Positions 1 through 64,000 of a stretch of DNA of 64,000 bases are shown here, one piece after another. Both the position numbers and the translations under genes were made by a program. This DNA is from a virus, in the IMG/VR virus record IMGVR_UViG_3300027969_002350, positions 26,494 through 90,493 of that record; one strand, given 5' to 3'. The notes below the pieces were generated by a model, which was not told where the DNA came from, searched no databases, and was given only the letters and a program-made list of their open reading frames with translations. Numbering within the stretch: the first letter of the stretch is position 1; each line of letters starts with the position of its first letter.

Positions 1-119
1 CATTTAACTTAATGGAAAAAATGAACAAGTTGTTCAAGTGTTCAGACTTTACTGTAGTAGAATTAAAAGAAGGGTCACTAGTCAATGAGTCAGACCTTGT
101 CAAAAAAACAGATAAGTGA
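1..119 (+). CDS. 3' end of a gene entering from the left, or a 35-aa small protein
   Basis: The frame that stops with TGA at 117-119 is open to the left edge. It also has an ATG at 12 that would give 35 residues starting MEKMNKLFKCSDFTVVEL. It overlaps the next gene's start by 35 bases, a packing style seen elsewhere in the window. I do not recognise the product. Whether this is a gene tail or a small complete gene cannot be decided without upstream sequence. Confidence 0.4.
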   Translation, partial: FNLMEKMNKLFKCSDFTVVELKEGSLVNESDLVKKTDK

Positions 120-426
120 ATCAATATTTAAACAGTTAAAAGTCTCAGTAGGGCAAGACTTAGAGTTTTTTCAAATATTTAAAAACATCAAAGGTACTAG
201 ATTTACCAGCACTGGGTTTGAGTTGGCTAAGAAACTTTGGAAAATATATCCAATAAAATTCAAACAAGAATACAGAGTACTGAACAAAACGTTGTTACTA
301 CTAGATGAGCGTATGGATTGGCCATATTATCTAAGTAAACGTCAATTGGTATTATTCAGTGAAATGGATGCGTTCGAGTTTACATTATATTCAGGTGATA
401 TAAATCTATGGTCCAACAAATTTTAA
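85..426 (+). CDS. Hypothetical protein, 113 aa
   Basis: An ATG-initiated frame of 113 residues, basic in its first half and rich in aromatic and Leu residues. A stretch near residues 35-70 (FKNIKGTRFTSTGFELAKKL) looks like a compact alpha/beta domain. No signal peptide or membrane segment is visible. It is followed with a 19-base overlap by the dioxygenase gene at 408, so the two are probably co-translated. I do not recognise the family and propose no function. Confidence 0.6.
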   Translation: MSQTLSKKQISESIFKQLKVSVGQDLEFFQIFKNIKGTRFTSTGFELAKKLWKIYPIKFKQEYRVLNKTLLLLDERMDWPYYLSKRQLVLFSEMDAFEFTLYSGDINLWSNKF

Positions 427-1103
427 ACACAATCAAAGAACAAGGTTATTGCATTGTTCAAAACGCCATTAATGTTGAGGACATAGACGGTCTTAATTAT
501 TTACAAAGATATTTAGAACCACAACGAGGTCACGATTATACTGCAAAATATTTTCCAAGAAAAACTTTACACGAAGCCGGTAAACTTGCTATATGGTGGA
601 GTCAACAAGTTGTCGGTTGGGAATGTGTTAAATCTATTAATCAGAGTTTATTAGGAATTACCAAAGGCTGGTTTGATAATAACATTATCTATGTTAGTGA
701 TGTTATTACTAATGAGCCTGGTAATCAATTTGTAAAACCACACATTGATAGTCCATACCGTTTTGATCAATGGCATGAAACTTTTGAATTACTAGGCGTT
801 CAATGTATCGTGCCATTATGCAATTTTAACAAGGAAAATGGCGGTACTGGAATATATCCTGGCAGCCATTTAAAAAATTGGATTGTCAAGGACTGCTATC
901 GAGGAGTTTATACTGAAGAATTTTTAAAACATGTTGTCCAACCAGAAATGAATCCAGGAGATGTGTTGATTTACAATCCAAGAGTGCTACATAGTACCAT
1001 GCCAAATAACACAAATATAACACGAAGAGCTTTGCTAACTCACATAACTACCAAAGAATTAGCAGAAGAAATGAAATTGGTTGACAATTTGTATTTAGAA
1101 TGA
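408..1103 (+). CDS. Phytanoyl-CoA dioxygenase (PhyH)-like 2OG-Fe(II) oxygenase
   Basis: The 231-residue protein carries the PhyH-type iron-binding set. HxD is at H112/D114 in KPHIDSPYRFDQW, the distal His at H195 in PRVLHSTMPN, and a 2-oxoglutarate-binding Arg at R206 or R207. A GTGIYPGSH turn between them is also typical of the family. Such enzymes hydroxylate or halogenate small molecules or lipids using 2-oxoglutarate and O2. Phage homologues usually have unknown substrates. It overlaps the preceding gene by 19 bases. It is one of four 2OG-oxygenase-like proteins in the window. Confidence 0.85.
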   Translation: MVQQILNTIKEQGYCIVQNAINVEDIDGLNYLQRYLEPQRGHDYTAKYFPRKTLHEAGKLAIWWSQQVVGWECVKSINQSLLGITKGWFDNNIIYVSDVITNEPGNQFVKPHIDSPYRFDQWHETFELLGVQCIVPLCNFNKENGGTGIYPGSHLKNWIVKDCYRGVYTEEFLKHVVQPEMNPGDVLIYNPRVLHSTMPNNTNITRRALLTHITTKELAEEMKLVDNLYLE

Positions 1104-1104
1104 T

Positions 1105-1611
1105 TTAATCTTTAAAGAAACGTAGACTACAAAAATAAGCAAATTCATCGGACTCATTAGATACTTGATGCCATTGTAAAATTTGTACCTGAATTGGTTG
1201 CGTATAATATGCAGAATCTATTAATTCTACTTGATTAATATTAAGAGTAGGTGCAGGAGGCTCGACATTATAATTCATAGTAATTTGATCAACAATCGAT
1301 TTATACCAACTCATCTTAACATTATTACAATTGACTAATGGTAAATTTGTTGCTATTGGGTTCCAAGGAACAGTTGTAGTTGGTGCATCCAAATGTATTG
1401 CACTTTTATCATTAGGAGGCATTATAAAAAAAACTACACTCTGTAAGTTTTTAATGCCTAACAATGTTGCTATTTCTTTTATTTGTATTTCGGACGCTCG
1501 AAATACTCTAGTTTTTTTATCCAAAAGATCTTTATCTTTATATAAAATATCAAATAAAGCAGTAGGATTATATTCAAATTCTGTTAATTTATAATTTGGT
1601 AAAGTGTTCAT
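1105..1611 (-). CDS. Small 2OG-Fe(II) oxygenase-like / double-stranded beta-helix protein
   Basis: The protein has 168 residues from the ATG at 1611. An HxD pair (H73/D75, in KSAIHLDAP) is followed by PIATNLPLVNCNN, then a late His in ILQWHQVSNES before a strand ending FCSLRF. This order matches small phage Asp/Asn-hydroxylase-like beta-helix proteins. Substrate unknown. I prefer ATG 1611 over an upstream TTG because an ACTAAATA octamer (1617-1624) lies exactly five bases before the ATG, the same geometry as at 4878, 11057 and 30779. The gene converges on the 408 dioxygenase. Confidence 0.6.
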   Translation of the reverse strand: MNTLPNYKLTEFEYNPTALFDILYKDKDLLDKKTRVFRASEIQIKEIATLLGIKNLQSVVFFIMPPNDKSAIHLDAPTTTVPWNPIATNLPLVNCNNVKMSWYKSIVDQITMNYNVEPPAPTLNINQVELIDSAYYTQPIQVQILQWHQVSNESDEFAYFCSLRFFKD

Positions 1612-1616
1612 ACAAA

Positions 1617-1624
1617 TATTTAGT
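1617..1624 (-). promoter_or_regulatory. Late-type promoter octamer ACTAAATA, five bases before ATG 1611
   Basis: The minus strand reads ACTAAATA-TTTGT-ATG. The TAAATA core resembles T4 TATAAATA and the CTAAATA reported for T4-like cyanophages. At the usual spacing, transcription would begin at the A of the start codon, giving a leaderless mRNA. This is inferred from motif and spacing only. Confidence 0.45.
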
Positions 1625-1714
1625 TCTTGTGTCAACGAAATACTGAGCTGCCGCGTTATATATATGTAGGGACAAAAATGTCACTACAGTTCATTAACCA
1701 AAAGGAAACGTAAA

Positions 1715-2011
1715 ATGAAAAATCTTATCGCCACACTAATCGTTGCAGTTGCCGCAACATCCGCTCTTGCCGCTGAACCAGCTAAGGTTGAAGCAGTTAA
1801 GAAACCAGAAGCTACTGCCACCGCAGTTCCTGCTACACCAAAGGAAATGCCTAAGGTTGAAAAGCCAAAGACAAAAGCTGAAAAAGATGCCGCTAAAAAG
1901 GATGCTAAACCAGCAGACACTAAAAGTGCCGCTCCAGCCGCAACTCCAGCACCTGCTGCCAAAGCAGACGAAAAGGCTGTTGCTAAGCCTGCCACAGCAC
2001 CAACTAAGTAA
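1715..2011 (+). CDS. Secreted Ala/Pro/Lys-rich low-complexity protein, 98 aa
   Basis: A clear Sec signal peptide covers about residues 1-19 (MKNLIATLIVAVAATSALA), with an Ala-x-Ala cleavage site before AEPAKV. The mature part is almost only Ala, Pro, Lys, Glu and Thr, with AAKKD/PAPAAKA-type repeats and no hydrophobic core, so it is probably disordered and periplasmic or envelope-associated. A good ribosome site (AAGGAAACG) precedes the ATG. The exported product suggests action on the host envelope, but the function is unknown. A second, acidic frame starts right at its stop codon (2010-2195). Confidence 0.75.
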   Translation: MKNLIATLIVAVAATSALAAEPAKVEAVKKPEATATAVPATPKEMPKVEKPKTKAEKDAAKKDAKPADTKSAAPAATPAPAAKADEKAVAKPATAPTK

Positions 2012-2195
2012 TTTAGAATTAAACGATGAAGACTATGATGGTGGTTCAGACGACATAGATCTTCATCGTGGCTACAATAGACCTAAACTTATTACTGTTG
2101 ACTTAGACAATGATGATATTAGTGACTATGTAGCACTTAGATTACAACTAGCTAGAGCAAAGGCCTTAGAGGCTTATCGAGAAAAATGGGCATAA
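2010..2195 (+). other. Orphan acidic coding segment in the +1 frame of the preceding gene
   Basis: Directly after the stop of the signal-peptide gene, the +1 frame reads about 60 codons of protein-like sequence: an acidic start (DEDYDGGSDDIDLHRGY) and an amphipathic end (ISDYVALRLQLARAKALEAY). A strong terminator follows immediately. There is no in-frame ATG, GTG or TTG within the segment. It could be a C-terminal extension reached by +1 frameshifting near ACT-AAG-TAA, a gene that lost its start, or the result of a sequencing indel. Confidence 0.4.
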
Positions 2196-2210
2196 TGCCC
2201 ATTTTTCTTT
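2181..2210 (+). terminator. Rho-independent terminator
   Basis: AAAATGGGCAT and ATGCCCATTTT form a perfect 11-bp stem with a very tight turn, followed by a T-rich run. The flanking A and T tracts let it work in both directions. It separates the rightward gene group from the leftward radical SAM gene ending at 2209. Confidence 0.8.
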
Positions 2211-3525
2211 ATGTCCTAACAGGTAATATTTCATGTACCTTTGGGGGTGGTAATAGTTTTTCAGTGTCTGGCGGTAGGGCATCTATTATTTCAACTAACC
2301 AAGGAAATGTTACTTTCCAGTCAGTGCCTCGTTTTTTATCAAGTCTGCCTAAAAATAATGACAAATCTAATATGTGCCCGGGTTGCGTCGTAGATCCTTC
2401 TATTTCATTAAAAATGGCGGCAACATATTCTTTATAATTGGAACCTTTAGTAAAAATTTTCTCGTTTAATTCTAATAGTTCTTTAAAGTATTTTGTATAA
2501 GTACCTTTAGGCATAATATGCGGATCAAACATTATAGGGTTTATGCATTTATTATAGTTAACTTCAATGTGTTTTATTTTTTGCCATTCTACAACTTTTC
2601 TAATTAGTTTTGCAGTATACGGAATACTCAATGTACTCACTGTTAAATTAAATTGCATTTTAATGTTATCTTCTTGGCACTCGTTTAGTATGTATAATAA
2701 ATTTTCTTCAAATGTTTCCATGTCATGGCCAAAGCGAATATATTCGCTTTCAGATCCCCAACAATCAATACTAGCAGTTATTTCTACACAACGAACTGTT
2801 TTAGAAAGATCTTTAATTTTTCTAATGCCACGTTTAAATAGTTCTGGTTTGATTTGTAAGTTACTATAAATCTCAGCGTCTACTTCTAAATTAGGATGTG
2901 CAATCATCCAATCAATACAATCATATGTCTCTTGCTGGATAAAAGGTTCGCCGCCAAGAATGTCAAATGCTCGTAGACTAGAATAATTTTCTTCCATCCA
3001 AGTATAAAATTTTGCAAGACGTACTTTATAATTTGCATCTAGATCCCACGGATCCATGCCATTTACTCTGCCTTCGCCTATTGATTGTTTTTCTAATAAC
3101 CATGCACTACTTTGATTTGGTCCGCAGTAAACACATTTCATATTGCATTTATTATTAAAATGCACAGATAGCATTGTCGGTTTAACTCTTACTGCTGATG
3201 GATTAGTTAATAACTCCGATGGTACATATCTAGCATTTTCATCATTTTTTAAAAATTGTATTCGATCACTTAAACCACTGTGAAGTTCTTGATCTCTACA
3301 ATGTTCACAACCGCGGCCGTCGCTGGGCCATTCACCGCGTAACATTTTTTCTCTGTGTTCAACTACTGGTCCAGAATTATGAAAATCATAATCATCTGCT
3401 ATAAATGAATTTTTGTTCCTGTGACAGCCACTGCTCATGTTTTCCCATAGGTACAAACTAACTTGACTCCATTTTAATAGACAGGCTTTGTCGCTGGGAG
3501 GCGGAAACCATTTTGCTAATGACAT
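2209..3525 (-). CDS. Twitch-type radical SAM protein
   Basis: The 438-residue protein has a Cys-bearing N-terminal region (SGCHRNKN; CEHC at about 73-76), then the radical SAM cluster motif C127-x3-C131-x2-C134 (CNMKCVYC) and a GGEP motif (FDILGGEPF). It ends with the family's Asp-x-x-Arg-Gly plus aromatic-Pro signature (LDKKRGTDWKVTFP). The architecture fits phage radical SAM proteins with an N-terminal twitch-like auxiliary region. Its closest relative here is the 48693 protein. It is second in a two-gene unit 13 bases after the 3538 gene. Substrate unknown. Confidence 0.85.
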   Translation of the reverse strand: MSLAKWFPPPSDKACLLKWSQVSLYLWENMSSGCHRNKNSFIADDYDFHNSGPVVEHREKMLRGEWPSDGRGCEHCRDQELHSGLSDRIQFLKNDENARYVPSELLTNPSAVRVKPTMLSVHFNNKCNMKCVYCGPNQSSAWLLEKQSIGEGRVNGMDPWDLDANYKVRLAKFYTWMEENYSSLRAFDILGGEPFIQQETYDCIDWMIAHPNLEVDAEIYSNLQIKPELFKRGIRKIKDLSKTVRCVEITASIDCWGSESEYIRFGHDMETFEENLLYILNECQEDNIKMQFNLTVSTLSIPYTAKLIRKVVEWQKIKHIEVNYNKCINPIMFDPHIMPKGTYTKYFKELLELNEKIFTKGSNYKEYVAAIFNEIEGSTTQPGHILDLSLFLGRLDKKRGTDWKVTFPWLVEIIDALPPDTEKLLPPPKVHEILPVRT

Positions 3526-3537
3526 ATTTTATCCTTT

Positions 3538-4878
3538 TTAACTACTCGTATTTATTACATTCATTTTAGCCCACCACTCTTGTAAAAATGGATAGTCTTT
3601 TATAACATCTGTTATGTATGATTTTCTTATGGTATCTGTTTTGTTTGCCCATGTAACGCCTCGGCAAAGTCTTTCTAATTGGTGAGTATTAAGTTTATCT
3701 AAATTTACATTTGTTCTATGTTCTATAATATTTGCTATTGATTCTAACTGTTGATAAGAATAAGGAAGCAATGTATCTTTATAATCTTTTATTATTGTTC
3801 TAAATTCTTCCAACCAAGGTTTTTTGTATTCACCCAAAAACTCAAATCCTAAATGCCAATTATTTTGATTAGGCTTAATCAAAGTAGCACTGGCAATATC
3901 TGCTTGTTCTTCTACTAAAAATTCAATAAACTCTCGCAGGCCAGATAGACTCAAATTTGTTAATGTGATGCCTGCTCGTATAGTATGCTCATAGTCTTCT
4001 CTTGTTTCTTTATATCTAAAACTGTTATGAATTATTCTAAAATTTGTTTTCCATTTTTCCCAGTTTAATCCAGTTCTGATATATTCAGCGGCTTTCCCGC
4101 CACTCTCTATACTTGCATGAACATACACCATGTTAAACTTGTTAATCATTTCTACAAAGTCATAACCTTTAAATTTTAATATACTAAGATTTGTTATGTA
4201 AGACATGTAAATATCTTCGTAGTCACAGTTCTGTATTAAATGATTCATAAAGTCCCAATGAACTTCGTGAAACAGCGGTTCTCCGCCCACCCATTGAATA
4301 TAGTCGAGAACTCCGGCATCGGCTGCCGCTTGCATTTCTTTTAATAAATGTTCTTGTCTTAAATCTTTATCAAAGTTAGTTATATTAGGACGAGTATCAG
4401 AATCTTCGTATCCTACATGCTCGATTCCATGTGCATCTTCCTCATGTTCAATTGCTGAGCTAGCAAACCAATCACAATGTCTACATTTATAATTGCAGAT
4501 ATTATTAAATCTATAATCAAAACTTCGCATTGGCATTGTTGTAGTACCATCTGGTGCTGTTTTTTCTAATGATTCTAGGTAAAACTTTTTATATCTTTTA
4601 TTAAAACTATCTTTATAAGAATTAACCCTAGTAACCTTGTTACCCTGTACATTGCAGTTATAACAATCTTTTGGCAATATTCCATTCATCATTTGATGTC
4701 TAATAGATTTAAGATGCGGGGAATTTTGATAATCGTCTAAACTATGAGGATTTAATAGCTCGCCCTTTTCATCAAATGCGCTAGGAGACATACTACAGAC
4801 TTTTCTAAGATAATCCGAATTGTGATGTGCATGAAGCCATGGTGCCAGACAAAAATTCTCAGGTATTACAATATTCAT
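3538..4878 (-). CDS. Twitch-type radical SAM protein, first gene of a leaderless late unit
   Basis: The protein has 446 residues from ATG 4878, where the family-typical FCLAPWLHAH begins. A longer frame exists, but its first 44 residues do not resemble the family and run across the promoter. Conserved Cys occur at C10, C28 and CYNC (72-75). The radical SAM motif is C128-x3-C132-x2-C135 (CNYKCRHC), followed by GGEPLF. A TATAAATA octamer ends six bases upstream of the ATG, so the mRNA should be leaderless. It probably forms an operon with the 2209 gene. The target is unknown. Confidence 0.85.
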   Translation of the reverse strand: MNIVIPENFCLAPWLHAHHNSDYLRKVCSMSPSAFDEKGELLNPHSLDDYQNSPHLKSIRHQMMNGILPKDCYNCNVQGNKVTRVNSYKDSFNKRYKKFYLESLEKTAPDGTTTMPMRSFDYRFNNICNYKCRHCDWFASSAIEHEEDAHGIEHVGYEDSDTRPNITNFDKDLRQEHLLKEMQAAADAGVLDYIQWVGGEPLFHEVHWDFMNHLIQNCDYEDIYMSYITNLSILKFKGYDFVEMINKFNMVYVHASIESGGKAAEYIRTGLNWEKWKTNFRIIHNSFRYKETREDYEHTIRAGITLTNLSLSGLREFIEFLVEEQADIASATLIKPNQNNWHLGFEFLGEYKKPWLEEFRTIIKDYKDTLLPYSYQQLESIANIIEHRTNVNLDKLNTHQLERLCRGVTWANKTDTIRKSYITDVIKDYPFLQEWWAKMNVINTSS

Positions 4879-4883
4879 GCTGT

Positions 4884-4891
4884 TATTTATA
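4884..4891 (-). promoter_or_regulatory. T4-type late promoter TATAAATA, five bases before ATG 4878
   Basis: A perfect match to the T4 late octamer on the minus strand: TATAAATA-ACAGC-ATG. The expected start of transcription coincides with the A of the ATG. It stands back to back with the sigma-70 promoter at 4910-4938 that drives the rightward early genes. Confidence 0.7.
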
Positions 4892-4909
4892 GAACTGATT
4901 CTTGACAAA

Positions 4910-4938
4910 TTGACACAAATTGATTCCGAGTGTATAAT
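4910..4938 (+). promoter_or_regulatory. Sigma-70 promoter (TTGACA-17-TATAAT), leaderless
   Basis: -35 TTGACA at 4910-4915, 17-bp spacer, -10 TATAAT at 4933-4938, then six bases to ATG 4945. The expected start site is the A of the ATG. A second TTGACA at 4902-4907 is too far from the -10 box. The -35 begins TTGACACAAATT, a string shared by the next three promoters. Confidence 0.9.
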
Positions 4939-4944
4939 TACGTT

Positions 4945-5187
4945 ATGAACAAAGAAAAAGTAAACGAAATTGTACAGTGGACTGGTGCGTTTTTTATTAC
5001 AGCCGGCCACGTCCTAAATACACTTGGTAGCGCATACCACCAAGATTTTTGGAATATTGCGGCATTTGCAGTTGGAACAACCCTGTTTTTAACATGGACA
5101 ATCCGTGTTGCAAATAAGCCACAGATGGCTGTTAACATAGCCGCATTGGCTACAATGGCAGTCGGACTATACAAAGCCTTTAATTGA
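4945..5187 (+). CDS. Small three-helix membrane protein, 80 aa
   Basis: Three hydrophobic stretches are visible: residues ~10-28 (VQWTGAFFITAGHVLNTLG), ~34-53 (WNIAAFAVGTTLFLTWTI) and ~62-78 (AVNIAALATMAVGLY). They suggest a small inner-membrane protein. Size and three-helix layout recall semiSWEET/MtN3-like or other tiny phage membrane proteins, but no diagnostic motif is seen. ATG 4945 is chosen because the -10 box ends seven bases before it; an earlier ATG would lie upstream of the transcription start. Its TGA stop lies inside the -35 box of the next promoter. Confidence 0.75.
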   Translation: MNKEKVNEIVQWTGAFFITAGHVLNTLGSAYHQDFWNIAAFAVGTTLFLTWTIRVANKPQMAVNIAALATMAVGLYKAFN

Positions 5188-5212
5188 CACAAATTGGTTT
5201 TGGCTATATAAT
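5184..5212 (+). promoter_or_regulatory. Sigma-70 promoter, leaderless, overlapping the upstream stop codon
   Basis: TTGACA 5184-5189, 17-bp spacer, TATAAT 5207-5212, six bases to ATG 5219. The stop codon TGA of the previous gene (5185-5187) is part of the -35 box. The first 20 bases, TTGACACAAATTGGTTTTGG, recur exactly at 5398. Confidence 0.9.
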
Positions 5213-5218
5213 ACTTGT

Positions 5219-5401
5219 ATGACACTAGCAAACGAACTTCCAAAAGGTCTTCAAACTGAAGACGAAATTTTAGCCGCAGGCTTTGCATTAATGAAGGAAC
5301 AACTGGGCTTAAAATCAGCCCGTTATTACTTCTATTACAATGAAGACTATCCTAGTGACTTAGTTAACGAGTATCTTTGGTTACAAGAACCCGTTAATTG
5401 A
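5219..5401 (+). CDS. Hypothetical small acidic protein, 60 aa
   Basis: The 60-residue protein has an acidic amphipathic front half (LQTEDEILAAGFALMKEQLG) and a Tyr-rich second half (ARYYFYYNEDYPSDLVNEYL). It is preceded by its own promoter with -10-to-ATG spacing that implies a leaderless message, and no Shine-Dalgarno is present. Its TGA stop is embedded in the -35 box of the next promoter. Small acidic early proteins of phages often bind or inhibit host proteins, but nothing here identifies a target. Confidence 0.75.
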   Translation: MTLANELPKGLQTEDEILAAGFALMKEQLGLKSARYYFYYNEDYPSDLVNEYLWLQEPVN

Positions 5402-5426
5402 CACAAATTGGTTTTGGTAGTATAAT
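5398..5426 (+). promoter_or_regulatory. Sigma-70 promoter overlapping the upstream stop codon
   Basis: TTGACA 5398-5403, 17-bp spacer, TATAAT 5421-5426. The TGA stop at 5399-5401 lies in the -35 box. Downstream there is a short leader with AAGGA at 5446-5450 before ATG 5457, so this message is not leaderless. Confidence 0.9.
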
Positions 5427-5456
5427 ATACACATAGACAGCAAAAAAGGAACTTAT

Positions 5457-5738
5457 ATGTCATACGTAATTGTCGCAAAAGGTACAGGACTTATCGTAAC
5501 AGATGGCCCTAATCACAGTAAAGCCTACAAGACTTATGCCGCCGCTCGTGCTACTCGCACTCGTCTTTGCAATAAAGCAGGTTGGAATGCTGGTGATTTG
5601 AGCATTGTTGCTCGCGAAACTTATCGTGCGCCAGGTAGGATCACTGTTAAGAACTTGATGACTGGCAAAGATGTAGAAATCGATGCTGATACACCTTGGG
5701 CTTGTCGTGTAGACAGCGAAGCGTTTTGGTGTAATTAA
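5457..5738 (+). CDS. Hypothetical early protein, 93 aa
   Basis: The 93-residue protein is basic in its first half (a run of Ala, Arg and Lys near residues 25-42) and has a strand-rich second half (RITVKNLMTGKDVEIDADTPW). No membrane segment is visible. It is expressed from its own sigma-70 promoter with a Shine-Dalgarno (AAGGA). It lies in a string of single-gene early transcription units. The family is not recognised. Confidence 0.75.
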   Translation: MSYVIVAKGTGLIVTDGPNHSKAYKTYAAARATRTRLCNKAGWNAGDLSIVARETYRAPGRITVKNLMTGKDVEIDADTPWACRVDSEAFWCN

Positions 5739-5767
5739 TTGACACAAATTAGGTTTTATTGTATAAT
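5739..5767 (+). promoter_or_regulatory. Sigma-70 promoter
   Basis: TTGACA 5739-5744 begins directly after the previous TAA stop. A 17-bp spacer and TATAAT at 5762-5767 follow, then a leader with AAGGAG before ATG 5792. Confidence 0.9.
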
Positions 5768-5791
5768 ACATTATCGCAACAAGGAGTTAAC

Positions 5792-6052
5792 ATGAAAGCA
5801 CTTCAAACATTTATAGACCAGAAGAACCGTTGGAACGCTATCTTCAATGGCGAACAATACGAGATCAAAACTGCCGCAGGCCGCCAAAAGGTAGCAGATA
5901 TGATTGACTCTGCATTGAGTCCTGAGAACTTGACCTGCGATGGGGAATTGCCCAGAGCAGAGGTCAATCGGAGATTCAAAGAGTTGAACTCTGCCGCTAA
6001 ACAACTTCGTCAGTTGGATCCCGGTGTTAAGTTTTACGAATACGATTATTAA
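5792..6052 (+). CDS. Hypothetical early protein, 86 aa
   Basis: ATG 5792 follows AAGGAGTTAAC; an in-frame ATG at 5759 overlaps the -10 box and is rejected. The 86 residues are largely helical (MKALQTFIDQKNRWNAIFNG; EVNRRFKELNSAAKQLRQL), with a TAAGRQKVADMIDSAL segment between. The small helical layout could be a protein-binding or regulatory factor, but no family is recognised. The HTH-like gene at 6061 follows after eight bases, so the two form one unit. Confidence 0.75.
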   Translation: MKALQTFIDQKNRWNAIFNGEQYEIKTAAGRQKVADMIDSALSPENLTCDGELPRAEVNRRFKELNSAAKQLRQLDPGVKFYEYDY

Positions 6053-6060
6053 GGAAAAAT

Positions 6061-6219
6061 ATGAGTGCAATGTCAGATATGTCAATTGAAATTCAAGGTA
6101 TGCTTGAAGATGGTTACTTGCCAGTAACTATTGCTCGTCAACTTGAAATTCCCATCACTTGGATCTTCGAGGAAATCGAACAAGAAGAACTAAGCCCGTT
6201 TGAAACAATCAATTCTTAA
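6061..6219 (+). CDS. Small helix-turn-helix-like protein, 52 aa
   Basis: A 52-codon gene with AAGGAAAAAT just upstream. Residues ~9-41 (IEIQGMLEDGYLPVTIARQL, then EIPITWIFEEIEQ) have the length and pattern of a helix-turn-helix: a first helix, a Gly turn, then IARQLEIP and a recognition-like helix. Similar tiny HTH-like proteins are common in T4-like marine phages. DNA binding is likely but unproven. It ends five bases before the 6224 gene. Confidence 0.65.
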   Translation: MSAMSDMSIEIQGMLEDGYLPVTIARQLEIPITWIFEEIEQEELSPFETINS

Positions 6220-6223
6220 AATC

Positions 6224-6457
6224 ATGAACGCATTTGACCGAGAAAACCTAGACTTCATCATGACTGCCAGTCCTGATGTTCTTAAAGAATTTTACAGCGA
6301 CATTGACACAGAAAATCTATTGTATCTTTTAAAATTGGTACAAGGTGAAATGAGTCGTTTGCGTTTGGAAGAAGTTGAGTTGCTTGACTTGGTCGAGCAC
6401 ACAGATGACGCAGACCGTGCCATCCTAGAGATGCTAGAGAAATTTGACACAAAATAA
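6224..6457 (+). CDS. Hypothetical acidic helical protein, 77 aa
   Basis: ATG 6224 is preferred; a TTG at 6200 would overlap the previous gene. The protein is strongly acidic and helical (MNAFDRENLDFIM; LLYLLKLVQGEMSRLRLEE; ADRAILEMLEKFDTK), with a coiled-coil-like heptad pattern in its middle. Its last codons (Phe-Asp-Thr-Lys) overlap the -35 box of the next promoter, so coding and promoter function share the same bases. No family recognised. Confidence 0.7.
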   Translation: MNAFDRENLDFIMTASPDVLKEFYSDIDTENLLYLLKLVQGEMSRLRLEEVELLDLVEHTDDADRAILEMLEKFDTK

Positions 6458-6472
6458 TTTTGGTGTTATAAT
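6444..6472 (+). promoter_or_regulatory. Sigma-70 promoter inside the end of the upstream gene
   Basis: TTGACA 6444-6449, 17-bp spacer, TATAAT 6467-6472. The -35 box lies within the last codons of the 6224 gene. A GGAGAG Shine-Dalgarno precedes ATG 6494. Confidence 0.9.
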
Positions 6473-6493
6473 AACACTTTAATGGAGAGAATT

Positions 6494-6652
6494 ATGAAGC
6501 GAGAAATCATTACTGCTAAAGTTCCTAAACAGAAACGCCGTGCTGAGTTCTTGTTTCATAACGGTGCTTATCGCCCGCAGGTCGTTGCTAGCCAAAAAGT
6601 TTACAATCGTAAAAAATTGGTAAAAGTAGTAATTGACACAAAAGGTGATTGA
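6494..6652 (+). CDS. Small basic protein, 52 aa
   Basis: A 52-residue, Lys/Arg-rich protein (KVPKQKRRAEFLF; VYNRKKLVKVVID) with its own sigma-70 promoter and a good ribosome site. High positive charge and small size suggest nucleic-acid or ribosome binding, which is inference only. Its last six codons contain the -35 box of the next promoter. Confidence 0.7.
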   Translation: MKREIITAKVPKQKRRAEFLFHNGAYRPQVVASQKVYNRKKLVKVVIDTKGD

Positions 6653-6661
6653 GCATACAAT
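6633..6661 (+). promoter_or_regulatory. Sigma-70 promoter (TTGACA-17-TACAAT)
   Basis: TTGACA 6633-6638 inside the 3' end of the 6494 gene, 17-bp spacer, TACAAT 6656-6661. It drives the 6723 gene through a leader of about 55 bases. Confidence 0.85.
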
Positions 6662-6722
6662 AGTGATACGGTGAATGGTTCATCGTACACATTTTTTACA
6701 CACAGAGAAAGAAAAATCTAAA

Positions 6723-6977
6723 ATGGCTACATCTAAACTTTTCAAAGTAGTTGGCGTTTCAACCCTTAATGGCAAAACTAAAGTTCGTTTTGCCAATGAC
6801 ACCGCCCGTGTCAAAATCCTTGTCAAGAACGGTCATACCGCAATTGACTTGCACGAGTTGCCTGAGGCAATGACAAAAGAAGCCGCACTGGCTCACGTTA
6901 AGGCTAATAACCTTTTTGCTATCCCTGCAGACACAGATATTTCTGCAGAAGACTTAGTAGCAGTAGCAGGCAAGTAA
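6723..6977 (+). CDS. Hypothetical early protein, 84 aa
   Basis: I place the start at ATG 6723, after a purine-rich stretch (AGAGAAAGAAAA). An in-frame ATG at 6675 would give 16 more residues of unlikely composition. The body alternates strands and helices (LFKVVGVSTLNGKTKVRFAN; AMTKEAALAHVKANNLF) and ends in an acidic tail (DISAEDLVAVAGK). No membrane or signal segments. A strong terminator follows three bases after the stop, so this is probably an abundant single-gene transcript. Confidence 0.7.
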   Translation: MATSKLFKVVGVSTLNGKTKVRFANDTARVKILVKNGHTAIDLHELPEAMTKEAALAHVKANNLFAIPADTDISAEDLVAVAGK

Positions 6978-6979
6978 TT

Positions 6980-7016
6980 AGGATGGGCACAGAAGTGTGC
7001 CCAATCCTTTCTTTTT
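6980..7016 (+). terminator. Rho-independent terminator
   Basis: GGGCACA-GAAG-TGTGCCC forms a perfect 7-bp GC-rich stem, extended by AGGAT/ATCCT around a one-base bulge and followed by TTCTTTTT. It ends the 6723 transcript. Genes at 7028 and 7251 may depend on read-through. Confidence 0.85.
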
Positions 7017-7027
7017 AGGAAATCATA

Positions 7028-7249
7028 ATGAGCAGATTACAGTTGCACGGACGCCAGTTCATGGTGTTTGATGCTAACAATAAAGATCATCGCAAGTGGT
7101 TTGCTGACTTTAATGCAACAAGACGTTGGGGTAAATGCCCTGTGCGTTTTGTAGTTAATGATGATCATGGCGACCTGATCACTCAAATCCAACGAGAACT
7201 AATCCAGTTCTATGTTGACAAAGAATTTAAAACCGTAGTAAAGAAATAA
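7028..7249 (+). CDS. Hypothetical protein, 73 aa
   Basis: The 73-residue protein is rich in basic and aromatic residues (RLQLHGRQFMVFDANNKDHR; WFADFNATRRWGKCPVRF). It is preceded by AGGAAATC eleven bases after the terminator hairpin. No own promoter is visible, so it is probably expressed by read-through. The next small gene begins one base after its stop. The family is not recognised. Confidence 0.65.
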   Translation: MSRLQLHGRQFMVFDANNKDHRKWFADFNATRRWGKCPVRFVVNDDHGDLITQIQRELIQFYVDKEFKTVVKK

Positions 7250-7250
7250 A

Positions 7251-7364
7251 ATGACACAACCTGTAACAACACCTAAAGTCGGTGACAAAGTCCGTAGCTC
7301 AACTGGCGGAGTTATCACATACACTAAGACAGGTCTAATCCACACTATGTCAAAGAATCGTTAA
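7251..7364 (+). CDS. Tiny SH3/KOW-like protein, 37 aa
   Basis: A 37-codon gene beginning one base after the 7028 gene stops. The sequence VGDKVRSSTGGVITYTKTG has the Val-Gly-Asp-x-Val...Gly pattern of small SH3-like or KOW-type barrels found in phage mini-proteins. Its TAA stop is directly followed by the TTGACA of the AAA+ gene promoter. The coding call rests on packing and composition. Confidence 0.5.
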   Translation: MTQPVTTPKVGDKVRSSTGGVITYTKTGLIHTMSKNR

Positions 7365-7393
7365 TTGACATTAAATAGTTTTGACGTTACAAT
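7365..7393 (+). promoter_or_regulatory. Sigma-70 promoter of the AAA+ ATPase gene
   Basis: TTGACA 7365-7370, 17-bp spacer, TACAAT 7388-7393, then AGGAG before ATG 7429. The sequence after the -35, TTGACATTAAATA, is shared only with the promoter of the partner VWA gene at 8861. Confidence 0.9.
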
Positions 7394-7428
7394 AGACACA
7401 TAGCAAAACATTTATAGGAGTATGCTAA

Positions 7429-8544
7429 ATGGCAAAAGTAAATAAAGGCGGAGTCGGCGAACCCCGTACAGTAAAGATAACAGAAGCAAAGCGTCTCGTT
7501 CGCCATGCTATGAAGAAAAAACGTCCAGTGTTCCTTTGGGGTCCTCCAGGCGTGGGTAAATCCGACCTTGCCGCTCAGTTGGCAGATGAAATGGGCGGAG
7601 CACTAATTGACGTTCGTTTGAACTTGTGGGAACCTACAGACATTAAAGGTATCCCTTACTATAACGCAAAAGAAAATGTAATGAGCTGGGCTCCTCCAGC
7701 AGAACTGCCCACTAAAGAGTTTGCCGCAAAGCATCCTGTGGTAGTGCTATTCCTAGACGAGCTTGCAGGTGCGGCTCCTGCTGTACAGGCCGCGGCTTAC
7801 CAACTTATCCTTAACCGCAAGGTAGGTACATACGAACTGCCAGACAATGTTGTTATTATGGCGGCAGGTAACCGTATGACAGACAAGGGTGTAACTTATC
7901 GTATGCCTACTCCGCTAGCTAACCGCTTTGTTCACTTTGAACTTCGTGTAGACTTTGCAGACTGGAATGTTTGGGCATTACAAAACCGTATCCACCCGGA
8001 CGTGGTAGGTTACCTTAACTACCAAAAAGCAGACCTGTACAACTTTGATCCTACAGTACACGACCGCAGTTTTGCCACTCCACGTAGTTGGATGTTCGTC
8101 AGCGACTTGCTTGATGACGACATGACAGACAACGAGCAGACAGATACTGTAGCAGGTTGTGTTGGTGAAGGTCTTGCTATTAAGTTTATGGCACACCGTA
8201 AGATTGCCGCAGACTTGCCTACTCCTACAGACGTGCTGTCTGGTAAAGTTAAAGAACTAAAGACTAAAGAAATTAGTGCTATGTATTCTTTGACAACTGG
8301 TATGTGCTACGAGCTCAAAGACAACTACGAGACTGCTAAAAAGGCAGGTAAGCTAGACACATGGCATACTAACTGTGAAAACTTTATCCAGTTTATGATG
8401 GATAATTTTGAGGCAGAGATGGTTATTATGGGTGCCCATACAGCACTTAAGAATTACAACTTGCCCTTTGACCACAAGAAGCTTAAGAACTTTCCAGACT
8501 TCTTTAAACGCTACGCTCACTTGGTAGTGGATGTCAGTAACTAA
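7429..8544 (+). CDS. MoxR-type AAA+ ATPase
   Basis: The 371-residue protein has Walker A GPPGVGKS at residues 38-45, Walker B VVLFLDE at ~105-111, sensor-1 region AAGNR and an Arg-bearing PTPLANRF segment. This is the MoxR/RavA branch of AAA+ chaperone-like ATPases, which typically partner with VWA-domain proteins to remodel or load cofactors into protein complexes. The partner is encoded at 8911. Base composition of this gene and its partner is visibly more GC-rich than the leftward island. Its stop overlaps the 8531 gene by 14 bases. Confidence 0.93.
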   Translation: MAKVNKGGVGEPRTVKITEAKRLVRHAMKKKRPVFLWGPPGVGKSDLAAQLADEMGGALIDVRLNLWEPTDIKGIPYYNAKENVMSWAPPAELPTKEFAAKHPVVVLFLDELAGAAPAVQAAAYQLILNRKVGTYELPDNVVIMAAGNRMTDKGVTYRMPTPLANRFVHFELRVDFADWNVWALQNRIHPDVVGYLNYQKADLYNFDPTVHDRSFATPRSWMFVSDLLDDDMTDNEQTDTVAGCVGEGLAIKFMAHRKIAADLPTPTDVLSGKVKELKTKEISAMYSLTTGMCYELKDNYETAKKAGKLDTWHTNCENFIQFMMDNFEAEMVIMGAHTALKNYNLPFDHKKLKNFPDFFKRYAHLVVDVSN

Positions 8545-8860
8545 GACAAACAAAGAAGGGGACTTGATCCCTTTCTTGCCTAATACAGTTGACTTGGTAT
8601 ATGGTGGCATGGACTATGCTAGAAGTGTGTTTGGTACAGCAAAAATCTCCAGAACACTGATAGTAAACTATTTTGACAATGCCAGACGTACATGGCCCAA
8701 TGCAGATATACCTCATGGCTTCAGTAGGTATTCTGTGACAAGTTGGTGTAAGGAACGTGGCATCAAACCTTTGCACTACTATACACCAATGTCAGAGAGA
8801 ACAGTTTGGTTTAGGGAAGAGTCAGACTTATTTGCATTTAAACTAAGGTTTGGAATCTAA
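8531..8860 (+). CDS. Hypothetical protein between the MoxR and VWA genes, 109 aa
   Basis: The protein starts inside the end of the MoxR gene (14-base overlap) and is probably co-translated with it. The 109 residues are basic and aromatic-rich, with segments such as FDNARRTWPNADIPHGFSRY and RYSVTSWCKERGI. No domain is recognised. Its position between the ATPase and the VWA protein suggests an adaptor or substrate for that pair, but this is inferred from context only. Confidence 0.7.
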   Translation: MSVTKTNKEGDLIPFLPNTVDLVYGGMDYARSVFGTAKISRTLIVNYFDNARRTWPNADIPHGFSRYSVTSWCKERGIKPLHYYTPMSERTVWFREESDLFAFKLRFGI

Positions 8861-8889
8861 TTGACATTAAATAAGTTTATGTGTATAAT
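8861..8889 (+). promoter_or_regulatory. Sigma-70 promoter of the VWA/metallopeptidase gene
   Basis: TTGACA 8861-8866 directly after the previous TAA, 17-bp spacer, TATAAT 8884-8889, then AGGAG before ATG 8911. It shares TTGACATTAAATA with the MoxR promoter, so the pair may be regulated together. Confidence 0.92.
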
Positions 8890-8910
8890 AGATACATACA
8901 GGAGCACAAT

Positions 8911-10104
8911 ATGAAATTCACAACAAAAGATAGACTTACTAAAGCCCGTGTTAAGATGTTGCTTAAACATCCTTTCTGGGGTAACTTGGCAACTCGTCTT
9001 AAAATGGTAGAGAACAGCGAGTGGTTGACAACTGCCGCTACAGATGGTCGCCACTTTTACTATTGTGAAAAGTTTATTGAAAGTCTAGACGACGAGGAAC
9101 TAGTGTTCTTGTTTGGACACGAAGTTGGTCACATTGTCTATGACCACATGGGACGCCGTGGAGACCGAGATCCGCAATTATGGAACATGGCCGGAGACTA
9201 TCTTATCAACGACATGCTTATCCAAAACAATGTAGGCAAAAAGATTACCAAGGTGCCAATCCTTTGGGATCCTAAATTCCGTGACATGACAGCAGAAGAA
9301 GTCTATGACGACTTGTTTAAGAACGCTGTTAAGATCCAAGTTACTTTGGACATGCACATGGACGGCAGTGGCGAAGAAGGTGAAGACGGTAAAGGCAGTG
9401 ACGGCAAGTCTAAGTCAAGTGGTATTAAGATTGACGAAGAGACTGCCAAGAAGATGCGTGACGAGATGAAAGAAGCTATCCTGCAAAGTGCTCAGGCCGC
9501 AGGTGCAGGTAACGTTCCGGCAGGCATTAAACGTCTTATTAATAACTTTACTGCTCCTAAGATGCGCTGGCAAGACCTGTTGCGTATCCAATTGGAATCT
9601 AGTCTTAAAAGTAATTATAGTTTTATGCGTCCCAGCCGTAAGGGTTGGCATACAGGTGCAGTACTGCCGGGTATGTTGCCAGCAGAAGAATTGGATGTAG
9701 TAATTGGTATTGACATGTCTGGCAGTATTAGCCAAGAGATGGCACAAGACTTCTTATCAGAAGTTAAAGGCATGATGGATTTGTATCCTACTTACAAAAT
9801 CCATGTATTCTGTTTTGATACAGAAGTGTACAATCCTGTGACGTTCAGCGATGACTATGGAGATGACATTAGTACATACGAAACAATGGGTGGCGGCGGA
9901 ACTGACTTTGACGCTTGCTTCCGTTACATGAAGGAAGAAGACATTAATCCAAAACAATTTATTATGTTTACAGACGGCTACCCATACGACAGTTGGGGTG
10001 ACGAAAACTACTGCGACACGTTATTTGTTGTACATGGCAATGAACAGATAGAAGCACCATTTGGTGTAACAGCACATTATACTTTTGACAACGAAACTGT
10101 ATAA
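8911..10104 (+). CDS. Metallopeptidase-like / VWA-domain protein (DUF2201-type), partner of MoxR
   Basis: The protein has 397 residues. The N-terminal part has a zincin HExxH motif (H70-EVG-H74, in FGHEVGHIVYDH). An acidic Gly/Asp linker (~150-170) follows. The C-terminal VWA-like domain carries an intact MIDAS-type DMSGS in VVIGIDMSGSIS and a later GGGTDF motif. ATG 8911 is chosen because it follows AGGAG; a GTG at 8881 lies in the promoter. MoxR plus metallopeptidase-VWA pairs occur in bacteria and some large phages, where the client is generally unknown. Confidence 0.9.
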   Translation: MKFTTKDRLTKARVKMLLKHPFWGNLATRLKMVENSEWLTTAATDGRHFYYCEKFIESLDDEELVFLFGHEVGHIVYDHMGRRGDRDPQLWNMAGDYLINDMLIQNNVGKKITKVPILWDPKFRDMTAEEVYDDLFKNAVKIQVTLDMHMDGSGEEGEDGKGSDGKSKSSGIKIDEETAKKMRDEMKEAILQSAQAAGAGNVPAGIKRLINNFTAPKMRWQDLLRIQLESSLKSNYSFMRPSRKGWHTGAVLPGMLPAEELDVVIGIDMSGSISQEMAQDFLSEVKGMMDLYPTYKIHVFCFDTEVYNPVTFSDDYGDDISTYETMGGGGTDFDACFRYMKEEDINPKQFIMFTDGYPYDSWGDENYCDTLFVVHGNEQIEAPFGVTAHYTFDNETV

Positions 10105-10108
10105 GTTT

Positions 10109-10136
10109 AAATAGGACCTCAGCGTTCTATTTTTTT
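10109..10136 (+). terminator. Rho-independent terminator after the VWA gene
   Basis: AAATAGGA and TTCTATTT pair (eight positions, one G-T) around an 8-base loop, followed by a run of T. It ends the rightward early block and overlaps the 3' end of the leftward 10119 gene. Confidence 0.6.
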
Positions 10137-11057
10137 GAGTATTTCTTTTATCTTAGCAGTATGCACTAGGTTAATATTATCTCGCAAGTGTGCATAAGAA
10201 ATGCCGGGATTTAAATCAAATACACTACAGATATATGTTATATCCTTCTTTACTTTTTCTAACATGATATTTTGAGAATAACTTAATTCAAAATTAGGAT
10301 ATGCAAGTTGTATCTGTTCGATATTTTTATTAAAAATTAAATCATACATATCTATGTTACGGTATCCCGGCATATCTTTTACCAGTCGACGCCCAAAGGA
10401 TTTTATCCTGTTGTTCCATTCATTTTTATAAAATTTTTGGGTAGCAATAGGATCATTGTGTAACTGTTGTTCTATTGGTATTTCTGGCTTGTCTATTGTG
10501 TAATAAAATTTTTTGTAATACATTAAAATATCAACTAACCACATTTTATCAAAAGAAAATTGGCAATAAATTTTTTGTTTCCAATTTAAATTATTGATAA
10601 GAGGATTTGTATTTTCATAATGGCATTTTAAATGTGTAAACTTTAAATCGTTGACGTCAAATAATGGCTCTATCTCTGCTAGTTCAAGTAATTGTTCAGG
10701 TGAATATTTCATCGAAGTAGGATGAATTTGTTCATAGTGTCCATGTTCTCTAACTAGAGGTTCAGTTAACTGGTATATTACATAAATTAACGCCTTATCA
10801 TATTCATCTCCATGATATTTTTCTTTTAATAATGAAGTGTGATCATTTATATATTTTTTATAATAATTATGGTTGCTGCCATTTTCTAAATATTCCAATG
10901 TTCTATCCCAATTAAACCATTCTAAATTAGGCCATTGATTTTTATCGCGTATAAAATTAGCGTCTTCAATGAACCGCATAAAGAACGCCCCCATTGCACC
11001 GCCTACCCACATTACCGGAGTTAAATTATTAATTAATAGTTCATGATTTTTGTTCAT
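10119..11057 (-). CDS. Hypothetical protein, 312 aa, monocistronic late gene
   Basis: ATG 11057 is chosen over an earlier in-frame ATG because a TATAAATA octamer ends six bases before it. The protein is rich in Asn, Tyr, Lys and Ile. A Gly-containing hydrophobic segment near the N-terminus (TPVMWVGGAMGAFFMRFI) is faintly like the nucleotide-binding loop of sulfotransferase-like phage proteins, but I see no full motif set. No other domain is recognised. It converges on the VWA gene and stands alone between two early blocks. Confidence 0.75.
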   Translation of the reverse strand: MNKNHELLINNLTPVMWVGGAMGAFFMRFIEDANFIRDKNQWPNLEWFNWDRTLEYLENGSNHNYYKKYINDHTSLLKEKYHGDEYDKALIYVIYQLTEPLVREHGHYEQIHPTSMKYSPEQLLELAEIEPLFDVNDLKFTHLKCHYENTNPLINNLNWKQKIYCQFSFDKMWLVDILMYYKKFYYTIDKPEIPIEQQLHNDPIATQKFYKNEWNNRIKSFGRRLVKDMPGYRNIDMYDLIFNKNIEQIQLAYPNFELSYSQNIMLEKVKKDITYICSVFDLNPGISYAHLRDNINLVHTAKIKEILKKIER

Positions 11058-11062
11058 GCTTT

Positions 11063-11070
11063 TATTTATA
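11063..11070 (-). promoter_or_regulatory. T4-type late promoter TATAAATA, five bases before ATG 11057
   Basis: Minus strand TATAAATA-AAAGC-ATG, the same spacing as at 4884. The predicted transcript is leaderless. It abuts the rightward sigma-70 promoter beginning at 11072. Confidence 0.7.
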
Positions 11071-11071
11071 T

Positions 11072-11100
11072 TTGACAAAGTGCAAATCTTAATGTATAAT
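11072..11100 (+). promoter_or_regulatory. Sigma-70 promoter of the 11160-13223 block
   Basis: TTGACA 11072-11077, 17-bp spacer, TATAAT 11095-11100. A further TATAAT-like string lies near 11125. AAGGAG precedes ATG 11160. One base separates this -35 from the divergent late octamer. Confidence 0.88.
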
Positions 11101-11159
11101 AAGAACATATGCTATAAATAAAATAGGTATATAATATATCAACCTTAAGGAGAATTTAA

Positions 11160-11426
11160 ATGAACTTGACAGATCTATCTACACTACTAGCCGCAATTGA
11201 TATCGCAGTTAAACGTGGTGCTTTCAGCGTACTAGAGATTGGTGCAGTTGGAGAAACAGCTACTAAGCTAAACAACTTCTTGCTAGAAGCTAAAAAGCAA
11301 CAAGAAGAAGCCGCTGCCGCCCAAGCCGCAGAAGCACCTGCTGATGCCGCGCCAGAAGCACCTGCTGATGCCGCGCCAGAAGCACCTGCTGAAGTTGTTG
11401 CAGAAGCTCCGGTAGAACAAGCCTAA
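11160..11426 (+). CDS. Conserved-type small protein with Ala/Pro/Glu repeat tail, 88 aa
   Basis: The N-terminal ~48 residues form a helical domain (LSTLLAAIDIAVKRGAFSVL; ETATKLNNFLLEAKKQQEEA) resembling small proteins I recall from T4-like marine phages. The C-terminal half is a low-complexity Ala/Pro/Glu/Asp tail built from an imperfect APADAAPE repeat, encoded by a 24-bp DNA repeat at 11331-11392. The repeat tail is probably disordered and may vary in length between relatives. It is first in an operon running through thyX, with AAGGAG as ribosome site. Function unknown. Confidence 0.75.
   Translation: MNLTDLSTLLAAIDIAVKRGAFSVLEIGAVGETATKLNNFLLEAKKQQEEAAAAQAAEAPADAAPEAPADAAPEAPAEVVAEAPVEQA
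11331..11392 (+). repeat. 24-bp tandem repeat within a coding region, about 2.6 copies
   Basis: Two perfect 24-bp units at 11331-11354 and 11355-11378, plus 14 bases of a third. Each encodes eight residues of the Ala/Pro/Glu/Asp tail. The exact DNA identity suggests recent expansion by slippage. Confidence 0.95.
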
Positions 11427-11439
11427 TTAGGAATTAACT

Positions 11440-12021
11440 ATGCCTAAGTTTACTAAACACGTAGGGCAAGTTGTTAGCACAGGTAAGAAGTGTGTTGTTG
11501 TATTTAGAACAATACCTAATGACACAACTTCTTGCCTTGTTATACAAACTGAAGATATTCCCAATCTTTATCACGACGACCTAATTAATGCGGTCGAAAG
11601 TGATACAGCTCAAGAGAATATGGACTTCTTTAAATATGCTCAACGTACACAATTCCATGATGGAAGAACTATCCTAGAAGGTAGTCATCAAAGTGGTTGG
11701 ATGAAAAAGTTTCTAACTACTGAGATTATGATGCTACCAACTTTAGAACATAAAATTCTACTCAGCGATCTTAATCAACAATTAGATCAAGCAGGTAGAA
11801 CAACTAGTGGTGATATCAGTCAACCCGCACCAGAAGGCAAGCCTGCCGGTATACTAGATGAAAAAGATATCGCTAATCAAATGCGTGGGCAAGCTGCCTT
11901 CTTCCGTAAGGAAGCAGAACGTTTACTCAAAGAAGCAAATGATTTAGATCCAACTGCGGCAACTGCCCAGCAGGTTGCTGAGGCTCCTGCGCCTAAGCGA
12001 GCATACAACAAAAAAAAGTAA
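11440..12021 (+). CDS. Conserved T4-like-phage hypothetical protein, 193 aa
   Basis: The N-terminal region (FTKHVGQVVSTGKKCVVVFR; TEDIPNLYHDDLINAVESD) matches, from memory, a protein widespread in T4-like marine phages and without known function. A later part has helical segments (AAFFRKEAERLLKEANDLD) and an Ala/Pro/Lys-rich tail ending KRAYNKKK. It lies between the 11160 and 12038 genes, spaced 13 and 16 bases, so it belongs to the same transcript. Only the coding call is firm. Confidence 0.8.
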   Translation: MPKFTKHVGQVVSTGKKCVVVFRTIPNDTTSCLVIQTEDIPNLYHDDLINAVESDTAQENMDFFKYAQRTQFHDGRTILEGSHQSGWMKKFLTTEIMMLPTLEHKILLSDLNQQLDQAGRTTSGDISQPAPEGKPAGILDEKDIANQMRGQAAFFRKEAERLLKEANDLDPTAATAQQVAEAPAPKRAYNKKK

Positions 12022-12037
12022 GTAAGGAACCCGAGTC

Positions 12038-12361
12038 ATGGCTATTAGGAAAAAGGATAGAAGTTTTGAAGAAATCCTTAAAGATGTTGTCATGGAAGAA
12101 GTTCCTATAGAATACATAACACACATTCAACTTAAACTTATAACCGGAGATGTTCTTGAATTTAATCAAGAAGAATTAGCAGGCTTAAAAGATGCCGGTG
12201 AAATTCTTAAAGCACAGGGCTTAGAGCACTTGCGTGATAATATTCAAGACATCGAGGTTTTTATTGACAGCAGTAAAATCAAGAATCGCGTCATAAAGTA
12301 TGTACGTGGTATACTAACCAGCCAATTCGGCGAAGAGAATGACACTAAGAACAGAAATTAA
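12038..12361 (+). CDS. Conserved-type hypothetical protein, 107 aa
   Basis: The 107-residue protein has a strand-loop segment ITHIQLKLITGDVLEFNQEE and a later IQDIEVFIDSSKIKNRV, looking like a small alpha/beta fold. It overlaps the start of thyX by 23 bases, so the two are probably translationally coupled. The position just before thyX might suggest a link with nucleotide metabolism or replication, but no motif supports it. Confidence 0.75.
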   Translation: MAIRKKDRSFEEILKDVVMEEVPIEYITHIQLKLITGDVLEFNQEELAGLKDAGEILKAQGLEHLRDNIQDIEVFIDSSKIKNRVIKYVRGILTSQFGEENDTKNRN

Positions 12362-13223
12362 TTTTGAAACAGATAAAAACTATCTTCCAGTATTGGATCA
12401 TGGTTTTGTAGGTCTTGTTGACCATATGGGCAGTGATAACGCCATCGTTCAAGCCGCTCGTGTTAGTTATGGTGCTGGCACAAAACAAGTTCAAGATGAC
12501 CGCAACTTAATCCGGTATCTAATGCGTCATGAACATACAACACCATTTGAAATGTGCGAAGTAAAGTTCCACATTAAACTTCCTATCTTTGTTATGCGAC
12601 AACTTGTACGGCATCGTACAGCCAGCATGAATGAATATAGTGCTCGCTATAGTGTGCTTACAGATGAGTTCTACATTCCAGAGTTTGAACAAATACAAAA
12701 GCAAAGCACAACTAACAAGCAAGGCAGAGAAGAAAGTGCCTGGGGCTTTGATGAGAAGCGTAGCGTACAACATGCTTTCCAACGTAGCTTTCATAATGCA
12801 TACAAAGAATATGCAAGTTTGCTGGGCAAGGAAGATTCTGGACTGGCACGTGAGCTTGCTAGGAGTGTGCTTCCAGTAGGCGGATATACAGAATTGTATT
12901 GGAAAGCCAACTTAAAGAACTTTCTGCACATGGCTCGCTTACGCATGGATCCACACGCTCAATGGGAGATCCGAGAGTTTGCAGGCGCTATGTATGACTT
13001 AGTTAAGCCATTATTTCCAGAGGCATGTACTGCATTTGAAGACTACGCTGTTAACTCAGTGAAGCTAAGTGCTGGAGAGTACGAGCTAGTTAAGAATTTA
13101 ATTAGTCATGCTAAATGGGCTTCGTTAGTCGAGCAATACGGCAATGACGAAAAAGCACTGGGCGCAGACGCAGGACTTGGTGTTCGTGAACTTAAAGAGT
13201 TTAAAGATAAATTAGGTCTGTAA
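12339..13223 (+). CDS. thyX: FAD-dependent thymidylate synthase ThyX
   Basis: The 294-residue protein contains the complete ThyX signature RHRTASMNEYSARY at residues 91-104 (RHRxxSxNExSxRY), with the preceding QLV and an EHTTPFE segment typical of the family. ThyX makes dTMP from dUMP using methylene-tetrahydrofolate, NADPH and FAD, supplying thymine for phage DNA synthesis. It is common in marine T4-like phages. Its start overlaps the 12038 gene, and its end overlaps the convergent 13212 gene by 12 bases. Confidence 0.96.
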   Translation: MTLRTEINFETDKNYLPVLDHGFVGLVDHMGSDNAIVQAARVSYGAGTKQVQDDRNLIRYLMRHEHTTPFEMCEVKFHIKLPIFVMRQLVRHRTASMNEYSARYSVLTDEFYIPEFEQIQKQSTTNKQGREESAWGFDEKRSVQHAFQRSFHNAYKEYASLLGKEDSGLARELARSVLPVGGYTELYWKANLKNFLHMARLRMDPHAQWEIREFAGAMYDLVKPLFPEACTAFEDYAVNSVKLSAGEYELVKNLISHAKWASLVEQYGNDEKALGADAGLGVRELKEFKDKLGL

Positions 13224-13766
13224 AGGATCTACACTAAGTTCATTAATGTGAACTCCTGCAGGCTGCGAGATTATCCATTTGATATAATCAGCAGCCTGTT
13301 TTGTTGGCATTGTTTTCCTGTCAGGATGCTTGGTTTGATTATTAGATAAAGTACCAAAGCTAATCAATGTAACTTTGGGATTAGTTGCCCACACACCAGT
13401 CATACCCAAACTGTTAGCATAATCACGTAATGCTTTCTTTTCAGCATTATATAACCAATCTGTTGCTTTCATAACCCTATCAGTTGTACTACCAACACAA
13501 ATTATTAAAGTTTGTTTGTTTTCTGTTTTAAGTTTTTTGTATACTGCTTCAAGTAACAATGTTTGATTGAACTTCCACAATGCACTATTAATAATGACTA
13601 TATCGTAATCAATACTCATATCAGCAAATACTTGTTGGTGTTCTGCTTTAGTTAGATCTAACTTATGAGTTGTTCTACTTACAAAAGTAAGGTCATGTCC
13701 TGTTAGCTCTGTGTTAAGAGCTTCTGCTAATCCATACGCTGGATTACCTGATATTAATATTTTCAT
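13212..13766 (-). CDS. Short-chain dehydrogenase-like protein (NAD(P)-binding Rossmann fold)
   Basis: The 184-residue protein begins with a strand-loop MKILISGNPAYGLAEAL in place of the classic TGxxxGxG nucleotide loop. It has VIINSA where SDRs have NNAG, a Ser in ICVGSTTD, and YNAEKKAL matching the catalytic YxxxK. It is short but keeps the Ser-Tyr-Lys order of SDR reductases. It is last in an eight-gene operon and overlaps the preceding SGNH gene by four bases (ATGA). Likely role: oxidoreduction of the operon's sugar-like substrate (inference). Confidence 0.75.
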   Translation of the reverse strand: MKILISGNPAYGLAEALNTELTGHDLTFVSRTTHKLDLTKAEHQQVFADMSIDYDIVIINSALWKFNQTLLLEAVYKKLKTENKQTLIICVGSTTDRVMKATDWLYNAEKKALRDYANSLGMTGVWATNPKVTLISFGTLSNNQTKHPDRKTMPTKQAADYIKWIISQPAGVHINELSVDPLQT

Positions 13767-14494
13767 AATTTATTTATTTCTTCCATATCGTAATATACGT
13801 TAACGTCTGTTTTTGGACAATGATCAAAAACAGAAATATCAATTTCAATGTTGTTACCTTGCATTATTTTTTTAATCAAATCAAATAATACAAAATTATT
13901 TTCGTCTGATAAATGATTTTGTAATCTATCTTCTCGTTCAAAATGCATACCTTTGTGCGGAATATTGTAAAATTCTCTTTCTAACTCGTTTACCATGCCT
14001 AAATTAAATTCGTCAGCACAATTAATATACGGATTAGAATTTCTAGTTCTACTCTCAACCATACACGGTAGCATAATTAATTTAATATTATGTTCTGCAC
14101 ATACGTTTATAATTTTTTCAATTATAGCATCGTGAACAAATATATCAAACTCGTCAGTTTGAAGGTACTTATAATATTGTTCTGCTGCCTTAATATGTTT
14201 ATAATACATCTTTGTTTCGATGTTTGGCATGCTTAATTGATGTTCAACTACAAACAAATTGCAAATGCACATATCTACAGGAACATCGGTATAAAGTCTT
14301 CCAGGCGCAGTAATTGTAAAAATAACAGTATCGTAATCTTGATAGTTTTTTATAAAATGTTGATATGCGTGGAACAAACTTGTGCCTGGTTCTGAGTGAT
14401 TAATGGCATTTCCAAATTCGTTGTGCAATAATGTTGTCCAACTAGTTGGACCATTGCTTCCTGAAAAACTATCTCCAAAAATCCCTATTTTCAT
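13763..14494 (-). CDS. SGNH/GDSL-like hydrolase, 243 aa
   Basis: The N-terminal block I is MKIGIFGDSFSGSNGPTSW (GDS with the nucleophilic Ser). IFTITAPGR follows at the end of a strand, in the position of block III. The C-terminal catalytic Asp-x-x-His is not sharply visible, although DRLQNHLSDEN is a candidate. SGNH enzymes remove or transfer acyl groups on sugars or lipids. It is one of six SGNH-type genes in the window. It overlaps neighbours by four bases on both sides, so translation is coupled to the radical SAM gene upstream. Confidence 0.75.
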   Translation of the reverse strand: MKIGIFGDSFSGSNGPTSWTTLLHNEFGNAINHSEPGTSLFHAYQHFIKNYQDYDTVIFTITAPGRLYTDVPVDMCICNLFVVEHQLSMPNIETKMYYKHIKAAEQYYKYLQTDEFDIFVHDAIIEKIINVCAEHNIKLIMLPCMVESRTRNSNPYINCADEFNLGMVNELEREFYNIPHKGMHFEREDRLQNHLSDENNFVLFDLIKKIMQGNNIEIDISVFDHCPKTDVNVYYDMEEINKL

Positions 14495-15804
14495 TTAAAT
14501 AACCTTGTGTATTCTGGTGCAATATTTAATATGCTATGTCCACGTGCTTGATCCAAATACTTTGTAAACTTGACGAACTCGGGAAGTTTATCACTGTAGT
14601 CAGCACCTAACATGTATTTTGTAATACTGTTTAGTATGTTTTCTGCGTTCTTTGCAATGTCTTCTGGATACTCTGCTTTAAACTCAGCAATACATTTAGC
14701 ATAGTAGTCGACAATTTCTTGTTTCATGTCTGCAGGTAAAACACGAACGTTAACACGTTTTGGTCCGTGTGCTACATGATGTGTAATAATAGGACGCTTC
14801 TTTGTGCTATTGATCTTAGTAAAGCCACTGCTGTCTAGCTTCCATTTCATAAAACGAGGAACGTGCCAAATATTGTATGCTGTTACTGTACAGGCCATCC
14901 AGGCCATAATGTTTGGATTCTTTTCTGCATATTCGTCTAATTTCTGCAAGTTCTTGTATGCCTGTGTCCACTTTAAAGGCCAACGCTGATATTCAACTGT
15001 TTCGCCCATGCCGTCCATACTGGCACCAACACGCACTTGTTTAAACTGTGTCCACATATCTAATACACGCTGTGGCAGGTTACTCATGTTAGTGTTATAC
15101 TCAATGATCATCTTCTTACTTTGACCAGCATCAATGCATTTTTGCAAAAACTCATAATGACGTTCAATCATCATTGGTTCTCCGCCGGCCATATAAACAT
15201 GCTTGATGTTTGGAATGTTAGCTTCTATCTGTGTCCAAAATGATTCACTGTTGTGCCAGTCATAGTCAGTAGTAGATAGTCTGCCACTATCATTGCGCTC
15301 TAATTTAACTGTACCGTGCGTATCTTTGTATTCATCACTGCCATGATATTCAGTCCATTGTTCATACCAAGTGTGACTATCAGTAGGGCCGCACATACGG
15401 CAAGCAAGATTACATAAATTACCAAAACGCAAGTCGTAGTATTCTAAGTTTCTATTTTTAACCGAGCCATCTTCTTCTGTTATATAGCGAGCATCATCTA
15501 TACTAAACTTCCAGTTTTCTAATTCGTATTGTCTGCGACTGTTAAGTCCACTGGCCTCTTCTTGTTGGCATCGGCCACATTCTTGACTCCATTCTCCCAC
15601 TAGCATATTCTTGCGAACTTCTTTCATTAGTGTAGCATTACGAGCAGTTTCCATATTGTCTCTGCCAGCATTATATGGAGTGCCATCTTCGTGTCTAACT
15701 ACACCTTGATTCTCAGTTACATTGGCTTGACAGCATATACGAATGTCGCCATTATTTCGAACAGCTTGGAAGTTCCATGGTATAGGACAAAATGTATTAG
15801 TCAT
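14491..15804 (-). CDS. Twitch-type radical SAM protein
   Basis: The 437-residue protein starts with the family hallmark FCPIPWNFQAVRNNGDIRICC, has CGRCQQEEASG near residues 76-86, then C131-x3-C135-x2-C138 (CNLACRMC), GGEPMM, and ends LDQARGHSILNIAPEY. The N-terminal and inner Cys groups are consistent with an auxiliary Fe-S cluster beside the catalytic one. It overlaps both neighbours (8 and 4 bases). Sequence order and motifs are closest to the 29379 protein. Confidence 0.88.
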   Translation of the reverse strand: MTNTFCPIPWNFQAVRNNGDIRICCQANVTENQGVVRHEDGTPYNAGRDNMETARNATLMKEVRKNMLVGEWSQECGRCQQEEASGLNSRRQYELENWKFSIDDARYITEEDGSVKNRNLEYYDLRFGNLCNLACRMCGPTDSHTWYEQWTEYHGSDEYKDTHGTVKLERNDSGRLSTTDYDWHNSESFWTQIEANIPNIKHVYMAGGEPMMIERHYEFLQKCIDAGQSKKMIIEYNTNMSNLPQRVLDMWTQFKQVRVGASMDGMGETVEYQRWPLKWTQAYKNLQKLDEYAEKNPNIMAWMACTVTAYNIWHVPRFMKWKLDSSGFTKINSTKKRPIITHHVAHGPKRVNVRVLPADMKQEIVDYYAKCIAEFKAEYPEDIAKNAENILNSITKYMLGADYSDKLPEFVKFTKYLDQARGHSILNIAPEYTRLFK

Positions 15805-17167
15805 TTATTCTTCCCTTGTATTCTATTGTATCTACTATTCGTTTCCATAAATCAGGCAAGTTTCTTCTTAAGTCTTGTCCTCTTATTTTATCCAAGTCTG
15901 CTGTATATTCAACAAAAAGTTTTAATTGTTCCTTATCGACTTCTTCTTTGGCATGTAATGCATTTACTACGTTAGTATAAATCCTATACAATCCTAGTTC
16001 GGCTAGCCATTTTTTGTCATGGTCAACATCACTGTTATTCATTTGTTCCAATAAAGTATCTCTGTGCGTTACTAACTTATGCACTAGTAACTTTTTTGCA
16101 GGATATAGTGTTGGGCTTAGATATTTTGGATCATATAAAATATTAATAATCATAGTAGTAAAATCTGAGCCGTAATATCTAACTAGTACATCCCACCATT
16201 CTTTATTAGATATTTCTTTTTGTAAAGCAAACCACCACTCTAACATTTTATGAAATGTCCATACATTAAAAATACTTAATACAGGAGCCCATTTAATGTA
16301 TATACGTTCTGGATCATCTTTTTCTGTTATTAACCATTCTCTTACTGATGCTTCTACAATGTTCCATTCACTAGGAAATCGGATATAATCATTGACTGGG
16401 CCCACGCCATCGACGCTTAGATTAACAATAACTTTTTTAAATTGTTTAAGACGGCTTAATACTTTTTCTTTTGGTACCCAGCTTGCATTAGAAAAGATGT
16501 CTAGTATGATTTGATCCTGTCGTCCTGTAGATATAATCATATCGATTGCTTCAATAAAATTAGGATGCAACATTGGTTCGCCTCCTGTAAATTTAATTTC
16601 TTCAACATCCCTAAAGTCTTCGATGTCCCAGTTATTATCAACGTTAATAACTGTTTTATGAAATTTTCTATCCGAATAATACGACGCAAGTTTATTGTCG
16701 TCATCGTACCATGTAGTACTTAAACTACCATTACAAGTCCTGCATTTTAAATTACAGTGATTACCAAACGCTAGTTCAATATATCTAATTTTATTTTTTT
16801 GATTAGGATCAGCAAGTTGCTCTTGGTTGTTTTCATTCCACATCAAATTTGCTTTTTCTCGCATACTTTTATTTTTTCGACGAGCATTTTTAACTTCTGG
16901 TAGTGTACTAGTTTCTTCTTGATAACATTTTCTACAGCCTGGAACTGGTTTGCCAGCAATAATAGTTTGTCTAATTTCTTCCCACTCGGGCGAGTTTAAT
17001 GCCCCAGTAAAAGAAATATTATCAACATTGAACTTGTCAAATTTAAATTCGTTACCTTTAACTTTATAGTCAGGATGTTTAATATCAAAACGGCAGCAAG
17101 GTTTTATTTCTCCTGCTGGTTTAGTTTGAAGATGTATCCATGGGAGAATACAAAAAACATTACTCAT
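15797..17167 (-). CDS. Twitch-type radical SAM protein
   Basis: Start taken at ATG 17167, where FCILPWIHLQTKPAGEIKPCC begins; the 23 extra residues upstream lie in the previous gene and do not fit the family. The protein has 456 residues with CRKCYQEE at ~78-85, C138-x3-C142-x2-C145 (CNLKCRTC), TGGEPMLHPNF, and an end signature LDKIRGQDLRRNLPDL. It resembles the radical SAM half of the 22789 fusion protein, including a Trp-Tyr-Asp segment after the cluster. The 8-base overlap with its upstream neighbour suggests coupling. Confidence 0.88.
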   Translation of the reverse strand: MSNVFCILPWIHLQTKPAGEIKPCCRFDIKHPDYKVKGNEFKFDKFNVDNISFTGALNSPEWEEIRQTIIAGKPVPGCRKCYQEETSTLPEVKNARRKNKSMREKANLMWNENNQEQLADPNQKNKIRYIELAFGNHCNLKCRTCNGSLSTTWYDDDNKLASYYSDRKFHKTVINVDNNWDIEDFRDVEEIKFTGGEPMLHPNFIEAIDMIISTGRQDQIILDIFSNASWVPKEKVLSRLKQFKKVIVNLSVDGVGPVNDYIRFPSEWNIVEASVREWLITEKDDPERIYIKWAPVLSIFNVWTFHKMLEWWFALQKEISNKEWWDVLVRYYGSDFTTMIINILYDPKYLSPTLYPAKKLLVHKLVTHRDTLLEQMNNSDVDHDKKWLAELGLYRIYTNVVNALHAKEEVDKEQLKLFVEYTADLDKIRGQDLRRNLPDLWKRIVDTIEYKGRIND

Positions 17168-18326
17168 AACTCTTATCTCCTGGAAACAAAGGTAACTTAG
17201 TGCCAGGAGCACGTTTTGGAATCTTACTATCTGCACTACTTACACAACTTGTCCCGCCACAAGGCATTGGCTTGTCATATAACTTAAATCCAGTTTCAAT
17301 ATGTCCTAAAGGAACTTCGCTACAACTATAACTACGTTTTACTGTGCCGTCTGGTTCGCGAATAATAATACTGCGAAATCCACTACTACACTCCCATTTA
17401 TTAAAGTTATTAAAGTTAAAAGCATTAAAACGTTCTGCTTGATCCATAAACCAAGGCTTGCCTTCTTTATCAACAAACTCAATTTGATAGTGTGGATCAA
17501 CATCGACTTGTTTCTTACGCTGAGTATCTGCCTTGTCAATCATGAACGTAGGTTTCGGACGTTTCACTAATCCAGACTTTAATGCTTTTTCTTCTGTGTA
17601 AGCACGTTGTGGCATACCATTGTGTAACTTAGCCAACATCTCAGGTGTATAACCATCTACCACACGGCTTGCAGTAGGATCGCTTTGTGGCTTGAGTGTT
17701 ACGTTGATACCTCTATTGTGAAAGTATAAACTTAGATCATAAATCTCATTAAACTGTTCTGGCACCATAACCATATTAATAGTTATTTGTGTGTCATATT
17801 CTTGGCATAAGACTAGTTTGTCAGCAAACTCTTCTACTTTCTTATCTGTGTCAACATGTTCACGATGGCAACTTGCTGTAATACTAGCACGATGAAAATT
17901 TTTAACTGCTGGCACATATTGTTCTTCAAACCATTTCATAGGACGACTCATGTTACTGGTCATATGCACACTGGTATAGTTTGTGTTAGCCGCATCATTA
18001 TTTAAATGATTAAGGATGTCAATGTAAGCTGGATGGAATGTGGGTTCTCCTCCACTTAGACTAAAGTGGAAACTATTAAATCCATTTTCTCTAGCTTGAC
18101 GTTTTATCTCATCTACAGTATGTAACATTAAAGGTGTAGGGCGATGGTCCTTTGTGTCACTGCGAGCATACGGCCAGCAATAACTACAACGATAGTTGCA
18201 GTATCGTCCTAATAGCCACGATACGGTAAACATATCGCGGTATAGCATTGTTCTTTGACCAACTCTAACTAAGTCGTTAAATGGAATCTTAGTAAAGTCA
18301 TATTCACTGGTTTTTAAATCACTCAT
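17160..18326 (-). CDS. Radical SAM protein with Cys-rich C-terminal (SPASM-like) region
   Basis: The 388-residue protein belongs to a different subgroup. The cluster motif is near the N-terminus (C43-x3-C47-x2-C50, CNYRCSYCWPYARSD), followed by SLSGGEPTFHPAY. The C-terminal quarter has several Cys (WECSSGF; YSCSEVP; MPCGGTSCVSS) that could hold an auxiliary cluster. The arrangement recalls quinohemoprotein- or peptide-modifying radical SAM/SPASM enzymes as well as sugar-modifying ones. The 32847 protein is its nearest relative here. It overlaps the 77-aa gene upstream and the radical SAM gene downstream by eight bases each. Confidence 0.85.
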   Translation of the reverse strand: MSDLKTSEYDFTKIPFNDLVRVGQRTMLYRDMFTVSWLLGRYCNYRCSYCWPYARSDTKDHRPTPLMLHTVDEIKRQARENGFNSFHFSLSGGEPTFHPAYIDILNHLNNDAANTNYTSVHMTSNMSRPMKWFEEQYVPAVKNFHRASITASCHREHVDTDKKVEEFADKLVLCQEYDTQITINMVMVPEQFNEIYDLSLYFHNRGINVTLKPQSDPTASRVVDGYTPEMLAKLHNGMPQRAYTEEKALKSGLVKRPKPTFMIDKADTQRKKQVDVDPHYQIEFVDKEGKPWFMDQAERFNAFNFNNFNKWECSSGFRSIIIREPDGTVKRSYSCSEVPLGHIETGFKLYDKPMPCGGTSCVSSADSKIPKRAPGTKLPLFPGDKSYE

Positions 18327-18552
18327 TTTTTTCGTAGATAAATTTTACTTCTTTGCCTGGTCCTGCTTCGCTGGGCAGGCCGCCATACTCTTTAATATAC
18401 CAAGTAATAGCAGCCTTGTACCATCCTGTGCTATCATGCCTACTTTCTTTATTAAACTTATATATGTTATCATTGGTTGCTTCCATGCTACTAATAATTC
18501 TAGCGGCTTCTAATTGTAACACTCTTAAGGGCATTGTGTCAAGGTCTATCAT
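18319..18552 (-). CDS. Small protein between two radical SAM genes, 77 aa
   Basis: The 77-residue soluble protein is overlapped by the radical SAM genes on both sides (8 and 4 bases), so it is made together with them. A helical first half (LRVLQLEAARIISSMEATND) is followed by a Trp/Tyr-rich segment (STGWYKAAITWYIKEYGGL) and an acidic-basic tail. There are no Cys residues. It could be a radical SAM partner or carrier domain, or a substrate. No family recognised. Confidence 0.7.
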   Translation of the reverse strand: MIDLDTMPLRVLQLEAARIISSMEATNDNIYKFNKESRHDSTGWYKAAITWYIKEYGGLPSEAGPGKEVKFIYEKNE

Positions 18553-19751
18553 AGGTCCAAATTATTCATTAGTTTAATTAATTTATCTGTTTTCTTAACA
18601 GCTTGTTTGCGCTCTAAAAATTCCTGTGCCAGTTGTTTATAGTTATCATTGTATGCTGTACCAATTCTAAATATCATATTATCAAGAAACGTGATAAAGT
18701 TTTCGGGGTCTACATGATTAGAATTGGCAATATTATCCAACACAACTTTTTTAGCCTGTTCCATGTATTTAAGATAATATATCGGAAGATTTGCAATATC
18801 CAATTCAGTGGGTACACTTATAAAATTTCCGTACCACGTAAATTTTTTATTTGGTGCGTGAGTTTTGAATTGTTCATATATCCAAGAAATATATTGTGAA
18901 AAACTTTTTAAGTTAAAAATATTAACAGTAGGACTTAGTACTATTAATTCTGTCTTAGGATGTGTTATGTATCTAACAAAGTTTTCTTGAAAACAAGTCC
19001 AATCTAAACCGTGTCTTATAAGTTCAGCATCCTCTCCAAAACTTTCATTGCTAATGCCAATTCCCCATGACAAATTACTTGTGTCCATTTTAGCAACAAT
19101 TTTATCCATCAAGAATCGTTTACTATTGGCATTAGTACATATTTCTAATCTAATATTTTTACTGCTATTCTTTGAGCACTCATCAATAAAATCTACTAAC
19201 TCATAAAAACGATTACTGGCAGTAGGCTCTCCACCTAAAAATATAAAAATTATCTTATTAGCATACAGTTCTTTATCGATATGATTTTTAATCCACTGCT
19301 TAAAAACTGTATAATCATCCTCATTAGTATTATCTACTATTTCAATGCCTTCTTCTTGCGCTATCTTACTGCTACTACCAGACCAACAATATATGCAAGA
19401 CATATCACATATTCTATCAGGTCTAATTTCTATATAACTAATATAGCTATCACCCTCTAAGCTATTTCTTTTATCTTCAATAAAGTTATTATCCCATTTA
19501 TTGGCCCATTCTTTAAAGGCGCTATTACCTTTATTATAATCATTCCAACAGTTATTACAATCAATATGTTTAACATTTTTTAAACTTGCAATTCTTCTAT
19601 CTGTTATGTACTCATTTTTACTAATAAAATCTTCAGTTAGTTTGTCGGGAAACTGATGTGAAGCAGCCTTGCAACAATGGCTTACTGATCTTAATTCAAA
19701 ATTAATATTAATATCTGTCCAACTTTTAGAACAGTAAGTTTCGTTGCTCAT
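18549..19751 (-). CDS. Radical SAM protein, divergent twitch-type
   Basis: The 400-residue protein has N-terminal Cys pairs at C26-C27 (SVSHCCKA) and CNNC (65-68), radical SAM motif C115-x3-C119-x2-C122 (CDMSCIYC) and FLGGEPTASNRF. Unlike its relatives it begins CSKSWTDININFE instead of FC-PW, and lacks a clear Asp-x-x-Arg-Gly end motif. It overlaps the nitroreductase gene and the 77-aa gene by four bases each. Substrate unknown. Confidence 0.85.
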   Translation of the reverse strand: MSNETYCSKSWTDININFELRSVSHCCKAASHQFPDKLTEDFISKNEYITDRRIASLKNVKHIDCNNCWNDYNKGNSAFKEWANKWDNNFIEDKRNSLEGDSYISYIEIRPDRICDMSCIYCWSGSSSKIAQEEGIEIVDNTNEDDYTVFKQWIKNHIDKELYANKIIFIFLGGEPTASNRFYELVDFIDECSKNSSKNIRLEICTNANSKRFLMDKIVAKMDTSNLSWGIGISNESFGEDAELIRHGLDWTCFQENFVRYITHPKTELIVLSPTVNIFNLKSFSQYISWIYEQFKTHAPNKKFTWYGNFISVPTELDIANLPIYYLKYMEQAKKVVLDNIANSNHVDPENFITFLDNMIFRIGTAYNDNYKQLAQEFLERKQAVKKTDKLIKLMNNLDL

Positions 19752-20491
19752 ATACTAACTATCATAGTTTCTTGCTTTTGATTGATAGTAAAACTTTCTT
19801 CGCGTCCGCCACGTTTAAAATGCGTTTCCCCGTCTAAATATTCTTCTTTTACTGATACATTTTTACCTGCATATATATCAACAATTTTTTTATCTTTTGG
19901 TCCAATACATATAGCTACTACCGCTTCAACTGGTTGTTGAGAAAAATCATCTCCAAATTCTTTTGCAAGTAACCGAACAAATTGTTTATTGGATAATACA
20001 TCTTCCATACCGCAGGCAACAAATGCCGTGCCATAACCAAGATCCTCAGCAGTTAACTGTGCGTATGTGGCGCTAATCATTGCGTCACGTACAGCACCTT
20101 TGACCATAACATATTTAGATACAGGACTTTTAACTTCGCTGTATACTCTGTCATATACTTCTGTTCCTTTACTTTCTACAAGATCAACCATTTGATGCTC
20201 TGGAGCAGGGTTTGTTATATAAAGTAATACCAACGGGGCTTTAGTTTGTAGCAGATATATTTCTTTACCAAGTTCGTCATTACACGATGTAATATTATCA
20301 CATAGTTCTGACTTTAATCTTTTACCGGCTGCAGAGTCTGTCAACGCAAACACTTTGTATCCATATATTTTGTTTTTACTTGGTGCACGACGGGCACTAT
20401 CCAAAATAGTTTGAACATCGTCTTCGTTGATTTCGTCGGTCATTAACCTAGTAGTAAATCTAGATTTAATTAATTCATTCACTGTTGACAT
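19748..20491 (-). CDS. Nitroreductase-family FMN oxidoreductase
   Basis: The 247-residue protein has the nitroreductase N-terminus (LIKSRFTTRLMTDEI; ILDSARRAPSKNK), where RxS/T binds FMN phosphate, and the later GYGTAFVACGMED segment typical of the family. Members reduce nitro, quinone or flavin substrates with NAD(P)H; some act on cofactors or dehalogenate. It leads the eight-gene operon containing four radical SAM genes, so it could supply electrons or perform a reduction in the same pathway (inference). AAGGAG precedes the ATG, and a TATAAATA octamer lies at 20526-20533. Confidence 0.88.
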   Translation of the reverse strand: MSTVNELIKSRFTTRLMTDEINEDDVQTILDSARRAPSKNKIYGYKVFALTDSAAGKRLKSELCDNITSCNDELGKEIYLLQTKAPLVLLYITNPAPEHQMVDLVESKGTEVYDRVYSEVKSPVSKYVMVKGAVRDAMISATYAQLTAEDLGYGTAFVACGMEDVLSNKQFVRLLAKEFGDDFSQQPVEAVVAICIGPKDKKIVDIYAGKNVSVKEEYLDGETHFKRGGREESFTINQKQETMIVSI

Positions 20492-20519
20492 TTTCTCTCC
20501 TTAAATTATTATATACGCA

Positions 20520-20527
20520 GATAAATA
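20520..20527 (+). promoter_or_regulatory. Late-type promoter octamer GATAAATA, rightward
   Basis: One mismatch to TATAAATA, 26 bases before ATG 20554, which has GGAG as ribosome site. It overlaps by two bases the leftward octamer at 20526-20533, making a compact divergent late promoter. Confidence 0.45.
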
Positions 20528-20533
20528 TTTATA
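20526..20533 (-). promoter_or_regulatory. T4-type late promoter TATAAATA, leftward
   Basis: A perfect octamer on the minus strand 34 bases before ATG 20491. With a normal leader and AAGGAG, this message has a Shine-Dalgarno. It should drive the whole 20491-13212 operon. Confidence 0.6.
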
Positions 20534-20553
20534 GATAATAACCGGAGAATAGC

Positions 20554-21294
20554 ATGGCAGACGATTTAGTAAACGAATATGGTGTAAGTAACGAGGACCC
20601 AAAATCATTTGCTAATAGGAACAACCATCCTGCTAACATAAAATATCCACAGAATTTAACAAATGGTAGAGAAGTTAATATGTCTAGTGACATTCCATTT
20701 TTACCAATAGACGATTGGAAGGATACTGCTGATTGGAATCAAATGTTGTTTGAAGCAAAACGCTTACAAAAGCATTATGTACAGCATAGAAGTCACGAGT
20801 TACATGCAGGCTGGAGTAGTTTATGTATACACGGTCTTAGTAGTGTTCATACAGAAAGCAGTCACACATATGGATTTACAGATGCAGATGCTCCTTGGCG
20901 CTGGACCGATGTAGCTGATTGGTGTCCCACGATTAGAGCATTCTTTAAGGATCAATTTGATTATAAAAAATACTTTAGAATACGCATTATGAAATTGGCT
21001 CCTGGCGGATGGATCGTACCGCATAAAGATAGCATGACTCAAGACGAAAATCATATAGGACCAGTTAATATTGCCATCAATCATCCTGCAGATTGTCACT
21101 TCTATATGGATAACATTGGTTATTTGCCGTGGGAGGCAGGGCGAGCAATTAAACTGAACTTATATAATGTACACCAAGTGTATAATCATAGCAACGAGGA
21201 TAGATATCATATCATTGCACACGGCCATGCAGGAGATAGTTGGTCCAATCGATTATATCATAATTACAATAATTGGAAGAAAATATATGAATAA
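20554..21294 (+). CDS. Aspartyl/asparaginyl beta-hydroxylase-like 2OG-Fe(II) oxygenase
   Basis: The 246-residue protein contains FRIRIMKLAPGGWIVPHKDS with HxD at H157/D159, then INHPADCHFYMDN and the distal His H207 in LNLYNVHQVYNHS, and an Arg (R217) for 2-oxoglutarate. This order matches Asp/Asn beta-hydroxylase-type enzymes, which hydroxylate protein side chains or sugar-linked groups. It starts a rightward operon with the 21287 and 22789 genes (8- and 4-base overlaps), so it probably acts in the same pathway as that radical SAM fusion. Confidence 0.85.
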   Translation: MADDLVNEYGVSNEDPKSFANRNNHPANIKYPQNLTNGREVNMSSDIPFLPIDDWKDTADWNQMLFEAKRLQKHYVQHRSHELHAGWSSLCIHGLSSVHTESSHTYGFTDADAPWRWTDVADWCPTIRAFFKDQFDYKKYFRIRIMKLAPGGWIVPHKDSMTQDENHIGPVNIAINHPADCHFYMDNIGYLPWEAGRAIKLNLYNVHQVYNHSNEDRYHIIAHGHAGDSWSNRLYHNYNNWKKIYE

Positions 21295-22792
21295 TACACG
21301 CATTTCAAATGCGCTTATATACGACAAAAAAGACATAGGCTTAGATGAAGATATTAGACAAAGTTTAAAAATATTTCATAAACGAAATATATCTATAGAT
21401 ATTGTTAAATTGCCGTCACTGGGAAATATATCAGATAATGAAGACATTGCAATTCAAGAAACTGCCGATAATCCAAATAACTACGACTATGTAATTTTAA
21501 CATGGGAAGGTACGATCCCAAATATATATTACTATCACGAGCCGTGTATTAAACATGTAATAGACTTAAACGAAAAGACCAACGGAGAATGGTTAGTCAG
21601 CGGACAAATAATGGATCAATACGAAAACCGAAAAATGTTCGAAGATGCTGATGCAGATAAATGGAAAGGAAGTTTTTATCTATTTCCTATAACAGCTATT
21701 GTTAATTTAAAGAAGTGGAGAGAACTTGGACGGCCTGCTTGGGGACAATCTAGCTTAGTCGCCGTACAACATATAATTCCAAAAAGAAGCGACGATAATA
21801 TACACGATAACTATACTCCATTGATGCTTACTACAGGGACGGAGGTTACAGAAACGCCAGTCAAAAAAGGCTGGAATATTATCGACGTTTCAATAAAAAA
21901 TAATTTACCTATTTACAATCTGAGTACAGACATAAGACAAAATCAAACTTATTTGTATCCAGAGAATAATCCAACAATGTTTAATAATTTTTGGCGTAGC
22001 TTATATACTATGCCAAAGTTAACTGATCAATACGTAAAAGTATTACAAACTGTATTACCAAGTAAAAATCCTATTCGTATCAATGGCAATAAATGGGGTT
22101 GTTTTATTCGCAATACAGAAGAACATATTGTAGAACGATTTGTAGATATATTCGAAAAGCATATGTACGGTGTAGATACAATGATAGTCCCTTGCAGTGG
22201 ATTTAAAGATCTAGTTATTGCATCTAAAAAACCAAAAGGTGTAAATATTAAACAAGTAATACATTTTGATATTCTTAAAGGATGCGTAGATATCAGACAA
22301 CATATTGTGAAAGGATGGGATGGCACCAGAGATCATTTTACTATATTATTAACCAATATAAAAGAATACTATCAAAAAAAATATAATCATCCAAATTGCT
22401 TTCAAATGGGATCAATGGATACATTTGATGATGCTTATTTGGATATTTTAAAGAATTTTGACAATGAAGAGCATTTAAAAGATAACTGGTTAGAATTCAA
22501 ACAGTTAAATCATAAATTCATACACAGCGATATTCTTTCAGAACCTTGGCTAGTCACCAAACATGTTAAAAATAGTAATGTGTATTTGTGGTTAAGCGAC
22601 ATTGCTGGCTGGAGAGAAAATATCATTGGTTATGGATACAAGACATTGCGAAATCAATTATCATCTGTTGCTGAACATTTAAAGCGCAATAACTGTATTG
22701 GCATAGTTGACTATAAGGATCCTGCTACTGATTTGCAATTACTTCAAGAATTTGATGAATTTATAACATTTTTAAAACAAGATATTCAATGA
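21287..22792 (+). CDS. Two-domain protein of unknown function, 501 aa
   Basis: ATG 21287 overlaps the previous stop by eight bases; the longer frame runs inside the hydroxylase gene and is rejected. The first ~250 residues look like one globular domain (DYVILTWEGTIPNIYYY; SFYLFPITAIVNLKKWRELG), possibly glycosyltransferase-like. The second half resembles the N-terminal ~200 residues of the next protein: compare QVIHFDILKGCVDIRQHIV with LHFVIYDKNPAHLEMFKYLL, and WLEFKQLNHKFIHSDI with WNIFKKHKFTFLHIDL. That shared domain may be Rossmann/methyltransferase-like. No catalytic motif is certain. Confidence 0.75.
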   Translation: MNNTRISNALIYDKKDIGLDEDIRQSLKIFHKRNISIDIVKLPSLGNISDNEDIAIQETADNPNNYDYVILTWEGTIPNIYYYHEPCIKHVIDLNEKTNGEWLVSGQIMDQYENRKMFEDADADKWKGSFYLFPITAIVNLKKWRELGRPAWGQSSLVAVQHIIPKRSDDNIHDNYTPLMLTTGTEVTETPVKKGWNIIDVSIKNNLPIYNLSTDIRQNQTYLYPENNPTMFNNFWRSLYTMPKLTDQYVKVLQTVLPSKNPIRINGNKWGCFIRNTEEHIVERFVDIFEKHMYGVDTMIVPCSGFKDLVIASKKPKGVNIKQVIHFDILKGCVDIRQHIVKGWDGTRDHFTILLTNIKEYYQKKYNHPNCFQMGSMDTFDDAYLDILKNFDNEEHLKDNWLEFKQLNHKFIHSDILSEPWLVTKHVKNSNVYLWLSDIAGWRENIIGYGYKTLRNQLSSVAEHLKRNNCIGIVDYKDPATDLQLLQEFDEFITFLKQDIQ

Positions 22793-24852
22793 AACCCTTT
22801 TCAATTATAAAAGAACACGAAGCTACTTACGGCAAAGGTATTTTAAATAATACGTTTACTAGATTTGTGGGGCCTGCTGACAGCATTTTTAATATGCTAG
22901 TACGTAGTATTGGGCAACGCAAAGAAAAAAGAGCAAACGAACAATTACATTTTGTTATATACGACAAGAATCCTGCACACCTAGAAATGTTCAAATATTT
23001 GTTAGCATGGGATGGCAAGGTAGAAACTAACAAAGAATACGATTACTCTGACTTATTAAATTATATTGAACAAGGAAAAATAAAGTTTGGACTACAACTT
23101 GCTCCTTTTGTTTTACGTTATATGAAAAGTTCTCCATTAGATAAAACTATAAGATATGATTATGATAACTTTACCGAATCGTGGAACATCTTTAAAAAGC
23201 ATAAGTTTACATTCTTACATATAGACTTGATTGAAGAGAATGAAAAGTTTATTGATTATATAGACAAACTTCCATTGCTCAGGAAAAAACTAAGTCAATT
23301 TGTTAAAATTGATATTAATCCATCTGACTATGATGCAAAAAAATATCAAGATTCAATAGACAACATTCTTCATAATTTATGGATTAAGAATATTAAAAAT
23401 TATCCCAGCGTTGTGCAAATTGCAACCAATAATTCAAATGAAGAAGATTATGCAGGTAAACTATATGCCAAACGCAATCCTAGTTTTTGTGTATTACCTT
23501 GGATGCACATACAATACAAGCCTACTGGCCAAAGTAAACTATGTTGCAGATATGATACTGTTCACGAACACAAACAAAATGATGTAAATAGAACATTGGG
23601 TAATTTATCCGAACTTGTTCCAGAACGTTTAGACTTAGTAATACAAAAAAGTACTATGGAAGAAAGTTTCTTCAGTAATTATTGGGATACTGCAAGAAAG
23701 TATACTGATAATAATCAAGCTATTTCTGGTTGTCACAAATGCTATAAAGAAGAAAGCGGTGCGGGAGAAGTTGCTACATCAATGCGACTGGGTACTGCTA
23801 TTTTGTACAACGAAGGGTATTTACATAAAAGGCCTGCACACGAAAAGCCAGAAATAAAATTCTTAGAAGTGGGCTTTGGTAATTACTGCAACCTTGCTTG
23901 TTTATCTTGTAATAGTACACTTAGCACAACCTGGAACAATGACGAATTAGAATTAAATAAAATTGTTGGTTCAAGACTTAAACGAGACGTGTTTCCTAAA
24001 TTGGATAACTTAAAATTTATTCCCAATGAAGAAACACTTAACAGTTTACGCATTATTAAATTCACTGGTGGTGAGCCAATGATTAATCCTGAATTTATTA
24101 AATTTATAGACTTAATTTGTGAAAATGGAAATCCTGCACAAATCAGTTTAGAAATATATACTAATTGTAGTTACATTCCAAGTCCAAAGTTATTAGAAAA
24201 TTTAACTAAATTTGAAGCAGTACAATTAAATTTAAGTATAGACGCATATGGACAAGCCAATGACTATATTCGGTATGGTAGCGTATGGGAAGGTACTTCA
24301 AAGCAAACAGTTAGCAATGCCATAGATCATTGGTTGGATTTTGGTAAACAATACGATAACATCAGTATCATAATGTCTTCTACACTAAGTGCTCTTAATA
24401 TATTAGAAGTACCAAAATTAATGACATGGTGGATGGACAAGTATAAAGATTCTGGCAATAAAATTGTTGTTCATCGAAGTAAATTATTGGCCACAGAATA
24501 CGACGGCTTCTTCAAATTACAGCCTGCTCATGATCCTAGTTATATTAATTTAAATATTTTACCAAAAGAATATTATGCCGATGTATCTAAATGGATAGAA
24601 AAATATCGTGAAGAGTTTGTTGTAAAATATGCAGACTTGGGGGGTATTCCAGAATGTATTGGTGCTAGTTTATTAAAGCTAGAACAACTTATCAACAAAG
24701 CAAAAGGCAATAAAGATTCTGCACAAGACTTTATTAACTACATCGAATCTATGGATAAGGTACGAAAGAATTCCGGGGATGCTATTATACCAGAGTTGAT
24801 TAACAAAGTTAAAGAATACTTGCTAACTCAGGATATACCTCAGCAAAACTAG
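22789..24852 (+). CDS. Radical SAM protein fused to an N-terminal domain shared with its upstream neighbour, 687 aa
   Basis: Residues ~1-225 form an extra domain related to the C-terminal half of the 21287 protein. From ~230 the twitch-type radical SAM unit begins: FCVLPWMHIQYKPTGQSKLCC, CHKCYKEE at ~315-322, C367-x3-C371-x2-C374 (CNLACLSC), TGGEPMINPEF and the end motif MDKVRKNSGDAIIPEL. The radical SAM half is closest to the 15797 protein. The fusion implies that the extra domain acts on or delivers the same substrate. It overlaps the convergent 24809 gene by 44 bases. Confidence 0.88.
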   Translation: MKPFSIIKEHEATYGKGILNNTFTRFVGPADSIFNMLVRSIGQRKEKRANEQLHFVIYDKNPAHLEMFKYLLAWDGKVETNKEYDYSDLLNYIEQGKIKFGLQLAPFVLRYMKSSPLDKTIRYDYDNFTESWNIFKKHKFTFLHIDLIEENEKFIDYIDKLPLLRKKLSQFVKIDINPSDYDAKKYQDSIDNILHNLWIKNIKNYPSVVQIATNNSNEEDYAGKLYAKRNPSFCVLPWMHIQYKPTGQSKLCCRYDTVHEHKQNDVNRTLGNLSELVPERLDLVIQKSTMEESFFSNYWDTARKYTDNNQAISGCHKCYKEESGAGEVATSMRLGTAILYNEGYLHKRPAHEKPEIKFLEVGFGNYCNLACLSCNSTLSTTWNNDELELNKIVGSRLKRDVFPKLDNLKFIPNEETLNSLRIIKFTGGEPMINPEFIKFIDLICENGNPAQISLEIYTNCSYIPSPKLLENLTKFEAVQLNLSIDAYGQANDYIRYGSVWEGTSKQTVSNAIDHWLDFGKQYDNISIIMSSTLSALNILEVPKLMTWWMDKYKDSGNKIVVHRSKLLATEYDGFFKLQPAHDPSYINLNILPKEYYADVSKWIEKYREEFVVKYADLGGIPECIGASLLKLEQLINKAKGNKDSAQDFINYIESMDKVRKNSGDAIIPELINKVKEYLLTQDIPQQN

Positions 24853-26065
24853 TATCGTTTTGTTTGTCCATAAAGTTAATATACTCGGCGGTTTCGCCGA
24901 GTGCTGATGAATAGTCTTCGGCATTCATATAGTTAATTGCATGATCACCATAACGAACAATACGTTTCTTTTGTTGTTGTTTACGTTTTTCATTGCTCCA
25001 TTGTGCGTGTGTCCACAATGCAGGATCATCTAATGTTAGTTTAAAATTATTCCAGTCTTCTGTGACCTTTGCTTTGATGGCAGCTGGCAATACTTTAGGA
25101 TTAATAGGCTTAGGATATTGAACCATACTTGTATGAAACAATCCGCCTGCGGCATTGACAAATTTAACAATGTCAACTAATCTAGTAATATTATAAATGC
25201 TAACAGTAGTAGTCAAACTCATTTCTATGTTAGTAAGTGCATGTAATTTTTGTACATTATCTACAATCTTATATATGTCGCCGTTAGTTCTAAAATAACT
25301 AAATGTAGTATCATCTCCGTCAATACTTACACGAAGTATAATCTTTTTAAACTTGGGCCAGTGATCCAAGACATTATAGTACCCTAGACCTAATGCTACC
25401 AAGTTACTGTTATAACTTAATGTTATGTTCTGTGCATGATCTGCCATGGCATCAATCATTTCCCAATGACGCTTTTGTTGTAATGGTTCTCCACCGGCAA
25501 TCAATACTTCACGCAAATAAGGAATAGCATTTTTAAACTCTTCAAAACTCCGCTCGGGTAAACTAATGTGTTTCTTTTCTAGTCTGCCTGCGCCGTGCTT
25601 GGTAAAGAATGTTTTAACTTCAGGATCTTTAAATGCTAGTACTTCCCATTGACTACTATAAGTAGGGCTACAATGTCTACAACGCAGATTACAAGTATTA
25701 TCAAAGCGAATCTCTATACTTCTTGGCTGATAAGGCATTGAATAGTCTTCTGCAACATTAGACAGTATTTCATCAAAGTCCATATTGTAACTATCTTTGT
25801 ATGTTTCATTACATGTTTGTCGTGTACTAGCAACTCCGCTATCCTCAAAGTCCCAACAACTGCGACAGCCAGTAGGACGCTCTTCATTTAATACAGCTCT
25901 ACGAAGTTCTTTTGTTTCTTTACTATTCCATATTTCACTTAATGTTTGACTGCGGTAATCTCCAATACGATCCGGATAACGCCAGCAAGCACCTACTTTA
26001 CCTTCGTGCTTAATGTTCTGATGTATAAAAGGCATTATACAGAATGTTTTGCTGTCTTTGTTCAT
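24809..26065 (-). CDS. Twitch-type radical SAM protein
   Basis: The 418-residue protein starts FCIMPFIHQNIKHEGKVGAC with only one Cys where relatives have CC. It has CRSCWDFE at ~67-74, C125-x3-C129-x2-C132 (CNLRCRHC), AGGEPLQQKRHW and an end signature MDKQNDTSFAEVYPEL in which the usual Arg-Gly is lost. It is last in a six-gene operon that begins at 30779, overlapping the SPASM-type radical SAM gene by four bases. Confidence 0.87.
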   Translation of the reverse strand: MNKDSKTFCIMPFIHQNIKHEGKVGACWRYPDRIGDYRSQTLSEIWNSKETKELRRAVLNEERPTGCRSCWDFEDSGVASTRQTCNETYKDSYNMDFDEILSNVAEDYSMPYQPRSIEIRFDNTCNLRCRHCSPTYSSQWEVLAFKDPEVKTFFTKHGAGRLEKKHISLPERSFEEFKNAIPYLREVLIAGGEPLQQKRHWEMIDAMADHAQNITLSYNSNLVALGLGYYNVLDHWPKFKKIILRVSIDGDDTTFSYFRTNGDIYKIVDNVQKLHALTNIEMSLTTTVSIYNITRLVDIVKFVNAAGGLFHTSMVQYPKPINPKVLPAAIKAKVTEDWNNFKLTLDDPALWTHAQWSNEKRKQQQKKRIVRYGDHAINYMNAEDYSSALGETAEYINFMDKQNDTSFAEVYPELASIL

Positions 26066-27123
26066 TGCTTTAATATGTTTTCTTTATTCAGCTTATCGTT
26101 AACATAAAGAGTTGTGTTCTCTTGACTTCCGCATGTGTGTAAACATGTAATTAAATTGCCGTTTTCTATTGTGTCATTCCATTTTGAACTTATATTATAC
26201 TGCATTTTTAGCACGTCGTCAACCGAATGTAAATTCAAATCAAAGTCTTTTAAATTGTAATTCTCATTAAGATTCCAACTGCCAGGACTATCGTGTGTAT
26301 GTGTGCCCAAATAACAACAAGGCATTAATAGCCCGTTTGACGACAAATATATATCTTTACGTTCTAAGCTCTTACAAGTAATTTTATTTCCATTTAATTT
26401 AGAATAATTTTTAATATCAAATTTGAACAGCGTGATTGGTATATGTTCTTCCTTGCCTACATTAGTATGTCTAAATTGTTCTTGATTGGGAGGCTCTAAG
26501 GTAAAAACTTGTTTGCCTTCTATCATAACTTTAAAGTCTTTTTTGCCACGAAACTTTTGAGTTACTTTTAATCTAAACTTAATGCCCAGTTCTTCTGCTA
26601 ATTGCTTTGCTTCATTAACTTGATGTTCATTATGTTTAAATGCTATGAAATTCCATTGTGCTTGGCCGCCAGCGGCAACATAGGCTTTTAAGTTGACATA
26701 TACTTTATCATATTTGACACCAATTCTATATTTCCCTAGTGCTTCGTTGTCAGTTCCATCTAAGGCAAAGTTAATCATTACATTAGGACGAGCAAGACTA
26801 GCCCACCATTCTTCGCCACGATAGCCGCCATTAGTATCAACACTAACACTTTTACATCCGTTGTCTATTAAGTAGTTGACAAACTCCGGCAATGATTTAT
26901 TTAAGCAAGGGTCACCGTATACTCCACTAAAGTATACATGGTCGAGTTGTCTGGTAAATTCTTTAGTAAACAACTTATAAAAAACTTCAGGAGTTAAGTC
27001 TCCTTCTTCCAAATCTGGTTGCACAAATCCATCACCAGTGTATCTACTACACATAGGACATTGGCTGTTACAACGACTGCTTGCTTCAACGTGTATTAAT
27101 CTAATATCTTCTTTAGCTATCAT
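26062..27123 (-). CDS. Radical SAM/SPASM protein
   Basis: The protein has 353 residues from ATG 27123, which overlaps the previous TGA in an ATGA junction; the longer frame is rejected. The cluster motif is at the N-terminus (C18-x3-C22-x2-C25, CNSQCPMC). A family-specific FKHNEHQVNEAKQLAEELG lies mid-protein. The C-terminal Cys set (CKS...MPCCYLG...CLHTCG) marks a SPASM-type auxiliary cluster. It belongs with the 31106/30829, 31787 and 33815 proteins. SPASM enzymes often modify peptides, but some act on sugars; the target here is unknown. Confidence 0.88.
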   Translation of the reverse strand: MIAKEDIRLIHVEASSRCNSQCPMCSRYTGDGFVQPDLEEGDLTPEVFYKLFTKEFTRQLDHVYFSGVYGDPCLNKSLPEFVNYLIDNGCKSVSVDTNGGYRGEEWWASLARPNVMINFALDGTDNEALGKYRIGVKYDKVYVNLKAYVAAGGQAQWNFIAFKHNEHQVNEAKQLAEELGIKFRLKVTQKFRGKKDFKVMIEGKQVFTLEPPNQEQFRHTNVGKEEHIPITLFKFDIKNYSKLNGNKITCKSLERKDIYLSSNGLLMPCCYLGTHTHDSPGSWNLNENYNLKDFDLNLHSVDDVLKMQYNISSKWNDTIENGNLITCLHTCGSQENTTLYVNDKLNKENILKQ

Positions 27124-27941
27124 TTTGCAATAGTGGTCATCATACTTAAACCACATTTCATAGTCACACCATTCCTTGGAAAGTTTGTTCCGCTGTGTGC
27201 TTGGCATCTATCAAAAACAACTATGCCGCCACGCTTCCAGTTATACACCCCTTCTAATTCAAATCCATCTAACCATTCGCGCTTGAAATGACTAAAGTAG
27301 TTTTTATAATCTTCATCGCTGATTGTGCGCTTATTCCAATCTACATCCCATACTGTGCCGTCTCGATGATAACAAGGCATTCCTCGATAATCACTGATAG
27401 TATAAAATACATTTGTTTCATACTGTGGACTATTTTTAGCAAAGTTTGTTCCGTACATCATAAATCTATTCTTAAAGATAGCAGTCCCTGCCATAGGATT
27501 TTCTTCTTCTTTATTAGTATGACAAACCCATAGCGGGATAATAAACTGTTTGCCCGGAACGCTGTTACTGTCCTTTAATGTATTTGGATTTCCTGTGTCA
27601 ATATGCAAATTATAAGGTGTTGCTGTGATTAAGAAGTTGCCTTCCCATATTGTTTCATTGGTCAATTCTGGAATTACTTCTTTTAGTTTGCCAAAGAATT
27701 TATCCTGTATACGTTTATTATCTACGTTAAAGTGCAACGTTCCGTTATGCTTAACTCTGCGTGTTCGATGTTCACGATGCATTAAATCTTCTAACCAAAC
27801 TAATTCTTCTTCGTCAAATACATTATCTACAGCATAGCTACTATCACTCCAAGTACTCATCCATTTTGGATGTTCTATTGGATCTACAGGAATAAATTCT
27901 TTTACTATATTATCTCCTGGTACGTATTCTAAATTAACCAT
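27120..27941 (-). CDS. 2OG-Fe(II) oxygenase, 273 aa
   Basis: HxD at H113/D115 (PYNLHIDTGNPN), the distal His at about H249 in VVFDRCQAHSGTNF and an Arg about seven residues later complete the 2OG-Fe(II) facial triad. The fold order suits prolyl-hydroxylase or PhyH-like enzymes. It lies in the operon between two SGNH hydrolases and a SPASM radical SAM gene, overlapping both (8 and 4 bases). It probably hydroxylates an intermediate of the same pathway (inference). Confidence 0.83.
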   Translation of the reverse strand: MVNLEYVPGDNIVKEFIPVDPIEHPKWMSTWSDSSYAVDNVFDEEELVWLEDLMHREHRTRRVKHNGTLHFNVDNKRIQDKFFGKLKEVIPELTNETIWEGNFLITATPYNLHIDTGNPNTLKDSNSVPGKQFIIPLWVCHTNKEEENPMAGTAIFKNRFMMYGTNFAKNSPQYETNVFYTISDYRGMPCYHRDGTVWDVDWNKRTISDEDYKNYFSHFKREWLDGFELEGVYNWKRGGIVVFDRCQAHSGTNFPRNGVTMKCGLSMMTTIAK

Positions 27942-28689
27942 GATAATGTTCCTTTATATATTTTAATATGTAATCTGCCAAAAACTCATTGCCGTCGTGA
28001 TCCCAATGTCGACAGCTAGCTGGAGATATACCAGATTCCACTAGAAAATTATTTGCATTAATGTCATAATTTAAATCATCTTTAAATTTTATCATTGGAA
28101 TAGTATGGCCTAATTGTATTGGCTCTATTGTTTCAGGTTCGGCTAACATTTCAAAGAAATAATGTTCTATATTTAATGATTCTAATAATGTATGCATCAT
28201 TACTACTTTTCGATTAATTTCCTCGACGTCATTGGTTCTATGATGAAATGTCGAATAATATATTTCAAAAAAATGTCGTTCTCTTTTATTAAATTGATCT
28301 GCATTTTTTTTACGATCTATTGTTGTAAATTCATCTTCGGCAATTAAATTATCAAGAGTGTTAATATTGATCATCCAGCTTCCTAGTGAAATATATTTTA
28401 CATAATCATCATAACAATATATCAATTCTTTACGTGACAATTCAGTTAATGAGATTATAACTACTAAATCCGCAGTATTATTATTTTTTAAATGTTCAAA
28501 AAGTACCCTTTCTGATCTATCATTGCTGCCGCCAGGAGCTCCTAAATTGATACTATCTCTAAAGTTACCCAATCTTTCTAATTTTTTAACCCAACTTCGT
28601 TCGTGACATGTTATTGGGTCATTATCTTCTCCAAGAGTTCCAAATACATGACTACAACCTACAGCAACCAATGTCTTTCCTTCAAACAT
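27934..28689 (-). CDS. SGNH/GDSL-like hydrolase, 251 aa (tandem copy A)
   Basis: It begins MFEGKTLVAVGCSHVFG, where GCSH replaces the usual GDSx but keeps the nucleophilic Ser. APGGSNDRS supplies the Gly/Asn block and HWDHDGNEFLADYI the C-terminal Asp-x-x-His-like end. It is a clear paralogue of the next gene upstream (28682): both share MFEGKTL, CHERSWVKKLE and the end motif. Eight-base overlaps on both sides. Probably an acyl esterase or transferase on a glycan. Confidence 0.8.
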   Translation of the reverse strand: MFEGKTLVAVGCSHVFGTLGEDNDPITCHERSWVKKLERLGNFRDSINLGAPGGSNDRSERVLFEHLKNNNTADLVVIISLTELSRKELIYCYDDYVKYISLGSWMININTLDNLIAEDEFTTIDRKKNADQFNKRERHFFEIYYSTFHHRTNDVEEINRKVVMMHTLLESLNIEHYFFEMLAEPETIEPIQLGHTIPMIKFKDDLNYDINANNFLVESGISPASCRHWDHDGNEFLADYILKYIKEHYHG

Positions 28690-29386
28690 TTTTCATTTCC
28701 TTTATGCGATTATAAAATAATTCTGCTAAGAATTGATGTGCATCATGATCGAAATGTCCAGTATAATCTGGAACATACCCTTGTTCCATAATATAACGGA
28801 TTGCATTAGTTGCATCACCGTATTTGTTTTTAAAATTTAGTAATGGTAATTTAATTCCAAATGGATTATCGACAATGCTACCACCATGGCAATGTAATTC
28901 TATAAAATAATGTTCTATATTAAATTTGTTTAAAAATGTATTTAAGAATAATAGTGTTCTATTAATCATAACTGTTTCGTATTGTGTACTATGAAATTTT
29001 CCATATAAAATTTCCATAAAGGTTATTTCTTTAGGATCACTTGTAAATTCTTTATTAACACTCCAGGGACCAAACGGTTTCATTGTATAGAAATGAGTGA
29101 ATGTTTGATCTGGTAATGGAATTTCAAATCTAGATAAATCGGTTAAGCCGAATGCAATAACTAAATTTGAAACTTCGTGTGTTTCTAAGTATTCCATCAA
29201 TACACGTTCAGAGCGTTGATTGCTTGCTCCTTCTAATGATAGATTGATACTGTTTTTAAAATTTCCTATATTCTCTAATTTTTTGACCCAACTGCGTTCA
29301 TGACAACTTAATGGATTAATATCCTCACCTAGCGGAGCAAATGTATGACTACACCCAACTCCTAGTAGTGTCTTACCTTCAAACAT
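28682..29386 (-). CDS. SGNH/GDSL-like hydrolase, 234 aa (tandem copy B)
   Basis: MFEGKTLLGVGCSHTFAPLG at the start, SLEGASNQRSERVL as block with Asn, and HFDHDAHQFLAELF at the end. It is a tandem duplicate of the 27934 gene; the middle has diverged much more than the ends, suggesting changed substrate specificity. It overlaps the radical SAM gene at 29379 by eight bases. Confidence 0.8.
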   Translation of the reverse strand: MFEGKTLLGVGCSHTFAPLGEDINPLSCHERSWVKKLENIGNFKNSINLSLEGASNQRSERVLMEYLETHEVSNLVIAFGLTDLSRFEIPLPDQTFTHFYTMKPFGPWSVNKEFTSDPKEITFMEILYGKFHSTQYETVMINRTLLFLNTFLNKFNIEHYFIELHCHGGSIVDNPFGIKLPLLNFKNKYGDATNAIRYIMEQGYVPDYTGHFDHDAHQFLAELFYNRIKEMKNV

Positions 29387-30779
29387 CTTTAAAAATATCT
29401 TTCATCTCTGGGAAGGTAGTATAAAAATTAGTACCTCGCTGTTTATCTAATAGCTCTAAGTATTCTTTCATTTCTGGCAAACGCACACTCCAGTCTTCAC
29501 TCTTAGCAAATTTAACCATACCGCGAAGACGATCTATACCGTAATCTGCATTTAACCATTGTTCTTCAGTTACTTTACCTTGATGCCATGCTGGCACGCC
29601 TTTTTGCCAATTAGCTTTCCACCACGGAATAAACTCTTCGTACTTGCGTTCAATCTCATCTTTAAACCATGCTGGCAATATCTTAACATTTAAATGTGGT
29701 GGATGATAAACAAAGTGATAGTTAATGCCGCCAGCACCAAATGGCCACATGTTAATCTTCTTAAAGCCATGTTCTAGCTTCCACTTTAAAAACTCTGGGA
29801 TATAATAAATGTTCAGTGCTTGCACGGCACAGGCAATTGATATCTCTACATTTTTTCCTGTCTCGTTATCTAACTGTCTAAATGCTTCTAAGTTTCTTTC
29901 CCACTTACTTGGATAACGAATATAATCATTACGTTCTTCTATAGCATCAACACTATAGTGATAACGAACTAGTTTAAAATGACTCCATAATTCAAATAAA
30001 TCTTCACGCCACTCGACACCATTGCTGTTATAACGTATTTCCATGTCCTTGGCATAGCCACGCTTAATACATTCTTCTAGAATAGCATAATGCTCTTCAA
30101 TGATTAAAGGCTCGCCTCCAGCAAAGTAAAGCTGTTTCATATTAGGAATCTGTTCCCATAACTGTTCCCAGAATTGAGGATTGCTCTTATGCCAATTATA
30201 ACTGGCACCGTTCTCTTGTCCTTTGTTACCCCATTGCATACTATCTTTAAGTACAGGATTAGTAACGTTAGGATACATCTTTTGCCATTCAGGAACCCAT
30301 AAACTACTATCATGCGGACTACACATCACACATGCCAGGTTACATTTAGTACCAAACCTCATGTCAATATAAGCAATATGCGGGGGGACGCTACCGTCTT
30401 CTTGGGTGTCTTCTAATAGTTTGTCTAGATCGACACGTTGGCTCCAGTATTTTGTTTCCCATTCACGTTTAGATTTATGTCCTTCACGTTCTTCCTTGTA
30501 ACACTTAGTACAGCTATCTGGTTCTTCACCTGCTAGCATTTTAAGTCTTGTATTCTTCATGTAGTCATTATTCCAACTACTTAGAAAGTCTGTGTGATTT
30601 AAATTTGCGGGTTTACCATCGGCATTTTTGAGAATACCGACTTCGCCGCCATGAATTTTGTCGTTTGTTGGGCCTACTGAACTTGCATTGGCGGTACAGC
30701 AGACTCGCATATGTCCGTTGGGTCGTGTGCTTAAATGTACCCACGGAAGGATACAAAATGTTTTACTTGGAGTTGTCAT
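29379..30779 (-). CDS. Twitch-type radical SAM protein, first gene of a leaderless late operon
   Basis: The 466-residue protein opens FCILPWVHLSTRPNGHMRVCC, with CTKCYKEEREGHKSKREWE (~90-108), C146-x3-C150-x2-C153 (CNLACVMC), AGGEPLI and the end LDKQRGTNFYTTFPEM, all the hallmarks of the family. An ATTAAATA octamer lies exactly five bases before the ATG, implying a leaderless mRNA for this six-gene operon. A 10-bp inverted repeat overlaps that promoter. Most similar in layout to the 14491 protein. Confidence 0.9.
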   Translation of the reverse strand: MTTPSKTFCILPWVHLSTRPNGHMRVCCTANASSVGPTNDKIHGGEVGILKNADGKPANLNHTDFLSSWNNDYMKNTRLKMLAGEEPDSCTKCYKEEREGHKSKREWETKYWSQRVDLDKLLEDTQEDGSVPPHIAYIDMRFGTKCNLACVMCSPHDSSLWVPEWQKMYPNVTNPVLKDSMQWGNKGQENGASYNWHKSNPQFWEQLWEQIPNMKQLYFAGGEPLIIEEHYAILEECIKRGYAKDMEIRYNSNGVEWREDLFELWSHFKLVRYHYSVDAIEERNDYIRYPSKWERNLEAFRQLDNETGKNVEISIACAVQALNIYYIPEFLKWKLEHGFKKINMWPFGAGGINYHFVYHPPHLNVKILPAWFKDEIERKYEEFIPWWKANWQKGVPAWHQGKVTEEQWLNADYGIDRLRGMVKFAKSEDWSVRLPEMKEYLELLDKQRGTNFYTTFPEMKDIFKDV

Positions 30780-30784
30780 ACTAG

Positions 30785-30792
30785 TATTTAAT
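30785..30792 (-). promoter_or_regulatory. Late-type promoter octamer ATTAAATA, five bases before ATG 30779
   Basis: Minus strand ATTAAATA-CTAGT-ATG. The octamer plus CTAGTAT recurs at 38240-38254 before another leftward operon. The predicted transcript is leaderless. Confidence 0.55.
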
Positions 30793-30821
30793 CAACAAAG
30801 CCGGATAGACCTGTTGATTAA
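30788..30821. repeat. Perfect 10-bp inverted repeat overlapping a late promoter
   Basis: TTAATCAACA (30788-30797) and TGTTGATTAA (30812-30821) are separated by 14 bases. The left arm overlaps the ATTAAATA octamer. There is no T-tract, so a classical terminator is unlikely; an operator or an RNA-processing hairpin between the two operons is possible. Confidence 0.7.
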
Positions 30822-30828
30822 GAAATTA

Positions 30829-31146
30829 TTAATCTTTTCCTTGTTGCTGTACTTTACGGACAAAAGGATGTTTCGGAGAGTCGGTGCCACAGGTATCTAG
30901 ACAAGTCGAAAATGGTTCGTCTGTATCAAAAGAGTCTTTTAATTTATCGTATGCTTTGATAATATCTTCTTTAGCATTAGTAATAAAAATTCTTTTATAG
31001 TCCTCCCCTAAAAACTTTTCTAAGGCATTGTGGCGTCTCTTTGTACTTACTAACCAGCAACAAGGTGCAACTAAGCCAGTAAACTCAATAAAAACACCCG
31101 GATGTTTAACGCAAAACGGATTTACTTTTTTGTTGGTTGAATTCAT
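30829..31146 (-). CDS. Detached SPASM-like C-terminal domain of a radical SAM protein, 105 aa
   Basis: The protein consists only of the auxiliary-cluster region seen at the C-terminus of the 26062, 31787 and 33815 proteins: an early Cys (NPFCVKHPG), GLVAPCCWL and CLDTCGTD. It starts inside the end of the 31106 gene (41-base overlap, different frame). Together the two equal one full-length radical SAM/SPASM protein. Either the protein works as two subunits or a frameshift split the gene; a run of six A lies in the overlap. Confidence 0.75.
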   Translation of the reverse strand: MNSTNKKVNPFCVKHPGVFIEFTGLVAPCCWLVSTKRRHNALEKFLGEDYKRIFITNAKEDIIKAYDKLKDSFDTDEPFSTCLDTCGTDSPKHPFVRKVQQQGKD

Positions 31147-31777
31147 TTTCTATTTCCTCAAATGGGCGACTAGGTGCTAACCAATCATTTCCTCCCGGTA
31201 CAACAACTAATGCATGTTGTAATTCAAAACCTATTCCTAATTCAATACTTTTTTCATAAGCATCCATGATCGTATTTTCATTAAATGAAAATACGATATG
31301 TTTCCATTTAATTCTAGCTTTTTTAACTTTTGTATTATTGACTTTGACACATGATTTAATAGCGGTTTCAACATCTTCCCATTCTGAATTAACTCGATAT
31401 TGCATATAGTTTTCCGGACTGCCGTCTATACTAAAGAACAACAAATCATGTTCATTAAATTCAGCCATTAACCTTTCCCACCACTCTGCAGATTTGCCTG
31501 AGCCGTTGGTATGTGTTATAATTTGACAAGTAGGATGTGCTTGTTTAACTGAGCGCACTAGTCCAATAAAATCTTTACTGTATATTGGATCTCCCCAATT
31601 ACCGCAAAACGTAATAACTTCTGGATTGCAGCCAAGCAAGAATTCTTTGAAATATTCAATATCCATATCAAACATATTGTGAATATACTTGTTATGCGGT
31701 GTTGTTCTTGTACATTCTAAACAAAGCAATCTACATCGGTTTGTTAATCCAACATGTAAGCATGTAAAATCAATCAT
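31106..31777 (-). CDS. Radical SAM domain protein lacking its SPASM region, 223 aa
   Basis: It has the catalytic cluster C15-x3-C19-x2-C22 (CRLLCLEC), a GDPIYSKDF segment in place of GGEP as in its family, and the family motif FSFNENTIMDAYEKSIELG. It stops after ~223 residues where relatives continue for another ~120-150 including SPASM Cys. The missing part is encoded in the +1 frame by the 30829 gene. A +1 shift in the A6 run (31126-31131) would join them. Confidence 0.8.
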   Translation of the reverse strand: MIDFTCLHVGLTNRCRLLCLECTRTTPHNKYIHNMFDMDIEYFKEFLLGCNPEVITFCGNWGDPIYSKDFIGLVRSVKQAHPTCQIITHTNGSGKSAEWWERLMAEFNEHDLLFFSIDGSPENYMQYRVNSEWEDVETAIKSCVKVNNTKVKKARIKWKHIVFSFNENTIMDAYEKSIELGIGFELQHALVVVPGGNDWLAPSRPFEEIENEFNQQKSKSVLR

Positions 31778-31786
31778 ATAATTTCC

Positions 31787-32854
31787 TTATATTAAAGTAT
31801 AGTTACCTATCGGTAATACTTCTAGTTTTTTCACATTGCATACTTCAGTGCAACGATGAATACGATCAATTTTATTTATACCGTGTTCTTTTGATTGCCA
31901 ACTACTAACTAAGTTGTCTGTGTAAAATTCGTGTGCTAGTATTTCTTCAACAGAATATTTAGTCAGGTCGTTCCAGTCATTACTGCCATACGATTCAAAT
32001 AATCGTTGTTGTAAAATTTCTGCTCGGCCACGATCCATGTTCATAAACCCATTGTGTAAAAAACAGCAGGGCCATAGCTTACTATCAAAACCAATGAAAT
32101 ACATTTTCTTTGTTTGATTATTACATTGTATTTCATTATCTACTGAATCTTTAAATGCTTCATTAACTGAGTCGATGGTACTTTTATAATCTTTGCGCTT
32201 TATATTATCTACTTTAATTTTTTGAATTAATTGTAAACCTAGACTAGTTGCCACGCTTCTATCATGTCTGCTCATAAACTCTTTAAACTGCATCTTAACA
32301 CTTAATGCTTTTGCATCCATAATCTGATGCTCATTCCAAGGGAATATTAAATATTGCCAGCCTGCATTGCCTCCTGCGCCAATAAAAGCATTTGCATTTT
32401 CTATAATCTTAGACCATGTAGTATTTTGTCTGTATATATGATTAGTATCTTCCATGCCATCAATACTAAATTTAACCATATGTCTGTCATGCTTCTTTAG
32501 CACTTGAGCTAATTTAGTCCAGTATTTTACACTACGTAAGCTGGCATTTGTATGAATTATAATATTGTATTTGCCCACAGTACTTGCAAAATCTAAGAAA
32601 TCTAAAAATTCAGGATGCATTAAAGGATCGTCGATTGTTCCACAAAACTCTAACTCGATGACTGATTTAAATTCTGGTGCTAGTAAAATCTTTTTGAATG
32701 TTTCAAATTTAATATATTCTTTATCAGGAATAACATATTTCTTTTCATTGAACGAATTACCGTCTGTTCTAACACAGCCCAGACATAGTGCATTGCACAT
32801 GCTACTAAGTTCGAATTGTAGCTTGGTGGCCGCGGATAGATATGTATTATTCAT
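31787..32854 (-). CDS. Radical SAM/SPASM protein, 355 aa
   Basis: The catalytic cluster is C20-x3-C24-x2-C27 (CNALCLGC), a GTIDDPLMHPEF segment sits at the GGEP position, the family motif is FPWNEHQIMDAKALSVKMQ, and SPASM Cys lie near the end (CNNQ...WPCCFLH...CTEVCNV). It is related to the 26062, 31106 and 33815 proteins, with the same substrate class likely. It lies nine bases upstream of the split gene and overlaps the 32847 gene by eight bases. Confidence 0.88.
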   Translation of the reverse strand: MNNTYLSAATKLQFELSSMCNALCLGCVRTDGNSFNEKKYVIPDKEYIKFETFKKILLAPEFKSVIELEFCGTIDDPLMHPEFLDFLDFASTVGKYNIIIHTNASLRSVKYWTKLAQVLKKHDRHMVKFSIDGMEDTNHIYRQNTTWSKIIENANAFIGAGGNAGWQYLIFPWNEHQIMDAKALSVKMQFKEFMSRHDRSVATSLGLQLIQKIKVDNIKRKDYKSTIDSVNEAFKDSVDNEIQCNNQTKKMYFIGFDSKLWPCCFLHNGFMNMDRGRAEILQQRLFESYGSNDWNDLTKYSVEEILAHEFYTDNLVSSWQSKEHGINKIDRIHRCTEVCNVKKLEVLPIGNYTLI

Positions 32855-33818
32855 AATTAAGTTCTTTTGGTATTAACACATCAGCAGTACACATGCACCA
32901 ATCTTCTTTACATTTTACTGACTGTGTTAGCAGGCCACTAAAATTAAAAATACTAGTAAATGGTTTTAATTGTGCTGTTCTGCATGTTGCCATATATATA
33001 GAACCAGTATCATCTACATATATATGATCCATGCCCATATTACAGTCCCATCCTTTAAATTTATTTGTTCTATTGTTAACGGCTTCTACTTCGTCAAATC
33101 TAGAAACAACATCAAATTCGTCTTTAATAAAAGTATTACCATAATAGTTATGAATAGGTGCAGGTTTAATTGCTCCACGAATGTTCAATCCTGTATTTGC
33201 AGATAACCAACTTAATTGTTCGGTATTATATTCATAACTAATAGATAGTCCACTTTGATTGTTGTTTCTTTGAAATACCCTACTAGGTTCTAACGTTATG
33301 TTAGGCATATCTTTAAGTCTTTCAAATGCATCTACACTTTTTTCCCAGTAAGGAGAAACTGGATACATTAAAGTAACTATGCCGATATTAGTTTGTGTGC
33401 CAATGAATCTAATTTTTTCAAATATTTCTTCATCTGCACTTTCTGGGTGATAGCTAATTGTAACTTTATAAATTTTAGGGGCATATTCCCTCCACCATTC
33501 TATGCTTCTACTTCCGTTTGTATTAACATATACACACCAACCAGCTTCATTACAAAAATCAATAATTGTTTCTAAACTGGGACTAATAGTAGGTTCACCA
33601 CCATTTACAAATACATGTACGCTTCTTCCGATAACTTCTTTTTGTATGTTGGTAAGAAATTTTTTAATTATTACAGGATCTTCTTGTTTACTTTTAAAAA
33701 CATTTGTACCTGTGTGGAGGGATGGCGGACAATAGCTACAATGATACGTGCAAAGAGTATTCAATGTCCAATCAATAATAAATCGATTTGTCTCATTGTA
33801 AATTTTAATAGTTTTCAT
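32847..33818 (-). CDS. Radical SAM protein with Cys-rich tail, 323 aa
   Basis: The cluster motif is C23-x3-C27-x2-C30 (CTYHCSYCPPSLHTG), followed by FVNGGEPTISPSL. The C-terminal Cys (WDCNMGM; MATCRTAQL; KCKEDWCMCTAD) may bind a second cluster. It resembles the 17160 protein more than the SPASM group. It is embedded between two SPASM-type radical SAM genes with 8- and 4-base overlaps. Confidence 0.87.
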   Translation of the reverse strand: MKTIKIYNETNRFIIDWTLNTLCTYHCSYCPPSLHTGTNVFKSKQEDPVIIKKFLTNIQKEVIGRSVHVFVNGGEPTISPSLETIIDFCNEAGWCVYVNTNGSRSIEWWREYAPKIYKVTISYHPESADEEIFEKIRFIGTQTNIGIVTLMYPVSPYWEKSVDAFERLKDMPNITLEPSRVFQRNNNQSGLSISYEYNTEQLSWLSANTGLNIRGAIKPAPIHNYYGNTFIKDEFDVVSRFDEVEAVNNRTNKFKGWDCNMGMDHIYVDDTGSIYMATCRTAQLKPFTSIFNFSGLLTQSVKCKEDWCMCTADVLIPKELNYE

Positions 33819-34987
33819 TTAAATTGTTCTTTAAAGGCATCGTATTTAGTACCACATGTCTTGGCACAAACTGCTAACTTACCTTCTGCACAACTGGGCT
33901 TAGTCCACGATCCTGGAACAACTTCTTGGATGAATTTGCCGTTGATAACATCATTTAAATCGTGTACACGCAGATCTAAACTGTCAAGGCCTGCACTATC
34001 AATAGCATCCCAAATTTGGCCGCCGCGTTCTTTCCAATACCAAACATACATCTGCCCAGCTGTCCAACAACATGGCTGTAGATATCCTTCTGCTGTAATG
34101 TAAATGCTTTTTTCTTCAGCAACTTTACATTTAACTTCAACAGAGTCCCAGTACTTTTCCATGTCTTTTTTCTTATCAAGATCTAAATTAAATTTCTGGC
34201 TACCTATTTTACCTTCAAGTTCTGCTACAGTTGAAATAAAATCAATTTTAACTTCACCTTTGTCTTTACTTAAACTTTCTAATTGCTTTAATGCGGCATT
34301 TTGATATTCGGGATTCTTAGGCATACTTAACAACGTAGTTTCGTTGCCTTTACGATTTCCTGCTTGATGTTCTGCTTTAACTGCACCTCTAGTATTGCTA
34401 AAGAACCTATTGGACTTTTTGACATTAAACTTTTCAAAGCCCATGCTAGTTGCTAATGCTCTAGCTTCTTCAACTTGATGTTCGTTATGTCCAAATACAA
34501 TATAGTCCCAACGAGCTCTACCGCCGGCGGCTATAAAGGCTTCTGCATTACGCATAATGTTTTTCCATACCGTGCCTTGTCGATACAAGTGATTAGTATC
34601 TTCTAAGCCGTCTACACTGAATACAACATAATGACTTTTACCCATAGCGGCAGGCAACTTACTCCACCATTCAGGAGTTTTAGCACTGGCATTTGTGTGA
34701 AAGCTCAATTGCATTTTAGCATTGTGGCTGCGAATATATTCAAATATCTCTAATGTATCTCTGGCACTAATTGGGTCACCATAGTTGCCGCACATATACA
34801 ATCGTTTTAATTGTTTGATGAATTTAGGTTTTAGTATTGTTTTAACATCATCTAAGCTAAGTTCAGCGTCATGTAATTGTGGATTAACTTCGCCGCCATT
34901 GATGTTTCTAGCACATTGAGGACAACTAGCATTACAGCGTTCTGTAACTTCTAAGTGAACTGTGGCGATTTCATTAGCTTTATACAT
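33815..34987 (-). CDS. Radical SAM/SPASM protein, 390 aa
   Basis: This is the fullest member of the window's SPASM group. C18-x3-C22-x2-C25 (CNASCPQC) is followed by GNYGDPISARDTLE, the motif FGHNEHQVEEARALATSMG, an inserted Lys-rich segment (~200-260) absent from the others, and the SPASM Cys (KCKV...LQPCCWTA...CAKTCGT). It starts one base within the stop of the methyltransferase-like gene upstream (TAATG-type junction). Confidence 0.88.
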   Translation of the reverse strand: MYKANEIATVHLEVTERCNASCPQCARNINGGEVNPQLHDAELSLDDVKTILKPKFIKQLKRLYMCGNYGDPISARDTLEIFEYIRSHNAKMQLSFHTNASAKTPEWWSKLPAAMGKSHYVVFSVDGLEDTNHLYRQGTVWKNIMRNAEAFIAAGGRARWDYIVFGHNEHQVEEARALATSMGFEKFNVKKSNRFFSNTRGAVKAEHQAGNRKGNETTLLSMPKNPEYQNAALKQLESLSKDKGEVKIDFISTVAELEGKIGSQKFNLDLDKKKDMEKYWDSVEVKCKVAEEKSIYITAEGYLQPCCWTAGQMYVWYWKERGGQIWDAIDSAGLDSLDLRVHDLNDVINGKFIQEVVPGSWTKPSCAEGKLAVCAKTCGTKYDAFKEQFK

Positions 34988-35838
34988 TATTTGATACCAT
35001 AGATCATAAATCTTTTATATTTGGGAAAAGCTGTTTCTCCCCTAAAATGAACTATATTTAATGGGTATTTTTTTAAAAAAACTCCAAAATTTTCACAATA
35101 GTTTATATGGTCGTATTCGGGACTACTATTTGATTGTATTAAAACTGTAGTACCTGGTTTTAACTTTTCAAACCAAACATTACTCATATGCTCTGCACTT
35201 GTGTTAATAATTAAATCAGGATTTAAAATACTATTATTAAAAATAATATTGTTATTTGCATCAAACGCTTCTTCCATAGTTCTGTTATCAACTTGTGCAT
35301 TTGAATTTATAATTTTAACTAATGGATTAATACTACTGTCTGGATCTATACTGTATAGATTGGAATATGTAATATCTTTTAAAAATAAACTATGATGTGT
35401 AAGCCAGCCGCCAATTAACAATACATTATCAAAATTTAATTTAAATTTATTTAATGTTTCTGCCATCCAAAGTTTACTTAGGATTTGACTTTTACTAAAG
35501 ACCGTTGCAATTATATCATTATTTAACAATGTAATATTGTGCAATTTTTTCAACACTACATCATTGGGCCATATAGAAGTCATAATATAGATTAATTCAC
35601 TGGTAACTAGTTTATCTTCAGCGCATATGTTAGTATAAAAATTTAAACGTTCGTTTCTGTTTAAGTTTGAATACAATTCATAATCGCTAGCAATCAAATC
35701 TTTTAACGGCCATGTTTTTAATTTAGGCTCAGAATATTTCATATTAATAATATGACGTATAAAGTTTTTCTTTTCTGGTTCATTAATAAAGTTAAAAAAC
35801 TTTTCAATTCCAAAAAGCCAAGAGAGTTGATCATCCAT
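34987..35838 (-). CDS. Class I methyltransferase-like (Rossmann) protein, 283 aa
   Basis: After a ~130-residue helical N-terminus comes NFDNVLLIGGWLTHHSLFL, a strand plus glycine loop as in SAM-binding motif I. YSIDPDSS with an acidic strand end (motif II) and DLIINTSAEHMSNVWFEKL-KPGTTVLIQSN (motifs IV-VI) follow. The motif-I loop has only two Gly, so SAM binding is likely but not certain. It sits between a glycosyltransferase-like gene and a SPASM radical SAM gene, suggesting methylation of the same product. Confidence 0.7.
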   Translation of the reverse strand: MDDQLSWLFGIEKFFNFINEPEKKNFIRHIINMKYSEPKLKTWPLKDLIASDYELYSNLNRNERLNFYTNICAEDKLVTSELIYIMTSIWPNDVVLKKLHNITLLNNDIIATVFSKSQILSKLWMAETLNKFKLNFDNVLLIGGWLTHHSLFLKDITYSNLYSIDPDSSINPLVKIINSNAQVDNRTMEEAFDANNNIIFNNSILNPDLIINTSAEHMSNVWFEKLKPGTTVLIQSNSSPEYDHINYCENFGVFLKKYPLNIVHFRGETAFPKYKRFMIYGIK

Positions 35839-36511
35839 TTAAACCCGTCCATTCTGTAAATTTACCACGTAGCCATTTAAAATTATTTACTAAAGTAAAA
35901 TCTGCATTTTCTTCTTTAGTGTATGCAACACCTTGTCTTGCACCTTGTATAGCAAAGTATCCATACTGCGTTTCTATACCTGCTTCGCACCACATAGTTA
36001 ACCGTTCTTGACTTTCTTGATCATTATTATTTTTATTAATACCAGCACTAAGTTTAACTGCTTCACGAAATGCTGTTCTCCACGTACTGTATGGATTATA
36101 ATTAAACCTATGCTCTGTGGCTAGTATGTTTAACTTAATATAACTATCAGCAAGTGTAGTAGTCATATCAGGTCGGTCTAAGCGTTCTGCACTAAAACAA
36201 TCCTTACTAAATAATTTAATACCACCGTGTCCATATATTAAACCATTAATGGGATTTTTACTGCGAAATACCGCGACACTCTTTGGCGTTAGTTCTATTT
36301 GTTTATCAAATGTAAAACTATCTACTATCCACGAGTCAGCATCTACTACATAGAATCTATCGCCTTCACAGAGACCGGCTATGTGTTTATGACTTTCAAA
36401 TATATTCCCTACTGCGGCAACTGCTTGAGCATTGTCAGTTTTAGATTGCAGTCGTTCCCAATTATCATTGAGATTGCTTTCATCAGAATATAAAAAATAA
36501 ACAGGTAACAT
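35831..36511 (-). CDS. Glycosyltransferase-like protein (copy 1 of 4), 226 aa
   Basis: Start at ATG 36511 by alignment with the paralogues (MLPVYFLYSDESN against MLDVFFLSYNEPY) and because it leaves one base to the preceding stop. A DxD-type metal motif (RFYVVDADSW) and the family string NGLIYGHGGIKLF are clear, as is WRTAFREAVKL. This fits a GT-A-like fold with a nucleotide-sugar donor. Relatives are at 36513, 37501 and 50095. An eight-base overlap joins it to the methyltransferase-like gene. Confidence 0.75.
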   Translation of the reverse strand: MLPVYFLYSDESNLNDNWERLQSKTDNAQAVAAVGNIFESHKHIAGLCEGDRFYVVDADSWIVDSFTFDKQIELTPKSVAVFRSKNPINGLIYGHGGIKLFSKDCFSAERLDRPDMTTTLADSYIKLNILATEHRFNYNPYSTWRTAFREAVKLSAGINKNNNDQESQERLTMWCEAGIETQYGYFAIQGARQGVAYTKEENADFTLVNNFKWLRGKFTEWTGLNG

Positions 36512-36512
36512 T

Positions 36513-37523
36513 TTAATATTTAGGTAACTCGAAACCAAATAATGGTAATGCGCTTTGATTTAATAATGCAGGCCATCCTAGTCCCTTGCCAGGACTAATA
36601 TGTACATGTTTGAACCATATGCTTTGATTTGAATCAAGTTCTACTAATGGTAATCCTAATTGTGCTTTTAAATCCGTCATTAATTTATGACTGCGTTCAT
36701 TAATATACTCACCTTGTTTTAATTGTAATATTTGATTATCCCATAACTTATTAAACCAGTCATAGTCTGAAATTACAGTATGATCAAAGTAGTCCAGATA
36801 TAGCATGTGGGCCGCTAACCGAGCACCATATATAACCCAATCTCCGTTTTCTACATCGCGTCCCACTGTCATCCAAATTAACCAACGTGCAAAGTTAGCT
36901 GGGTACATTTTATGTTTAAAATCCTTAGGAGATACTTTATGTCCTTGATCGAGGCCCATTTTAACACCTTCACGAAAGCCCGCTCTAAATGCTTGTTTAG
37001 GAGTTGCATTATTATAAACAACGCCATAAGTATTGTTCATTTGTTTGTACTGATCTGCATCCCAGCAAAAATCAACATTATGAGTACTATCGCCTTTTGC
37101 TGCCGCTTCGTGGCTTTTCATATTTTTAACATGTTCAGAATACCATAATTTAATTCCGCCATTACCATAGACTAAGCCATTGACGATATTACGACTACTC
37201 CAACTTAGTGTAGCAAATTTGATATCAGAAGTAATCTCGATACTTTTTTTCCATATTTCACTATCTACAAAACAATCAGCATCTACTGTAAAAAATCTAT
37301 CAGTGCCTGCGGTTTCTGCAGCCGCTTTGTGTGCCGCATCAAAGCCTTTGACTCCGTGTACCCTGTACACTAATTCCGGATTAGGATGATTGTTTTTTAA
37401 ATGATTATAATTATCATCTGCATTAGGCTCATCAAAACTTAAAAACACAACAGGTGGTGTTTTTAATTGTATTATTTGATTTTTTTTATTTAATCCGCTA
37501 TCAAAAGAATTTATTAAACTCAT
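36513..37523 (-). CDS. Glycosyltransferase-like protein (copy 2 of 4), 336 aa
   Basis: Contains VVFLSFDEPNADDNY, VHGVKGFDAAHKAAAE, the DxD motif FFTVDADCF, NGLVYGNGGIKLW and FRAGFREGVKM. It is longer than copies 1 and 3 because of an ~80-residue C-terminal extension ending LPLFGFELPKY. Its closest relative is the 50095 protein, sharing the VHGVKGFDAAHKAAA string exactly. It overlaps the gene upstream by 23 bases. Probable nucleotide-sugar glycosyltransferase; acceptor unknown. Confidence 0.78.
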   Translation of the reverse strand: MSLINSFDSGLNKKNQIIQLKTPPVVFLSFDEPNADDNYNHLKNNHPNPELVYRVHGVKGFDAAHKAAAETAGTDRFFTVDADCFVDSEIWKKSIEITSDIKFATLSWSSRNIVNGLVYGNGGIKLWYSEHVKNMKSHEAAAKGDSTHNVDFCWDADQYKQMNNTYGVVYNNATPKQAFRAGFREGVKMGLDQGHKVSPKDFKHKMYPANFARWLIWMTVGRDVENGDWVIYGARLAAHMLYLDYFDHTVISDYDWFNKLWDNQILQLKQGEYINERSHKLMTDLKAQLGLPLVELDSNQSIWFKHVHISPGKGLGWPALLNQSALPLFGFELPKY

Positions 37524-38238
37524 TCCTCATCCATTCATAATCGTTAATTAACTGTAAAGAAGACTTATCTTCTTTACAGTTTTCTCCATATTTTTTTCCT
37601 TGTATTGCACCTGCAATACAATATTTTCCAAATTTCTTATTTTTTCCAACTGTTGTCCAAATATTTAATCTATGCTCTGCTTCTTTTTTTAGCTTAGAAA
37701 TTTCATCTTGATGCAATATATCAACAATTTCTTTATTTGTTATATTAGTTGCTAGTTTAGCACACTCCCTAAATGCACTTCTAAATGTGTTAAACTCATC
37801 ATAATTAAATGCAGTTATGTTACTAACTTTGTCAATTACTTTAGTTGTTAATCCAAAGCCGGTTGTAAAATCAATAACATCTTTATCATCACATAATAGA
37901 GGTTGCTTAGGTAATATTTTAACACCTCCGTGGCCATAAATCAAGTCATTTATTGGATTTATGCTGTACCAAATATAAATGCTGTTGCTTTCAGGTTGGC
38001 CCCAGAGATCTAAATATTTAGATGGAGTAAAGTTAAAATTAAAATTGTCGACTATTATTGCGTCGCTGTCGACAACATAAAAATTATCAGTGAAGCTTCT
38101 ACGAGCACATTCTTGATGAGCGGCGGCAAAACCTTTTACACCATTAACTCGTCTAGCATTTGGTACTAGCTCTTTGAGTCTGGCATAATTTTCATCTGCA
38201 TACGGCTCATTGTAACTAAGGAAAAAAACATCTAGCAT
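37501..38238 (-). CDS. Glycosyltransferase-like protein (copy 3 of 4), 245 aa
   Basis: DVFFLSYNEPYADENY, RVNGVKGFAAAHQECAR, a DxD variant NFYVVDSDAIIV, NDLIYGHGGVKILP and FRSAFRECAKL identify it as a paralogue of the 35831, 36513 and 50095 proteins. It is first in a nine-gene operon. An ATTAAATA octamer followed by CTAGTATA precedes the ATG, so the leader would be only a few bases. Donor and acceptor unknown. Confidence 0.76.
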   Translation of the reverse strand: MLDVFFLSYNEPYADENYARLKELVPNARRVNGVKGFAAAHQECARRSFTDNFYVVDSDAIIVDNFNFNFTPSKYLDLWGQPESNSIYIWYSINPINDLIYGHGGVKILPKQPLLCDDKDVIDFTTGFGLTTKVIDKVSNITAFNYDEFNTFRSAFRECAKLATNITNKEIVDILHQDEISKLKKEAEHRLNIWTTVGKNKKFGKYCIAGAIQGKKYGENCKEDKSSLQLINDYEWMRNEFNKFF

Positions 38239-38246
38239 TATACTAG

Positions 38247-38254
38247 TATTTAAT
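38247..38254 (-). promoter_or_regulatory. Late-type promoter octamer ATTAAATA, eight bases before ATG 38238
   Basis: Minus strand ATTAAATACTAGTATAATG. The first 15 bases repeat those at 30779-30792. Spacing implies a leader of about three bases and no Shine-Dalgarno. It drives the 38238-30829 operon. Confidence 0.5.
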
Positions 38255-38262
38255 ATTTTTAC

Positions 38263-39735
38263 TCACGTTACTACCGGTACGTTGTACTTTAAGTAGAAGT
38301 CTCGAGCATCTTGAATATTATTAACCATTGGATGTCCTTTGATGTTCAAGCTAGTATTAAGTAACATTGGACAGCCAGTAAGGCTATGCCAATCTTCGAG
38401 TAGTTTTCTAAAGCCAGGACTATCATTCTTACTAACAGTTTGTACACGACTAGTGCCATCTTTGTGTATAATAGCAGGAAACTCTTCTGGACGAGTACAC
38501 TTAGCAACAAATTGCATAAACGGGCTCGCTGTTATGTTTGTAGGCATATCAAAATAATTGTGGACATACTCTTCTAAGATTGCCGGTGCGAATGGTCTGA
38601 ATTGTTGTCTGCGTTTGATTGCGTTAACGGTGTCTTTGATTTCTGATCCACGGGGGTCTGCCAGTAGACTGCGGTGGCCAAGTGCTCTAGGACCAAACTC
38701 TGCACGTCCGGAGGCAACGCCCACAATTTTATCTTTTGTAAGTACGCTAATAGTTTCATCAACTGGATATTCCTTTCCCATGTTTGTGCCAAGATACGCA
38801 CCCGGCCAATTAACTTGCTCGCCAAAGAAAGCGGCAACTGCACCAACACTACTTCCGGCATCTCCTGGATTTGGCATGATCCATACCTTGTCCCAGTCCC
38901 CTGTAATCTCACTGTTGGCCACACAATTAAGAGCACAGCCGCCCATTAATACAATGTTCTTGCTAGGTAAGTTTGCTCTTGCCCAACGACTAATACCTTG
39001 TAATATTTCAGTATACACTTGTTGAGTTGCGGCAGCAATATCAAATGTATCTTGTTCTTTTAATAAATCCAAACGCCAATCAGGACAGCCACGATGTAAG
39101 TTACGTTTGAATTTAACTTCTGGACCGTTGACTACTGCGAAGAAATCTTCATATATAGCTGCCTTGTGTTTGTTGGGATCACCATAAGCAGCCATACCCA
39201 TGAGAATATATTCTTCTTCGTTGGGCTTTAATCCTATGCGCTGTGTCATAGCACTGAACCAAAGTCCGAGACTATCTGGATACCCTTGTGTATACACTTT
39301 CTTTAGTTCATTGCCTGCGCCTTGCCATACAGTAAGAGTTTCAAATTCGCCTATGCTGTCAATAACAACAACTGTGGCATCATTTAGTCCACTTGTATAA
39401 TAACCAGCGGCAGCATGGCTTTTATGATGTTCACCTATAACTAAAGGTTGATTCAAATTGTATTTTGCTAGATAAGATTTAACATCATTCTCTTTAGTTC
39501 TATCACCCTGGCCAGCAGTATATTGTCTAGCTGTTTTTAAGTCAGGATTTTCATACCAAACAATTAAGTCCGGCCGACCATATTGTTCAGCATCTTCGAT
39601 AATGCCGGCGCAAAGATCTCCGTCATTTTTAATTCCAGAGTATCGTTCGCTATGTGCCGCAAATTGTAATTGTTTATCGTGCCAAACTGATACGGCTGCA
39701 TCGTGACTATTAGCACTAATTCCCCAAATGTTCAT
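38263..39735 (-). CDS. NodU/CmcH-family carbamoyltransferase
   Basis: The 490-residue protein opens NIWGISANSHDAAVSVWHD (metal- and nucleotide-binding N-domain), contains EHHKSHAAAGYYTSG and VIDSIGEFETL, and has the conserved C-terminal block GRAEFGPRALGHRSLLADPR, then FRPFAPAILEEY. This family transfers carbamoyl from carbamoyl phosphate through a carbamoyl-adenylate to sugar or antibiotic hydroxyls. It is the last gene of an 18-gene operon, four bases overlapping the aldolase-like gene, and probably carbamoylates a sugar made by its neighbours. Confidence 0.93.
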   Translation of the reverse strand: MNIWGISANSHDAAVSVWHDKQLQFAAHSERYSGIKNDGDLCAGIIEDAEQYGRPDLIVWYENPDLKTARQYTAGQGDRTKENDVKSYLAKYNLNQPLVIGEHHKSHAAAGYYTSGLNDATVVVIDSIGEFETLTVWQGAGNELKKVYTQGYPDSLGLWFSAMTQRIGLKPNEEEYILMGMAAYGDPNKHKAAIYEDFFAVVNGPEVKFKRNLHRGCPDWRLDLLKEQDTFDIAAATQQVYTEILQGISRWARANLPSKNIVLMGGCALNCVANSEITGDWDKVWIMPNPGDAGSSVGAVAAFFGEQVNWPGAYLGTNMGKEYPVDETISVLTKDKIVGVASGRAEFGPRALGHRSLLADPRGSEIKDTVNAIKRRQQFRPFAPAILEEYVHNYFDMPTNITASPFMQFVAKCTRPEEFPAIIHKDGTSRVQTVSKNDSPGFRKLLEDWHSLTGCPMLLNTSLNIKGHPMVNNIQDARDFYLKYNVPVVT

Positions 39736-40799
39736 CGGTATATAAACGGATCTCTTTTGCGTAGTTCTTCTAAGCGTTTTTTAAGTTTAATTTGAAATTG
39801 AACTTCAGGATGTTCGTAATCGAATGTTTTATAATGATCTAATAAATCAGTAATTTTTTTTGTCAAGGCCAATTTAAACTTATCATAATCGATGCTTGAA
39901 ATAATAGCTCTATATTCATTGCTATTAAAACCATAATGTCCACTAACACTTACTGCAATATTCTTGTCAGTAATGCCTTCAGGGACCCATCGTTGCCAAA
40001 AATTTAAACTATAAATAAAATCTTCAAATCTTAGCCATAAATCTGTAGGAGCAAACTCTTTTAATAAATCTGTTTGTACTTTGCCTAACTGTGGAGCAAT
40101 ATTTAAACTATCTATACCTGCTGTTATTCTATTTTGTATGTCTTCTTCTGTAAAATAGTCCGCATTATGTTCTTTAAATAAAAACCCTGCCGCACGTATT
40201 TGTTCTCCAATTTCTTGATTACGGTTGATATCAAATGTACCTGCTTGATTATCCTTAGTTAAACTGCCTGTTTGCGTAACAAAGAATTTAATATTTTTCT
40301 TATATGGATTTAAAAATCCTAGCTGTACATCTATTCTAGCAAGACTACTGTTAATATCTATACCTGTGTTGTCTTCACTGCCAAACTCTAACATGATGTC
40401 TGGATTCAAACTTAGCGCATATTCAATTAATCTCTTTGCGTAGTATAGTTGGTTATCGTCAATACGACTAACGTCAATATGAATTAAATCAAAACCATTA
40501 GCAATGTCGGCGGCTATAGTTTTCATACAACGATCTATGGCATCCTCTAATGGTAGTCCTCGATCTAAATCACTGAAGTATGGTCCGCAATGATCTCTGC
40601 ATAATAGTAAATTTAGATTTTTATATTGTTTTATCTGTTTAACTAATTCAGTAGTAGTACAAACATAACCAGTAACATAGTCTACTTGGTTTCTACTTGC
40701 AATAATCATTAATGGATAGTTGTTTTCTTTTGTGTATGTTGCAAGAATTTCAATAATCTCTTTACTCATTGGGCCAAAGCCCAATTTAAACTGTTTCAT
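39732..40799 (-). CDS. GatZ/KbaZ-like class II aldolase-family protein
   Basis: The protein has 355 residues from ATG 40799; earlier in-frame sequence lies in the neighbouring gene. The N-terminal half matches the tagatose-bisphosphate aldolase subunit family: IIASRNQVDYVTGYVCTT corresponds to the SNQVNQ-GGYTGM block, and LLCRDHCGPYFSD to GGDHLGPN. HIDVSR and EFGSEDNTG follow as barrel strands. Family members make or support ketose-phosphate aldolases. Position between shikimate-dehydrogenase-like and carbamoyltransferase genes suggests formation of an unusual sugar or polyol backbone (inference). Confidence 0.75.
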   Translation of the reverse strand: MKQFKLGFGPMSKEIIEILATYTKENNYPLMIIASRNQVDYVTGYVCTTTELVKQIKQYKNLNLLLCRDHCGPYFSDLDRGLPLEDAIDRCMKTIAADIANGFDLIHIDVSRIDDNQLYYAKRLIEYALSLNPDIMLEFGSEDNTGIDINSSLARIDVQLGFLNPYKKNIKFFVTQTGSLTKDNQAGTFDINRNQEIGEQIRAAGFLFKEHNADYFTEEDIQNRITAGIDSLNIAPQLGKVQTDLLKEFAPTDLWLRFEDFIYSLNFWQRWVPEGITDKNIAVSVSGHYGFNSNEYRAIISSIDYDKFKLALTKKITDLLDHYKTFDYEHPEVQFQIKLKKRLEELRKRDPFIYR

Positions 40800-41526
40800 A
40801 TTGTTTGCTTTCAATTTCGTTGTATACTTGTTCGTTGGACTTAATTCCTGTGTAGATTTCAAATTGCTTTAAAAACTGAGCCTTATAAAACTCACGTCCA
40901 GATACATATTTAACTCTAGCAATCTTACATTGTTCTTGCAATTCGTTGTCTTTAATTGCCAAGTCAATAACTATCCTAGCATCTGGAGGTATTTGTCCAA
41001 GCCTATAAGGACTGTCAAAAGTGCTAGTGCCTAGTGCAGTACAATTAATCACTACATCACTGTAAGAATAACGATTATTCCATGTTCCGGCATTTTTGGT
41101 ACAGACATTTAAGTTACCGTAATGTTGTTCTTCTAAATATTTAACAAACATACTACCAATGGCTCCGCCACCTAAAATAGTGATTTTGTCATTTTGTCGA
41201 ATTTCTTTACAAACATATTCAACACCTGCAAGATCAGCATTGTATCCGTGTGTTATACCTTTGTCTATTCTTATAGTGTTACAACTGTTATACATATCAA
41301 CATACGGATGCTGATTATTTAACAATGGCATTACTACTCGTTTGAATGGCATGCTTATGCTAATACCGCTAACGCCGGCTTCGATTGCATCTTTAATACT
41401 TTGTTCAACATTATCACAGGCTAATGCAGTATAGGTTGCATTTATGTTATAGTGCTTGAAGAATTCTGTATAAAAGTATTCACCAGTCTTTCCTGGATAC
41501 TGACTTAGGCTTATAAATTTTTTCAT
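40786..41526 (-). CDS. Shikimate dehydrogenase (AroE)-like oxidoreductase
   Basis: The 246-residue protein shows the AroE plan: an N-terminal substrate domain with GISISMPFKR (the catalytic-Lys loop), NTIRIDKGITHGYNADLAG (the Asn/Asp pair), a Rossmann nucleotide loop ITILGGGAIGSMFV and NCTALG late. Because it sits in an accessory operon away from other aromatic-pathway genes, it probably acts on a shikimate-like or aminoshikimate-like cyclitol or sugar ketone rather than in aromatic amino-acid synthesis (inference). It overlaps the aldolase gene by 14 bases. Confidence 0.85.
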   Translation of the reverse strand: MKKFISLSQYPGKTGEYFYTEFFKHYNINATYTALACDNVEQSIKDAIEAGVSGISISMPFKRVVMPLLNNQHPYVDMYNSCNTIRIDKGITHGYNADLAGVEYVCKEIRQNDKITILGGGAIGSMFVKYLEEQHYGNLNVCTKNAGTWNNRYSYSDVVINCTALGTSTFDSPYRLGQIPPDARIVIDLAIKDNELQEQCKIARVKYVSGREFYKAQFLKQFEIYTGIKSNEQVYNEIESKQYETV

Positions 41527-41861
41527 CGTTTGTATGCTCTTATCTGTTTTATTTTATTATCTTGATCAAACTCTATAACGTCAACTACCTGTGCTACTAT
41601 TGAATTATTAATTATAACTTTTATTTCTGCTATAACTGTGTCTAATCCTACAGCAATTTTATCGACATCAATTCTTATTGCTTCAACCGAGTTAAAGAAG
41701 TTTTGATTAAATTTTAAAATATTATCTTTACCTACTATTTGCACTTCCCAGTCTGTTAATACGATGCTATCACTGAACAATACTTCTAATGATGCGGCAT
41801 CTTTTTTACAGAAGCTTTGAAAGTACATTAATGCTATTTGGCTCTGTGTTGGATTACTCAT
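41523..41861 (-). CDS. NTF2/SnoaL-like small protein, 112 aa
   Basis: The pattern MYFQSFCKKDAASLEVLFSD, VLTDWEVQIVGKDNI, then antiparallel strands (IAEIKVIINNSIVAQVVDVI) and the ending IKQIRAYKR is typical of SnoaL-like members of the NTF2 superfamily. These are cone-shaped small enzymes or ligand-binding proteins, often isomerases or cyclases in natural-product pathways. It overlaps neighbours by four and eight bases. Likely an enzyme of the same sugar-like pathway, reaction unknown. Confidence 0.8.
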   Translation of the reverse strand: MSNPTQSQIALMYFQSFCKKDAASLEVLFSDSIVLTDWEVQIVGKDNILKFNQNFFNSVEAIRIDVDKIAVGLDTVIAEIKVIINNSIVAQVVDVIEFDQDNKIKQIRAYKR

Positions 41862-43386
41862 TATCTAGCTCCGCAAATAGTTTAATGCCTAAGTACCATA
41901 AGAATATATCAAATGGCGCAGTATGCAATGGACTCATGTTCCAAAAAATAATTGGTATCAGTTGTTGTACTTTTTTGTAGTCTAAATTGTTAGTCAAAAT
42001 ATACTTCTTTAAACGTTCCTGATATACTGTAATATGTTCTACACTAGGGATACTCAGCGTTACACTATCATTATCAATTTCAATGTTAAAGTTATGATTC
42101 TTAATGTTAGCGTAGTTAATAATTAACCCACCTGCCATCTTGGCCAAGTCATAGTATATATCACCATATTCAACTATGCCTGCAAACTCGTGTCGCCAAT
42201 CTATAATTTTAAACTCTCCGCTGTCACTGATTACGATATTATCAAACTGCAAATCACCGTGTAAGAATCCCGGGCGTGTAACAGTAGATAGATATTCCCA
42301 ATCTATTTTATTGAGATAATAACTATAATCTTTGACTGTAACACCATCAATGTTAGTAACATTTTTTATGTTAGGATACTTTTCCAAAAACTTACTAATA
42401 CGGGCTAGACTTTTTGTTTTATAAAACTCAATACTTGCGGCATGTATGTCAGCATCGCAGTCTTTCCATACATTTGTTTCTAGCCAATTTAATAATTCAC
42501 CGAATGCCACCGGGTTATTAAACTCGTAGAGCGTCTTACCAGGAAAGAAATCATAGGCCATGTAGTTACCGCTGTGCGTACAGTTACCGGGGAATACGTA
42601 AGGATTAGCCAGTACTTTATCATATTTCTTTTTTGCTATGCTATTATCTAGCCACCATTTGACAACTCTATTGTTACATATATAAGTTACTTCGTCTTTT
42701 TTTGTAAAGTCGAACTTTTGACTTTTACTTAATTCAGTTTGATAAATTGTAGGACTACCAAAGTCTAACCACGAGTTAAGACTGGCTGTGTCACTGCCTA
42801 ATTTAATAATACCAATAAATTCATTGCTGTTACTTGATTCTAGTTTAGCAAAGAAATCTGTGTAATCATTAATATACATTAAACCTGTAAATGCTGTCCA
42901 GAATTTAGGAGCACGTTGTTTAAATCTAATATCTGTAATACGGAAACTATTACCAGTATTAAACATTGTATATAGATGTGTGTCTTGTTCAGGAACTTGC
43001 TTGACAAAATAACAATCATTATTACTGACTTTGCTTACCACTTGTTCGTCAAAGTATGTATCGCAAGGTACATACCAAAAAGGTGTATTGATTAAATCTC
43101 GACATTGCAATAACGTATATCCAGTACCAGACTTTGCACTAGTCCAATCATCAATGTCTATGAATTCAATGTTTCTGTCGCTGTATGCTACACTACAAAA
43201 GTCTATAATTTGTTCTTTGAAATAACCTACAGGTATAATAAATTTTGTATCTTTGGGAAAACTATCAATAATATGTGCCAACACCGGCTTATCTTTATAA
43301 GGTAATAATGCTTTATTAAGATTTTTGGTATAATTGCCCATTCTACTACCCGTGCCAGCAGTAGGTATAATAACAGTATTACTCAT
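41854..43386 (-). CDS. Bifunctional sugar nucleotidyltransferase / APH-type kinase
   Basis: The protein has 510 residues from ATG 43386. The N-terminal ~230 residues form a nucleotidyltransferase: IIPTAGTGSRMGNYTKNLNK holds the GxGxR nucleotide loop and the following Lys. The C-terminal half is an aminoglycoside/choline-kinase-like domain with LHGDLQFDNIV (catalytic Asp and Asn) and KIIDWRHEF (metal Asp). The fusion suggests phosphorylation then NDP activation of a sugar, choline or similar group, as in LPS and capsule pathways. It overlaps the cupin gene by eight bases. Confidence 0.88.
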   Translation of the reverse strand: MSNTVIIPTAGTGSRMGNYTKNLNKALLPYKDKPVLAHIIDSFPKDTKFIIPVGYFKEQIIDFCSVAYSDRNIEFIDIDDWTSAKSGTGYTLLQCRDLINTPFWYVPCDTYFDEQVVSKVSNNDCYFVKQVPEQDTHLYTMFNTGNSFRITDIRFKQRAPKFWTAFTGLMYINDYTDFFAKLESSNSNEFIGIIKLGSDTASLNSWLDFGSPTIYQTELSKSQKFDFTKKDEVTYICNNRVVKWWLDNSIAKKKYDKVLANPYVFPGNCTHSGNYMAYDFFPGKTLYEFNNPVAFGELLNWLETNVWKDCDADIHAASIEFYKTKSLARISKFLEKYPNIKNVTNIDGVTVKDYSYYLNKIDWEYLSTVTRPGFLHGDLQFDNIVISDSGEFKIIDWRHEFAGIVEYGDIYYDLAKMAGGLIINYANIKNHNFNIEIDNDSVTLSIPSVEHITVYQERLKKYILTNNLDYKKVQQLIPIIFWNMSPLHTAPFDIFLWYLGIKLFAELDNE

Positions 43387-43819
43387 GTTCGTAACTAACT
43401 CTTCCATGTGTCCTACCACCGTCATCTTGTAAACGAATTACATCATCCAGTTCGGTGGTACTGGTTTCCATAAACTCTAAATCTGTCGTGGCCATAACAC
43501 GATGAACATAACCTGGAGTTACATTAAATACAACACCTTCTTTAAGATCGATAACTTCAAATGTAGATTCGTATTCTTCAACTTGTTTACTAGTCATGCC
43601 ATGTTCTAAAAACTTTGCAATATCTAATGGTTCCTTACTACGATGTAATACACCCGTGCCGCTTAAAACATAGTTAGTTTCTATTTTGTATTCGTGTACT
43701 TGTAAACTAGTCCTATTACCTGCTTTAAATAAGATTCGTTTGCTGGCGTAAGGAGTAGCAGAGCCATCAGCAATCCACAATTCATAACCCCAGTGTTTAG
43801 TTACTTTTTTTATGCTCAT
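43379..43819 (-). CDS. Cupin, phosphomannose-isomerase-like, 146 aa
   Basis: KKVTKHWGYELWIADG is the opening typical of the type II mannose-6-phosphate isomerase C-terminal cupin. SLQVHEYKIETNYVLSG has the metal-binding His and Glu, FNVTPGYVHRVMA the later His, and DDVIRLQDDGGR the end motif. A stand-alone cupin of this kind isomerises or epimerises sugar phosphates. It overlaps the nucleotidyltransferase/kinase gene downstream, supporting a joint role in making an activated sugar. Confidence 0.85.
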   Translation of the reverse strand: MSIKKVTKHWGYELWIADGSATPYASKRILFKAGNRTSLQVHEYKIETNYVLSGTGVLHRSKEPLDIAKFLEHGMTSKQVEEYESTFEVIDLKEGVVFNVTPGYVHRVMATTDLEFMETSTTELDDVIRLQDDGGRTHGRVSYEHE

Positions 43820-44450
43820 TTGTATTTCCTATTATAAAATTATACATTCTATTTGCTACTTCGATATGGCCTTGTTCATTAAAATGCCAATCTCCCTGCG
43901 GTGAATTAAACAATGGATCTAACCAATATTCTTTATGTAAGTCTAACCAATTTTTCCAATTGATATAATCTCCGGGTGCCGTAATTAAATTATTAACTTT
44001 TGTATACTGTGTTTCATCAATGAGCCAAGTATACACATTTTTATATCCAAGGTGCTGTAATGTTTGAATTTTTTTATGCCATCGACTTTCGTTGTGTATA
44101 ACAATAATTTCACATCCTTTTAGTAATAAACCCAGGTCGCCTTGGCTATCTCGTTTTACTAATTCTTCAAATGTAACTCTACTAAAAAAACTAGGATTAA
44201 TTATAACATAGTCTTCTTTATCCCAGGTCATTATATCTTCGTCTATCCTGTCGTTAATGTAATTCCAACCAGCGCCGGCACAGCTTTTAGTTATGCATTT
44301 AAGATTTAATTTATTAGCAAGGTGCGTTCCCCAATAATCTGTTCCATGAAAGTATCTAGATTTATCTGCATTGAAAATAGTAGGTAACTCATTAGGAACA
44401 AGTCCAAAAGGTTCACTAAAACTACAACCATAAATCCAAAGTTTATTCAT
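43797..44450 (-). CDS. SGNH-like hydrolase, 217 aa
   Basis: ATG 44450 is chosen because it gives an ATGA four-base junction with the previous stop, common in this island; ATG 44456 is also possible. LWIYGCSFSEPFG has the Ser in a GCSF variant, SCAGAGWNYIND the Gly/Asn block, and DWHFNEQGH the Asp-x-His end. Probably a glycan esterase or acyltransferase. It overlaps the cupin gene by 23 bases. Confidence 0.77.
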   Translation of the reverse strand: MNKLWIYGCSFSEPFGLVPNELPTIFNADKSRYFHGTDYWGTHLANKLNLKCITKSCAGAGWNYINDRIDEDIMTWDKEDYVIINPSFFSRVTFEELVKRDSQGDLGLLLKGCEIIVIHNESRWHKKIQTLQHLGYKNVYTWLIDETQYTKVNNLITAPGDYINWKNWLDLHKEYWLDPLFNSPQGDWHFNEQGHIEVANRMYNFIIGNTNEHKKSN

Positions 44451-45244
44451 TTCCATTCATTTTCTTTTAACTTTGCTAATACTATATTGTATGCTTCTTC
44501 ATGTCCTTCTGGGCCAGTGTGCCATGTTTTAATCTCGTCAGGATATTTGACACTCAATTCACCCCACGATAGTCTAACTAAATTTTCTTCATCCATATAC
44601 TTAGCATACCCTTCGGGCTCTTGAGTTAACATTAAATGTTTAATATTATTTTTCTTTAACAATCGATGTGCCATTGTCATCACTCCAATACTATGTAGTC
44701 GATTTATCCTAGGATCATGTACAGTCGTAGCAAAGTCATACAATGTTTTAATACGTTCTTTTGGTTCATTTTGAAATCTAGCGTAATAGCCAGAATATTT
44801 GTCATCTTTTCTAAATGTTTCCCAATAGTCGATTACGCCCATATAGTTTTCAGTGAACATGCCTCCTTTATAGTTAGGATCATCTTGCATAGGATGTTTG
44901 TCTAATACTTGATGATATGTTTCTACTCTATAAGGAGGGTATTGATGATAATTAACATCAACATTGGTTATTTCATGTCCAAACTCATAGTCCAGTGGAA
45001 ACCAATCAACTCTGTCGTAACTTGTATGACTTACTAATACGATGTCATCTTTAGTGGCAATATTTTTTACTGCATATTCTGCCTGTAAGTATATACTAAG
45101 ATTTGTACTCGATCCTTTAGCAAGATTAACTAATTCTCGTTTAAGTTTTTTTGATAGTAATACTCCATAAGGTTCGGTATGTAAATCTATACACCCAATA
45201 CCAATATTAAAACTGTCACCGCATATTATTAATTTTTTAGACAT
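44447..45244 (-). CDS. SGNH/GDSL-like hydrolase, 266 aa
   Basis: It begins MSKKLIICGDSFNIGIGC (block I with Ser); ATG 45244 is preferred over an earlier in-frame ATG inside the upstream gene. KGSSTNLS is the Gly/Asn block, VLVSHTSYDR a strand near block III, and TWHTGPEGHEEAYNIVL the C-terminal His region. Substrate unknown. It lies between a glycosyltransferase-like gene (8-base overlap) and another SGNH gene. Confidence 0.8.
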   Translation of the reverse strand: MSKKLIICGDSFNIGIGCIDLHTEPYGVLLSKKLKRELVNLAKGSSTNLSIYLQAEYAVKNIATKDDIVLVSHTSYDRVDWFPLDYEFGHEITNVDVNYHQYPPYRVETYHQVLDKHPMQDDPNYKGGMFTENYMGVIDYWETFRKDDKYSGYYARFQNEPKERIKTLYDFATTVHDPRINRLHSIGVMTMAHRLLKKNNIKHLMLTQEPEGYAKYMDEENLVRLSWGELSVKYPDEIKTWHTGPEGHEEAYNIVLAKLKENEWK

Positions 45245-46034
45245 TGCCGACTCTTTCTTCCCACCATTCATACTGTTTAGATCTTAGATCTTTAACGCTA
45301 TATTCGATATTTAACATTCCATTAGTAAACATTTCTGTTGTATTATCTCTTAAAATTACAGTCTCTAAATAACGCTGTAGCAAATCATCAATGGTTATTC
45401 CTCGTTCGATTAAATATCTTGCTAATAGACTATGTACATCGTACTTGTGTATAATAGTATCATTGTAAAATTGTACATAATAATCAAAAAATCCGGCTAA
45501 TAGTTTAAACATTTCCCAATCAACCATTAAACAGATATCTGTTGTTGACAAGTAACCACTATTAATATCTGTATTTAATGGGCCTACACCATGTACATGT
45601 TTAGGTATCGGTAGTTGACTATCAAAAGTTCTTATAGGTATTCGGTGAGTAAGATAAAGATCTGGGCGTATTAATAATATCTTATTATATTGTTTTGTTG
45701 ACTGAACAATTTCTAATAACTGATAAGCATATTTCCATTTAAATGCCATTCCTATAGTAGGATGATATACTAGTTCAGGATGTGATTTTAAAGTCTGTTC
45801 AGAAAACATCATTTTGGTATTTAACAAAATGTTAACAGATGAAAATACCACACTAATTTTATCAATGACACTTGATATAACATCGATTGTTGTATTTTCT
45901 TGCAATGTAGTAGATTGCGGATTATAAATTTTATCCTCTGTAATTAAATAATAGTCAGCGTCAATTAACCAACTACTAGATGCATTGACTAGATGCCGCA
46001 TAACACCAGAAACTATTACTGCTGTATTTGTCAT
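45237..46034 (-). CDS. Glycosyltransferase-like protein of the SGQ family (divergent), 265 aa
   Basis: AVIVSGVMRHLVNASSSW at the start corresponds to AVCFSGQARYWRESL of the 46953 protein. YKILLIRPDLYLT-like sequence (NKILLIRPDLYLTHR) corresponds to its KARLDV acceptor/metal region, and FKWKYAYQLLEIVQ to its Tyr-rich helix. It is the most divergent of three paralogues here (with 46953 and 47851). The family looks like a retaining GT-like fold in phages and giant viruses, but activity is unproven. Confidence 0.65.
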   Translation of the reverse strand: MTNTAVIVSGVMRHLVNASSSWLIDADYYLITEDKIYNPQSTTLQENTTIDVISSVIDKISVVFSSVNILLNTKMMFSEQTLKSHPELVYHPTIGMAFKWKYAYQLLEIVQSTKQYNKILLIRPDLYLTHRIPIRTFDSQLPIPKHVHGVGPLNTDINSGYLSTTDICLMVDWEMFKLLAGFFDYYVQFYNDTIIHKYDVHSLLARYLIERGITIDDLLQRYLETVILRDNTTEMFTNGMLNIEYSVKDLRSKQYEWWEERVGNV

Positions 46035-46969
46035 TAATATAATTTGTATTGTTTAATATAATTAGCCAATTCTTTTGCCCAAGCTTCGTGTGCTTCGGGG
46101 CTAGGATGCCAGCCAACTAAAGGAGGAACAACTGTATTCATAGGATTTTCAATATAGCTCTTAAACGTATTAGCAGGTTGATTTTTTTTATAGAATCTAA
46201 TTGGATTTATACTATCCCATAAAGCAGAATAATCATTAATATGTATAATACGTTTTAAAGGATTTGTAGTCTGTTGATATTCGTGGCCACCTATTCTTCC
46301 TTTAATTTTTTCTATCTCATCTTTAATATTTAAATCTTGCCATTGGCCCGGAGATGCATTTGGTGTTTGATAAAAGCTATTAAAACACATCCACTTAATA
46401 TTATGTGCTTCGCAAAAATTTTGTAATTGTAAAACATTTAATACATAACGCGGAATATATTCTTCGGCGTTCCATAAATATGCTACATATAATTCCCAAA
46501 ATTTTTCTTGTTCTTTACTTTGGAAATGCGGTACTTGTGGCCATAGTCTAAAAGGATGACTTAGCTGTATACTATCATCTATGTACCAAAAACTATTTCG
46601 TTCAGGACTACTCCATCCAATTATAACAAATAAATTATCAGTAGGAATATTATTTGCTAGATACTTTTGAGAGATGTAATTTATTGTTCTGCGTAAAATA
46701 GTACCGTTATCATCAGCCGGCCAACTAAGATTTGTCACTGGAACATTTAATAATTTTGCAAGATGTGTTGGAAATATTTTTGGAATTCGATATGCGTCAT
46801 TTTCTTTTAAAAAATCATATGCACCGGGATGTGTCGTAGAATCATATTGCTTTGATATTTCTGGATCTGTAATTTCACAACCAAAAACCCAACTATCACC
46901 GTCGCAGATTATTTCCGGAGGCGTATTACCATCAAACAAATCAATTAAACTTTTAGATATACCACTCAA
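46034..46969 (-). CDS. SGNH/GDSL-like hydrolase, 311 aa
   Basis: EIICDGDSWVFGCE holds the nucleophile block, SWPADDNGTILRRT the Gly/Asn block, FVIIGWSSPERN block III, and VGWHPSPEAHEAWAKEL the C-terminal catalytic His region. It is the largest SGNH member here, with extra ~100 residues inside. It lies between two SGQ-family glycosyltransferase-like genes, overlapping one by 17 bases and sharing one base with the other, which suggests trimming or acylation of the sugars they add. Confidence 0.82.
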   Translation of the reverse strand: MSGISKSLIDLFDGNTPPEIICDGDSWVFGCEITDPEISKQYDSTTHPGAYDFLKENDAYRIPKIFPTHLAKLLNVPVTNLSWPADDNGTILRRTINYISQKYLANNIPTDNLFVIIGWSSPERNSFWYIDDSIQLSHPFRLWPQVPHFQSKEQEKFWELYVAYLWNAEEYIPRYVLNVLQLQNFCEAHNIKWMCFNSFYQTPNASPGQWQDLNIKDEIEKIKGRIGGHEYQQTTNPLKRIIHINDYSALWDSINPIRFYKKNQPANTFKSYIENPMNTVVPPLVGWHPSPEAHEAWAKELANYIKQYKLY

Positions 46970-47870
46970 ACCATTTACTCCTAATTTCGTTGTAATTATA
47001 TACAGAATCTAATTTTGCTTCTACTGCGGTGCTTCTCATTACTGCATACTCAAAAGGACGACCGCCTTCTGGATGAATACTGAGTTTTGTCATGTACTTG
47101 TATAATAAACATCCCGGACCGTACCATAAGGTTGGATCCAAATTTAACCCATCTTGATTCTTTATTTGATATGTCATGGGTTTTTCTACATTATGAGTAT
47201 CATATAAATCGCCAATTAAATCCATTGTCGGGCTATCTCCATAAAATAAAACATCGTCAAAATTGTTATAATTAAATTCACTTGCAAATTTACTAATAGG
47301 AGTCGAAGTATAACACACGCCTGGCCACACTCTTTGTAAGGGAAATTTGTTTGCTGGATTATATATAACATCTAGTCTTGCTTTAATTACTAAGTCATAT
47401 TGAAAACTGTGCTGTAGTTCATACTCTCGTTTTAATAATAAACTTCTTGCAAAACTATAAAACATCGGGTCCCACGCTCTATCAAATCTTTCTTTTACAT
47501 ATTTTTCTACAATAATATCTTTTGGATTGTATGCGTTTTTTATATCATCATCATCATCATGTACTACATCAGTATACACAGTAATATCAGTTTTTGGTAA
47601 TCTCCAAGAATTGGTGTCCCAGGTGTGAATAAAATAATCAGTTTCAACATCTAATCCAATTTCAGGATGAGGATATTCATGTTCAAAGAATCTTTTTATG
47701 TTGGCTAATGACTCTCTCCAATAGCGAGCTTGCCCGCTGAAACATACTGCTATTCTAAATTTCTTTTTAGGTGGCGGATCCGGTGGAGGTGGGATATCAA
47801 TCTTAGGTGCTACTACGTTTAGTTTGCCATTAGTCGAATCTATTTCAATATTAAATAAGCTCATGTCCAC
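46953..47870 (-). CDS. Glycosyltransferase-like protein of the SGQ family, 305 aa
   Basis: After a Pro-rich N-terminus (PPPPDPPPKKK) comes FRIAVCFSGQARYWRESL, DYFIHTWDTNSW, FYSFARSLLLKREYELQHSF and DLVIKARLDVIY. The last has the Arg-x-Asp signature of this family, seen also in 47851 (CIRMRTDMFF). Similar proteins occur in phages and large viruses and are annotated as glycosyltransferase-like. Donor and acceptor unknown. It overlaps its paralogue by 20 bases. Confidence 0.75.
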   Translation of the reverse strand: MDMSLFNIEIDSTNGKLNVVAPKIDIPPPPDPPPKKKFRIAVCFSGQARYWRESLANIKRFFEHEYPHPEIGLDVETDYFIHTWDTNSWRLPKTDITVYTDVVHDDDDDIKNAYNPKDIIVEKYVKERFDRAWDPMFYSFARSLLLKREYELQHSFQYDLVIKARLDVIYNPANKFPLQRVWPGVCYTSTPISKFASEFNYNNFDDVLFYGDSPTMDLIGDLYDTHNVEKPMTYQIKNQDGLNLDPTLWYGPGCLLYKYMTKLSIHPEGGRPFEYAVMRSTAVEAKLDSVYNYNEIRSKWFEWYI

Positions 47871-48696
47871 CCAATTCTCCTTCTAAGCCGGATTTTATTT
47901 TTCGATTTAAATAGTCCTGACCCCTATAAATTTTAGGATCAACTGTTAACGGACTTATTTCAATGTTAAACATCTTTGCATAAAAATATAACGCATGTTC
48001 GGTGCCGATTAAATTCTTATTAAACGTTCGTTGGCCTATGACCGGCAGCCATCTATAAAACTCACATATCCTATTAAATGTAACGCTATCAGCAAACCAA
48101 AATACATCACCCAATCTATGAAAGGGAAACTGTACATCATCCTTAGCAGTATGGCAGCTATAAAATGTATTACTATTTGGATAAACTAAGTCTTTGGAAA
48201 CAAAATGTTTAATTTGATAATCTTCAAAAAACATATCAGTTCTCATCCTAATACATACATCATATCTAAAATTGTTGTCATATTCATATTTCTTTTTTAG
48301 ATGGCTGGCATGCATTATACTATAAAATTGGCCTGCGCACCATTCCAGCTTAGTAATACCATGTTCATTTATATGTGGGAAATTTCTATCACGTGTTTCT
48401 TGAATTTTATTTTTATTTGATGTTTCGTCTTCAAATAAAAATGAAATAGGATTCAACGAAGAAACTATACTACGCTTTTCATCTTCCGATATTGTTTCGC
48501 CTGGGACCGTCATATAATCCCATCCTTCGTGCATTAATAATCTATGCGGCGGCGTATTATAATCCCACATGTGGAAAAATATATCAACTGAATCAACTTT
48601 ATAATTAGCTTTTATTGTTTCAATAAATTTGTGCCAAGTTAAATGACATTTTTCCCATGTTCGTGGCTGGCCGCTTAAACAAATAGCAACTCTCAT
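47851..48696 (-). CDS. Glycosyltransferase-like protein of the SGQ family, 281 aa
   Basis: MRVAICLSGQPRTWEKCHL, DIFFHMWDYNTPP, FYSIMHASHLKKKYE and DVCIRMRTDMFFED give the complete family outline and match the 46953 protein block by block. DVFWFADSVTF is a later conserved-looking segment. It overlaps the radical SAM gene upstream by four bases (ATGA), indicating coupled translation of the radical SAM protein and this transferase. Confidence 0.77.
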   Translation of the reverse strand: MRVAICLSGQPRTWEKCHLTWHKFIETIKANYKVDSVDIFFHMWDYNTPPHRLLMHEGWDYMTVPGETISEDEKRSIVSSLNPISFLFEDETSNKNKIQETRDRNFPHINEHGITKLEWCAGQFYSIMHASHLKKKYEYDNNFRYDVCIRMRTDMFFEDYQIKHFVSKDLVYPNSNTFYSCHTAKDDVQFPFHRLGDVFWFADSVTFNRICEFYRWLPVIGQRTFNKNLIGTEHALYFYAKMFNIEISPLTVDPKIYRGQDYLNRKIKSGLEGELGGHELI

Positions 48697-50093
48697 TTAG
48701 AATTTTTCCATTTAGTGTAGTATGGCTCAAATTCTGGAAACGTTTCTAAAAAGTTAGTGCCGCGACGTTTATCATGTTCATCAACGAATGCAACTAAATC
48801 TTTTTGATATACTGTTACTTCCTCGGGATCTTTTTGATTCATAGTTAATTCATATATGCGTTTAAATTTTTCTGCCTCCCATTTAAAGAATCCTTGATTA
48901 GCACTTCCGTACCATTCACCATTTTCTAAATTACGATACATCATTGTTACTTGATCAAAAATATACTCTTTAGCCCATGACGATGGCATAACATGAAAGA
49001 TACTTTGATGTGCCGGGTGTCTTAGAAACGGTGCATCTAAAATTAACGGGGCATGAACTGCATCGTGTCCTCCAAATTCGTTTTTAATAGCTAATACATC
49101 TTGTAAGAACAACGAATAAGTGGGAATACTAAGCACATTGTACGTACTCATGATAGTAATAGTACACTCGGGTATTTCTTTTAACACTCTGCGAATATTA
49201 CTTAACCATAAATCATAATTTAAGCCGTCACGTATATATTCTGCTGCCTTACCATGAGCATCACAGCTTGTAAAGATTTTAAACTTTTTAACTTTCTTTT
49301 CTTCACAGATAATTTTAACCTTTTCAAGGAACTTGTCAAATAACTGTGATGGTACACACAAGTTACTATTAATACTCAAATGTATATCTGGGTTAGGATT
49401 CTCGATCACATAATCAAGAACTTTAAAGGTATCCTTACTTAGTAACGGCTCGCCGCCGGTTACACGAAAATGCTGTAACTCTTTATAAACTGTGGGCCAC
49501 CATTTCCAAAATGCGTCCACGTAAGGGTTATATTGATTATGCGGGATTGGCATTTGGTCAATTTGTTTTAGTCCTGCAATATCATTAAAGTTGCCATGAG
49601 TAGGATAAGGACCGTGTTGTTTAATTTCTTCCATCCATAGGCTACTCACTTGTGGACTACAATAGCTACATTTAAAATTACAGACGTTACTAAAACTAAC
49701 TTCTAAATAACTTGGAGCAACATCTTGATCCCAGGGCATCTTACTTACTTCTTCAAAATGAGGCTTTGCCCATACGTCATAACTTTTGTAAATTCTATCG
49801 CTAAGAGCATCGGGGGCGCTGTCTTCTACTTTCCAACAATAGTCGCATTCTTTTGGACGTACACCTTCTAACATTAATTTACGTTGTTCTTTTTTGAACT
49901 TAGTATTATGTAACGCACTAGGATTGGCAGCTAATTCATCTAAAGGAATTTTGTGTGTAGTAGGATGATGACAACTATGGTTGTGTCCTGTCTGTAAATG
50001 CAATGTTACTTGCTTCCATTTAGCAATACAAAAACTTGGACTAACATCGTTAATCTTTTTTTGAAATGCAATGATATCTTTATTATGTTCCAT
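48693..50093 (-). CDS. Twitch-type radical SAM protein, 466 aa
   Basis: FCIAKWKQVTLHLQTGHNHSC at the N-terminus, CDYCWKVEDSA at ~83-93, C138-x3-C142-x2-C145 (CNFKCSYC), VTGGEPLL and the end motif DKRRGTNFLETFPEF. It is the nearest relative of the 2209 protein, with which it shares the KWxQVxLxL start and an ALSDRI/GLSDRI stretch. It is the only radical SAM gene in the 18-gene operon, placed between glycosyltransferase-like genes of two families. Confidence 0.9.
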   Translation of the reverse strand: MEHNKDIIAFQKKINDVSPSFCIAKWKQVTLHLQTGHNHSCHHPTTHKIPLDELAANPSALHNTKFKKEQRKLMLEGVRPKECDYCWKVEDSAPDALSDRIYKSYDVWAKPHFEEVSKMPWDQDVAPSYLEVSFSNVCNFKCSYCSPQVSSLWMEEIKQHGPYPTHGNFNDIAGLKQIDQMPIPHNQYNPYVDAFWKWWPTVYKELQHFRVTGGEPLLSKDTFKVLDYVIENPNPDIHLSINSNLCVPSQLFDKFLEKVKIICEEKKVKKFKIFTSCDAHGKAAEYIRDGLNYDLWLSNIRRVLKEIPECTITIMSTYNVLSIPTYSLFLQDVLAIKNEFGGHDAVHAPLILDAPFLRHPAHQSIFHVMPSSWAKEYIFDQVTMMYRNLENGEWYGSANQGFFKWEAEKFKRIYELTMNQKDPEEVTVYQKDLVAFVDEHDKRRGTNFLETFPEFEPYYTKWKNSK

Positions 50094-50094
50094 A

Positions 50095-51066
50095 TTAATT
50101 TATTGAATTATTGACTTGGTTTTCTTTAACCTGGGCGCCAAGCCTGGGTGGATTAATCCAACTTTCTTTAAACATTTTGCTACCGTTGAAGTCTAATTCT
50201 GCTACCTCTAATCCTAGATTAGTGCGTAGAGATTCGCCTAACTTAAAAATTTCATCTTGTAGTTTTTTCTTATCATATGTCCAACCAGAAGTTAGACATT
50301 TTTCGTTGCCGCCCTCGAACTGTGGCTGTACACTATCTTTCCAAAATGCATCATGCCATTCAAAGTCTCGGACTAATGTAAAATCAAAATCTTGTCTAGC
50401 TAAATTTGACATGTAACATCCTAGTCTAGTTCCATACATTGCCCATAGTCCGTTGTCAATATCCGAACCAACACTGGCCCATACTAATAAACGTTTATAG
50501 TTTCTATCATGTACACGTTCTTTAAGTCTCCGCGGATCAACAAGTCCACCTCCTTCTAAGGCAAGTTTAACACCTTCTCTGAATCCTGCACGATATGCTT
50601 GATAAGCACTAGCATTGTTATGTACATCACTATAGATATTATTCATTTGATGATAGTAAATATCCCAACAAAAATCTACCTGTGCCTTGGGATCATCTGC
50701 GGCTTCGTGTGTTTTCATTTGTTCTACAACATGCTTAGGCCAAAGTTTAATTCCGCCATTACCATAAACTAATCCGTTGACAACATTTTTGCCAGCCCAT
50801 GATATAACATCGTGTCTGTTAATCCTTGTCATGTCTAATTCAATAGTTAGAAACTCGTCACGAACAATGTTGTCAGCATCAACTGTAATAAATCTATCTG
50901 TTTCGGCTGAGGCTGCGGCAGCTTTATGTGCCGCATCAAAGCCTTTGACTCCGTGTACCCGTTTGGCCCATGGTGCTTTATTGCAAAGATCAGCAAAATT
51001 TTTATCTGCGTTTGGTTCATCGTAGCTTAAAAATACGATATCAAAACTAGTAATAGGTACAAGCAT
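50095..51066 (-). CDS. Glycosyltransferase-like protein (copy 4 of 4), 323 aa
   Basis: DIVFLSYDEPNADKNF, VHGVKGFDAAHKAAA, DxD motif FITVDADNIV, NGLVYGNGGIKLWP and YRAGFREGVKLALEGG show it is a paralogue of the 36513 protein, despite lying 13 kb away in another operon. It shares the same long C-terminal region. The separation suggests duplication followed by gene shuffling rather than a simple tandem event. Overlaps the 51047 gene by 20 bases. Confidence 0.78.
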   Translation of the reverse strand: MLVPITSFDIVFLSYDEPNADKNFADLCNKAPWAKRVHGVKGFDAAHKAAAASAETDRFITVDADNIVRDEFLTIELDMTRINRHDVISWAGKNVVNGLVYGNGGIKLWPKHVVEQMKTHEAADDPKAQVDFCWDIYYHQMNNIYSDVHNNASAYQAYRAGFREGVKLALEGGGLVDPRRLKERVHDRNYKRLLVWASVGSDIDNGLWAMYGTRLGCYMSNLARQDFDFTLVRDFEWHDAFWKDSVQPQFEGGNEKCLTSGWTYDKKKLQDEIFKLGESLRTNLGLEVAELDFNGSKMFKESWINPPRLGAQVKENQVNNSIN

Positions 51067-52027
51067 TTTCTTCCTCGGTATGTAAGTGAAGGTAGTTACA
51101 AAGTAATCTAACTTCTTTATCTGTACTTAATATTATTTCAAACTGATTATAATTATTAAGTTGTTCACTGTTTAATTTAATCGAACCCAGCATCTTTGCT
51201 GGATCATATTTCTGATAAAAATATAAAATAAGATCATCGCTCAATCTAAACGACTGTATATCATTTATTGTACTTTGCAATTTTAACACATTTCCATGCT
51301 GTTTGTAAAGTAAATTGGGTTTGTATTCAAAATTATTCGAAGTAGGTTGTTCAAAAAACTCTGTGCCCACTGATATAATTTGATTATCATTGTAATATAA
51401 AAAGCCAATATTTTTTAACTGTTCGGCATTATCTGGCAACCATGGACATTTGTAAGTTATTTCATGTGCTTCAAATAGTTCTTTTGTAGAGATTGTAAAT
51501 TTACCCAGTAAACGTGAAGGTTCATTTTTTTCCGTGCAATATATTTCTATATACAAAGGTAATTCTTCCAAATCTTTTTCTGTGAGTTTTTCTATTGAGA
51601 AATTGAACTTAAAAATATCGTCATCAAAACGTATATGTATATTTTTAGATACAATATCGCAGATTAAATGAATATATGAATGTTCTGCGGTAGTAGCAAA
51701 AATAAAATCAAATTCACTTTTATGTCGTTGTCTATGCTGTATTAATTCTAACAGGCCATTATCATGATTTTTTTTAATTTTTAATTTAGACAGCGATAAT
51801 TTATTATTAAATACCTTGGTTGTTAAGTTAGATGGATTTACTTTAATGATGACATTTCGACGCGATGATGCTAGTATCTCTATGGGAGAAATGCTTGCTA
51901 TACTGTAAGTCAATCGATCATATTCTACATAAACCTGCTGTTCTTTTTTTACATTTCTTTTTTTAAGAACACGAGGTTGTATATCAAACTCGTCGTCCTC
52001 GCTGGTATCTTCTAACAAATTACTCAT
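51047..52027 (-). CDS. Hypothetical protein, 326 aa
   Basis: It has an acidic N-terminus (LLEDTSEDDEFDIQ), a basic patch (LKKRNVKKEQQ), then mostly beta-rich sequence with repeating strand patterns (FDFIFATTAEHSYIHLICDI; FDDDIFKFNFSIEKL). No motif for catalysis is visible and no signal peptide or membrane segment. The beta-rich content near the virion genes could fit a structural or carbohydrate-binding protein, but this is a guess. It abuts the 52028 gene and overlaps the 50095 gene. Confidence 0.65.
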   Translation of the reverse strand: MSNLLEDTSEDDEFDIQPRVLKKRNVKKEQQVYVEYDRLTYSIASISPIEILASSRRNVIIKVNPSNLTTKVFNNKLSLSKLKIKKNHDNGLLELIQHRQRHKSEFDFIFATTAEHSYIHLICDIVSKNIHIRFDDDIFKFNFSIEKLTEKDLEELPLYIEIYCTEKNEPSRLLGKFTISTKELFEAHEITYKCPWLPDNAEQLKNIGFLYYNDNQIISVGTEFFEQPTSNNFEYKPNLLYKQHGNVLKLQSTINDIQSFRLSDDLILYFYQKYDPAKMLGSIKLNSEQLNNYNQFEIILSTDKEVRLLCNYLHLHTEEENACTYY

Positions 52028-52843
52028 TTATTTTTTTAAATTTAGTAAAGTTTCTTCAGTTAACCAGCCAATTGTTTCATATTTAACTAACCCTAATTGT
52101 ACAAAATTTTCAATTTTAAGAGTACTAGAGTCATTGACCCAATAAGTTAAAAATTCACTCCATCGTCTAGTCCAATTATTATTAACAAAATTATTTTCTT
52201 GTTTTGATAAATCTATACAATGCATAAAATCATATGTAGAAATTTTGCCACTGGTTATTACTTGTAATAATGATAGTACCCAGCCGACCCATATAAACTT
52301 AGGGAACGATGGCATCTCATGTTCTTTATCTGCAAAAAAATTAATATAATTGTCTTGATCATAATTGGCACATAATATAGTAGCCAGGCCAAAAATGTTA
52401 TCACAACCCTTATCTTTATTAAAAAATATAGCATTAGGAATACTACAAAGTCCAAAATTTTTTAATTCTGTACTTGGATTATTGTACAATACCGGATCTA
52501 TGATTTGACTATTAAACGAATATCGATTCCTGGGTAGTATGATAGAATCTAAACCTCTAAGATTTTCCCATACTGTAGTGTCAAATGCTGTTAATAATTG
52601 ATCAGGCAATAACGCAATAGTCTTAGTATACGGAGTTGCTAACAACGCTTGAAAATAGCATAATGTAGGATTTTTGTCTTTTAAATAGATAACTTTATCT
52701 GCTTTTATGAATTTGATATCCTTATTGTTGACAATGACGCTAACAGGACGAGTAGGATCTATTTTTTTAATACTATGAATTAATAAATCTATTTCGACTT
52801 GATTGTCTACATCTCCGTTTACTATTAGATAACCTTCACTCAT
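52028..52843 (-). CDS. Degenerate glycosyltransferase-like protein, 271 aa
   Basis: The fold outline follows the next gene's product: VSVIVNNKDIKF near the start, then PYTKTIALLPDQLLTAFDTT where the 52836 protein has PYKQTLMIDVDYIVGNNSLD. The DxD metal motif is thus replaced by Leu-Pro-Asp, so a metal-dependent transfer reaction is doubtful. It may be a non-catalytic partner of its paralogue; the two genes overlap by eight bases. Confidence 0.6.
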   Translation of the reverse strand: MSEGYLIVNGDVDNQVEIDLLIHSIKKIDPTRPVSVIVNNKDIKFIKADKVIYLKDKNPTLCYFQALLATPYTKTIALLPDQLLTAFDTTVWENLRGLDSIILPRNRYSFNSQIIDPVLYNNPSTELKNFGLCSIPNAIFFNKDKGCDNIFGLATILCANYDQDNYINFFADKEHEMPSFPKFIWVGWVLSLLQVITSGKISTYDFMHCIDLSKQENNFVNNNWTRRWSEFLTYWVNDSSTLKIENFVQLGLVKYETIGWLTEETLLNLKK

Positions 52844-53732
52844 AGATAAGTTCCTTAAGTTTAGGGTAGTGTCTTAAAATTGCCATTTTATTCATTAAGT
52901 GTATGTTTTCGTTTATTACTCTGCTACAGATATTTTTCCATAATTCTTTAGGATCAGGGCACAATAAAACGTAATCGCTGAGTGATTTAAATTCCACAAT
53001 GTCATCAATTTGTTCACTGAACCTCATTGCTTTTCCTGGAAGCTCTGATACAATATTTCCCGAATCGTGTCCGTTTAATACATGTGTTGCAATACTGGCA
53101 GCATAGTCGGTTCTGAACAATGCGCCCGGAAACTTGTACAGCCATTTATAATATTGATAATTCTCTTTGACATGTTCCCATATTCCAAAGAATAATTTAG
53201 CCACTTCACTATCGCTTCTCCAATAAACAACAGTACTCCACCACATGTCTATACCATCTGGATGTAGTTTTTGTTCCCAGATACGTGGCTTATAATTACG
53301 AACACTGATAGCATCTTTATACATTGCTAGTTCATAATTAGTATCAAATATTGTATCTAAACTATTATTGCCCACAATGTAATCAACGTCGATCATTAAA
53401 GTTTGTTTGTAAGGACTTTTTTGAAAGATGCTGTGTTTATTCTTATTATTGAATTGTGTACTAAATTCTGTCCAAGGACTATCTCTATGCATCCTTGTAT
53501 TACGTTCGTGTTGAATATCTTCTACAATAATATGGTCAAAAGTATCAGCAAGTTGCTCCATGGTTAATTCTGCTTGTAACACGTTGTATGTTTTTAAATC
53601 CGTAAGCAAGGTTACATGATTGTTTTTCATGTGACGTTTTACGTTTGATGCTGCCACAATGGCTAATTTTTCATAATCAATTTTGCCGTTGTTATATGCA
53701 ATCAGCAAAACACCTTTATCAAATTTAGGCAT
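52836..53732 (-). CDS. Glycosyltransferase-like protein with DxD motif, 298 aa
   Basis: VLLIAYNNGKIDYEKLAIVA and HVTLLTDLKTYN fit the first strands of a GT-A fold. TLMIDVDYIVGN carries the DxD metal motif, and DGIDMWWSTVVYWRSDSEVA with a later DYAASIATHVLNGHD complete a donor/acceptor-binding outline. It probably transfers a sugar from a nucleotide donor. It is second in the 18-gene operon and overlaps the genes on either side by eight bases. Confidence 0.72.
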   Translation of the reverse strand: MPKFDKGVLLIAYNNGKIDYEKLAIVAASNVKRHMKNNHVTLLTDLKTYNVLQAELTMEQLADTFDHIIVEDIQHERNTRMHRDSPWTEFSTQFNNKNKHSIFQKSPYKQTLMIDVDYIVGNNSLDTIFDTNYELAMYKDAISVRNYKPRIWEQKLHPDGIDMWWSTVVYWRSDSEVAKLFFGIWEHVKENYQYYKWLYKFPGALFRTDYAASIATHVLNGHDSGNIVSELPGKAMRFSEQIDDIVEFKSLSDYVLLCPDPKELWKNICSRVINENIHLMNKMAILRHYPKLKELIYE

Positions 53733-54078
53733 TTAATCCAACCAATCCTTTAGTGTCTCGCTGTTTTCTTATTTTTTCATAGCTATTGTAGTATTCGTTG
53801 AGAGCTTCTGTGTATGCACTAAACAATCTAGTATGAAAATCTTCCAACGCTGTTATTAAAATTGGATTATTGTTGTCGTCGATGACAACAAACTGTTCTA
53901 CTTTTTTATCTATTAAGTGTTGAACAAAATTGATTAGTTCTAAAGTTGCAGTAAACATAGAATTAGAATACCCGATAGTTAACATCGTATTCATTCGTTG
54001 TTTTAAATTAAGTTTTTGATTGTTTAAAGTTAAGCGGTAGTTACTGAACTCTAACGCTTCTTTTAATTTGTCGTCCAT
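53725..54078 (-). CDS. Conserved-type hypothetical protein, 117 aa, operon leader
   Basis: The 117-residue helical protein (LKEALEFSNYRLTLNNQKL; LEDFHTRLFSAYTEALNEYY) has a short strand pair in the middle (EQFVVIDDNNNPILI). Similar small helical proteins occur next to structural genes in T4-like marine phages, as far as I recall. A TATAAATA octamer lies 28 bases before the ATG and GGAG close to it, so this message has a normal leader. It leads the 18-gene operon. Confidence 0.7.
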   Translation of the reverse strand: MDDKLKEALEFSNYRLTLNNQKLNLKQRMNTMLTIGYSNSMFTATLELINFVQHLIDKKVEQFVVIDDNNNPILITALEDFHTRLFSAYTEALNEYYNSYEKIRKQRDTKGLVGLNA

Positions 54079-54106
54079 TTTGACTCCATTATATACTAGT
54101 ATAATG

Positions 54107-54114
54107 TATTTATA
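54107..54114 (-). promoter_or_regulatory. T4-type late promoter TATAAATA
   Basis: A perfect octamer on the minus strand, 28 bases before ATG 54078, with GGAGTC as ribosome site in between. It drives the 54078-38263 operon. CTAGTATA downstream echoes the promoters at 30785 and 38247. Confidence 0.65.
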
Positions 54115-54132
54115 TTAGCAAAATGAAATATT

Positions 54133-55170
54133 TTAAGGAGTTGTTACTGATCCAGAATAAAGTGGTTGAGTAATAGAGAACGTTGCACTACCACTAGATT
54201 TTGTAGTGGCCTTATTACTTTCAATGTGCAAAGTATGAACACCATTTACCGCAGAGGTATCGGCACTATGTAATACGACCCGAAGTATTAAGCTAACTGG
54301 ACCATTAATATAATTGCCATTTGTTGCAACAATTGATCCATATACTTTTATATTTTTAGTACTACAACCGTAACCGTAACCGTAACCATATCCGTAACCA
54401 TATCCGTAACTGTTATCATTGCAATGTCCATATCCGTAACCATATCCGTAACCGTAACCATATCCGTAACCATATCCGTAACCTCCACCGCCTTTACTGT
54501 TACAAGTTAACAATAATTGTTCAGTGGAGTTTAGATCCCTAAAACCTTTATTTTCACTGATAATGTTAGCAGTAGTTGATATTGTATTAGTTAATTTTAA
54601 ACTAACAACTCCAAATCTAGCATACAGAGATTGCCATAACGCAGATGCTCCAGAACCGGTGCCAGTTAAACTCAAATTGATACTACTATCACTGTTAAAG
54701 AAATAACGAGCTTTGTCGTAAGTATCAAACTGTAATGTTACTGTATAAGTTAAATTAGAATTCCAAACGGTGCTTCTAACTACAGAACCCAATGTAGATA
54801 ATGCTCGTTGTCCATTTGCTGAAGTATTATGCCTGTTATCAATATCAGTTGCTACAGTTTCTATATCATTCCAAATACTTGCTGTAATTTTTTGGCCAAT
54901 GATAACTCTATCTAATTCATAGACGCTTCCTGTGTGCTCTGCACCTAAATTAATTCTATCAATTAGTTCATTAACTAATGCCGCTGTGATTTTTGTTCCA
55001 GTGTTAGAAAAGTTGGCAGATAGATTCCCCCATCCATAGCCTTGTCTTATTTTATCATTTAAAACTGTTCTAGGAATACTACCAGTATAAATGTCAGCAA
55101 AAACTTTATTGGTGCTGTTAACCAACACATTATAGTCTTGCGACGTAATTAACTGACCTTTAGTTGCCAA
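54133..55170 (-). CDS. Tail-fibre-like virion protein with Gly-Tyr repeats, 345 aa
   Basis: The N-terminal ~130 residues (ITSQDYNVLVNSTNKVFADI; a repeated VNELIDRIN-like turn) look like a fibre-base domain, and VTLQFDTYDKARYFFNSDSS a beta domain. Two tracts of Gly-Tyr repeats (about 11 and 8 units) flank a short HCNDNS linker, followed by a beta-rich end. Gly-Tyr-rich segments of this kind are known in virion proteins of T4-like cyanophages. It lies one base after the 55172 gene in the structural block. Probable fibre or adhesin. Confidence 0.75.
   Translation of the reverse strand: MATKGQLITSQDYNVLVNSTNKVFADIYTGSIPRTVLNDKIRQGYGWGNLSANFSNTGTKITAALVNELIDRINLGAEHTGSVYELDRVIIGQKITASIWNDIETVATDIDNRHNTSANGQRALSTLGSVVRSTVWNSNLTYTVTLQFDTYDKARYFFNSDSSINLSLTGTGSGASALWQSLYARFGVVSLKLTNTISTTANIISENKGFRDLNSTEQLLLTCNSKGGGGYGYGYGYGYGYGYGYGYGHCNDNSYGYGYGYGYGYGYGCSTKNIKVYGSIVATNGNYINGPVSLILRVVLHSADTSAVNGVHTLHIESNKATTKSSGSATFSITQPLYSGSVTTP
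54366..54483 (-). repeat. Hexanucleotide repeat tract encoding Gly-Tyr repeats
   Basis: Two blocks (54366-54412 and 54427-54483) of 6-bp units that alternate synonymous Gly/Tyr codons (plus-strand units CCGTAA and CCATAT). They are separated by 14 bases coding for the linker. Such tracts can change length by slippage without frameshifting. Confidence 0.92.
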
Positions 55171-55171
55171 T

Positions 55172-56113
55172 TTATCTTACTCCGACTGCAACTTCGACAG
55201 ATCCGACACCGTCACTAGTTTTGTCATTTAATGCTCTTCCAATAATGTTTATAGGATTATATTCGTCAGTGGCCATGCCCACGCCTTCGACTTCACTAGA
55301 AACAATGCGTTGGCCTTTACGTACTAGGCCTTTTACTAGACAAGGAACACGACCTTTAAGTGCCACAGGATAAGCATTTTCTTGCATTTTCATTTTGCTG
55401 TTTAGCAAGAAGCCAGGAGCTGTTGATATAATACCAAATACTTCTTCATCGTAGGCTTTAATTGTTTTAGTAATTTCCATTTCGCCACCGAGACGTACAA
55501 TGTTACCAGGAACAAGTTCTACGTCACTTCTATATATTTCTGCCATGTCAGCAAATTCTGCTTCCATAGCACGGCCACGAATTTTAAAATTACCATAATC
55601 AGCGCCGGTGCCATCAACACCGTCATTCATATTAATACCGCAACCAATTGTTGGGAATCTACTCTGTAGGCCAGTGTCTGCATGTGGTGTATAACTAGCG
55701 GCTTCACTGCTAATAATAGCAACAATAGTTCCTATAGTAGCGTTTAGTGTAGCACCTACATGTATTTTAATAGCATGATGGAATTGACCTGCAATATCTT
55801 TAATTAATGCTGTGCTAAAACCATCAACTGGACCTCCAATTAAATCTGTTCCACCAATTGGATTCCATTTATTGCCATCATAGATGCTGACAACTCGTTT
55901 ATTGCTATTCCACCAAAATTGTCCTACTATTGGATTTGTAGGCTCTACTGGATTGCTAAAATTTTCTAGCATTTGAACTAGGTTTTCTGCCATTATTTCG
56001 CCGTAAGCGGAATAATTTTTACCTAGCAACTTGATAGGAGTAGTTGTATCTACTGTCCTGTCTGCAACGATAGTTAATCGTGTGCCGTCTGTTTTTGTAA
56101 CATCATATGCCAT
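55172..56113 (-). CDS. Tail-fibre/virion structural protein, 313 aa
   Basis: The N-terminal region has IVGQFWWNSNKRVVSIYDGN, a tail-fibre-like Trp-rich turn. The middle is Gly-rich beta sequence. The C-terminal ~110 residues (EFADMAEIYRSDVELVPGNI; EVFGIISTAPGFLLNS) match a domain found at the ends of phage fibre and autolytic tail proteins. It follows the 56149 gene after 35 bases with AAGGAAT as ribosome site. A virion role is well supported; the exact position in the tail is not. Confidence 0.8.
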   Translation of the reverse strand: MAYDVTKTDGTRLTIVADRTVDTTTPIKLLGKNYSAYGEIMAENLVQMLENFSNPVEPTNPIVGQFWWNSNKRVVSIYDGNKWNPIGGTDLIGGPVDGFSTALIKDIAGQFHHAIKIHVGATLNATIGTIVAIISSEAASYTPHADTGLQSRFPTIGCGINMNDGVDGTGADYGNFKIRGRAMEAEFADMAEIYRSDVELVPGNIVRLGGEMEITKTIKAYDEEVFGIISTAPGFLLNSKMKMQENAYPVALKGRVPCLVKGLVRKGQRIVSSEVEGVGMATDEYNPINIIGRALNDKTSDGVGSVEVAVGVR

Positions 56114-56148
56114 TCTTCAAAATTCCTTTATTGTTATATTTACCTATT

Positions 56149-56760
56149 TTAATTTACTCTGATTCGTAAAGTATAGATAATTTGTATTACCCTGTTTGCT
56201 GATTTTTGCACTGGATCAAATACAATATGACTTAACAAATAACCAGTATTTTTACCGTTTCGCCCTTTACTTTTTAAACCCAATTCGTTGAAAATATAGT
56301 CACCATTTAACGCTTCGGGGTTACTAACTAAATTATTCTCACTAGATGAATTGGGTTCATTTTCTTCTAAGGTTAATGTTATAACTAAATCAGTATAGTT
56401 CAACCCAGAGGTATGTGTTACAATAACATTATTATTTGTAGGATCTGTATTATTACCACTGTCTACTTGATCAACTACTTTATAATATGTAGCATTATAT
56501 AATCCTGCTTCAATTCCGGTTGATAAGTTATCAGTTACATCATTATACGTTATGTTACCAGTTTCGTCAATAATAAGGCCGCCATTGCCTAAATGCATCT
56601 CATAAATATGACTGTCGTTATTACCTTGTAACATAGTTGCAATTATTAATGTCATAGTTTCTGGATTAATTGCATTGTGTTTGCTGACAAAGATTTCTTG
56701 GGTTTGTGGATCCCAAATTCTTACATGTCCGTCAATATTAATATTTGTCGAATCTATCAT
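56149..56760 (-). CDS. Baseplate/tail structural protein, probable, 203 aa
   Basis: The 203-residue beta-rich protein begins INIDGHVRIWDPQTQEIFVS, contains EMHLGNGGLIIDETGNITYND and ends with alternating strands (VIQIIYTLRIRVN). This profile matches proteins next to giant structural genes in T4-like marine phages. AGGAAAT precedes the ATG, and a GTTAAATA octamer lies at 56779-56786. Virion role inferred from neighbours and composition. Confidence 0.72.
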   Translation of the reverse strand: MIDSTNINIDGHVRIWDPQTQEIFVSKHNAINPETMTLIIATMLQGNNDSHIYEMHLGNGGLIIDETGNITYNDVTDNLSTGIEAGLYNATYYKVVDQVDSGNNTDPTNNNVIVTHTSGLNYTDLVITLTLEENEPNSSSENNLVSNPEALNGDYIFNELGLKSKGRNGKNTGYLLSHIVFDPVQKSANRVIQIIYTLRIRVN

Positions 56761-56778
56761 TTTATTTCCTGTATACTG

Positions 56779-56786
56779 TATTTAAC
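56779..56786 (-). promoter_or_regulatory. Possible late promoter octamer GTTAAATA
   Basis: Minus-strand GTTAAATA keeps the TAAATA core, with leader and AGGAA before ATG 56760. It is weaker than the other octamers because of the first two bases and AT-rich surroundings. Confidence 0.35.
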
Positions 56787-56801
56787 TAAATTTTTAACTA
56801 C

Positions 56802-59800
56802 TCAGTTAAAAACTATAGTATCTCCTGCTTGTTCTCCACCAAAACCTATTAAAATTTCTTCGTCGTCGATGTATAAAGTCTCATCAAAACCCAAACTTGT
56901 ATTTTCAATTAATTGTTTTGTAACTGTAGAACTACGTATTTTATCTCTGTAACTCTTAACACTAGAATAGAAACCAGTTAGTACCGATACATTATCTCGT
57001 TGTAATGTATTTGTTCCGCTTAATGTTTGTCCGATTAAATTAATCGGTTCGATAGTGCTAGATTTTTGCAACCAGTCTACATTGATTTGCTCGCTTAATA
57101 TGTATCTAAACATAGTACACGTTAATTTAGAATAGCTAGTTTCATAGGAATCAACAAAAACATTGTTACGGAATGCTTCCATTAAGGCATAAAATACATT
57201 ACATAAATCAAAATCCCAAGGAACATTAATTTGTTCCCATTTTGATCCATCCCATGTCCCTTTTGAATCAAACAACTCGTCGCTTAGTTTAATTGCACCT
57301 TTATTATTATCAGGATCTGCTTGTCTGAACACTAATTTATAGCCACCGTTAACGTCTTTTTCAAATATTGTATTATCATTCTTGACTTTAATATATGAAT
57401 TAGTTGTCACCGATAACGCATACATATCTGCTAATGATTGTACAGTTGCTGATATTTTTTTAGTAGAATCATAATCTTCACTTTGAAAATCTGTAAATGT
57501 CCAATAATTTTTAACATTAACAAGATCTCCAAACAATGGATATGCAGTTTGATTCAATATTTCATCCCAGTTTGTCAGTGAACTAATATCTATATTCAAT
57601 AACAATTGATTTGCTCGTTTAACAAATGTACGTCTAGCTTCGTAGATATTCTTAAACCAACTTTGTGGATTTGGTCGAATAGAATTTCCAAGTTGCGAAT
57701 ATCGGTGAAGTTTAATCATATCTGGAACATTTTTAGTAATATCAAATCTAAATGTAGTAGCATCAATCTCTTCTAAACAAACTACAGTCTGCCATTTTGA
57801 AGGTCTGAATTGGCCAATTGTCGTGTTTCTACAAACATAAAAATCTCCGTTATATTTTACAAAATCACTTTGACTATATAAGCGACTCGATGAATACGTT
57901 GTATAGTTTGCAGTAACCTTATAATGAATACCGCCAGCAATACTGTCGCGGAAGCGTGTGTGTATCCACTGCGGCATTGTTTCAGTTGTGTTTGCTTCTG
58001 ATACAAATAACCATTGTTGGTGCTTTTCTTCGCCTTTAAGTTTTTTCTTAATCTGTACGACCGTGCTACTATTGTTTAATAAATGTCCAACGCCTTTTAA
58101 CATAATACTATTTGAATTAATAGGAGCATACCACGATAAGCCGGCAGCACTTGGATTTAATAATATTTTACTTAATTGGCTAGTAGCATACACTCTAACG
58201 TTTTTGCTTTCTGCGCTAATAGTATTTTTATTCTTAACCCAGAAATAATAAACAGTATAAAGTTTACCGCTAACATAGTCTTGTTCTTCAACCCAGTGGC
58301 AATTATCTTTACCAGAACTAGAATCTAAATATGCTTCACCGCTGGCAACTTGTCCAAATGCTATTCCGTTAGTTTCTACTAATTTATTCCATTGTGTTGG
58401 ATGTACTGGGCTTTTTGTCCATTCATATATATCAGGTAGTGTGCCATCTACAGTTGTACCCCAATAGCGCGATCTAGATGTAACGTCGCCGCTTTCATAA
58501 TCATTGAATTGACAAGTACTAGTGTTCCACCAACGGCGGCCGAGATACTCTTCATACCAACCCTGACTTGCGTAAACGCTTTTAAATGCATCTGTTGTTC
58601 TAGTATATTTTGCAGGATCTACTCTGCCGATAACATCAATATCGTCTTTGAATACTTTTGGAAGATAGAGTTTACGGGGATCAAATAAATCTAACTTAGC
58701 CAATACTTTGTTGGCATTATAATCATATATCATTACATGTTCGATATCGCTGTGATCTAAAGGTAAAGAATCTGTTTTGATAATTGTTTTTGTAATAACG
58801 TTAGACTGCATCATTTTATAAACATTATAATTACCAAAGTCAAAACTAGTGTCGCCTGTGTTAGTTCCCAGGCTGTCGTCGATTATAGCAATAGGATACG
58901 AAGCATCGTATCCGCTAGTTGTAATAGGTAACGTAATTTCAGTTGTTCCTAACGCATTACTCAAAGGATTAAATTTCTTTTTCCAAGAATATCCTTTGGC
59001 GTCTGTTGCTAAATTTAGTTCACTGATATTTTTAAATCTTACAGGTTTGAATACAAACAGTTTACCCGTTTTTATAGTTTCAGTAATTCTAGTATCTATA
59101 TAAAATTTAAAGTTATCTTCGATAGATTCTATTTTCCATATACCATTAGCGTCAGCATTAGTGCCATTTGCATTAATAACTAATACATAATCTCCAACTT
59201 CGGCACGGTGTGCAATATTACAAGATATTCTAGCTTGACTAACATCAGTGAGCCCGGTACATACTTCGTTGATTGAAATATTTCTGTCAATGGTTTGTAA
59301 TACTTGCCAAGTACTAGGAGTAAACATACTATTACCCGACTTGCTTAGATTAGGATTTGTTTTATCATAATTTGAAACAAATATATTGGGCAAAAATGGT
59401 TCATCGACTGCTGAAAACTTGTCACTATTATTGATCCATGCATTGGGACTAACTGTAGTTAATGCATAATATAAGTATCCGTTGTATCTAACTAAATCGT
59501 ATTTTTTATATGACGACGTTATCGAATACGTGTTAATATTATATAACTCGGCAAAGTTTCCATATAAATTTGGCAAGTCGTCGAGGGTCGAGATACTATA
59601 ATTTGTATCGCCAGTAATTATAGGTCCGCTGGTTTTTAAATCGGTATAAGATCTGTCTAATTTTGTAAAACTAATATTCTTATTCTGTGGTTTATAAATC
59701 CATTTCTGTGACTTATGTGTAATATAATGAATGTTTGGATTTACCTTTTCATCATTTTTATTAATGAAACTAATGACCTGAGGATTTTTAGTAACATCAT

Positions 59801-62800
59801 CAGATGTTAATTCAAATTCATAGAATTCAATATTTTTAGTATTTCCAAATTCTCCAAGGCGTACCATATACTCTTCTAAAGGAGCAGTAGTATTACCATC
59901 ACTATGAGTCAATGGTTCTAATCCTGTAAATACTTGACTAGTGCCTTTCATATACGTAATAGAGTTTTTAAATAATACTTCAGAGTCGTCTTGTAAGAAA
60001 AGTTGTCGTAATTCAGGATTTCTGTTTAGTCCGAACTGTGCCCGACTTGCATCAAGCAATGTATTATCTTCGATTACATTTTCTATATCTAATAAATTTC
60101 TGCCGACTTCAGAGTATGTATCGTAGTTAGGAATAATAGAATTATCACTTACGACATAACCAGGAACAAAATATTTTCCATCCCATTCTTGACTCTTTTT
60201 GCCGCCAAGGACAAAACTGCGCTTAGTAGTACACTGATCCGGTAAGAAATAAATATCACCAAATACACTGGTCGAATCTAAATGTACCACTGATTCATAC
60301 GTAGCAAATGTTAATTTAATTCCATATACTGGATTATTTGTATTTTTAGATTTAATAATAATACCGCCGCCGCGTTCAACTAATAAATCTTTACTAAACA
60401 ATGGCTTATTTTTTCTATCAACACATTGTCCAACATTCTCATTTGTACCTTCTAAGTTTTCTAACTGGCCGTAGGCAGTAGATAAAACAATACCCGACGC
60501 CGCTGGATTTAAATCAATATAGTTGCCGGGTGCAATATTATCATTACTCCAGAATATAAACTGGCTGGCACTCATTTGCCAATTACGCAAATCATATGTT
60601 TCTACTTCTTCAAATTTAAATCCTTGTGCTTCTAAATATTTGCCGTAGCCAACAATAATATCATAAATTTGTTGCCGGCTCGTAAATTCTTGTCCGTATG
60701 TTACAGCAATTATATTAGATGTATAAACATTTTTTTCTTTAATTACTACTGAGCCTATAGTTTTTGGTGTAGTGGCGCTATTTGCCACTGGCTCAAAATA
60801 ATTAAGATAACCACGCTCATTAGCAAAACCATGAATAGAATATGCACTACCGTTCCATATAACTCTTAGAGCTGAATAAAAAATTTCTTTACTGGAATAA
60901 TGTTTAATTAGTCTAACCTGATAATTTTCTTCTGGTATAAACAATGTTTTACGTTGACTAGAAATACTAGTGCTTTCTATTCTAATATTATTTTTGTTAC
61001 TAAATCCATTTAACAAAAATTCTTTATTAACTGCTAAATTATTAAATTTGTCTATTACTGTTGATTTAAAATCTTTATTATTCAATGCACAGAATTCTGC
61101 AAATAAACTTTCGATACCGGCTGTATATTCTACATTGCCGTCGACAACTTGTCTATGATAATAATGCTCTATACTACCTTGAAGCCAAAACTCGCTTGTT
61201 TTGTCTAAATTAATTCCCCATGCATTTTTAATTGTTTGCCCAGGAACCCAATTTAAATTTACATATTTTGCAGGACTTGCTAAGAATTTTAATTTTGCTT
61301 CGGCTGCTAATCCACGTTGCGTATTTAAGAATACTGTTTCAAAAGGACCCTGATCACTTACAACCCAATCGCGATCTTTTTCTAATACACTAGCACCGAG
61401 CCATAATAAATTTAAAGGTGCAATTAATTTCCCATCAATATCTACTGGAAAGTCTTCATGATCATTTACATTACTAATTCTTGCAAAGAATGGATTAATT
61501 CTAGGTGCATCAGGTGTATTTCTATTACCCGTTCGTAACGATTTTTCTAATGCTGTTCGTTTAACAGGATCAGTCCAGCTATAATGTGTATCCCACCACA
61601 ATGGTTTTAATGTATATCCTAACATCTCCCATGGATGTGTGTGCGGACGGTCAGTATCATACAAATACTTGTAAATAGCTCTCCACGATCCTGTAGTAGA
61701 GTTTGCATCGTCACCCGAACCAATTTGATATATTAAAGTAAACGGATCTGATTCTTCATAATCAGAGTTAGCCATAATGAAAATATTATTTTCTGCCATC
61801 CATGTTAATACTTCACTGTTAACAACTGTACGTATTTCAGACCATGCATATCTGCCATTTCTAAAATATCCAGGCTGTTCTTCTAATAACTCGGCATTAC
61901 TATTATTCTCTACATCATATGCAATGTTGCCCCAAATAGCTTTTTCGTATTCAAACAACAACTGATCTATTATATTGATAGGATAGGTATCTACATCAAC
62001 ACCTTCGTTCAAATAATAACGTGTTCCGTCGTGTCTACATAAAAAATATTTTGTGCTTGCATAGCTAGTGTCGGCATATATCTCAGGACGGTAAACAGGG
62101 CTTAATCCGATTTTTGCTAAACTTGCAGGTATTTTAGAATTAAATTCTTCTACCCATTGTCTAATAGTTACTGTTGTTCCTGTAAATGATGGATCTAATA
62201 CTATGGAAGTATAATAACCATCTGATGAAGATAGTGTATAATCTATATTTCGCATTAGTAATCTATTATTAGCAACTATGTGCAATAGTGTTTCTTTGCC
62301 TGCTCGATGATTAATTAAATTCAATCCGTCATTGAGTGGGATTTCAAATACCGTAGATATTGTTATTGTTTTTTCAAAGTAATCTGTAGTATTTCCCCAA
62401 CCTAACATATTACTATGATACCAGAAATTTTCATTGTTAGTCTGATTTAAAAATATACGTTTGGTTGCCAAGTTTAAAATGTCTAGACTAGATATTATTG
62501 AAGTGTCGGTTGTATTAATAATTTGTTCTAGTTCGTAAATTAATTTACTTAAGAACATGTCATAGTGCTTGCCTTGCTTAATAATAATTTCACTAAAATC
62601 ATAGGGCAAATTAGTTGTTATAATTGCTGCCTTGACTAATGGATAATTATGCTTTAATAGGGTGCCGCCGCCCATACTAGAATTAATTAAACTAGAATCA
62701 TTTTGAGTTGTTTCTTTAGAATTAGATGCATTTGATTTTAAATTAATTACATGTTGATATAATGCATAATAATTAATAGTATCTAATTTAGAATTTAATG

Positions 62801-64000
62801 GATTTGTAGTTAAACTCAGTGGAGCAGTCCTACTAGTAGGAGCAGATAATACTGTATCTAAACAAATTTTATCTCCGTATAAAGATTTTTGATTTAATAT
62901 CGGAGACGATACAAGTTGTTGATAATAATTTAATGAGCCGTCACTATTTGTAATATCATTTATAGTGTAATCATACGACTCGTATATTGGATTTGTTTTA
63001 TCTCGAAGATATGCAAATTGAATAAATCTCCATTTATTTAAAGGACGAATAATTGCAGATTTTGTTACATTGTTTGCAACCCAAAATAATCTTGTTGTAT
63101 CTATATTTAATTTATTATCTATATATCCAGATCCTATGTCTATACTAGAAGATAAATCTAATTCAATTACTCCGTTGTTTATACCATTATTATAACAATA
63201 TGGCTCTTCTATCAACACCGGAGTTGATATATTGTTAATAATTTCTGTAGTATAAAAAGTTATTGGAAAAGGTAAATCGTGACAAATAATTTTAAAGATG
63301 TCTCCTGAAACTAGAGGTATAATTTGTTCTAATATATGAAAACCTCGTTTGCTAGAAAATCTAACTAAGCCGTGGCCTTCTATATTGTAATAGAATTTTA
63401 ATTTTTCCTTATCATCGTAGAATATATGTATAGTGTCAAATCCCATTGCCGTTGGAATCAATTTTCCCGACCATTGTACATCAGTATTATCATCATAAAA
63501 TAAATCCTGTGTTTGTCTAGTAATATCTAAACCTCGACGAGGTTGATAAAAAGATATAGGAGTTACAGAATTGAAATTATACCCGTAAGGTCCTTTTATA
63601 GCAACTTCTTCGCCTGTAGTTATATGATTATAATAAAATGTTTTATCAATATCTGTAGTAAACTTAATTTGATTTGGACTAACATTTAAGGAATTATTTT
63701 CATCTATCAAATCAAAATCAATATTACTGACTGTAATGTAACGTTCTAACGTATAATCAAATACGCTTCCTGGAGCAAAGTCTAATATCGTAGCTCCTTT
63801 GTAGTCACTTTCGTTAAAAGTTTCTAAATTAATATTGTCGCTAGTATAAAATTCAAATTTTGGTGATTGATTTTTTGTTGTTTTATTTTGTGCAAATTGC
63901 CAAATATCATTTTTAAATAAAACTTTATTATATCTAATATTCGAGTTCGCAACTACCAATGCTCCGTCACCCGAGACAACTGGGATACTAAGTGCAAAAG
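56802..64000 (-). CDS. Giant virion structural protein, N-terminus beyond the window
   Basis: At least 2,399 codons are open to the window edge; a TTG at 63959 is not a convincing start because the frame continues upstream (ALSIPVVSGDGA). The protein is beta-rich with repeated local patterns such as YDLVRYNGYLYYALTTVS and DFVKYNGDFYVCRN, which look like repeated carbohydrate-binding or chitinase-type V modules. No transmembrane part. Size and composition match the very large baseplate or tail proteins of T4-like marine phages. It probably forms part of the host-contact apparatus. Confidence 0.85.
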   Translation of the reverse strand, partial: FALSIPVVSGDGALVVANSNIRYNKVLFKNDIWQFAQNKTTKNQSPKFEFYTSDNINLETFNESDYKGATILDFAPGSVFDYTLERYITVSNIDFDLIDENNSLNVSPNQIKFTTDIDKTFYYNHITTGEEVAIKGPYGYNFNSVTPISFYQPRRGLDITRQTQDLFYDDNTDVQWSGKLIPTAMGFDTIHIFYDDKEKLKFYYNIEGHGLVRFSSKRGFHILEQIIPLVSGDIFKIICHDLPFPITFYTTEIINNISTPVLIEEPYCYNNGINNGVIELDLSSSIDIGSGYIDNKLNIDTTRLFWVANNVTKSAIIRPLNKWRFIQFAYLRDKTNPIYESYDYTINDITNSDGSLNYYQQLVSSPILNQKSLYGDKICLDTVLSAPTSRTAPLSLTTNPLNSKLDTINYYALYQHVINLKSNASNSKETTQNDSSLINSSMGGGTLLKHNYPLVKAAIITTNLPYDFSEIIIKQGKHYDMFLSKLIYELEQIINTTDTSIISSLDILNLATKRIFLNQTNNENFWYHSNMLGWGNTTDYFEKTITISTVFEIPLNDGLNLINHRAGKETLLHIVANNRLLMRNIDYTLSSSDGYYTSIVLDPSFTGTTVTIRQWVEEFNSKIPASLAKIGLSPVYRPEIYADTSYASTKYFLCRHDGTRYYLNEGVDVDTYPINIIDQLLFEYEKAIWGNIAYDVENNSNAELLEEQPGYFRNGRYAWSEIRTVVNSEVLTWMAENNIFIMANSDYEESDPFTLIYQIGSGDDANSTTGSWRAIYKYLYDTDRPHTHPWEMLGYTLKPLWWDTHYSWTDPVKRTALEKSLRTGNRNTPDAPRINPFFARISNVNDHEDFPVDIDGKLIAPLNLLWLGASVLEKDRDWVVSDQGPFETVFLNTQRGLAAEAKLKFLASPAKYVNLNWVPGQTIKNAWGINLDKTSEFWLQGSIEHYYHRQVVDGNVEYTAGIESLFAEFCALNNKDFKSTVIDKFNNLAVNKEFLLNGFSNKNNIRIESTSISSQRKTLFIPEENYQVRLIKHYSSKEIFYSALRVIWNGSAYSIHGFANERGYLNYFEPVANSATTPKTIGSVVIKEKNVYTSNIIAVTYGQEFTSRQQIYDIIVGYGKYLEAQGFKFEEVETYDLRNWQMSASQFIFWSNDNIAPGNYIDLNPAASGIVLSTAYGQLENLEGTNENVGQCVDRKNKPLFSKDLLVERGGGIIIKSKNTNNPVYGIKLTFATYESVVHLDSTSVFGDIYFLPDQCTTKRSFVLGGKKSQEWDGKYFVPGYVVSDNSIIPNYDTYSEVGRNLLDIENVIEDNTLLDASRAQFGLNRNPELRQLFLQDDSEVLFKNSITYMKGTSQVFTGLEPLTHSDGNTTAPLEEYMVRLGEFGNTKNIEFYEFELTSDDVTKNPQVISFINKNDEKVNPNIHYITHKSQKWIYKPQNKNISFTKLDRSYTDLKTSGPIITGDTNYSISTLDDLPNLYGNFAELYNINTYSITSSYKKYDLVRYNGYLYYALTTVSPNAWINNSDKFSAVDEPFLPNIFVSNYDKTNPNLSKSGNSMFTPSTWQVLQTIDRNISINEVCTGLTDVSQARISCNIAHRAEVGDYVLVINANGTNADANGIWKIESIEDNFKFYIDTRITETIKTGKLFVFKPVRFKNISELNLATDAKGYSWKKKFNPLSNALGTTEITLPITTSGYDASYPIAIIDDSLGTNTGDTSFDFGNYNVYKMMQSNVITKTIIKTDSLPLDHSDIEHVMIYDYNANKVLAKLDLFDPRKLYLPKVFKDDIDVIGRVDPAKYTRTTDAFKSVYASQGWYEEYLGRRWWNTSTCQFNDYESGDVTSRSRYWGTTVDGTLPDIYEWTKSPVHPTQWNKLVETNGIAFGQVASGEAYLDSSSGKDNCHWVEEQDYVSGKLYTVYYFWVKNKNTISAESKNVRVYATSQLSKILLNPSAAGLSWYAPINSNSIMLKGVGHLLNNSSTVVQIKKKLKGEEKHQQWLFVSEANTTETMPQWIHTRFRDSIAGGIHYKVTANYTTYSSSRLYSQSDFVKYNGDFYVCRNTTIGQFRPSKWQTVVCLEEIDATTFRFDITKNVPDMIKLHRYSQLGNSIRPNPQSWFKNIYEARRTFVKRANQLLLNIDISSLTNWDEILNQTAYPLFGDLVNVKNYWTFTDFQSEDYDSTKKISATVQSLADMYALSVTTNSYIKVKNDNTIFEKDVNGGYKLVFRQADPDNNKGAIKLSDELFDSKGTWDGSKWEQINVPWDFDLCNVFYALMEAFRNNVFVDSYETSYSKLTCTMFRYILSEQINVDWLQKSSTIEPINLIGQTLSGTNTLQRDNVSVLTGFYSSVKSYRDKIRSSTVTKQLIENTSLGFDETLYIDDEEILIGFGGEQAGDTIVFN

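Follow-up and report, generated by a model that had tools for sequence, protein, structure and literature searches.

Phages rich in radical SAM (rSAM) genes are already known: the parts of the literature available to us report rSAM-packed phages since 2010, and a tested function was not found in those parts. The Campylobacter phages CP220 and CPt10 are reported to carry 11 and 12 rSAM genes, with five in an interchangeable module (Timms 2010; PMC2853527, available part). They resemble the locus studied here in the number of rSAM genes per genome and in the interchangeable module, which in CP220 includes two nucleotide-diphospho-sugar transferase-domain genes and lies near a baseplate lysozyme gene. 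However, their module spans ~10 kb, lacks the 77-aa gene described below and carries other enzymes (amidinotransferase), and CP220 has no N-twitch match over the cut-off. A T4-like marine genome of 183 kb, TARA_ERS488813_N000010, is described as having 12 rSAM genes (PMC5332604, available part), and Aeromonas jumbo phage 332-Vera, of a different family (Chimallinviridae), as having 8, placed within a structural gene cluster that also has five tail fibre genes (PMC12390700, available part); both are likened to our locus by description alone, and the latter favours decoration of tail proteins. The host recognition cluster of pelagimyophages averages 44.6 kb and contains glycosyltransferases (GTs), and two of these phages differ by rSAM cassettes within it (PMC7029224, available part). 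The locus studied here is likewise variable, adjoins tail genes and combines GTs with rSAM cassettes, but its phage is not a pelagimyophage, as judged from the DNA polymerase and a MoxR and metallopeptidase-vWA gene pair. Pelagibacter phage Mosig EXVC030M shares carbamoyltransferase, Asp/Arg hydroxylase, nitroreductase and MoaA-like genes, but belongs to a different lineage and has 2 Pfam rSAM matches, none of them N-twitch. The Vibrio phages K566/K567 have the N-twitch family over the cut-off (six rSAM matches in K566), but lack the 77-aa gene, and their cluster sits among NAD and nucleotide genes. The first-pass annotation knew of no phage pathway of this size; that is too broad in view of the rSAM counts and the 44.6-kb cluster above, but a scale of up to 20 rSAM genes per record and the conserved core were not found in the available literature on rSAM-rich phages. 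In the loci compared below, the genes fall into a core and exchangeable cassettes, common to many uncultured jumbo phages.

The window analysed is a stretch of 64,000 nt. Judged by sequence, its source record covers 90 kb of a jumbo phage that has Atu_ph07 and Phosso as relatives. The window DNA polymerase is nearest to those of Phosso and Atu_ph07, and the MoxR and metallopeptidase-vWA pair is that of jumbo group 2.2. The island (13212-54078) runs on the minus strand at 13212-20491, plus at 20554-24852 and minus at 24809-54078; a megablast of 30000-54000 against phages gave no match. Related loci were taken as the best 80 of 180 relatives of one core gene, T29, in viral contigs, of which 59 are non-redundant and 43 are long; one, L009, duplicates the window, and contigs recur between fetched sets. 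The family counts per 43 long loci (from the best 80 of 180 throughout) are best-hit labels, some at 20-30% identity. The features are as follows.

56802-63959, minus: giant tail/structural protein w56802, probably truncated by the contig end; similar to giant structural proteins
56149-56760, minus: tail-module protein, 41-43% identical to syntenic Atu_ph07 and Phosso proteins
55172-56113, minus: tail protein that matches Peptidase_G2 (IMC) weakly (Pfam E 0.009, below cut-off); same-place homologues in Atu_ph07, Phosso and record G007
54133-55170, minus: structural-type protein at the tail/island junction, containing (Gly-Tyr)n repeats; same-place related ORFs in G007, L040, L035 and L172
54107-54114, minus: T4-late-promoter-like TATAAATA upstream of the island's first gene, noted by non-coding enrichment
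53725-54078, minus: conserved protein of 117 aa on the island's tail edge; 38 fetched loci (not de-duplicated) have a match
52836-53732, minus: gt528, GT-like; 49 fetched loci (not de-duplicated) have a match; weak Pfam GT28_C match under cut-off
52028-52843, minus: gt520, GT-like, without Pfam match; same-place G007 counterpart 43% identical
50095-51066, minus: gt50, GT-A family by alignment with 37501 (GT-A model); label in 15/43 long loci
48693-50093, minus: N-twitch rSAM (NF033640, 341 bits)
39732-43819, minus: accessory sub-cluster of aldolase-like, shikimate-DH-like, SnoaL-like, nucleotidyltransferase-kinase and cupin genes by Pfam, the last two under cut-off; the first four have homologues in 1-5 of the 43 long loci
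38263-39735, minus: carbamoyltransferase (PF16861 and PF02543); 11/43 long loci
37501-38238, minus: gt37, core protein of predicted GT-A glycosyltransferase fold; 38/43 long loci
35831-37523, minus: gt35 and gt36, members of the gt37 family; each in 12/43 long loci
34987-35838, minus: mt34, core protein of predicted class I SAM methyltransferase fold; 36/43 long loci
33815-34987, minus: S33, core rSAM with C-terminal SPASM-like cysteines (PF04055)
30829-33818, minus: variable rSAM cassette of 32847, 31787 and the conserved split gene 31106/30829, by Pfam, motif or alignment
29379-30779, minus: T29, core N-twitch rSAM (NF033640, 431 bits; alignment A6) with the 180 viral-contig relatives
24809-29386, minus: variable cassette of rSAM 24809 and 26062, 2OG-oxygenase-like 27120 and SGNH-like 27934 and 28682, the oxygenase and SGNH by motif reading
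20554-24852, plus: opposite-strand cassette of Asp/Arg hydroxylase 20554, unknown 21167 and fused N-twitch rSAM 22789
18549-20491, minus: nitroreductase 19748 and N-twitch-like rSAM 18549, by Pfam; 18549 under the NF033640 cut-off
18319-18552, minus: unannotated conserved gene of 77 aa (71 aa from the second Met), by profile and alignment
17160-18326, minus: M17, core MoaA-like rSAM; best-hit label in 28/43 long loci
13212-17236, minus: N-twitch rSAM 15797 and 14491, with SGNH-like 13763 and SDR-like 13212 by motif reading
12339-13223, plus: flavin-dependent thymidylate synthase (PF02511) at the far border; matches in 24 fetched loci
2209-5010, minus: two extra-island N-twitch-type rSAM genes, 3538 by alignment only

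The first reading had counted 14 rSAM genes in the island and 15 overall. The total of 15 loci in the window stands, whereas Pfam, motif and alignment place 13 within 13212-54078 (11 by Pfam and 2 by motif and alignment, including one conserved split pair and one fusion) and the loci at 2209 and 3538 outside. The Pfam Radical_SAM matches lie at 14491, 15797, 17160, 18549, 22789, 24809, 26062, 29379, 32847, 33815 and 48693 in the island and at 2209 and 3538 beyond it; three of these 13 (14491, 18549 and 2209) are below the Pfam cut-off. With NCBIfam NF033640 (N_Twi_rSAM; cut-off 170 bits), 14491 scored 383, 2209 scored 218 and 18549 scored 153, still under; 15797, 22789, 24809, 48693 and 29379 also exceeded 170 bits. 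The two genes without a Pfam match, 31106 (split with 30829) and 31787, nevertheless contain CX3CX2C and align with 33815 and 26062. This putative 4Fe-4S cluster motif is present in 15/15 window loci. In alignment A1 of nine window proteins, an N-terminal cysteine domain as in N_Twi_rSAM precedes it, with invariant C9, C90 and C93 followed by C146, C150 and C153. Three rSAM classes were found, N-twitch, C-terminal SPASM-like and the 17160/32847 type, in agreement with the "at least three" first proposed. The fused gene, 22789, proved genuine, and so did the split one: 31106/30829 recurs as two overlapping ORFs in L011, L017 and L021 (50-60% identity), so the split is not a base error. A programmed frameshift was rejected for this pair, as the A run varies in length and the second ORF possesses a separate ATG.

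For the other enzymes named at first, Pfam supported the carbamoyltransferase, the nitroreductase and one 2OG oxygenase (the Asp/Arg hydroxylase), while the second oxygenase (27120) and the SDR (13212) rest mostly on motif reading. The same applies to the six SGNH hydrolases: 46034 matched DUF6071 over the cut-off and GDSL-lipase under it, 27934 matched DUF6071 under it, and the other four had no Pfam match. Nine GT-like proteins had been listed, of which the four of the 37501 family have a GT-A fold model, whereas five have a weak family match or none. The AlphaFold model of gt37 (pLDDT 91.5) led Foldseek to GT-A enzymes at TM 0.3-0.4, and that of mt34 (pLDDT 92.1) to TehB, NodS and BioC; PDB sequence profile searches with the GT and MT alignments gave no match. 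PDB searches with M17 alignment A7 (17 of 26 best hits; some of those left out are weak) and with A6 gave weak matches to a sulfatase maturase (E 0.0035) and SkfB (E 0.016). A viperin identity of M17 was rejected (40 bits versus a cut-off of 180).

The order GT-A, methyltransferase, SPASM rSAM, variable rSAM cassettes, N-twitch rSAM, cassettes and MoaA-like rSAM was repeated in the 59 non-redundant virus loci (from the best 80 of 180), which does not agree with unrelated insertions, a possibility raised at the outset. Nor did broken cluster motifs, the other concern, appear, as CX3CX2C is kept in 464/469 rSAM ORFs of these loci and the window. Each of the 43 long loci has 6-12 rSAM genes; S33 was labelled in 42/43, a frequency that, with those of gt37 and mt34, favours decoration of tail proteins, and at 40% identity S33 is in 39/43 and M17 in 21/43. 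Clustered at 40% identity, the rSAM proteins of the loci fall into 110 groups, of which 62 are singletons, and six loci have gt50, gt37 and mt34 joined as a single ORF (all from the best 80 of 180). The high identity of T29 is partly selection, because the loci were chosen as the best 80 T29 hits. Judged from these comparisons, the island is a non-random assembly around a core common to many uncultured aquatic giant phages. Unlinked metabolic cargo gathered at a hot spot and boosting host metabolism would suit the variable cassettes and is the view published for Campylobacter phages (PMC2853527, available part). This explanation has only a slim chance of being right, since core genes recur in order, M17 orthologues are highly identical across lineages and the codon pattern is purifying.

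With regard to location, the rSAM clusters of the window, G007, Atu_ph07 and Phosso share a position behind homologous tail genes. Over ~300 aa, protein w56802 locally matches the giant structural proteins that Atu_ph07 and Phosso encode (E 1e-30 and 2e-34), and it is 53% identical to a 2868-aa ORF in G007. We propose, with a probability of roughly 40%, that the island encodes a soluble tailoring line which acts late and decorates tail proteins of the same phage, and that it is an expanded, hypervariable form of the rSAM module that follows the tail-adhesin genes in jumbo phages of the Atu_ph07 type. The genes would be expressed late with the virion genes; the GT-A glycosyltransferases, the methyltransferase, S33, T29 and M17 would assemble a common group, or attach it, in the cytoplasm, and exchangeable rSAM, oxygenase, SGNH, nitroreductase and carbamoyl cassettes would then tailor it by C-H chemistry. 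The likeliest acceptor would be one of the phage's own tail or fibre proteins, and the benefit may be altered adsorption or recognition. The first proposal, an assembly line producing an unusual glycan or a decorated virion, is consistent with the modelled GT-A and methyltransferase folds, the location next to tail genes and the lack of membrane proteins. If virion proteins are modified, viruses would have a new means of varying their surface, and the core/cassette structure, together with the small rSAM cluster that two cultured phages have in this location, makes the function testable.

Several observations count against decoration of tail proteins. Of the 33 groups that extend at least 5.5 kb to the left of gt37, only 16 show the tail edge (loci from the best 80 of 180), and T4-like phages often carry cargo genes next to tail fibres, as the available literature describes, so the position may reflect a recombination hot spot. 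The rSAM proteins of Atu_ph07 and Phosso (four Pfam matches each, two and three respectively over the cut-off) are only distantly similar to those of the window (best profile E 3e-8); GT, MT and 77-aa profiles had no match among 28 Atu_ph07/Phosso proteins tested. Among other jumbo relatives, Vibrio 2.275.O has 0 rSAM genes and GAP32 has 1, under the cut-off. No substrate motif is common to the loci. The partial selection behind the T29 identity counts on this side too.

In favour of this decoration, an rSAM/SPASM gene in Atu_ph07 and Phosso adjoins a protein ending CHxSCHxSCHxSRSRR; its nearest profiles are those of peptide maturases, at scores far below the cut-offs, and the CHxS tail itself was removed from the similarity-search matches by low-complexity filtering. 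The shared position behind tail genes, the rSAM cluster counts, the predicted GT-A and methyltransferase folds with the joined ORF, the scarcity of TM-like segments and the non-coding placement of TATAAATA, with one copy at the tail/island junction, are on this side as well. A narrower version, in which rSAM enzymes modify tail-adhesin proteins directly (e.g., at Cys-His-X-Ser or Gly-Tyr tails), guided by the 77-aa protein, to give lineage-specific receptor-binding chemistry, appears quite unlikely. Both tails were rejected as general substrates, (GY)n being found in 4/18 records and CHxS tails, among the fetched loci (including the best 80 of 124, a set used for this count alone), in the cultured Atu_ph07 and Phosso only.

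The main rival, remodelling of the host envelope by making or editing O-chain or capsule sugars to block superinfection, is somewhat unlikely. The island encodes a carbamoyltransferase, a nucleotidyltransferase-kinase, a cupin and GT-A proteins, has gene classes in common with Mosig and S-SSM7, and shows cassette polymorphism resembling surface loci; the same role is proposed, in the available sources, for pelagimyophage and jumbo cyanophage clusters. However, a hydropathy scan, which is not a trained TM predictor, found no TM-like segment in 968/983 ORFs of at least 150 aa and two or more in 3/983 (59 loci, from the best 80 of 180), flagging 45237 alone, marginally, in the window, and thus no membrane proteins of the LPS/capsule-locus kind in the window or these loci. 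Flippase, polymerase and lipid-carrier transferase families are also absent among the island Pfam matches. The island enzymes are predicted by hydropathy to be soluble.

The 77-aa gene, missed by the earlier reading, is present in 33 non-redundant loci, in 24 of which it lies between mt34 and S33; in the window it lies before M17. All of the best 80 of at least 387 loci matched by its profile contain rSAM genes (some contigs are shared with the T29 set), and 14/15 jumbo records have one copy; no second copy was found below E 0.9 in the searched loci. A small conserved gene adjoining an rSAM/SPASM gene is a feature of RiPP systems, and many SPASM enzymes modify peptides. The 77-aa protein or another peptide could accordingly be the precursor or scaffold, matured by rSAM enzymes, of a RiPP-like peptide or free small molecule, a possibility we consider improbable. 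The single-copy protein is conserved end to end (alignment A8), in contrast to the variable core of a precursor, and no leader with variable core was found in it; the window island has no protease or exporter among its Pfam matches, and in G001 and G004, which belong to one lineage (G002 and G005 also appear close), the gene is distant from the island, a finding that weighs against decoration of tail proteins too. A PDB search with A8 returned matches taken as noise (the best, E 3e-8, covered 16 residues of a designed repeat protein; the others were designed proteins and antibody chains).

Hypermodification of the phage DNA by GTs and rSAM enzymes is very improbable, even with GT-A proteins, carbamoyl transfer and a border thymidylate synthase at hand. 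The border enzyme is of the ThyX type in the window but of the ThyA type in four other records; these four proteins retain what we take to be the PFN asparagine, which fits an ordinary thymidylate synthase, although a dUMP hydroxymethylase would retain it too. Base hydroxymethylase and base kinase families are absent from the Pfam matches of 60 window proteins.

With respect to timing, TATAAATA, presumably the T4 late promoter element, has a further copy at 20526 (minus), by the nitroreductase/18549 block. It ranked 1st of 56 same-composition 8-mers for non-coding location (24/62 matches in 6.3% of the sequence), but its count in the window is below chance (7 versus 15 expected), a point against the tail-decoration proposal. 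We infer that the island is probably expressed late, alongside virion genes. A phage Fer2 ferredoxin was rejected as electron donor, being present in 1/18 records (Mosig). MTAN, as a support enzyme, occurs sporadically, in 5/18 records.

The source virus record is 90,493 bases long, and the window spans its bases 26494-90493. Pfam profiles matched 11 radical SAM (rSAM) genes within 13212-54078 (the island; genes are named by window start coordinate) and two more outside it, with three of these 13 matches scoring below the cut-off. Two further island loci were identified by the CX3CX2C motif plus alignment to the other rSAM proteins, giving 13 loci in the island, where the first-pass annotation had counted 14 genes, and 15 in the window. 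They comprised N-terminal-twitch proteins (NCBIfam NF033640, N_Twi_rSAM), C-terminal SPASM-like proteins and a MoaA-like pair (17160/32847). Interspersed among the island rSAM genes, Pfam detected carbamoyltransferase, nitroreductase, Asp/Arg hydroxylase, aldolase-like, shikimate-DH-like and SnoaL-like proteins, together with a nucleotidyltransferase-kinase protein with Pfam scores below cut-offs. SGNH-like and GT-like proteins were also present, most of these names resting on a motif. A PhyH-type 2OG dioxygenase gene lies outside the island, at window 408-1103.

The DNA polymerase of the record was closest to those of Sinorhizobium phage Phosso (48.9%) and Agrobacterium phage Atu_ph07 (46.2%), followed by other jumbo phages. 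The window also carries a gene pair that Iyer et al. 2021 (PMC7824862) give for group 2.2 jumbo phages:
Window 7429-10104: MoxR-type ATPase and metallopeptidase-vWA gene pair
Polymerase similarity and this pair mark the record as a piece of a jumbo phage of the Atu_ph07 type rather than a piece of a pelagimyophage genome.

Viral contigs were scanned with the N-twitch rSAM 29379 (T29), and the best 80 of 180 related loci were taken, yielding 59 non-redundant loci, of which 43 have a length of 18 kb or more. T29 is present in all 43 by construction, as the loci were chosen by it. Best-hit labels, some of which stand on 20-30% identity only, placed the SPASM-like rSAM gene 33815 (S33) in 42 of the 43 long loci, the GT-A-fold gene 37501 (gt37) in 38, the methyltransferase-fold gene 34987 (mt34) in 36, 24809-type genes in 32, 14491-type genes in 30 and the MoaA-like rSAM gene 17160 (M17) in 28. 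Clustering at 40% identity retained S33 in 39, the 14491-type in 28 and M17 in 21. The core order was the tail edge (where the flank extends that far), the GT-like gene 52836, gt50 (a gt37-family gene), gt37, mt34, S33, variable rSAM genes, T29, variable genes and M17; two further gt37-family genes, gt36 and gt35, accompany gt37 in part of the loci. mt34 adjoins S33 in 36 long loci, and a gene for a 77-aa protein may sit between them. Beside this shared order, the reading of the island as unlinked metabolic cargo was considered quite unlikely.

T29 identity was at least 69% across the chosen loci, in part owing to selection by T29, and M17 orthologues, which played no role in locus choice, were 66-95% identical to that of the window (17 aligned). 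S33 identity was mostly 45-70%, and that of mt34 often below 30%. Substitutions between the window and near relatives fell mainly at the third codon position, with differences at positions 1/2/3 of 35/12/152 in 467 codons for T29, 22/16/123 in 391 for S33 and 22/9/136 in 389 for M17. With profiles built in this analysis, the window and the 59 loci together yielded 469 rSAM ORFs (CX3CX2C in 464), which formed 110 clusters at 40% identity, including 62 singletons; the 43 long loci had 6 to 12 rSAM genes each (median 9). At window 30829-31777, an rSAM-core ORF overlaps an ORF for a C-terminal cysteine domain, and this split is preserved in three loci (L011, L017 and L021) at 50-60% identity.

The structure model of gt37 (pLDDT 91.5) resembled GT-A enzymes including WrtF, SunS, polypeptide GalNAc transferases and a PBCV-1 capsid-glycosylation enzyme, with modest TM-scores of about 0.3 to 0.4. 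The mt34 model (pLDDT 92.1) showed a class I methyltransferase fold. In six loci (L056, L058, L063, L068, L071 and L076), gt50, gt37 and mt34 form a single long ORF, and this natural fusion suggests that they act together. Hydropathy analysis of the 59 loci covered 983 ORFs with a length of 150 aa or more and found no TM-like segment in 968, one in 12 and two or more in 3; in the window, 45237 was the sole protein flagged, marginally. This near-absence suggests that the island pathway is probably cytoplasmic and lacks the membrane components typical of loci for surface polysaccharides. A host-surface glycan, our second-ranked reading of the product, was considered doubtful.

The motif TATAAATA, which we take to be the T4 late promoter core, ranked top of 56 same-letter 8-mers for non-coding location (24 of 62 matches). 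It was rarer than chance in the window (7 copies versus 15 expected), with copies upstream of three genes, namely those that end at 54078 and 20491 and the one that starts at 11160. From this non-coding enrichment and placement, we infer that the island may be expressed late.

On the same strand, the island is preceded by the giant tail protein gene 56802, then 56149, 55172 and 54133, the last encoding a repeat-rich protein:
Window 54133-55170: structural-type protein carrying two extended (Gly-Tyr)n stretches
This motif was present in 4 of 18 records, in every case no more than 6 kb away from an N_Twi_rSAM match. The related jumbo phage record G007 has the same gene run followed by the same island start. 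Of the 33 non-redundant groups whose sequence to the left of gt37 spans 5.5 kb or more, 16 showed the tail edge; in the window, cassettes separate it from gt37 by about 16 kb. These observations are consistent with a late, soluble tailoring line in which a fixed core would be combined with exchangeable decorations, and which would be tied to tail proteins through gene position. Decoration of the virion is our first-ranked reading of the product, with a probability of about 40%.

Homologues of 56802, 56149 and 55172 were also found in Atu_ph07 and Phosso, followed by a cluster of unknown genes and four rSAM matches, of which two in Atu_ph07 and three in Phosso exceed the Pfam cut-off. These rSAMs are only distant relatives of those in the window, and the GT, methyltransferase and 77-aa profiles matched none of 28 proteins tested. 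One rSAM, 81% identical between the two phages, adjoins a 300-aa protein ending in Cys-His-X-Ser repeats, CHSSCHASCHNSRSRR or CHTSCHASCHSSRSRR:
L262:17119-18009 (Atu_ph07): Cys-His-X-Ser-repeat-ending protein beside the rSAM gene
L263:16415-17335 (Phosso): Cys-His-X-Ser-repeat-ending protein beside the rSAM gene
In Phosso, the protein with the repeat tail is XYS97446.1 and the rSAM/SPASM protein XYS97447.1, while the tail protein and the giant structural protein are XYS97449.1 and XYS97451.1. The best NCBIfam matches of this rSAM included, as peptide maturases, DynA, PapB, DarE, HxsB and sulfatase maturase, all far under the cut-off. The repeat-ending proteins are possible rSAM targets in cultured phages. 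A peptide or small molecule as the island product was considered unlikely.

The 77-aa gene, earlier overlooked, lies between 17160 and 18549, in a gap of 222 bases:
Window 18319-18552, minus strand: 77-aa ORF
Of the 80 loci, 43 contain it, as do 33 of the 59 non-redundant ones, and many loci without it stop short of its expected place. Its position was between mt34 and S33 in 24 of these 33, and immediately before M17 in the window, L018, L026 and L032; between the window and L018, codon-position differences were 2/1/19 over 72 codons. Of 15 jumbo records searched with the profile of this protein (A8), 14 gave a single copy (G008 being the exception), and the profile found no homologue in Vibrio phage K566, CP220 or Mosig. 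The protein had zero matches among 50,697 phage records and no PHROG, and the bacterial genome collection gave one match, on a metagenome-assembled contig. A separate A8 scan gave at least 387 relatives, and none of the best 80 loci, some on contigs shared with the T29-chosen set, lacked an rSAM gene in the fetched flank, six being the commonest number. A strict link is counted against by G001 and G004 (one lineage), where the gene is remote from the island. Its G001 neighbours (174000-182000, L093) are MTAN-, ClpS-, HSP20-, IF3- and ClpX-like, as named from reading translations and, for MTAN, also by PF01048, which matched 5 of 18 records. MTAN could remove the 5'-deoxyadenosine left by rSAM turnover.

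Across 14 related contigs, Pfam rSAM matches numbered 7 to 20 per whole record, not all in a single cluster. CP220 had 11, K566 6, Phosso and Atu_ph07 4 each, Mosig 2, GAP32 and C48C1 1 each, and Vibrio 2.275.O and S-SSM7 none. Of 17 phage records, 15 had an N_Twi_rSAM score over the cut-off, as did 0 of 14 cellular control genomes, with weaker matches under it in all 14 controls. The matches at G002:C1:223219-224286 and G005:C1:33266-34327 each contain one in-frame TGA, which may reflect a broken gene, recoding or a slip in the alignment.

In published reports, 11 and 12 rSAM genes with an interchangeable module are described for CP220 and CPt10 (Timms 2010, PMC2853527), 12 for a T4-like TARA genome (PMC5332604) and eight for 332-Vera (PMC12390700). 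Other papers count rSAM as a rare feature of a Campylobacter coli phage (PMC3322345) and describe Tasman Sea viromes as enriched in rSAM (PMC7150976), host recognition clusters of pelagimyophages (PMC7029224) and a carbamoyltransferase cluster of a jumbo cyanophage (PMC7824862). The term "radical SAM" is absent from the available text of a survey of 224 jumbo phages. rSAM-rich phages are already known, and no description of N_Twi_rSAM in phages, of this core or of the 77-aa gene was found in searches of open-licence papers.

A thymidylate synthase gene lies near the island border:
Window 12339-13223: thymidylate synthase, ThyX type
ThyA-type genes (PF00303) matched 7 of 18 records, lying about 1.5 kb or less from an rSAM match in G001, G004 (one lineage), G009 and G013, and elsewhere in G003, G010 and K566. 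DNA modification as the role of the island was considered very unlikely; four ThyA-type proteins retain the asparagine of ordinary synthases, which weakens the case for DNA modification. ThyX in the window and ThyA in four other records, with L089, L090 and L091 the loci concerned besides the window, represent a non-homologous swap at about the same place near the island border.

Follow-up and report, generated by a model that had tools for sequence, protein, structure and literature searches.

Six overlapping genes in a virus genome pose the question of what they make together; namely, whether they form a pathway to an activated sugar and, if so, whether its product is an ordinary sugar, a sugar alcohol or a carbocycle. 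The genes lie within the window, the 64,000-nucleotide stretch analysed here, which is part of a virus record of 90,493 bases. A first-pass annotation had proposed a module for a carbamoylated, NDP-activated unusual sugar, with a hint of a carbasugar or cyclitol. The active sites of the kinase, nucleotidyltransferase, metal-dependent aldolase-type enzyme and reductase are intact, in agreement with an NDP-activated unusual sugar, and we conclude that the cassette probably turns a ketohexose phosphate, fructose 6-phosphate for instance, into an NDP-activated rare sugar or sugar alcohol.

Gene order and enzyme families

Six minus-strand open reading frames, all starting with ATG and free of internal stops, fill positions 38263–43819. 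From 5′ to 3′ they encode a cupin resembling sugar or sugar-phosphate isomerases (43379..43819), a bifunctional protein that joins a sugar-phosphate nucleotidyltransferase to an APH-type kinase (41854..43386), a small NTF2/SnoaL-like protein (41523..41861), an AroE-superfamily protein that is probably a ketone reductase (40786..41526), a KbaZ/GatZ-like enzyme with the class II aldolase fold, a candidate C4 epimerase or aldolase (39732..40799), and a NodU/Nol-type carbamoyltransferase, CarbT (38263..39735). Successive genes overlap by 8, 8, 4, 14 and 4 bases. The reading frames, their overlaps and Pfam, profile and motif evidence bear out the succession of families named in the first-pass annotation. 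The starts of homologues correct the KbaZ-like start to the ATG at 40799 (355 amino acids), compared with the listed 376-residue frame from 40862, and make 43386 the most likely start of the fusion protein (510 amino acids), although its frame can be read from 43425. We think it likely that the six genes form a translationally coupled biosynthetic cassette, a judgement made jointly with the full pathway proposed below.

Directly 3′ of CarbT and on the same strand is a putative glycosyltransferase gene (37501..38238) that has a VDSD (DxD) motif and no Pfam match and is conserved 3′ of CarbT in relatives. Two putative glycosyltransferase paralogues with DxD motifs follow, at 36513..37523 and 35831..36538.

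The cupin scores slightly below the Pfam cut-offs (MannoseP_isomer and Cupin_2): the window protein reaches 21.4 bits against a MannoseP_isomer cut-off of 23.6, and a DPANN orthologue exceeds it at 33.7. Its metal-ligand set (Q40/H42/E47/H106) is invariant among 17 aligned sequences, and the best solved relative in profile searches is D-lyxose ketol-isomerase (2y0o); a cupin fold is by itself no proof of isomerase function. Both halves of the fusion protein fall slightly below their Pfam cut-offs (NTP_transf_3 and APH), but profile searches and invariant motifs back these assignments. Across 20 sequences, G24 and G26 of a GxGSR-type signature, K46, D122 and D221 are invariant in the nucleotidyl half, as are HGDxxxxN and D409 in the kinase half, so that, judging by sequence, both halves should be active. 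The nucleotidyl domain is nearest in profile searches to sugar-1-phosphate (RmlA), LicC and heptose-1-phosphate nucleotidyltransferases. All the active-site motifs that could be examined are retained across the cassette enzymes.

The window also contains about twelve radical-SAM genes. A cluster for catabolism or salvage, such as one that disposes of 5-deoxyribose, would account for the trio of kinase, isomerase and aldolase and could draw on those radical-SAM genes. However, the known 5-deoxyribose salvage pathway uses a FucA-like aldolase and an MtnA-like isomerase (PMC6079011), which are different families from the GatZ-like aldolase and cupin isomerase found here, and we rejected a radical-SAM-linked pathway of this kind on these grounds. 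The fused nucleotidyltransferase and the neighbouring carbamoyl- and glycosyltransferase genes point instead to glycan synthesis, and salvage in general is very improbable.

Conservation in phages and cells

Searching with the single KbaZ-like protein gave 9 viral loci and revealed the same gene order in at least six contigs, as sought for the six-gene set; scans with the alignment of the protein gave 80 listed loci out of 376 viral relatives and 80 out of 273 cellular ones. The arrangement recurs in dozens of IMG/VR contigs. Co-occurrence was counted in the 68 viral loci that had 3 kb or more of upstream sequence; at least six contigs enter twice, each with two locus ids, and the anchoring of the viral searches on KbaZ biases the counts. 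The two genes whose loss from homologous modules had been raised as an objection are both well represented: the KbaZ-like gene, as the search anchor, is kept, and AroE-like genes occur in 55 of the 68 viral loci and in 8 cellular cassettes. The cupin gene lies beside the KbaZ-like gene in 67 of the 68 viral loci, which together with the order repeated across contigs establishes that the cassette is not a chance assembly.

The neighbourhoods fall into six types. The first, the group of the window, reads cupin–fusion–NTF2–AroE–KbaZ–CarbT, and the second, found in several larger contigs, cupin–fusion–AroE–HAD–KbaZ–CarbT. The third consists of cupin–fusion–HAD–KbaZ without AroE or CarbT. The fourth is cellular, with the order AroE–HAD–fusion–KbaZ–cupin in Woesearchaeota, Pacearchaeota, Yonathbacteria, Buchananbacteria and Omnitrophota, and cupin–AroE–fusion–KbaZ in Pelagibacteraceae. 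An SDR replaces AroE in the fifth, also cellular (L016, L024 and L026), and in the sixth, from Firmicutes, the KbaZ-like gene adjoins PTS genes and the cassette is absent. The core thus comprises the KbaZ-like protein, the fusion, the cupin and usually the AroE-like protein, and is present in Woesearchaeota, CPR bacteria, Omnitrophota and Pelagibacter. GC-rich loci of Streptomyces and Nonomuraea, for which simple reading-frame calling is unsuited, were left out of this comparison.

The NTF2-like protein (Pfam SnoaL_2 above cut-off, 37 bits) is encoded in the slot that a KdsC-like HAD phosphatase gene occupies in relatives. NTF2 occurs in 29 of the 68 viral loci and HAD, counting short HAD proteins only, in 30, and none has both. 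No match to the KdsC-like phosphatase was detected anywhere in the 90-kb virus record. Because HAD–NTP fusions exist, iteration led the HAD profile to drift onto the nucleotidyltransferase.

CarbT contains both Pfam domains (Carbam_trans_N and Carbam_trans_C), far above cut-off, and the motifs HDA, HHKSH (HxxxH) and EFGPRALG. It matches phrog_1601, a family found in 134 phage records, at 350 bits and over its full length, and so belongs to the Nol-like carbamoyltransferases of cyanophages and pelagiphages; it differs from the annotated phage records in its identity (at most 46%) and in its coupling to a KbaZ/AroE cassette. CarbT follows the KbaZ-like gene in only part of the phages, being present in 44 of the 68 viral loci, and is not adjacent in cellular cassettes. 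The carbamoylated product anticipated by the first-pass annotation therefore fits the phage group of the window, but carbamoylation lies outside the cassette core, and the residue that CarbT modifies may be a different one within the glycan.

In cells, the cassette is sparse, with 5 of 327 sampled genomes in one phylum and 4 of 297 in the Pelagibacter family, a distribution that we infer to be the usual one for surface-glycan genes. Plasmid matches covered either the nucleotidyl half or the kinase half of the fusion only, and the carriers found included no named organism whose glycan structure is known. Literature searches did not retrieve the gene set, either as phage auxiliary metabolism with a shikimate dehydrogenase or as a combination in sugar loci. 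The NDP-sugar cassette is real and conserved, and apparently undescribed.

The KbaZ-like and AroE-like enzymes

The KbaZ-like protein scores above both Pfam cut-offs (GatZ_KbaZ-like and F_bP_aldolase). Its confidently predicted structure (pLDDT 92.4) retrieves GatZ (2fiq, E = 2.6e-15) and 3txv as top Foldseek hits, both with a probability of 1.00, followed by class II aldolases that include the sulfofructose-phosphate aldolase SqiA. Residues D87, H88, E171 and H257 of GatZ, the proposed Zn ligands and catalytic Asp, correspond to D69, H70, E142 and H211; D69, H70 and H211 are invariant in 36 sequences, and the position of E142 is Asp in most cellular members. The protein shares the fold and the DH...E...H set with GatZ/KbaZ (PF08013), the fructose 6-phosphate C4 epimerases or partner subunits of tagatose-bisphosphate aldolase, but has only about 19% identity to GatZ over the profile alignment, and the cassette lacks a GatY partner and has a biosynthetic rather than a catabolic context. 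GatZ E44 and K279 are replaced by I33 and N233, and the NCBIfam GatZ/KbaZ equivalog gives 32 bits against a cut-off of 568.8. These two differences mark the protein as one of a sister family, not GatZ/KbaZ proper, and the missing residues allow that its reaction differs from that of GatZ. Neither this protein nor the AroE-like protein matches a PHROG family.

GatZ and KbaZ, long termed chaperone subunits, convert fructose 6-phosphate into tagatose 6-phosphate (PMC11907403), and FbaA likewise epimerizes fructose 6-phosphate at C4 (PMC5434028). By analogy, the KbaZ-like enzyme could act either as an epimerase or as an aldolase. Aldol formation of a sugar backbone, as first suggested, is thus one option, next to which the activity of GatZ/KbaZ places C4 epimerization.

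The AroE-like protein scores above the Pfam Shikimate_dh_N cut-off and has a confident predicted structure (pLDDT 94.3). HI0607, a shikimate dehydrogenase-like (SDH-L) protein, is its best match by profile (1.9e-58) and by structure (6.7e-23), and 5-ketofructose reductase (7cok) is also among the sequence-profile or fold matches. The best NCBIfam match is PRK12550 (86 bits, cut-off 306); by sequence, the protein is related to this curated SDH-L family but is not a member. Lys65, Asp102, Asn86 and Gln244 of Escherichia coli AroE correspond to K62, D98, N83 and Q217, which are invariant in 25 cassette sequences. The alignments show the catalytic residues to be present in both the AroE-like and the aldolase-like enzyme; their possible loss had been named as an objection to the module. 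The catalytic Lys and Asp are also common to HI0607 and 5-ketofructose reductase, from which the window protein is set apart by 24% identity to HI0607, a shorter NAD(P)-binding loop and its place in a glycan cassette.

Ser14, Ser16 and Tyr215 of E. coli AroE, which we take to be the anchors of shikimate (the roles of the other active-site residues are likewise adopted from AroE structures), are K13, G15 and I191 in the window protein. None of the 25 aligned cassette sequences retains Ser16 or Tyr215, and Ser14 is replaced in 24. Three incomplete cellular assemblies (G001, G003 and G004) contain no clear AroE other than that of the cassette, and chorismate synthase was not found in them (positive control, 14 of 14). 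Three other genomes (G002, G005 and G006) have a second, housekeeping AroE, within 3 kb of chorismate synthase in G002 and G005. In a tree with long branches, in which the exact position of the phage AroE-like clade is unsure, these additional copies fall with AroE and YdiB of E. coli. In view of the lost anchors and of the genomes in which chorismate synthase was not found, we rejected a role in the shikimate or aromatic pathway.

In the three cellular loci of the fifth type, the SDR lies between KbaZ and the cupin, and no AroE was found anywhere in these genomes (assemblies incomplete). Together with the lost anchors and the missing chorismate synthase, this exchange indicates that the AroE slot is that of a ketone reductase whose substrate is not shikimate. 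We considered whether an Fe-ADH in L032 might be a third type of reductase in this position and set it aside, as it may belong to a phosphonate-type pathway; in L017, a phosphonate-type locus with PEP mutase-like, decarboxylase-like and Fe-ADH-like reading frames adjoins the cassette.

Relatives of both enzymes lie beside sugar-uptake genes. A KbaZ-like relative in Listeria adjoins fructose-type PTS EIIB and EIIC genes, in a record that is labelled as phage and carries host DNA; a Salmonella SDH-L gene adjoins fructose-type PTS EIIBC; and sdhL of E. coli ST648 lies upstream of the L-sorbose sor operon (PMC12817954). The 5-ketofructose reductase 7cok belongs to the fold family of the AroE-like protein. 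Ketohexoses or their phosphates are therefore the likeliest substrates of the two enzymes.

These observations do not support the carbasugar or cyclitol at which the first-pass annotation had hinted from the pairing of AroE with KbaZ. In that reading, the KbaZ-like enzyme would use an intramolecular aldol reaction to close a carbocycle, whose ring ketone would be reduced by the AroE-like enzyme. Cyclohexane ketones are the classic substrates of AroE-fold enzymes, CDP-inositol synthases are among the distant relatives of the nucleotidyl domain and a few cellular loci carry inositol-monophosphatase-family genes. Nevertheless, the enzyme falls on the HI0607 side without the shikimate serines or tyrosine, the relatives are linked to fructose- and sorbose-type PTS genes, and a cyclase resembling DHQ synthase or inositol-1-phosphate synthase was found in none of 24 cassette-bearing records, which include the virus of the window and eight cellular genomes and may be incomplete. 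We regard an NDP-activated cyclitol or carbasugar as improbable.

A proposed route to an activated sugar

The substrate, the order of steps, the product and its use on a surface glycan of phage or host, as we infer them, would be as follows. The KbaZ-like metal enzyme would open and re-close, or form, the C3–C4 bond of a ketose phosphate, the cupin would interconvert ketose and aldose, and the AroE-like enzyme would reduce a ketone with NAD(P)H. In relatives that carry HAD, this protein would remove a phosphate. The APH domain would then phosphorylate the product and the fused nucleotidyltransferase would convert it into NDP-X; CarbT would decorate either X itself or a different residue in the glycan that contains it, and sugar transfer would fall to the three downstream DxD proteins. 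The common logic of isomerase, kinase, phosphatase (in cassette relatives) and nucleotidyltransferase is that of NDP activation of heptoses and sugar 1-phosphates (HddC and RmlA), from which the cassette differs in the fusion of an APH-type kinase to the nucleotidyltransferase and in including both an AroE-like reductase and an enzyme with the class II aldolase fold.

Reduction would not be obligatory, as the core occurs without any AroE in a phage group (L158-L174), in Marine virus AG-345-E15 and in some cellular loci (L010, L029 and L031). Such cores, in the phage group and these cellular loci, usually have a KdsC-like phosphatase beside the KbaZ-like protein, and this pairing, like the closeness of the nucleotidyl domain to RmlA and heptose-1-phosphate nucleotidyltransferases, is what an ordinary NDP-aldohexose would predict. 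In this sub-case of the proposed route, fructose 6-phosphate C4 epimerization would be followed by isomerization by the cupin and then by phosphatase, anomeric kinase and nucleotidyltransferase, with the AroE-like enzyme as a later tailoring step. However, the kinase is of the APH type and not GHMP, the window's group lacks the phosphatase and most cassettes have a built-in AroE or SDR, and we hold an ordinary aldohexose to be possible without favouring it.

A second sub-case, in which the ketose from the KbaZ-like enzyme is reduced by AroE or SDR, phosphorylated and activated in the manner of CDP-ribitol or CDP-glycerol, gains from the exchange of AroE for SDR, as expected of a simple ketone reductase, and from the IspD-like and LicC-like matches that the nucleotidyl domain gives. 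Some groups, however, lack a reductase altogether, the cupin would be left without an obvious role, and an NDP-alditol seems rather unlikely.

The route to an NDP-activated rare sugar or sugar alcohol, if correct, would be a new way of reaching activated sugars, in which an aldolase-type enzyme and an AroE-family reductase start from ketose phosphates. It would also assign a function to two orphan branches: SDH-L within the AroE superfamily, and those GatZ-like proteins that do not belong to tagatose catabolism. We tentatively suggest that large phages, CPR, DPANN and Pelagibacter may have in common a hitherto undescribed monosaccharide or sugar alcohol, activated with NDP, whose synthesis combines AroE-type reduction with C4 epimerization or aldol chemistry on a ketose, and which possibly moves as a glycan unit between host and phage. 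A cassette common to phages and to CPR and DPANN surface-glycan loci would connect, in a testable way, the surface chemistry that phages encode with that encoded by hosts.

Alternating genes in the cassette

Among 68 viral loci with at least 3 kb upstream, in which only short HAD proteins were counted and at least six contigs are counted twice, the NTF2-like gene occurs in 29 (for example, L001 and L098) and a gene for a KdsC-like HAD phosphatase in 30 (for example, L136 and L158), and no cassette carries both. The two mutually exclusive proteins are unrelated. Two DPANN archaea encode a KdsC-like HAD that is fused with a second nucleotidyltransferase for sugar phosphates (L016:6346-7515 and L024:5835-7025), a domain fusion that supports a joint pathway.

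Cellular loci and the origin of records

In a Clostridia locus (L085:8458-9909), the relative of KbaZ-like adjoins a sulfoquinovose isomerase-related protein (158 bits, below the cut-off). Near the KbaZ–cupin pair of a Planctomycetota contig, PEP mutase-like, decarboxylase-like and Fe-ADH-like reading frames (L017:6848-10424) resemble a phosphonate pathway. Three phage-collection records (L011, L012 and L187; OR846727, OR848100 and AFYI01000003) contain bacterial chromosome, namely a Listeria PTS operon and the Salmonella atp-glmS-pst region, so their phage labels are not trustworthy.

Genes around the cassette

The window encodes about twelve radical-SAM proteins within its 64 kb (Pfam PF04055, three below the cut-off; 2209-5010, 14491-19751, 24809-27207, 29379-30779, 32847-34987 and 48693-50093), several with SPASM matches, an unusually high density for a phage. 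Three DxD-motif paralogues that follow the cassette (window 36513-38238 and 35831-36538) have no Pfam match and are also found behind it in relatives; they probably represent an undescribed glycosyltransferase family.
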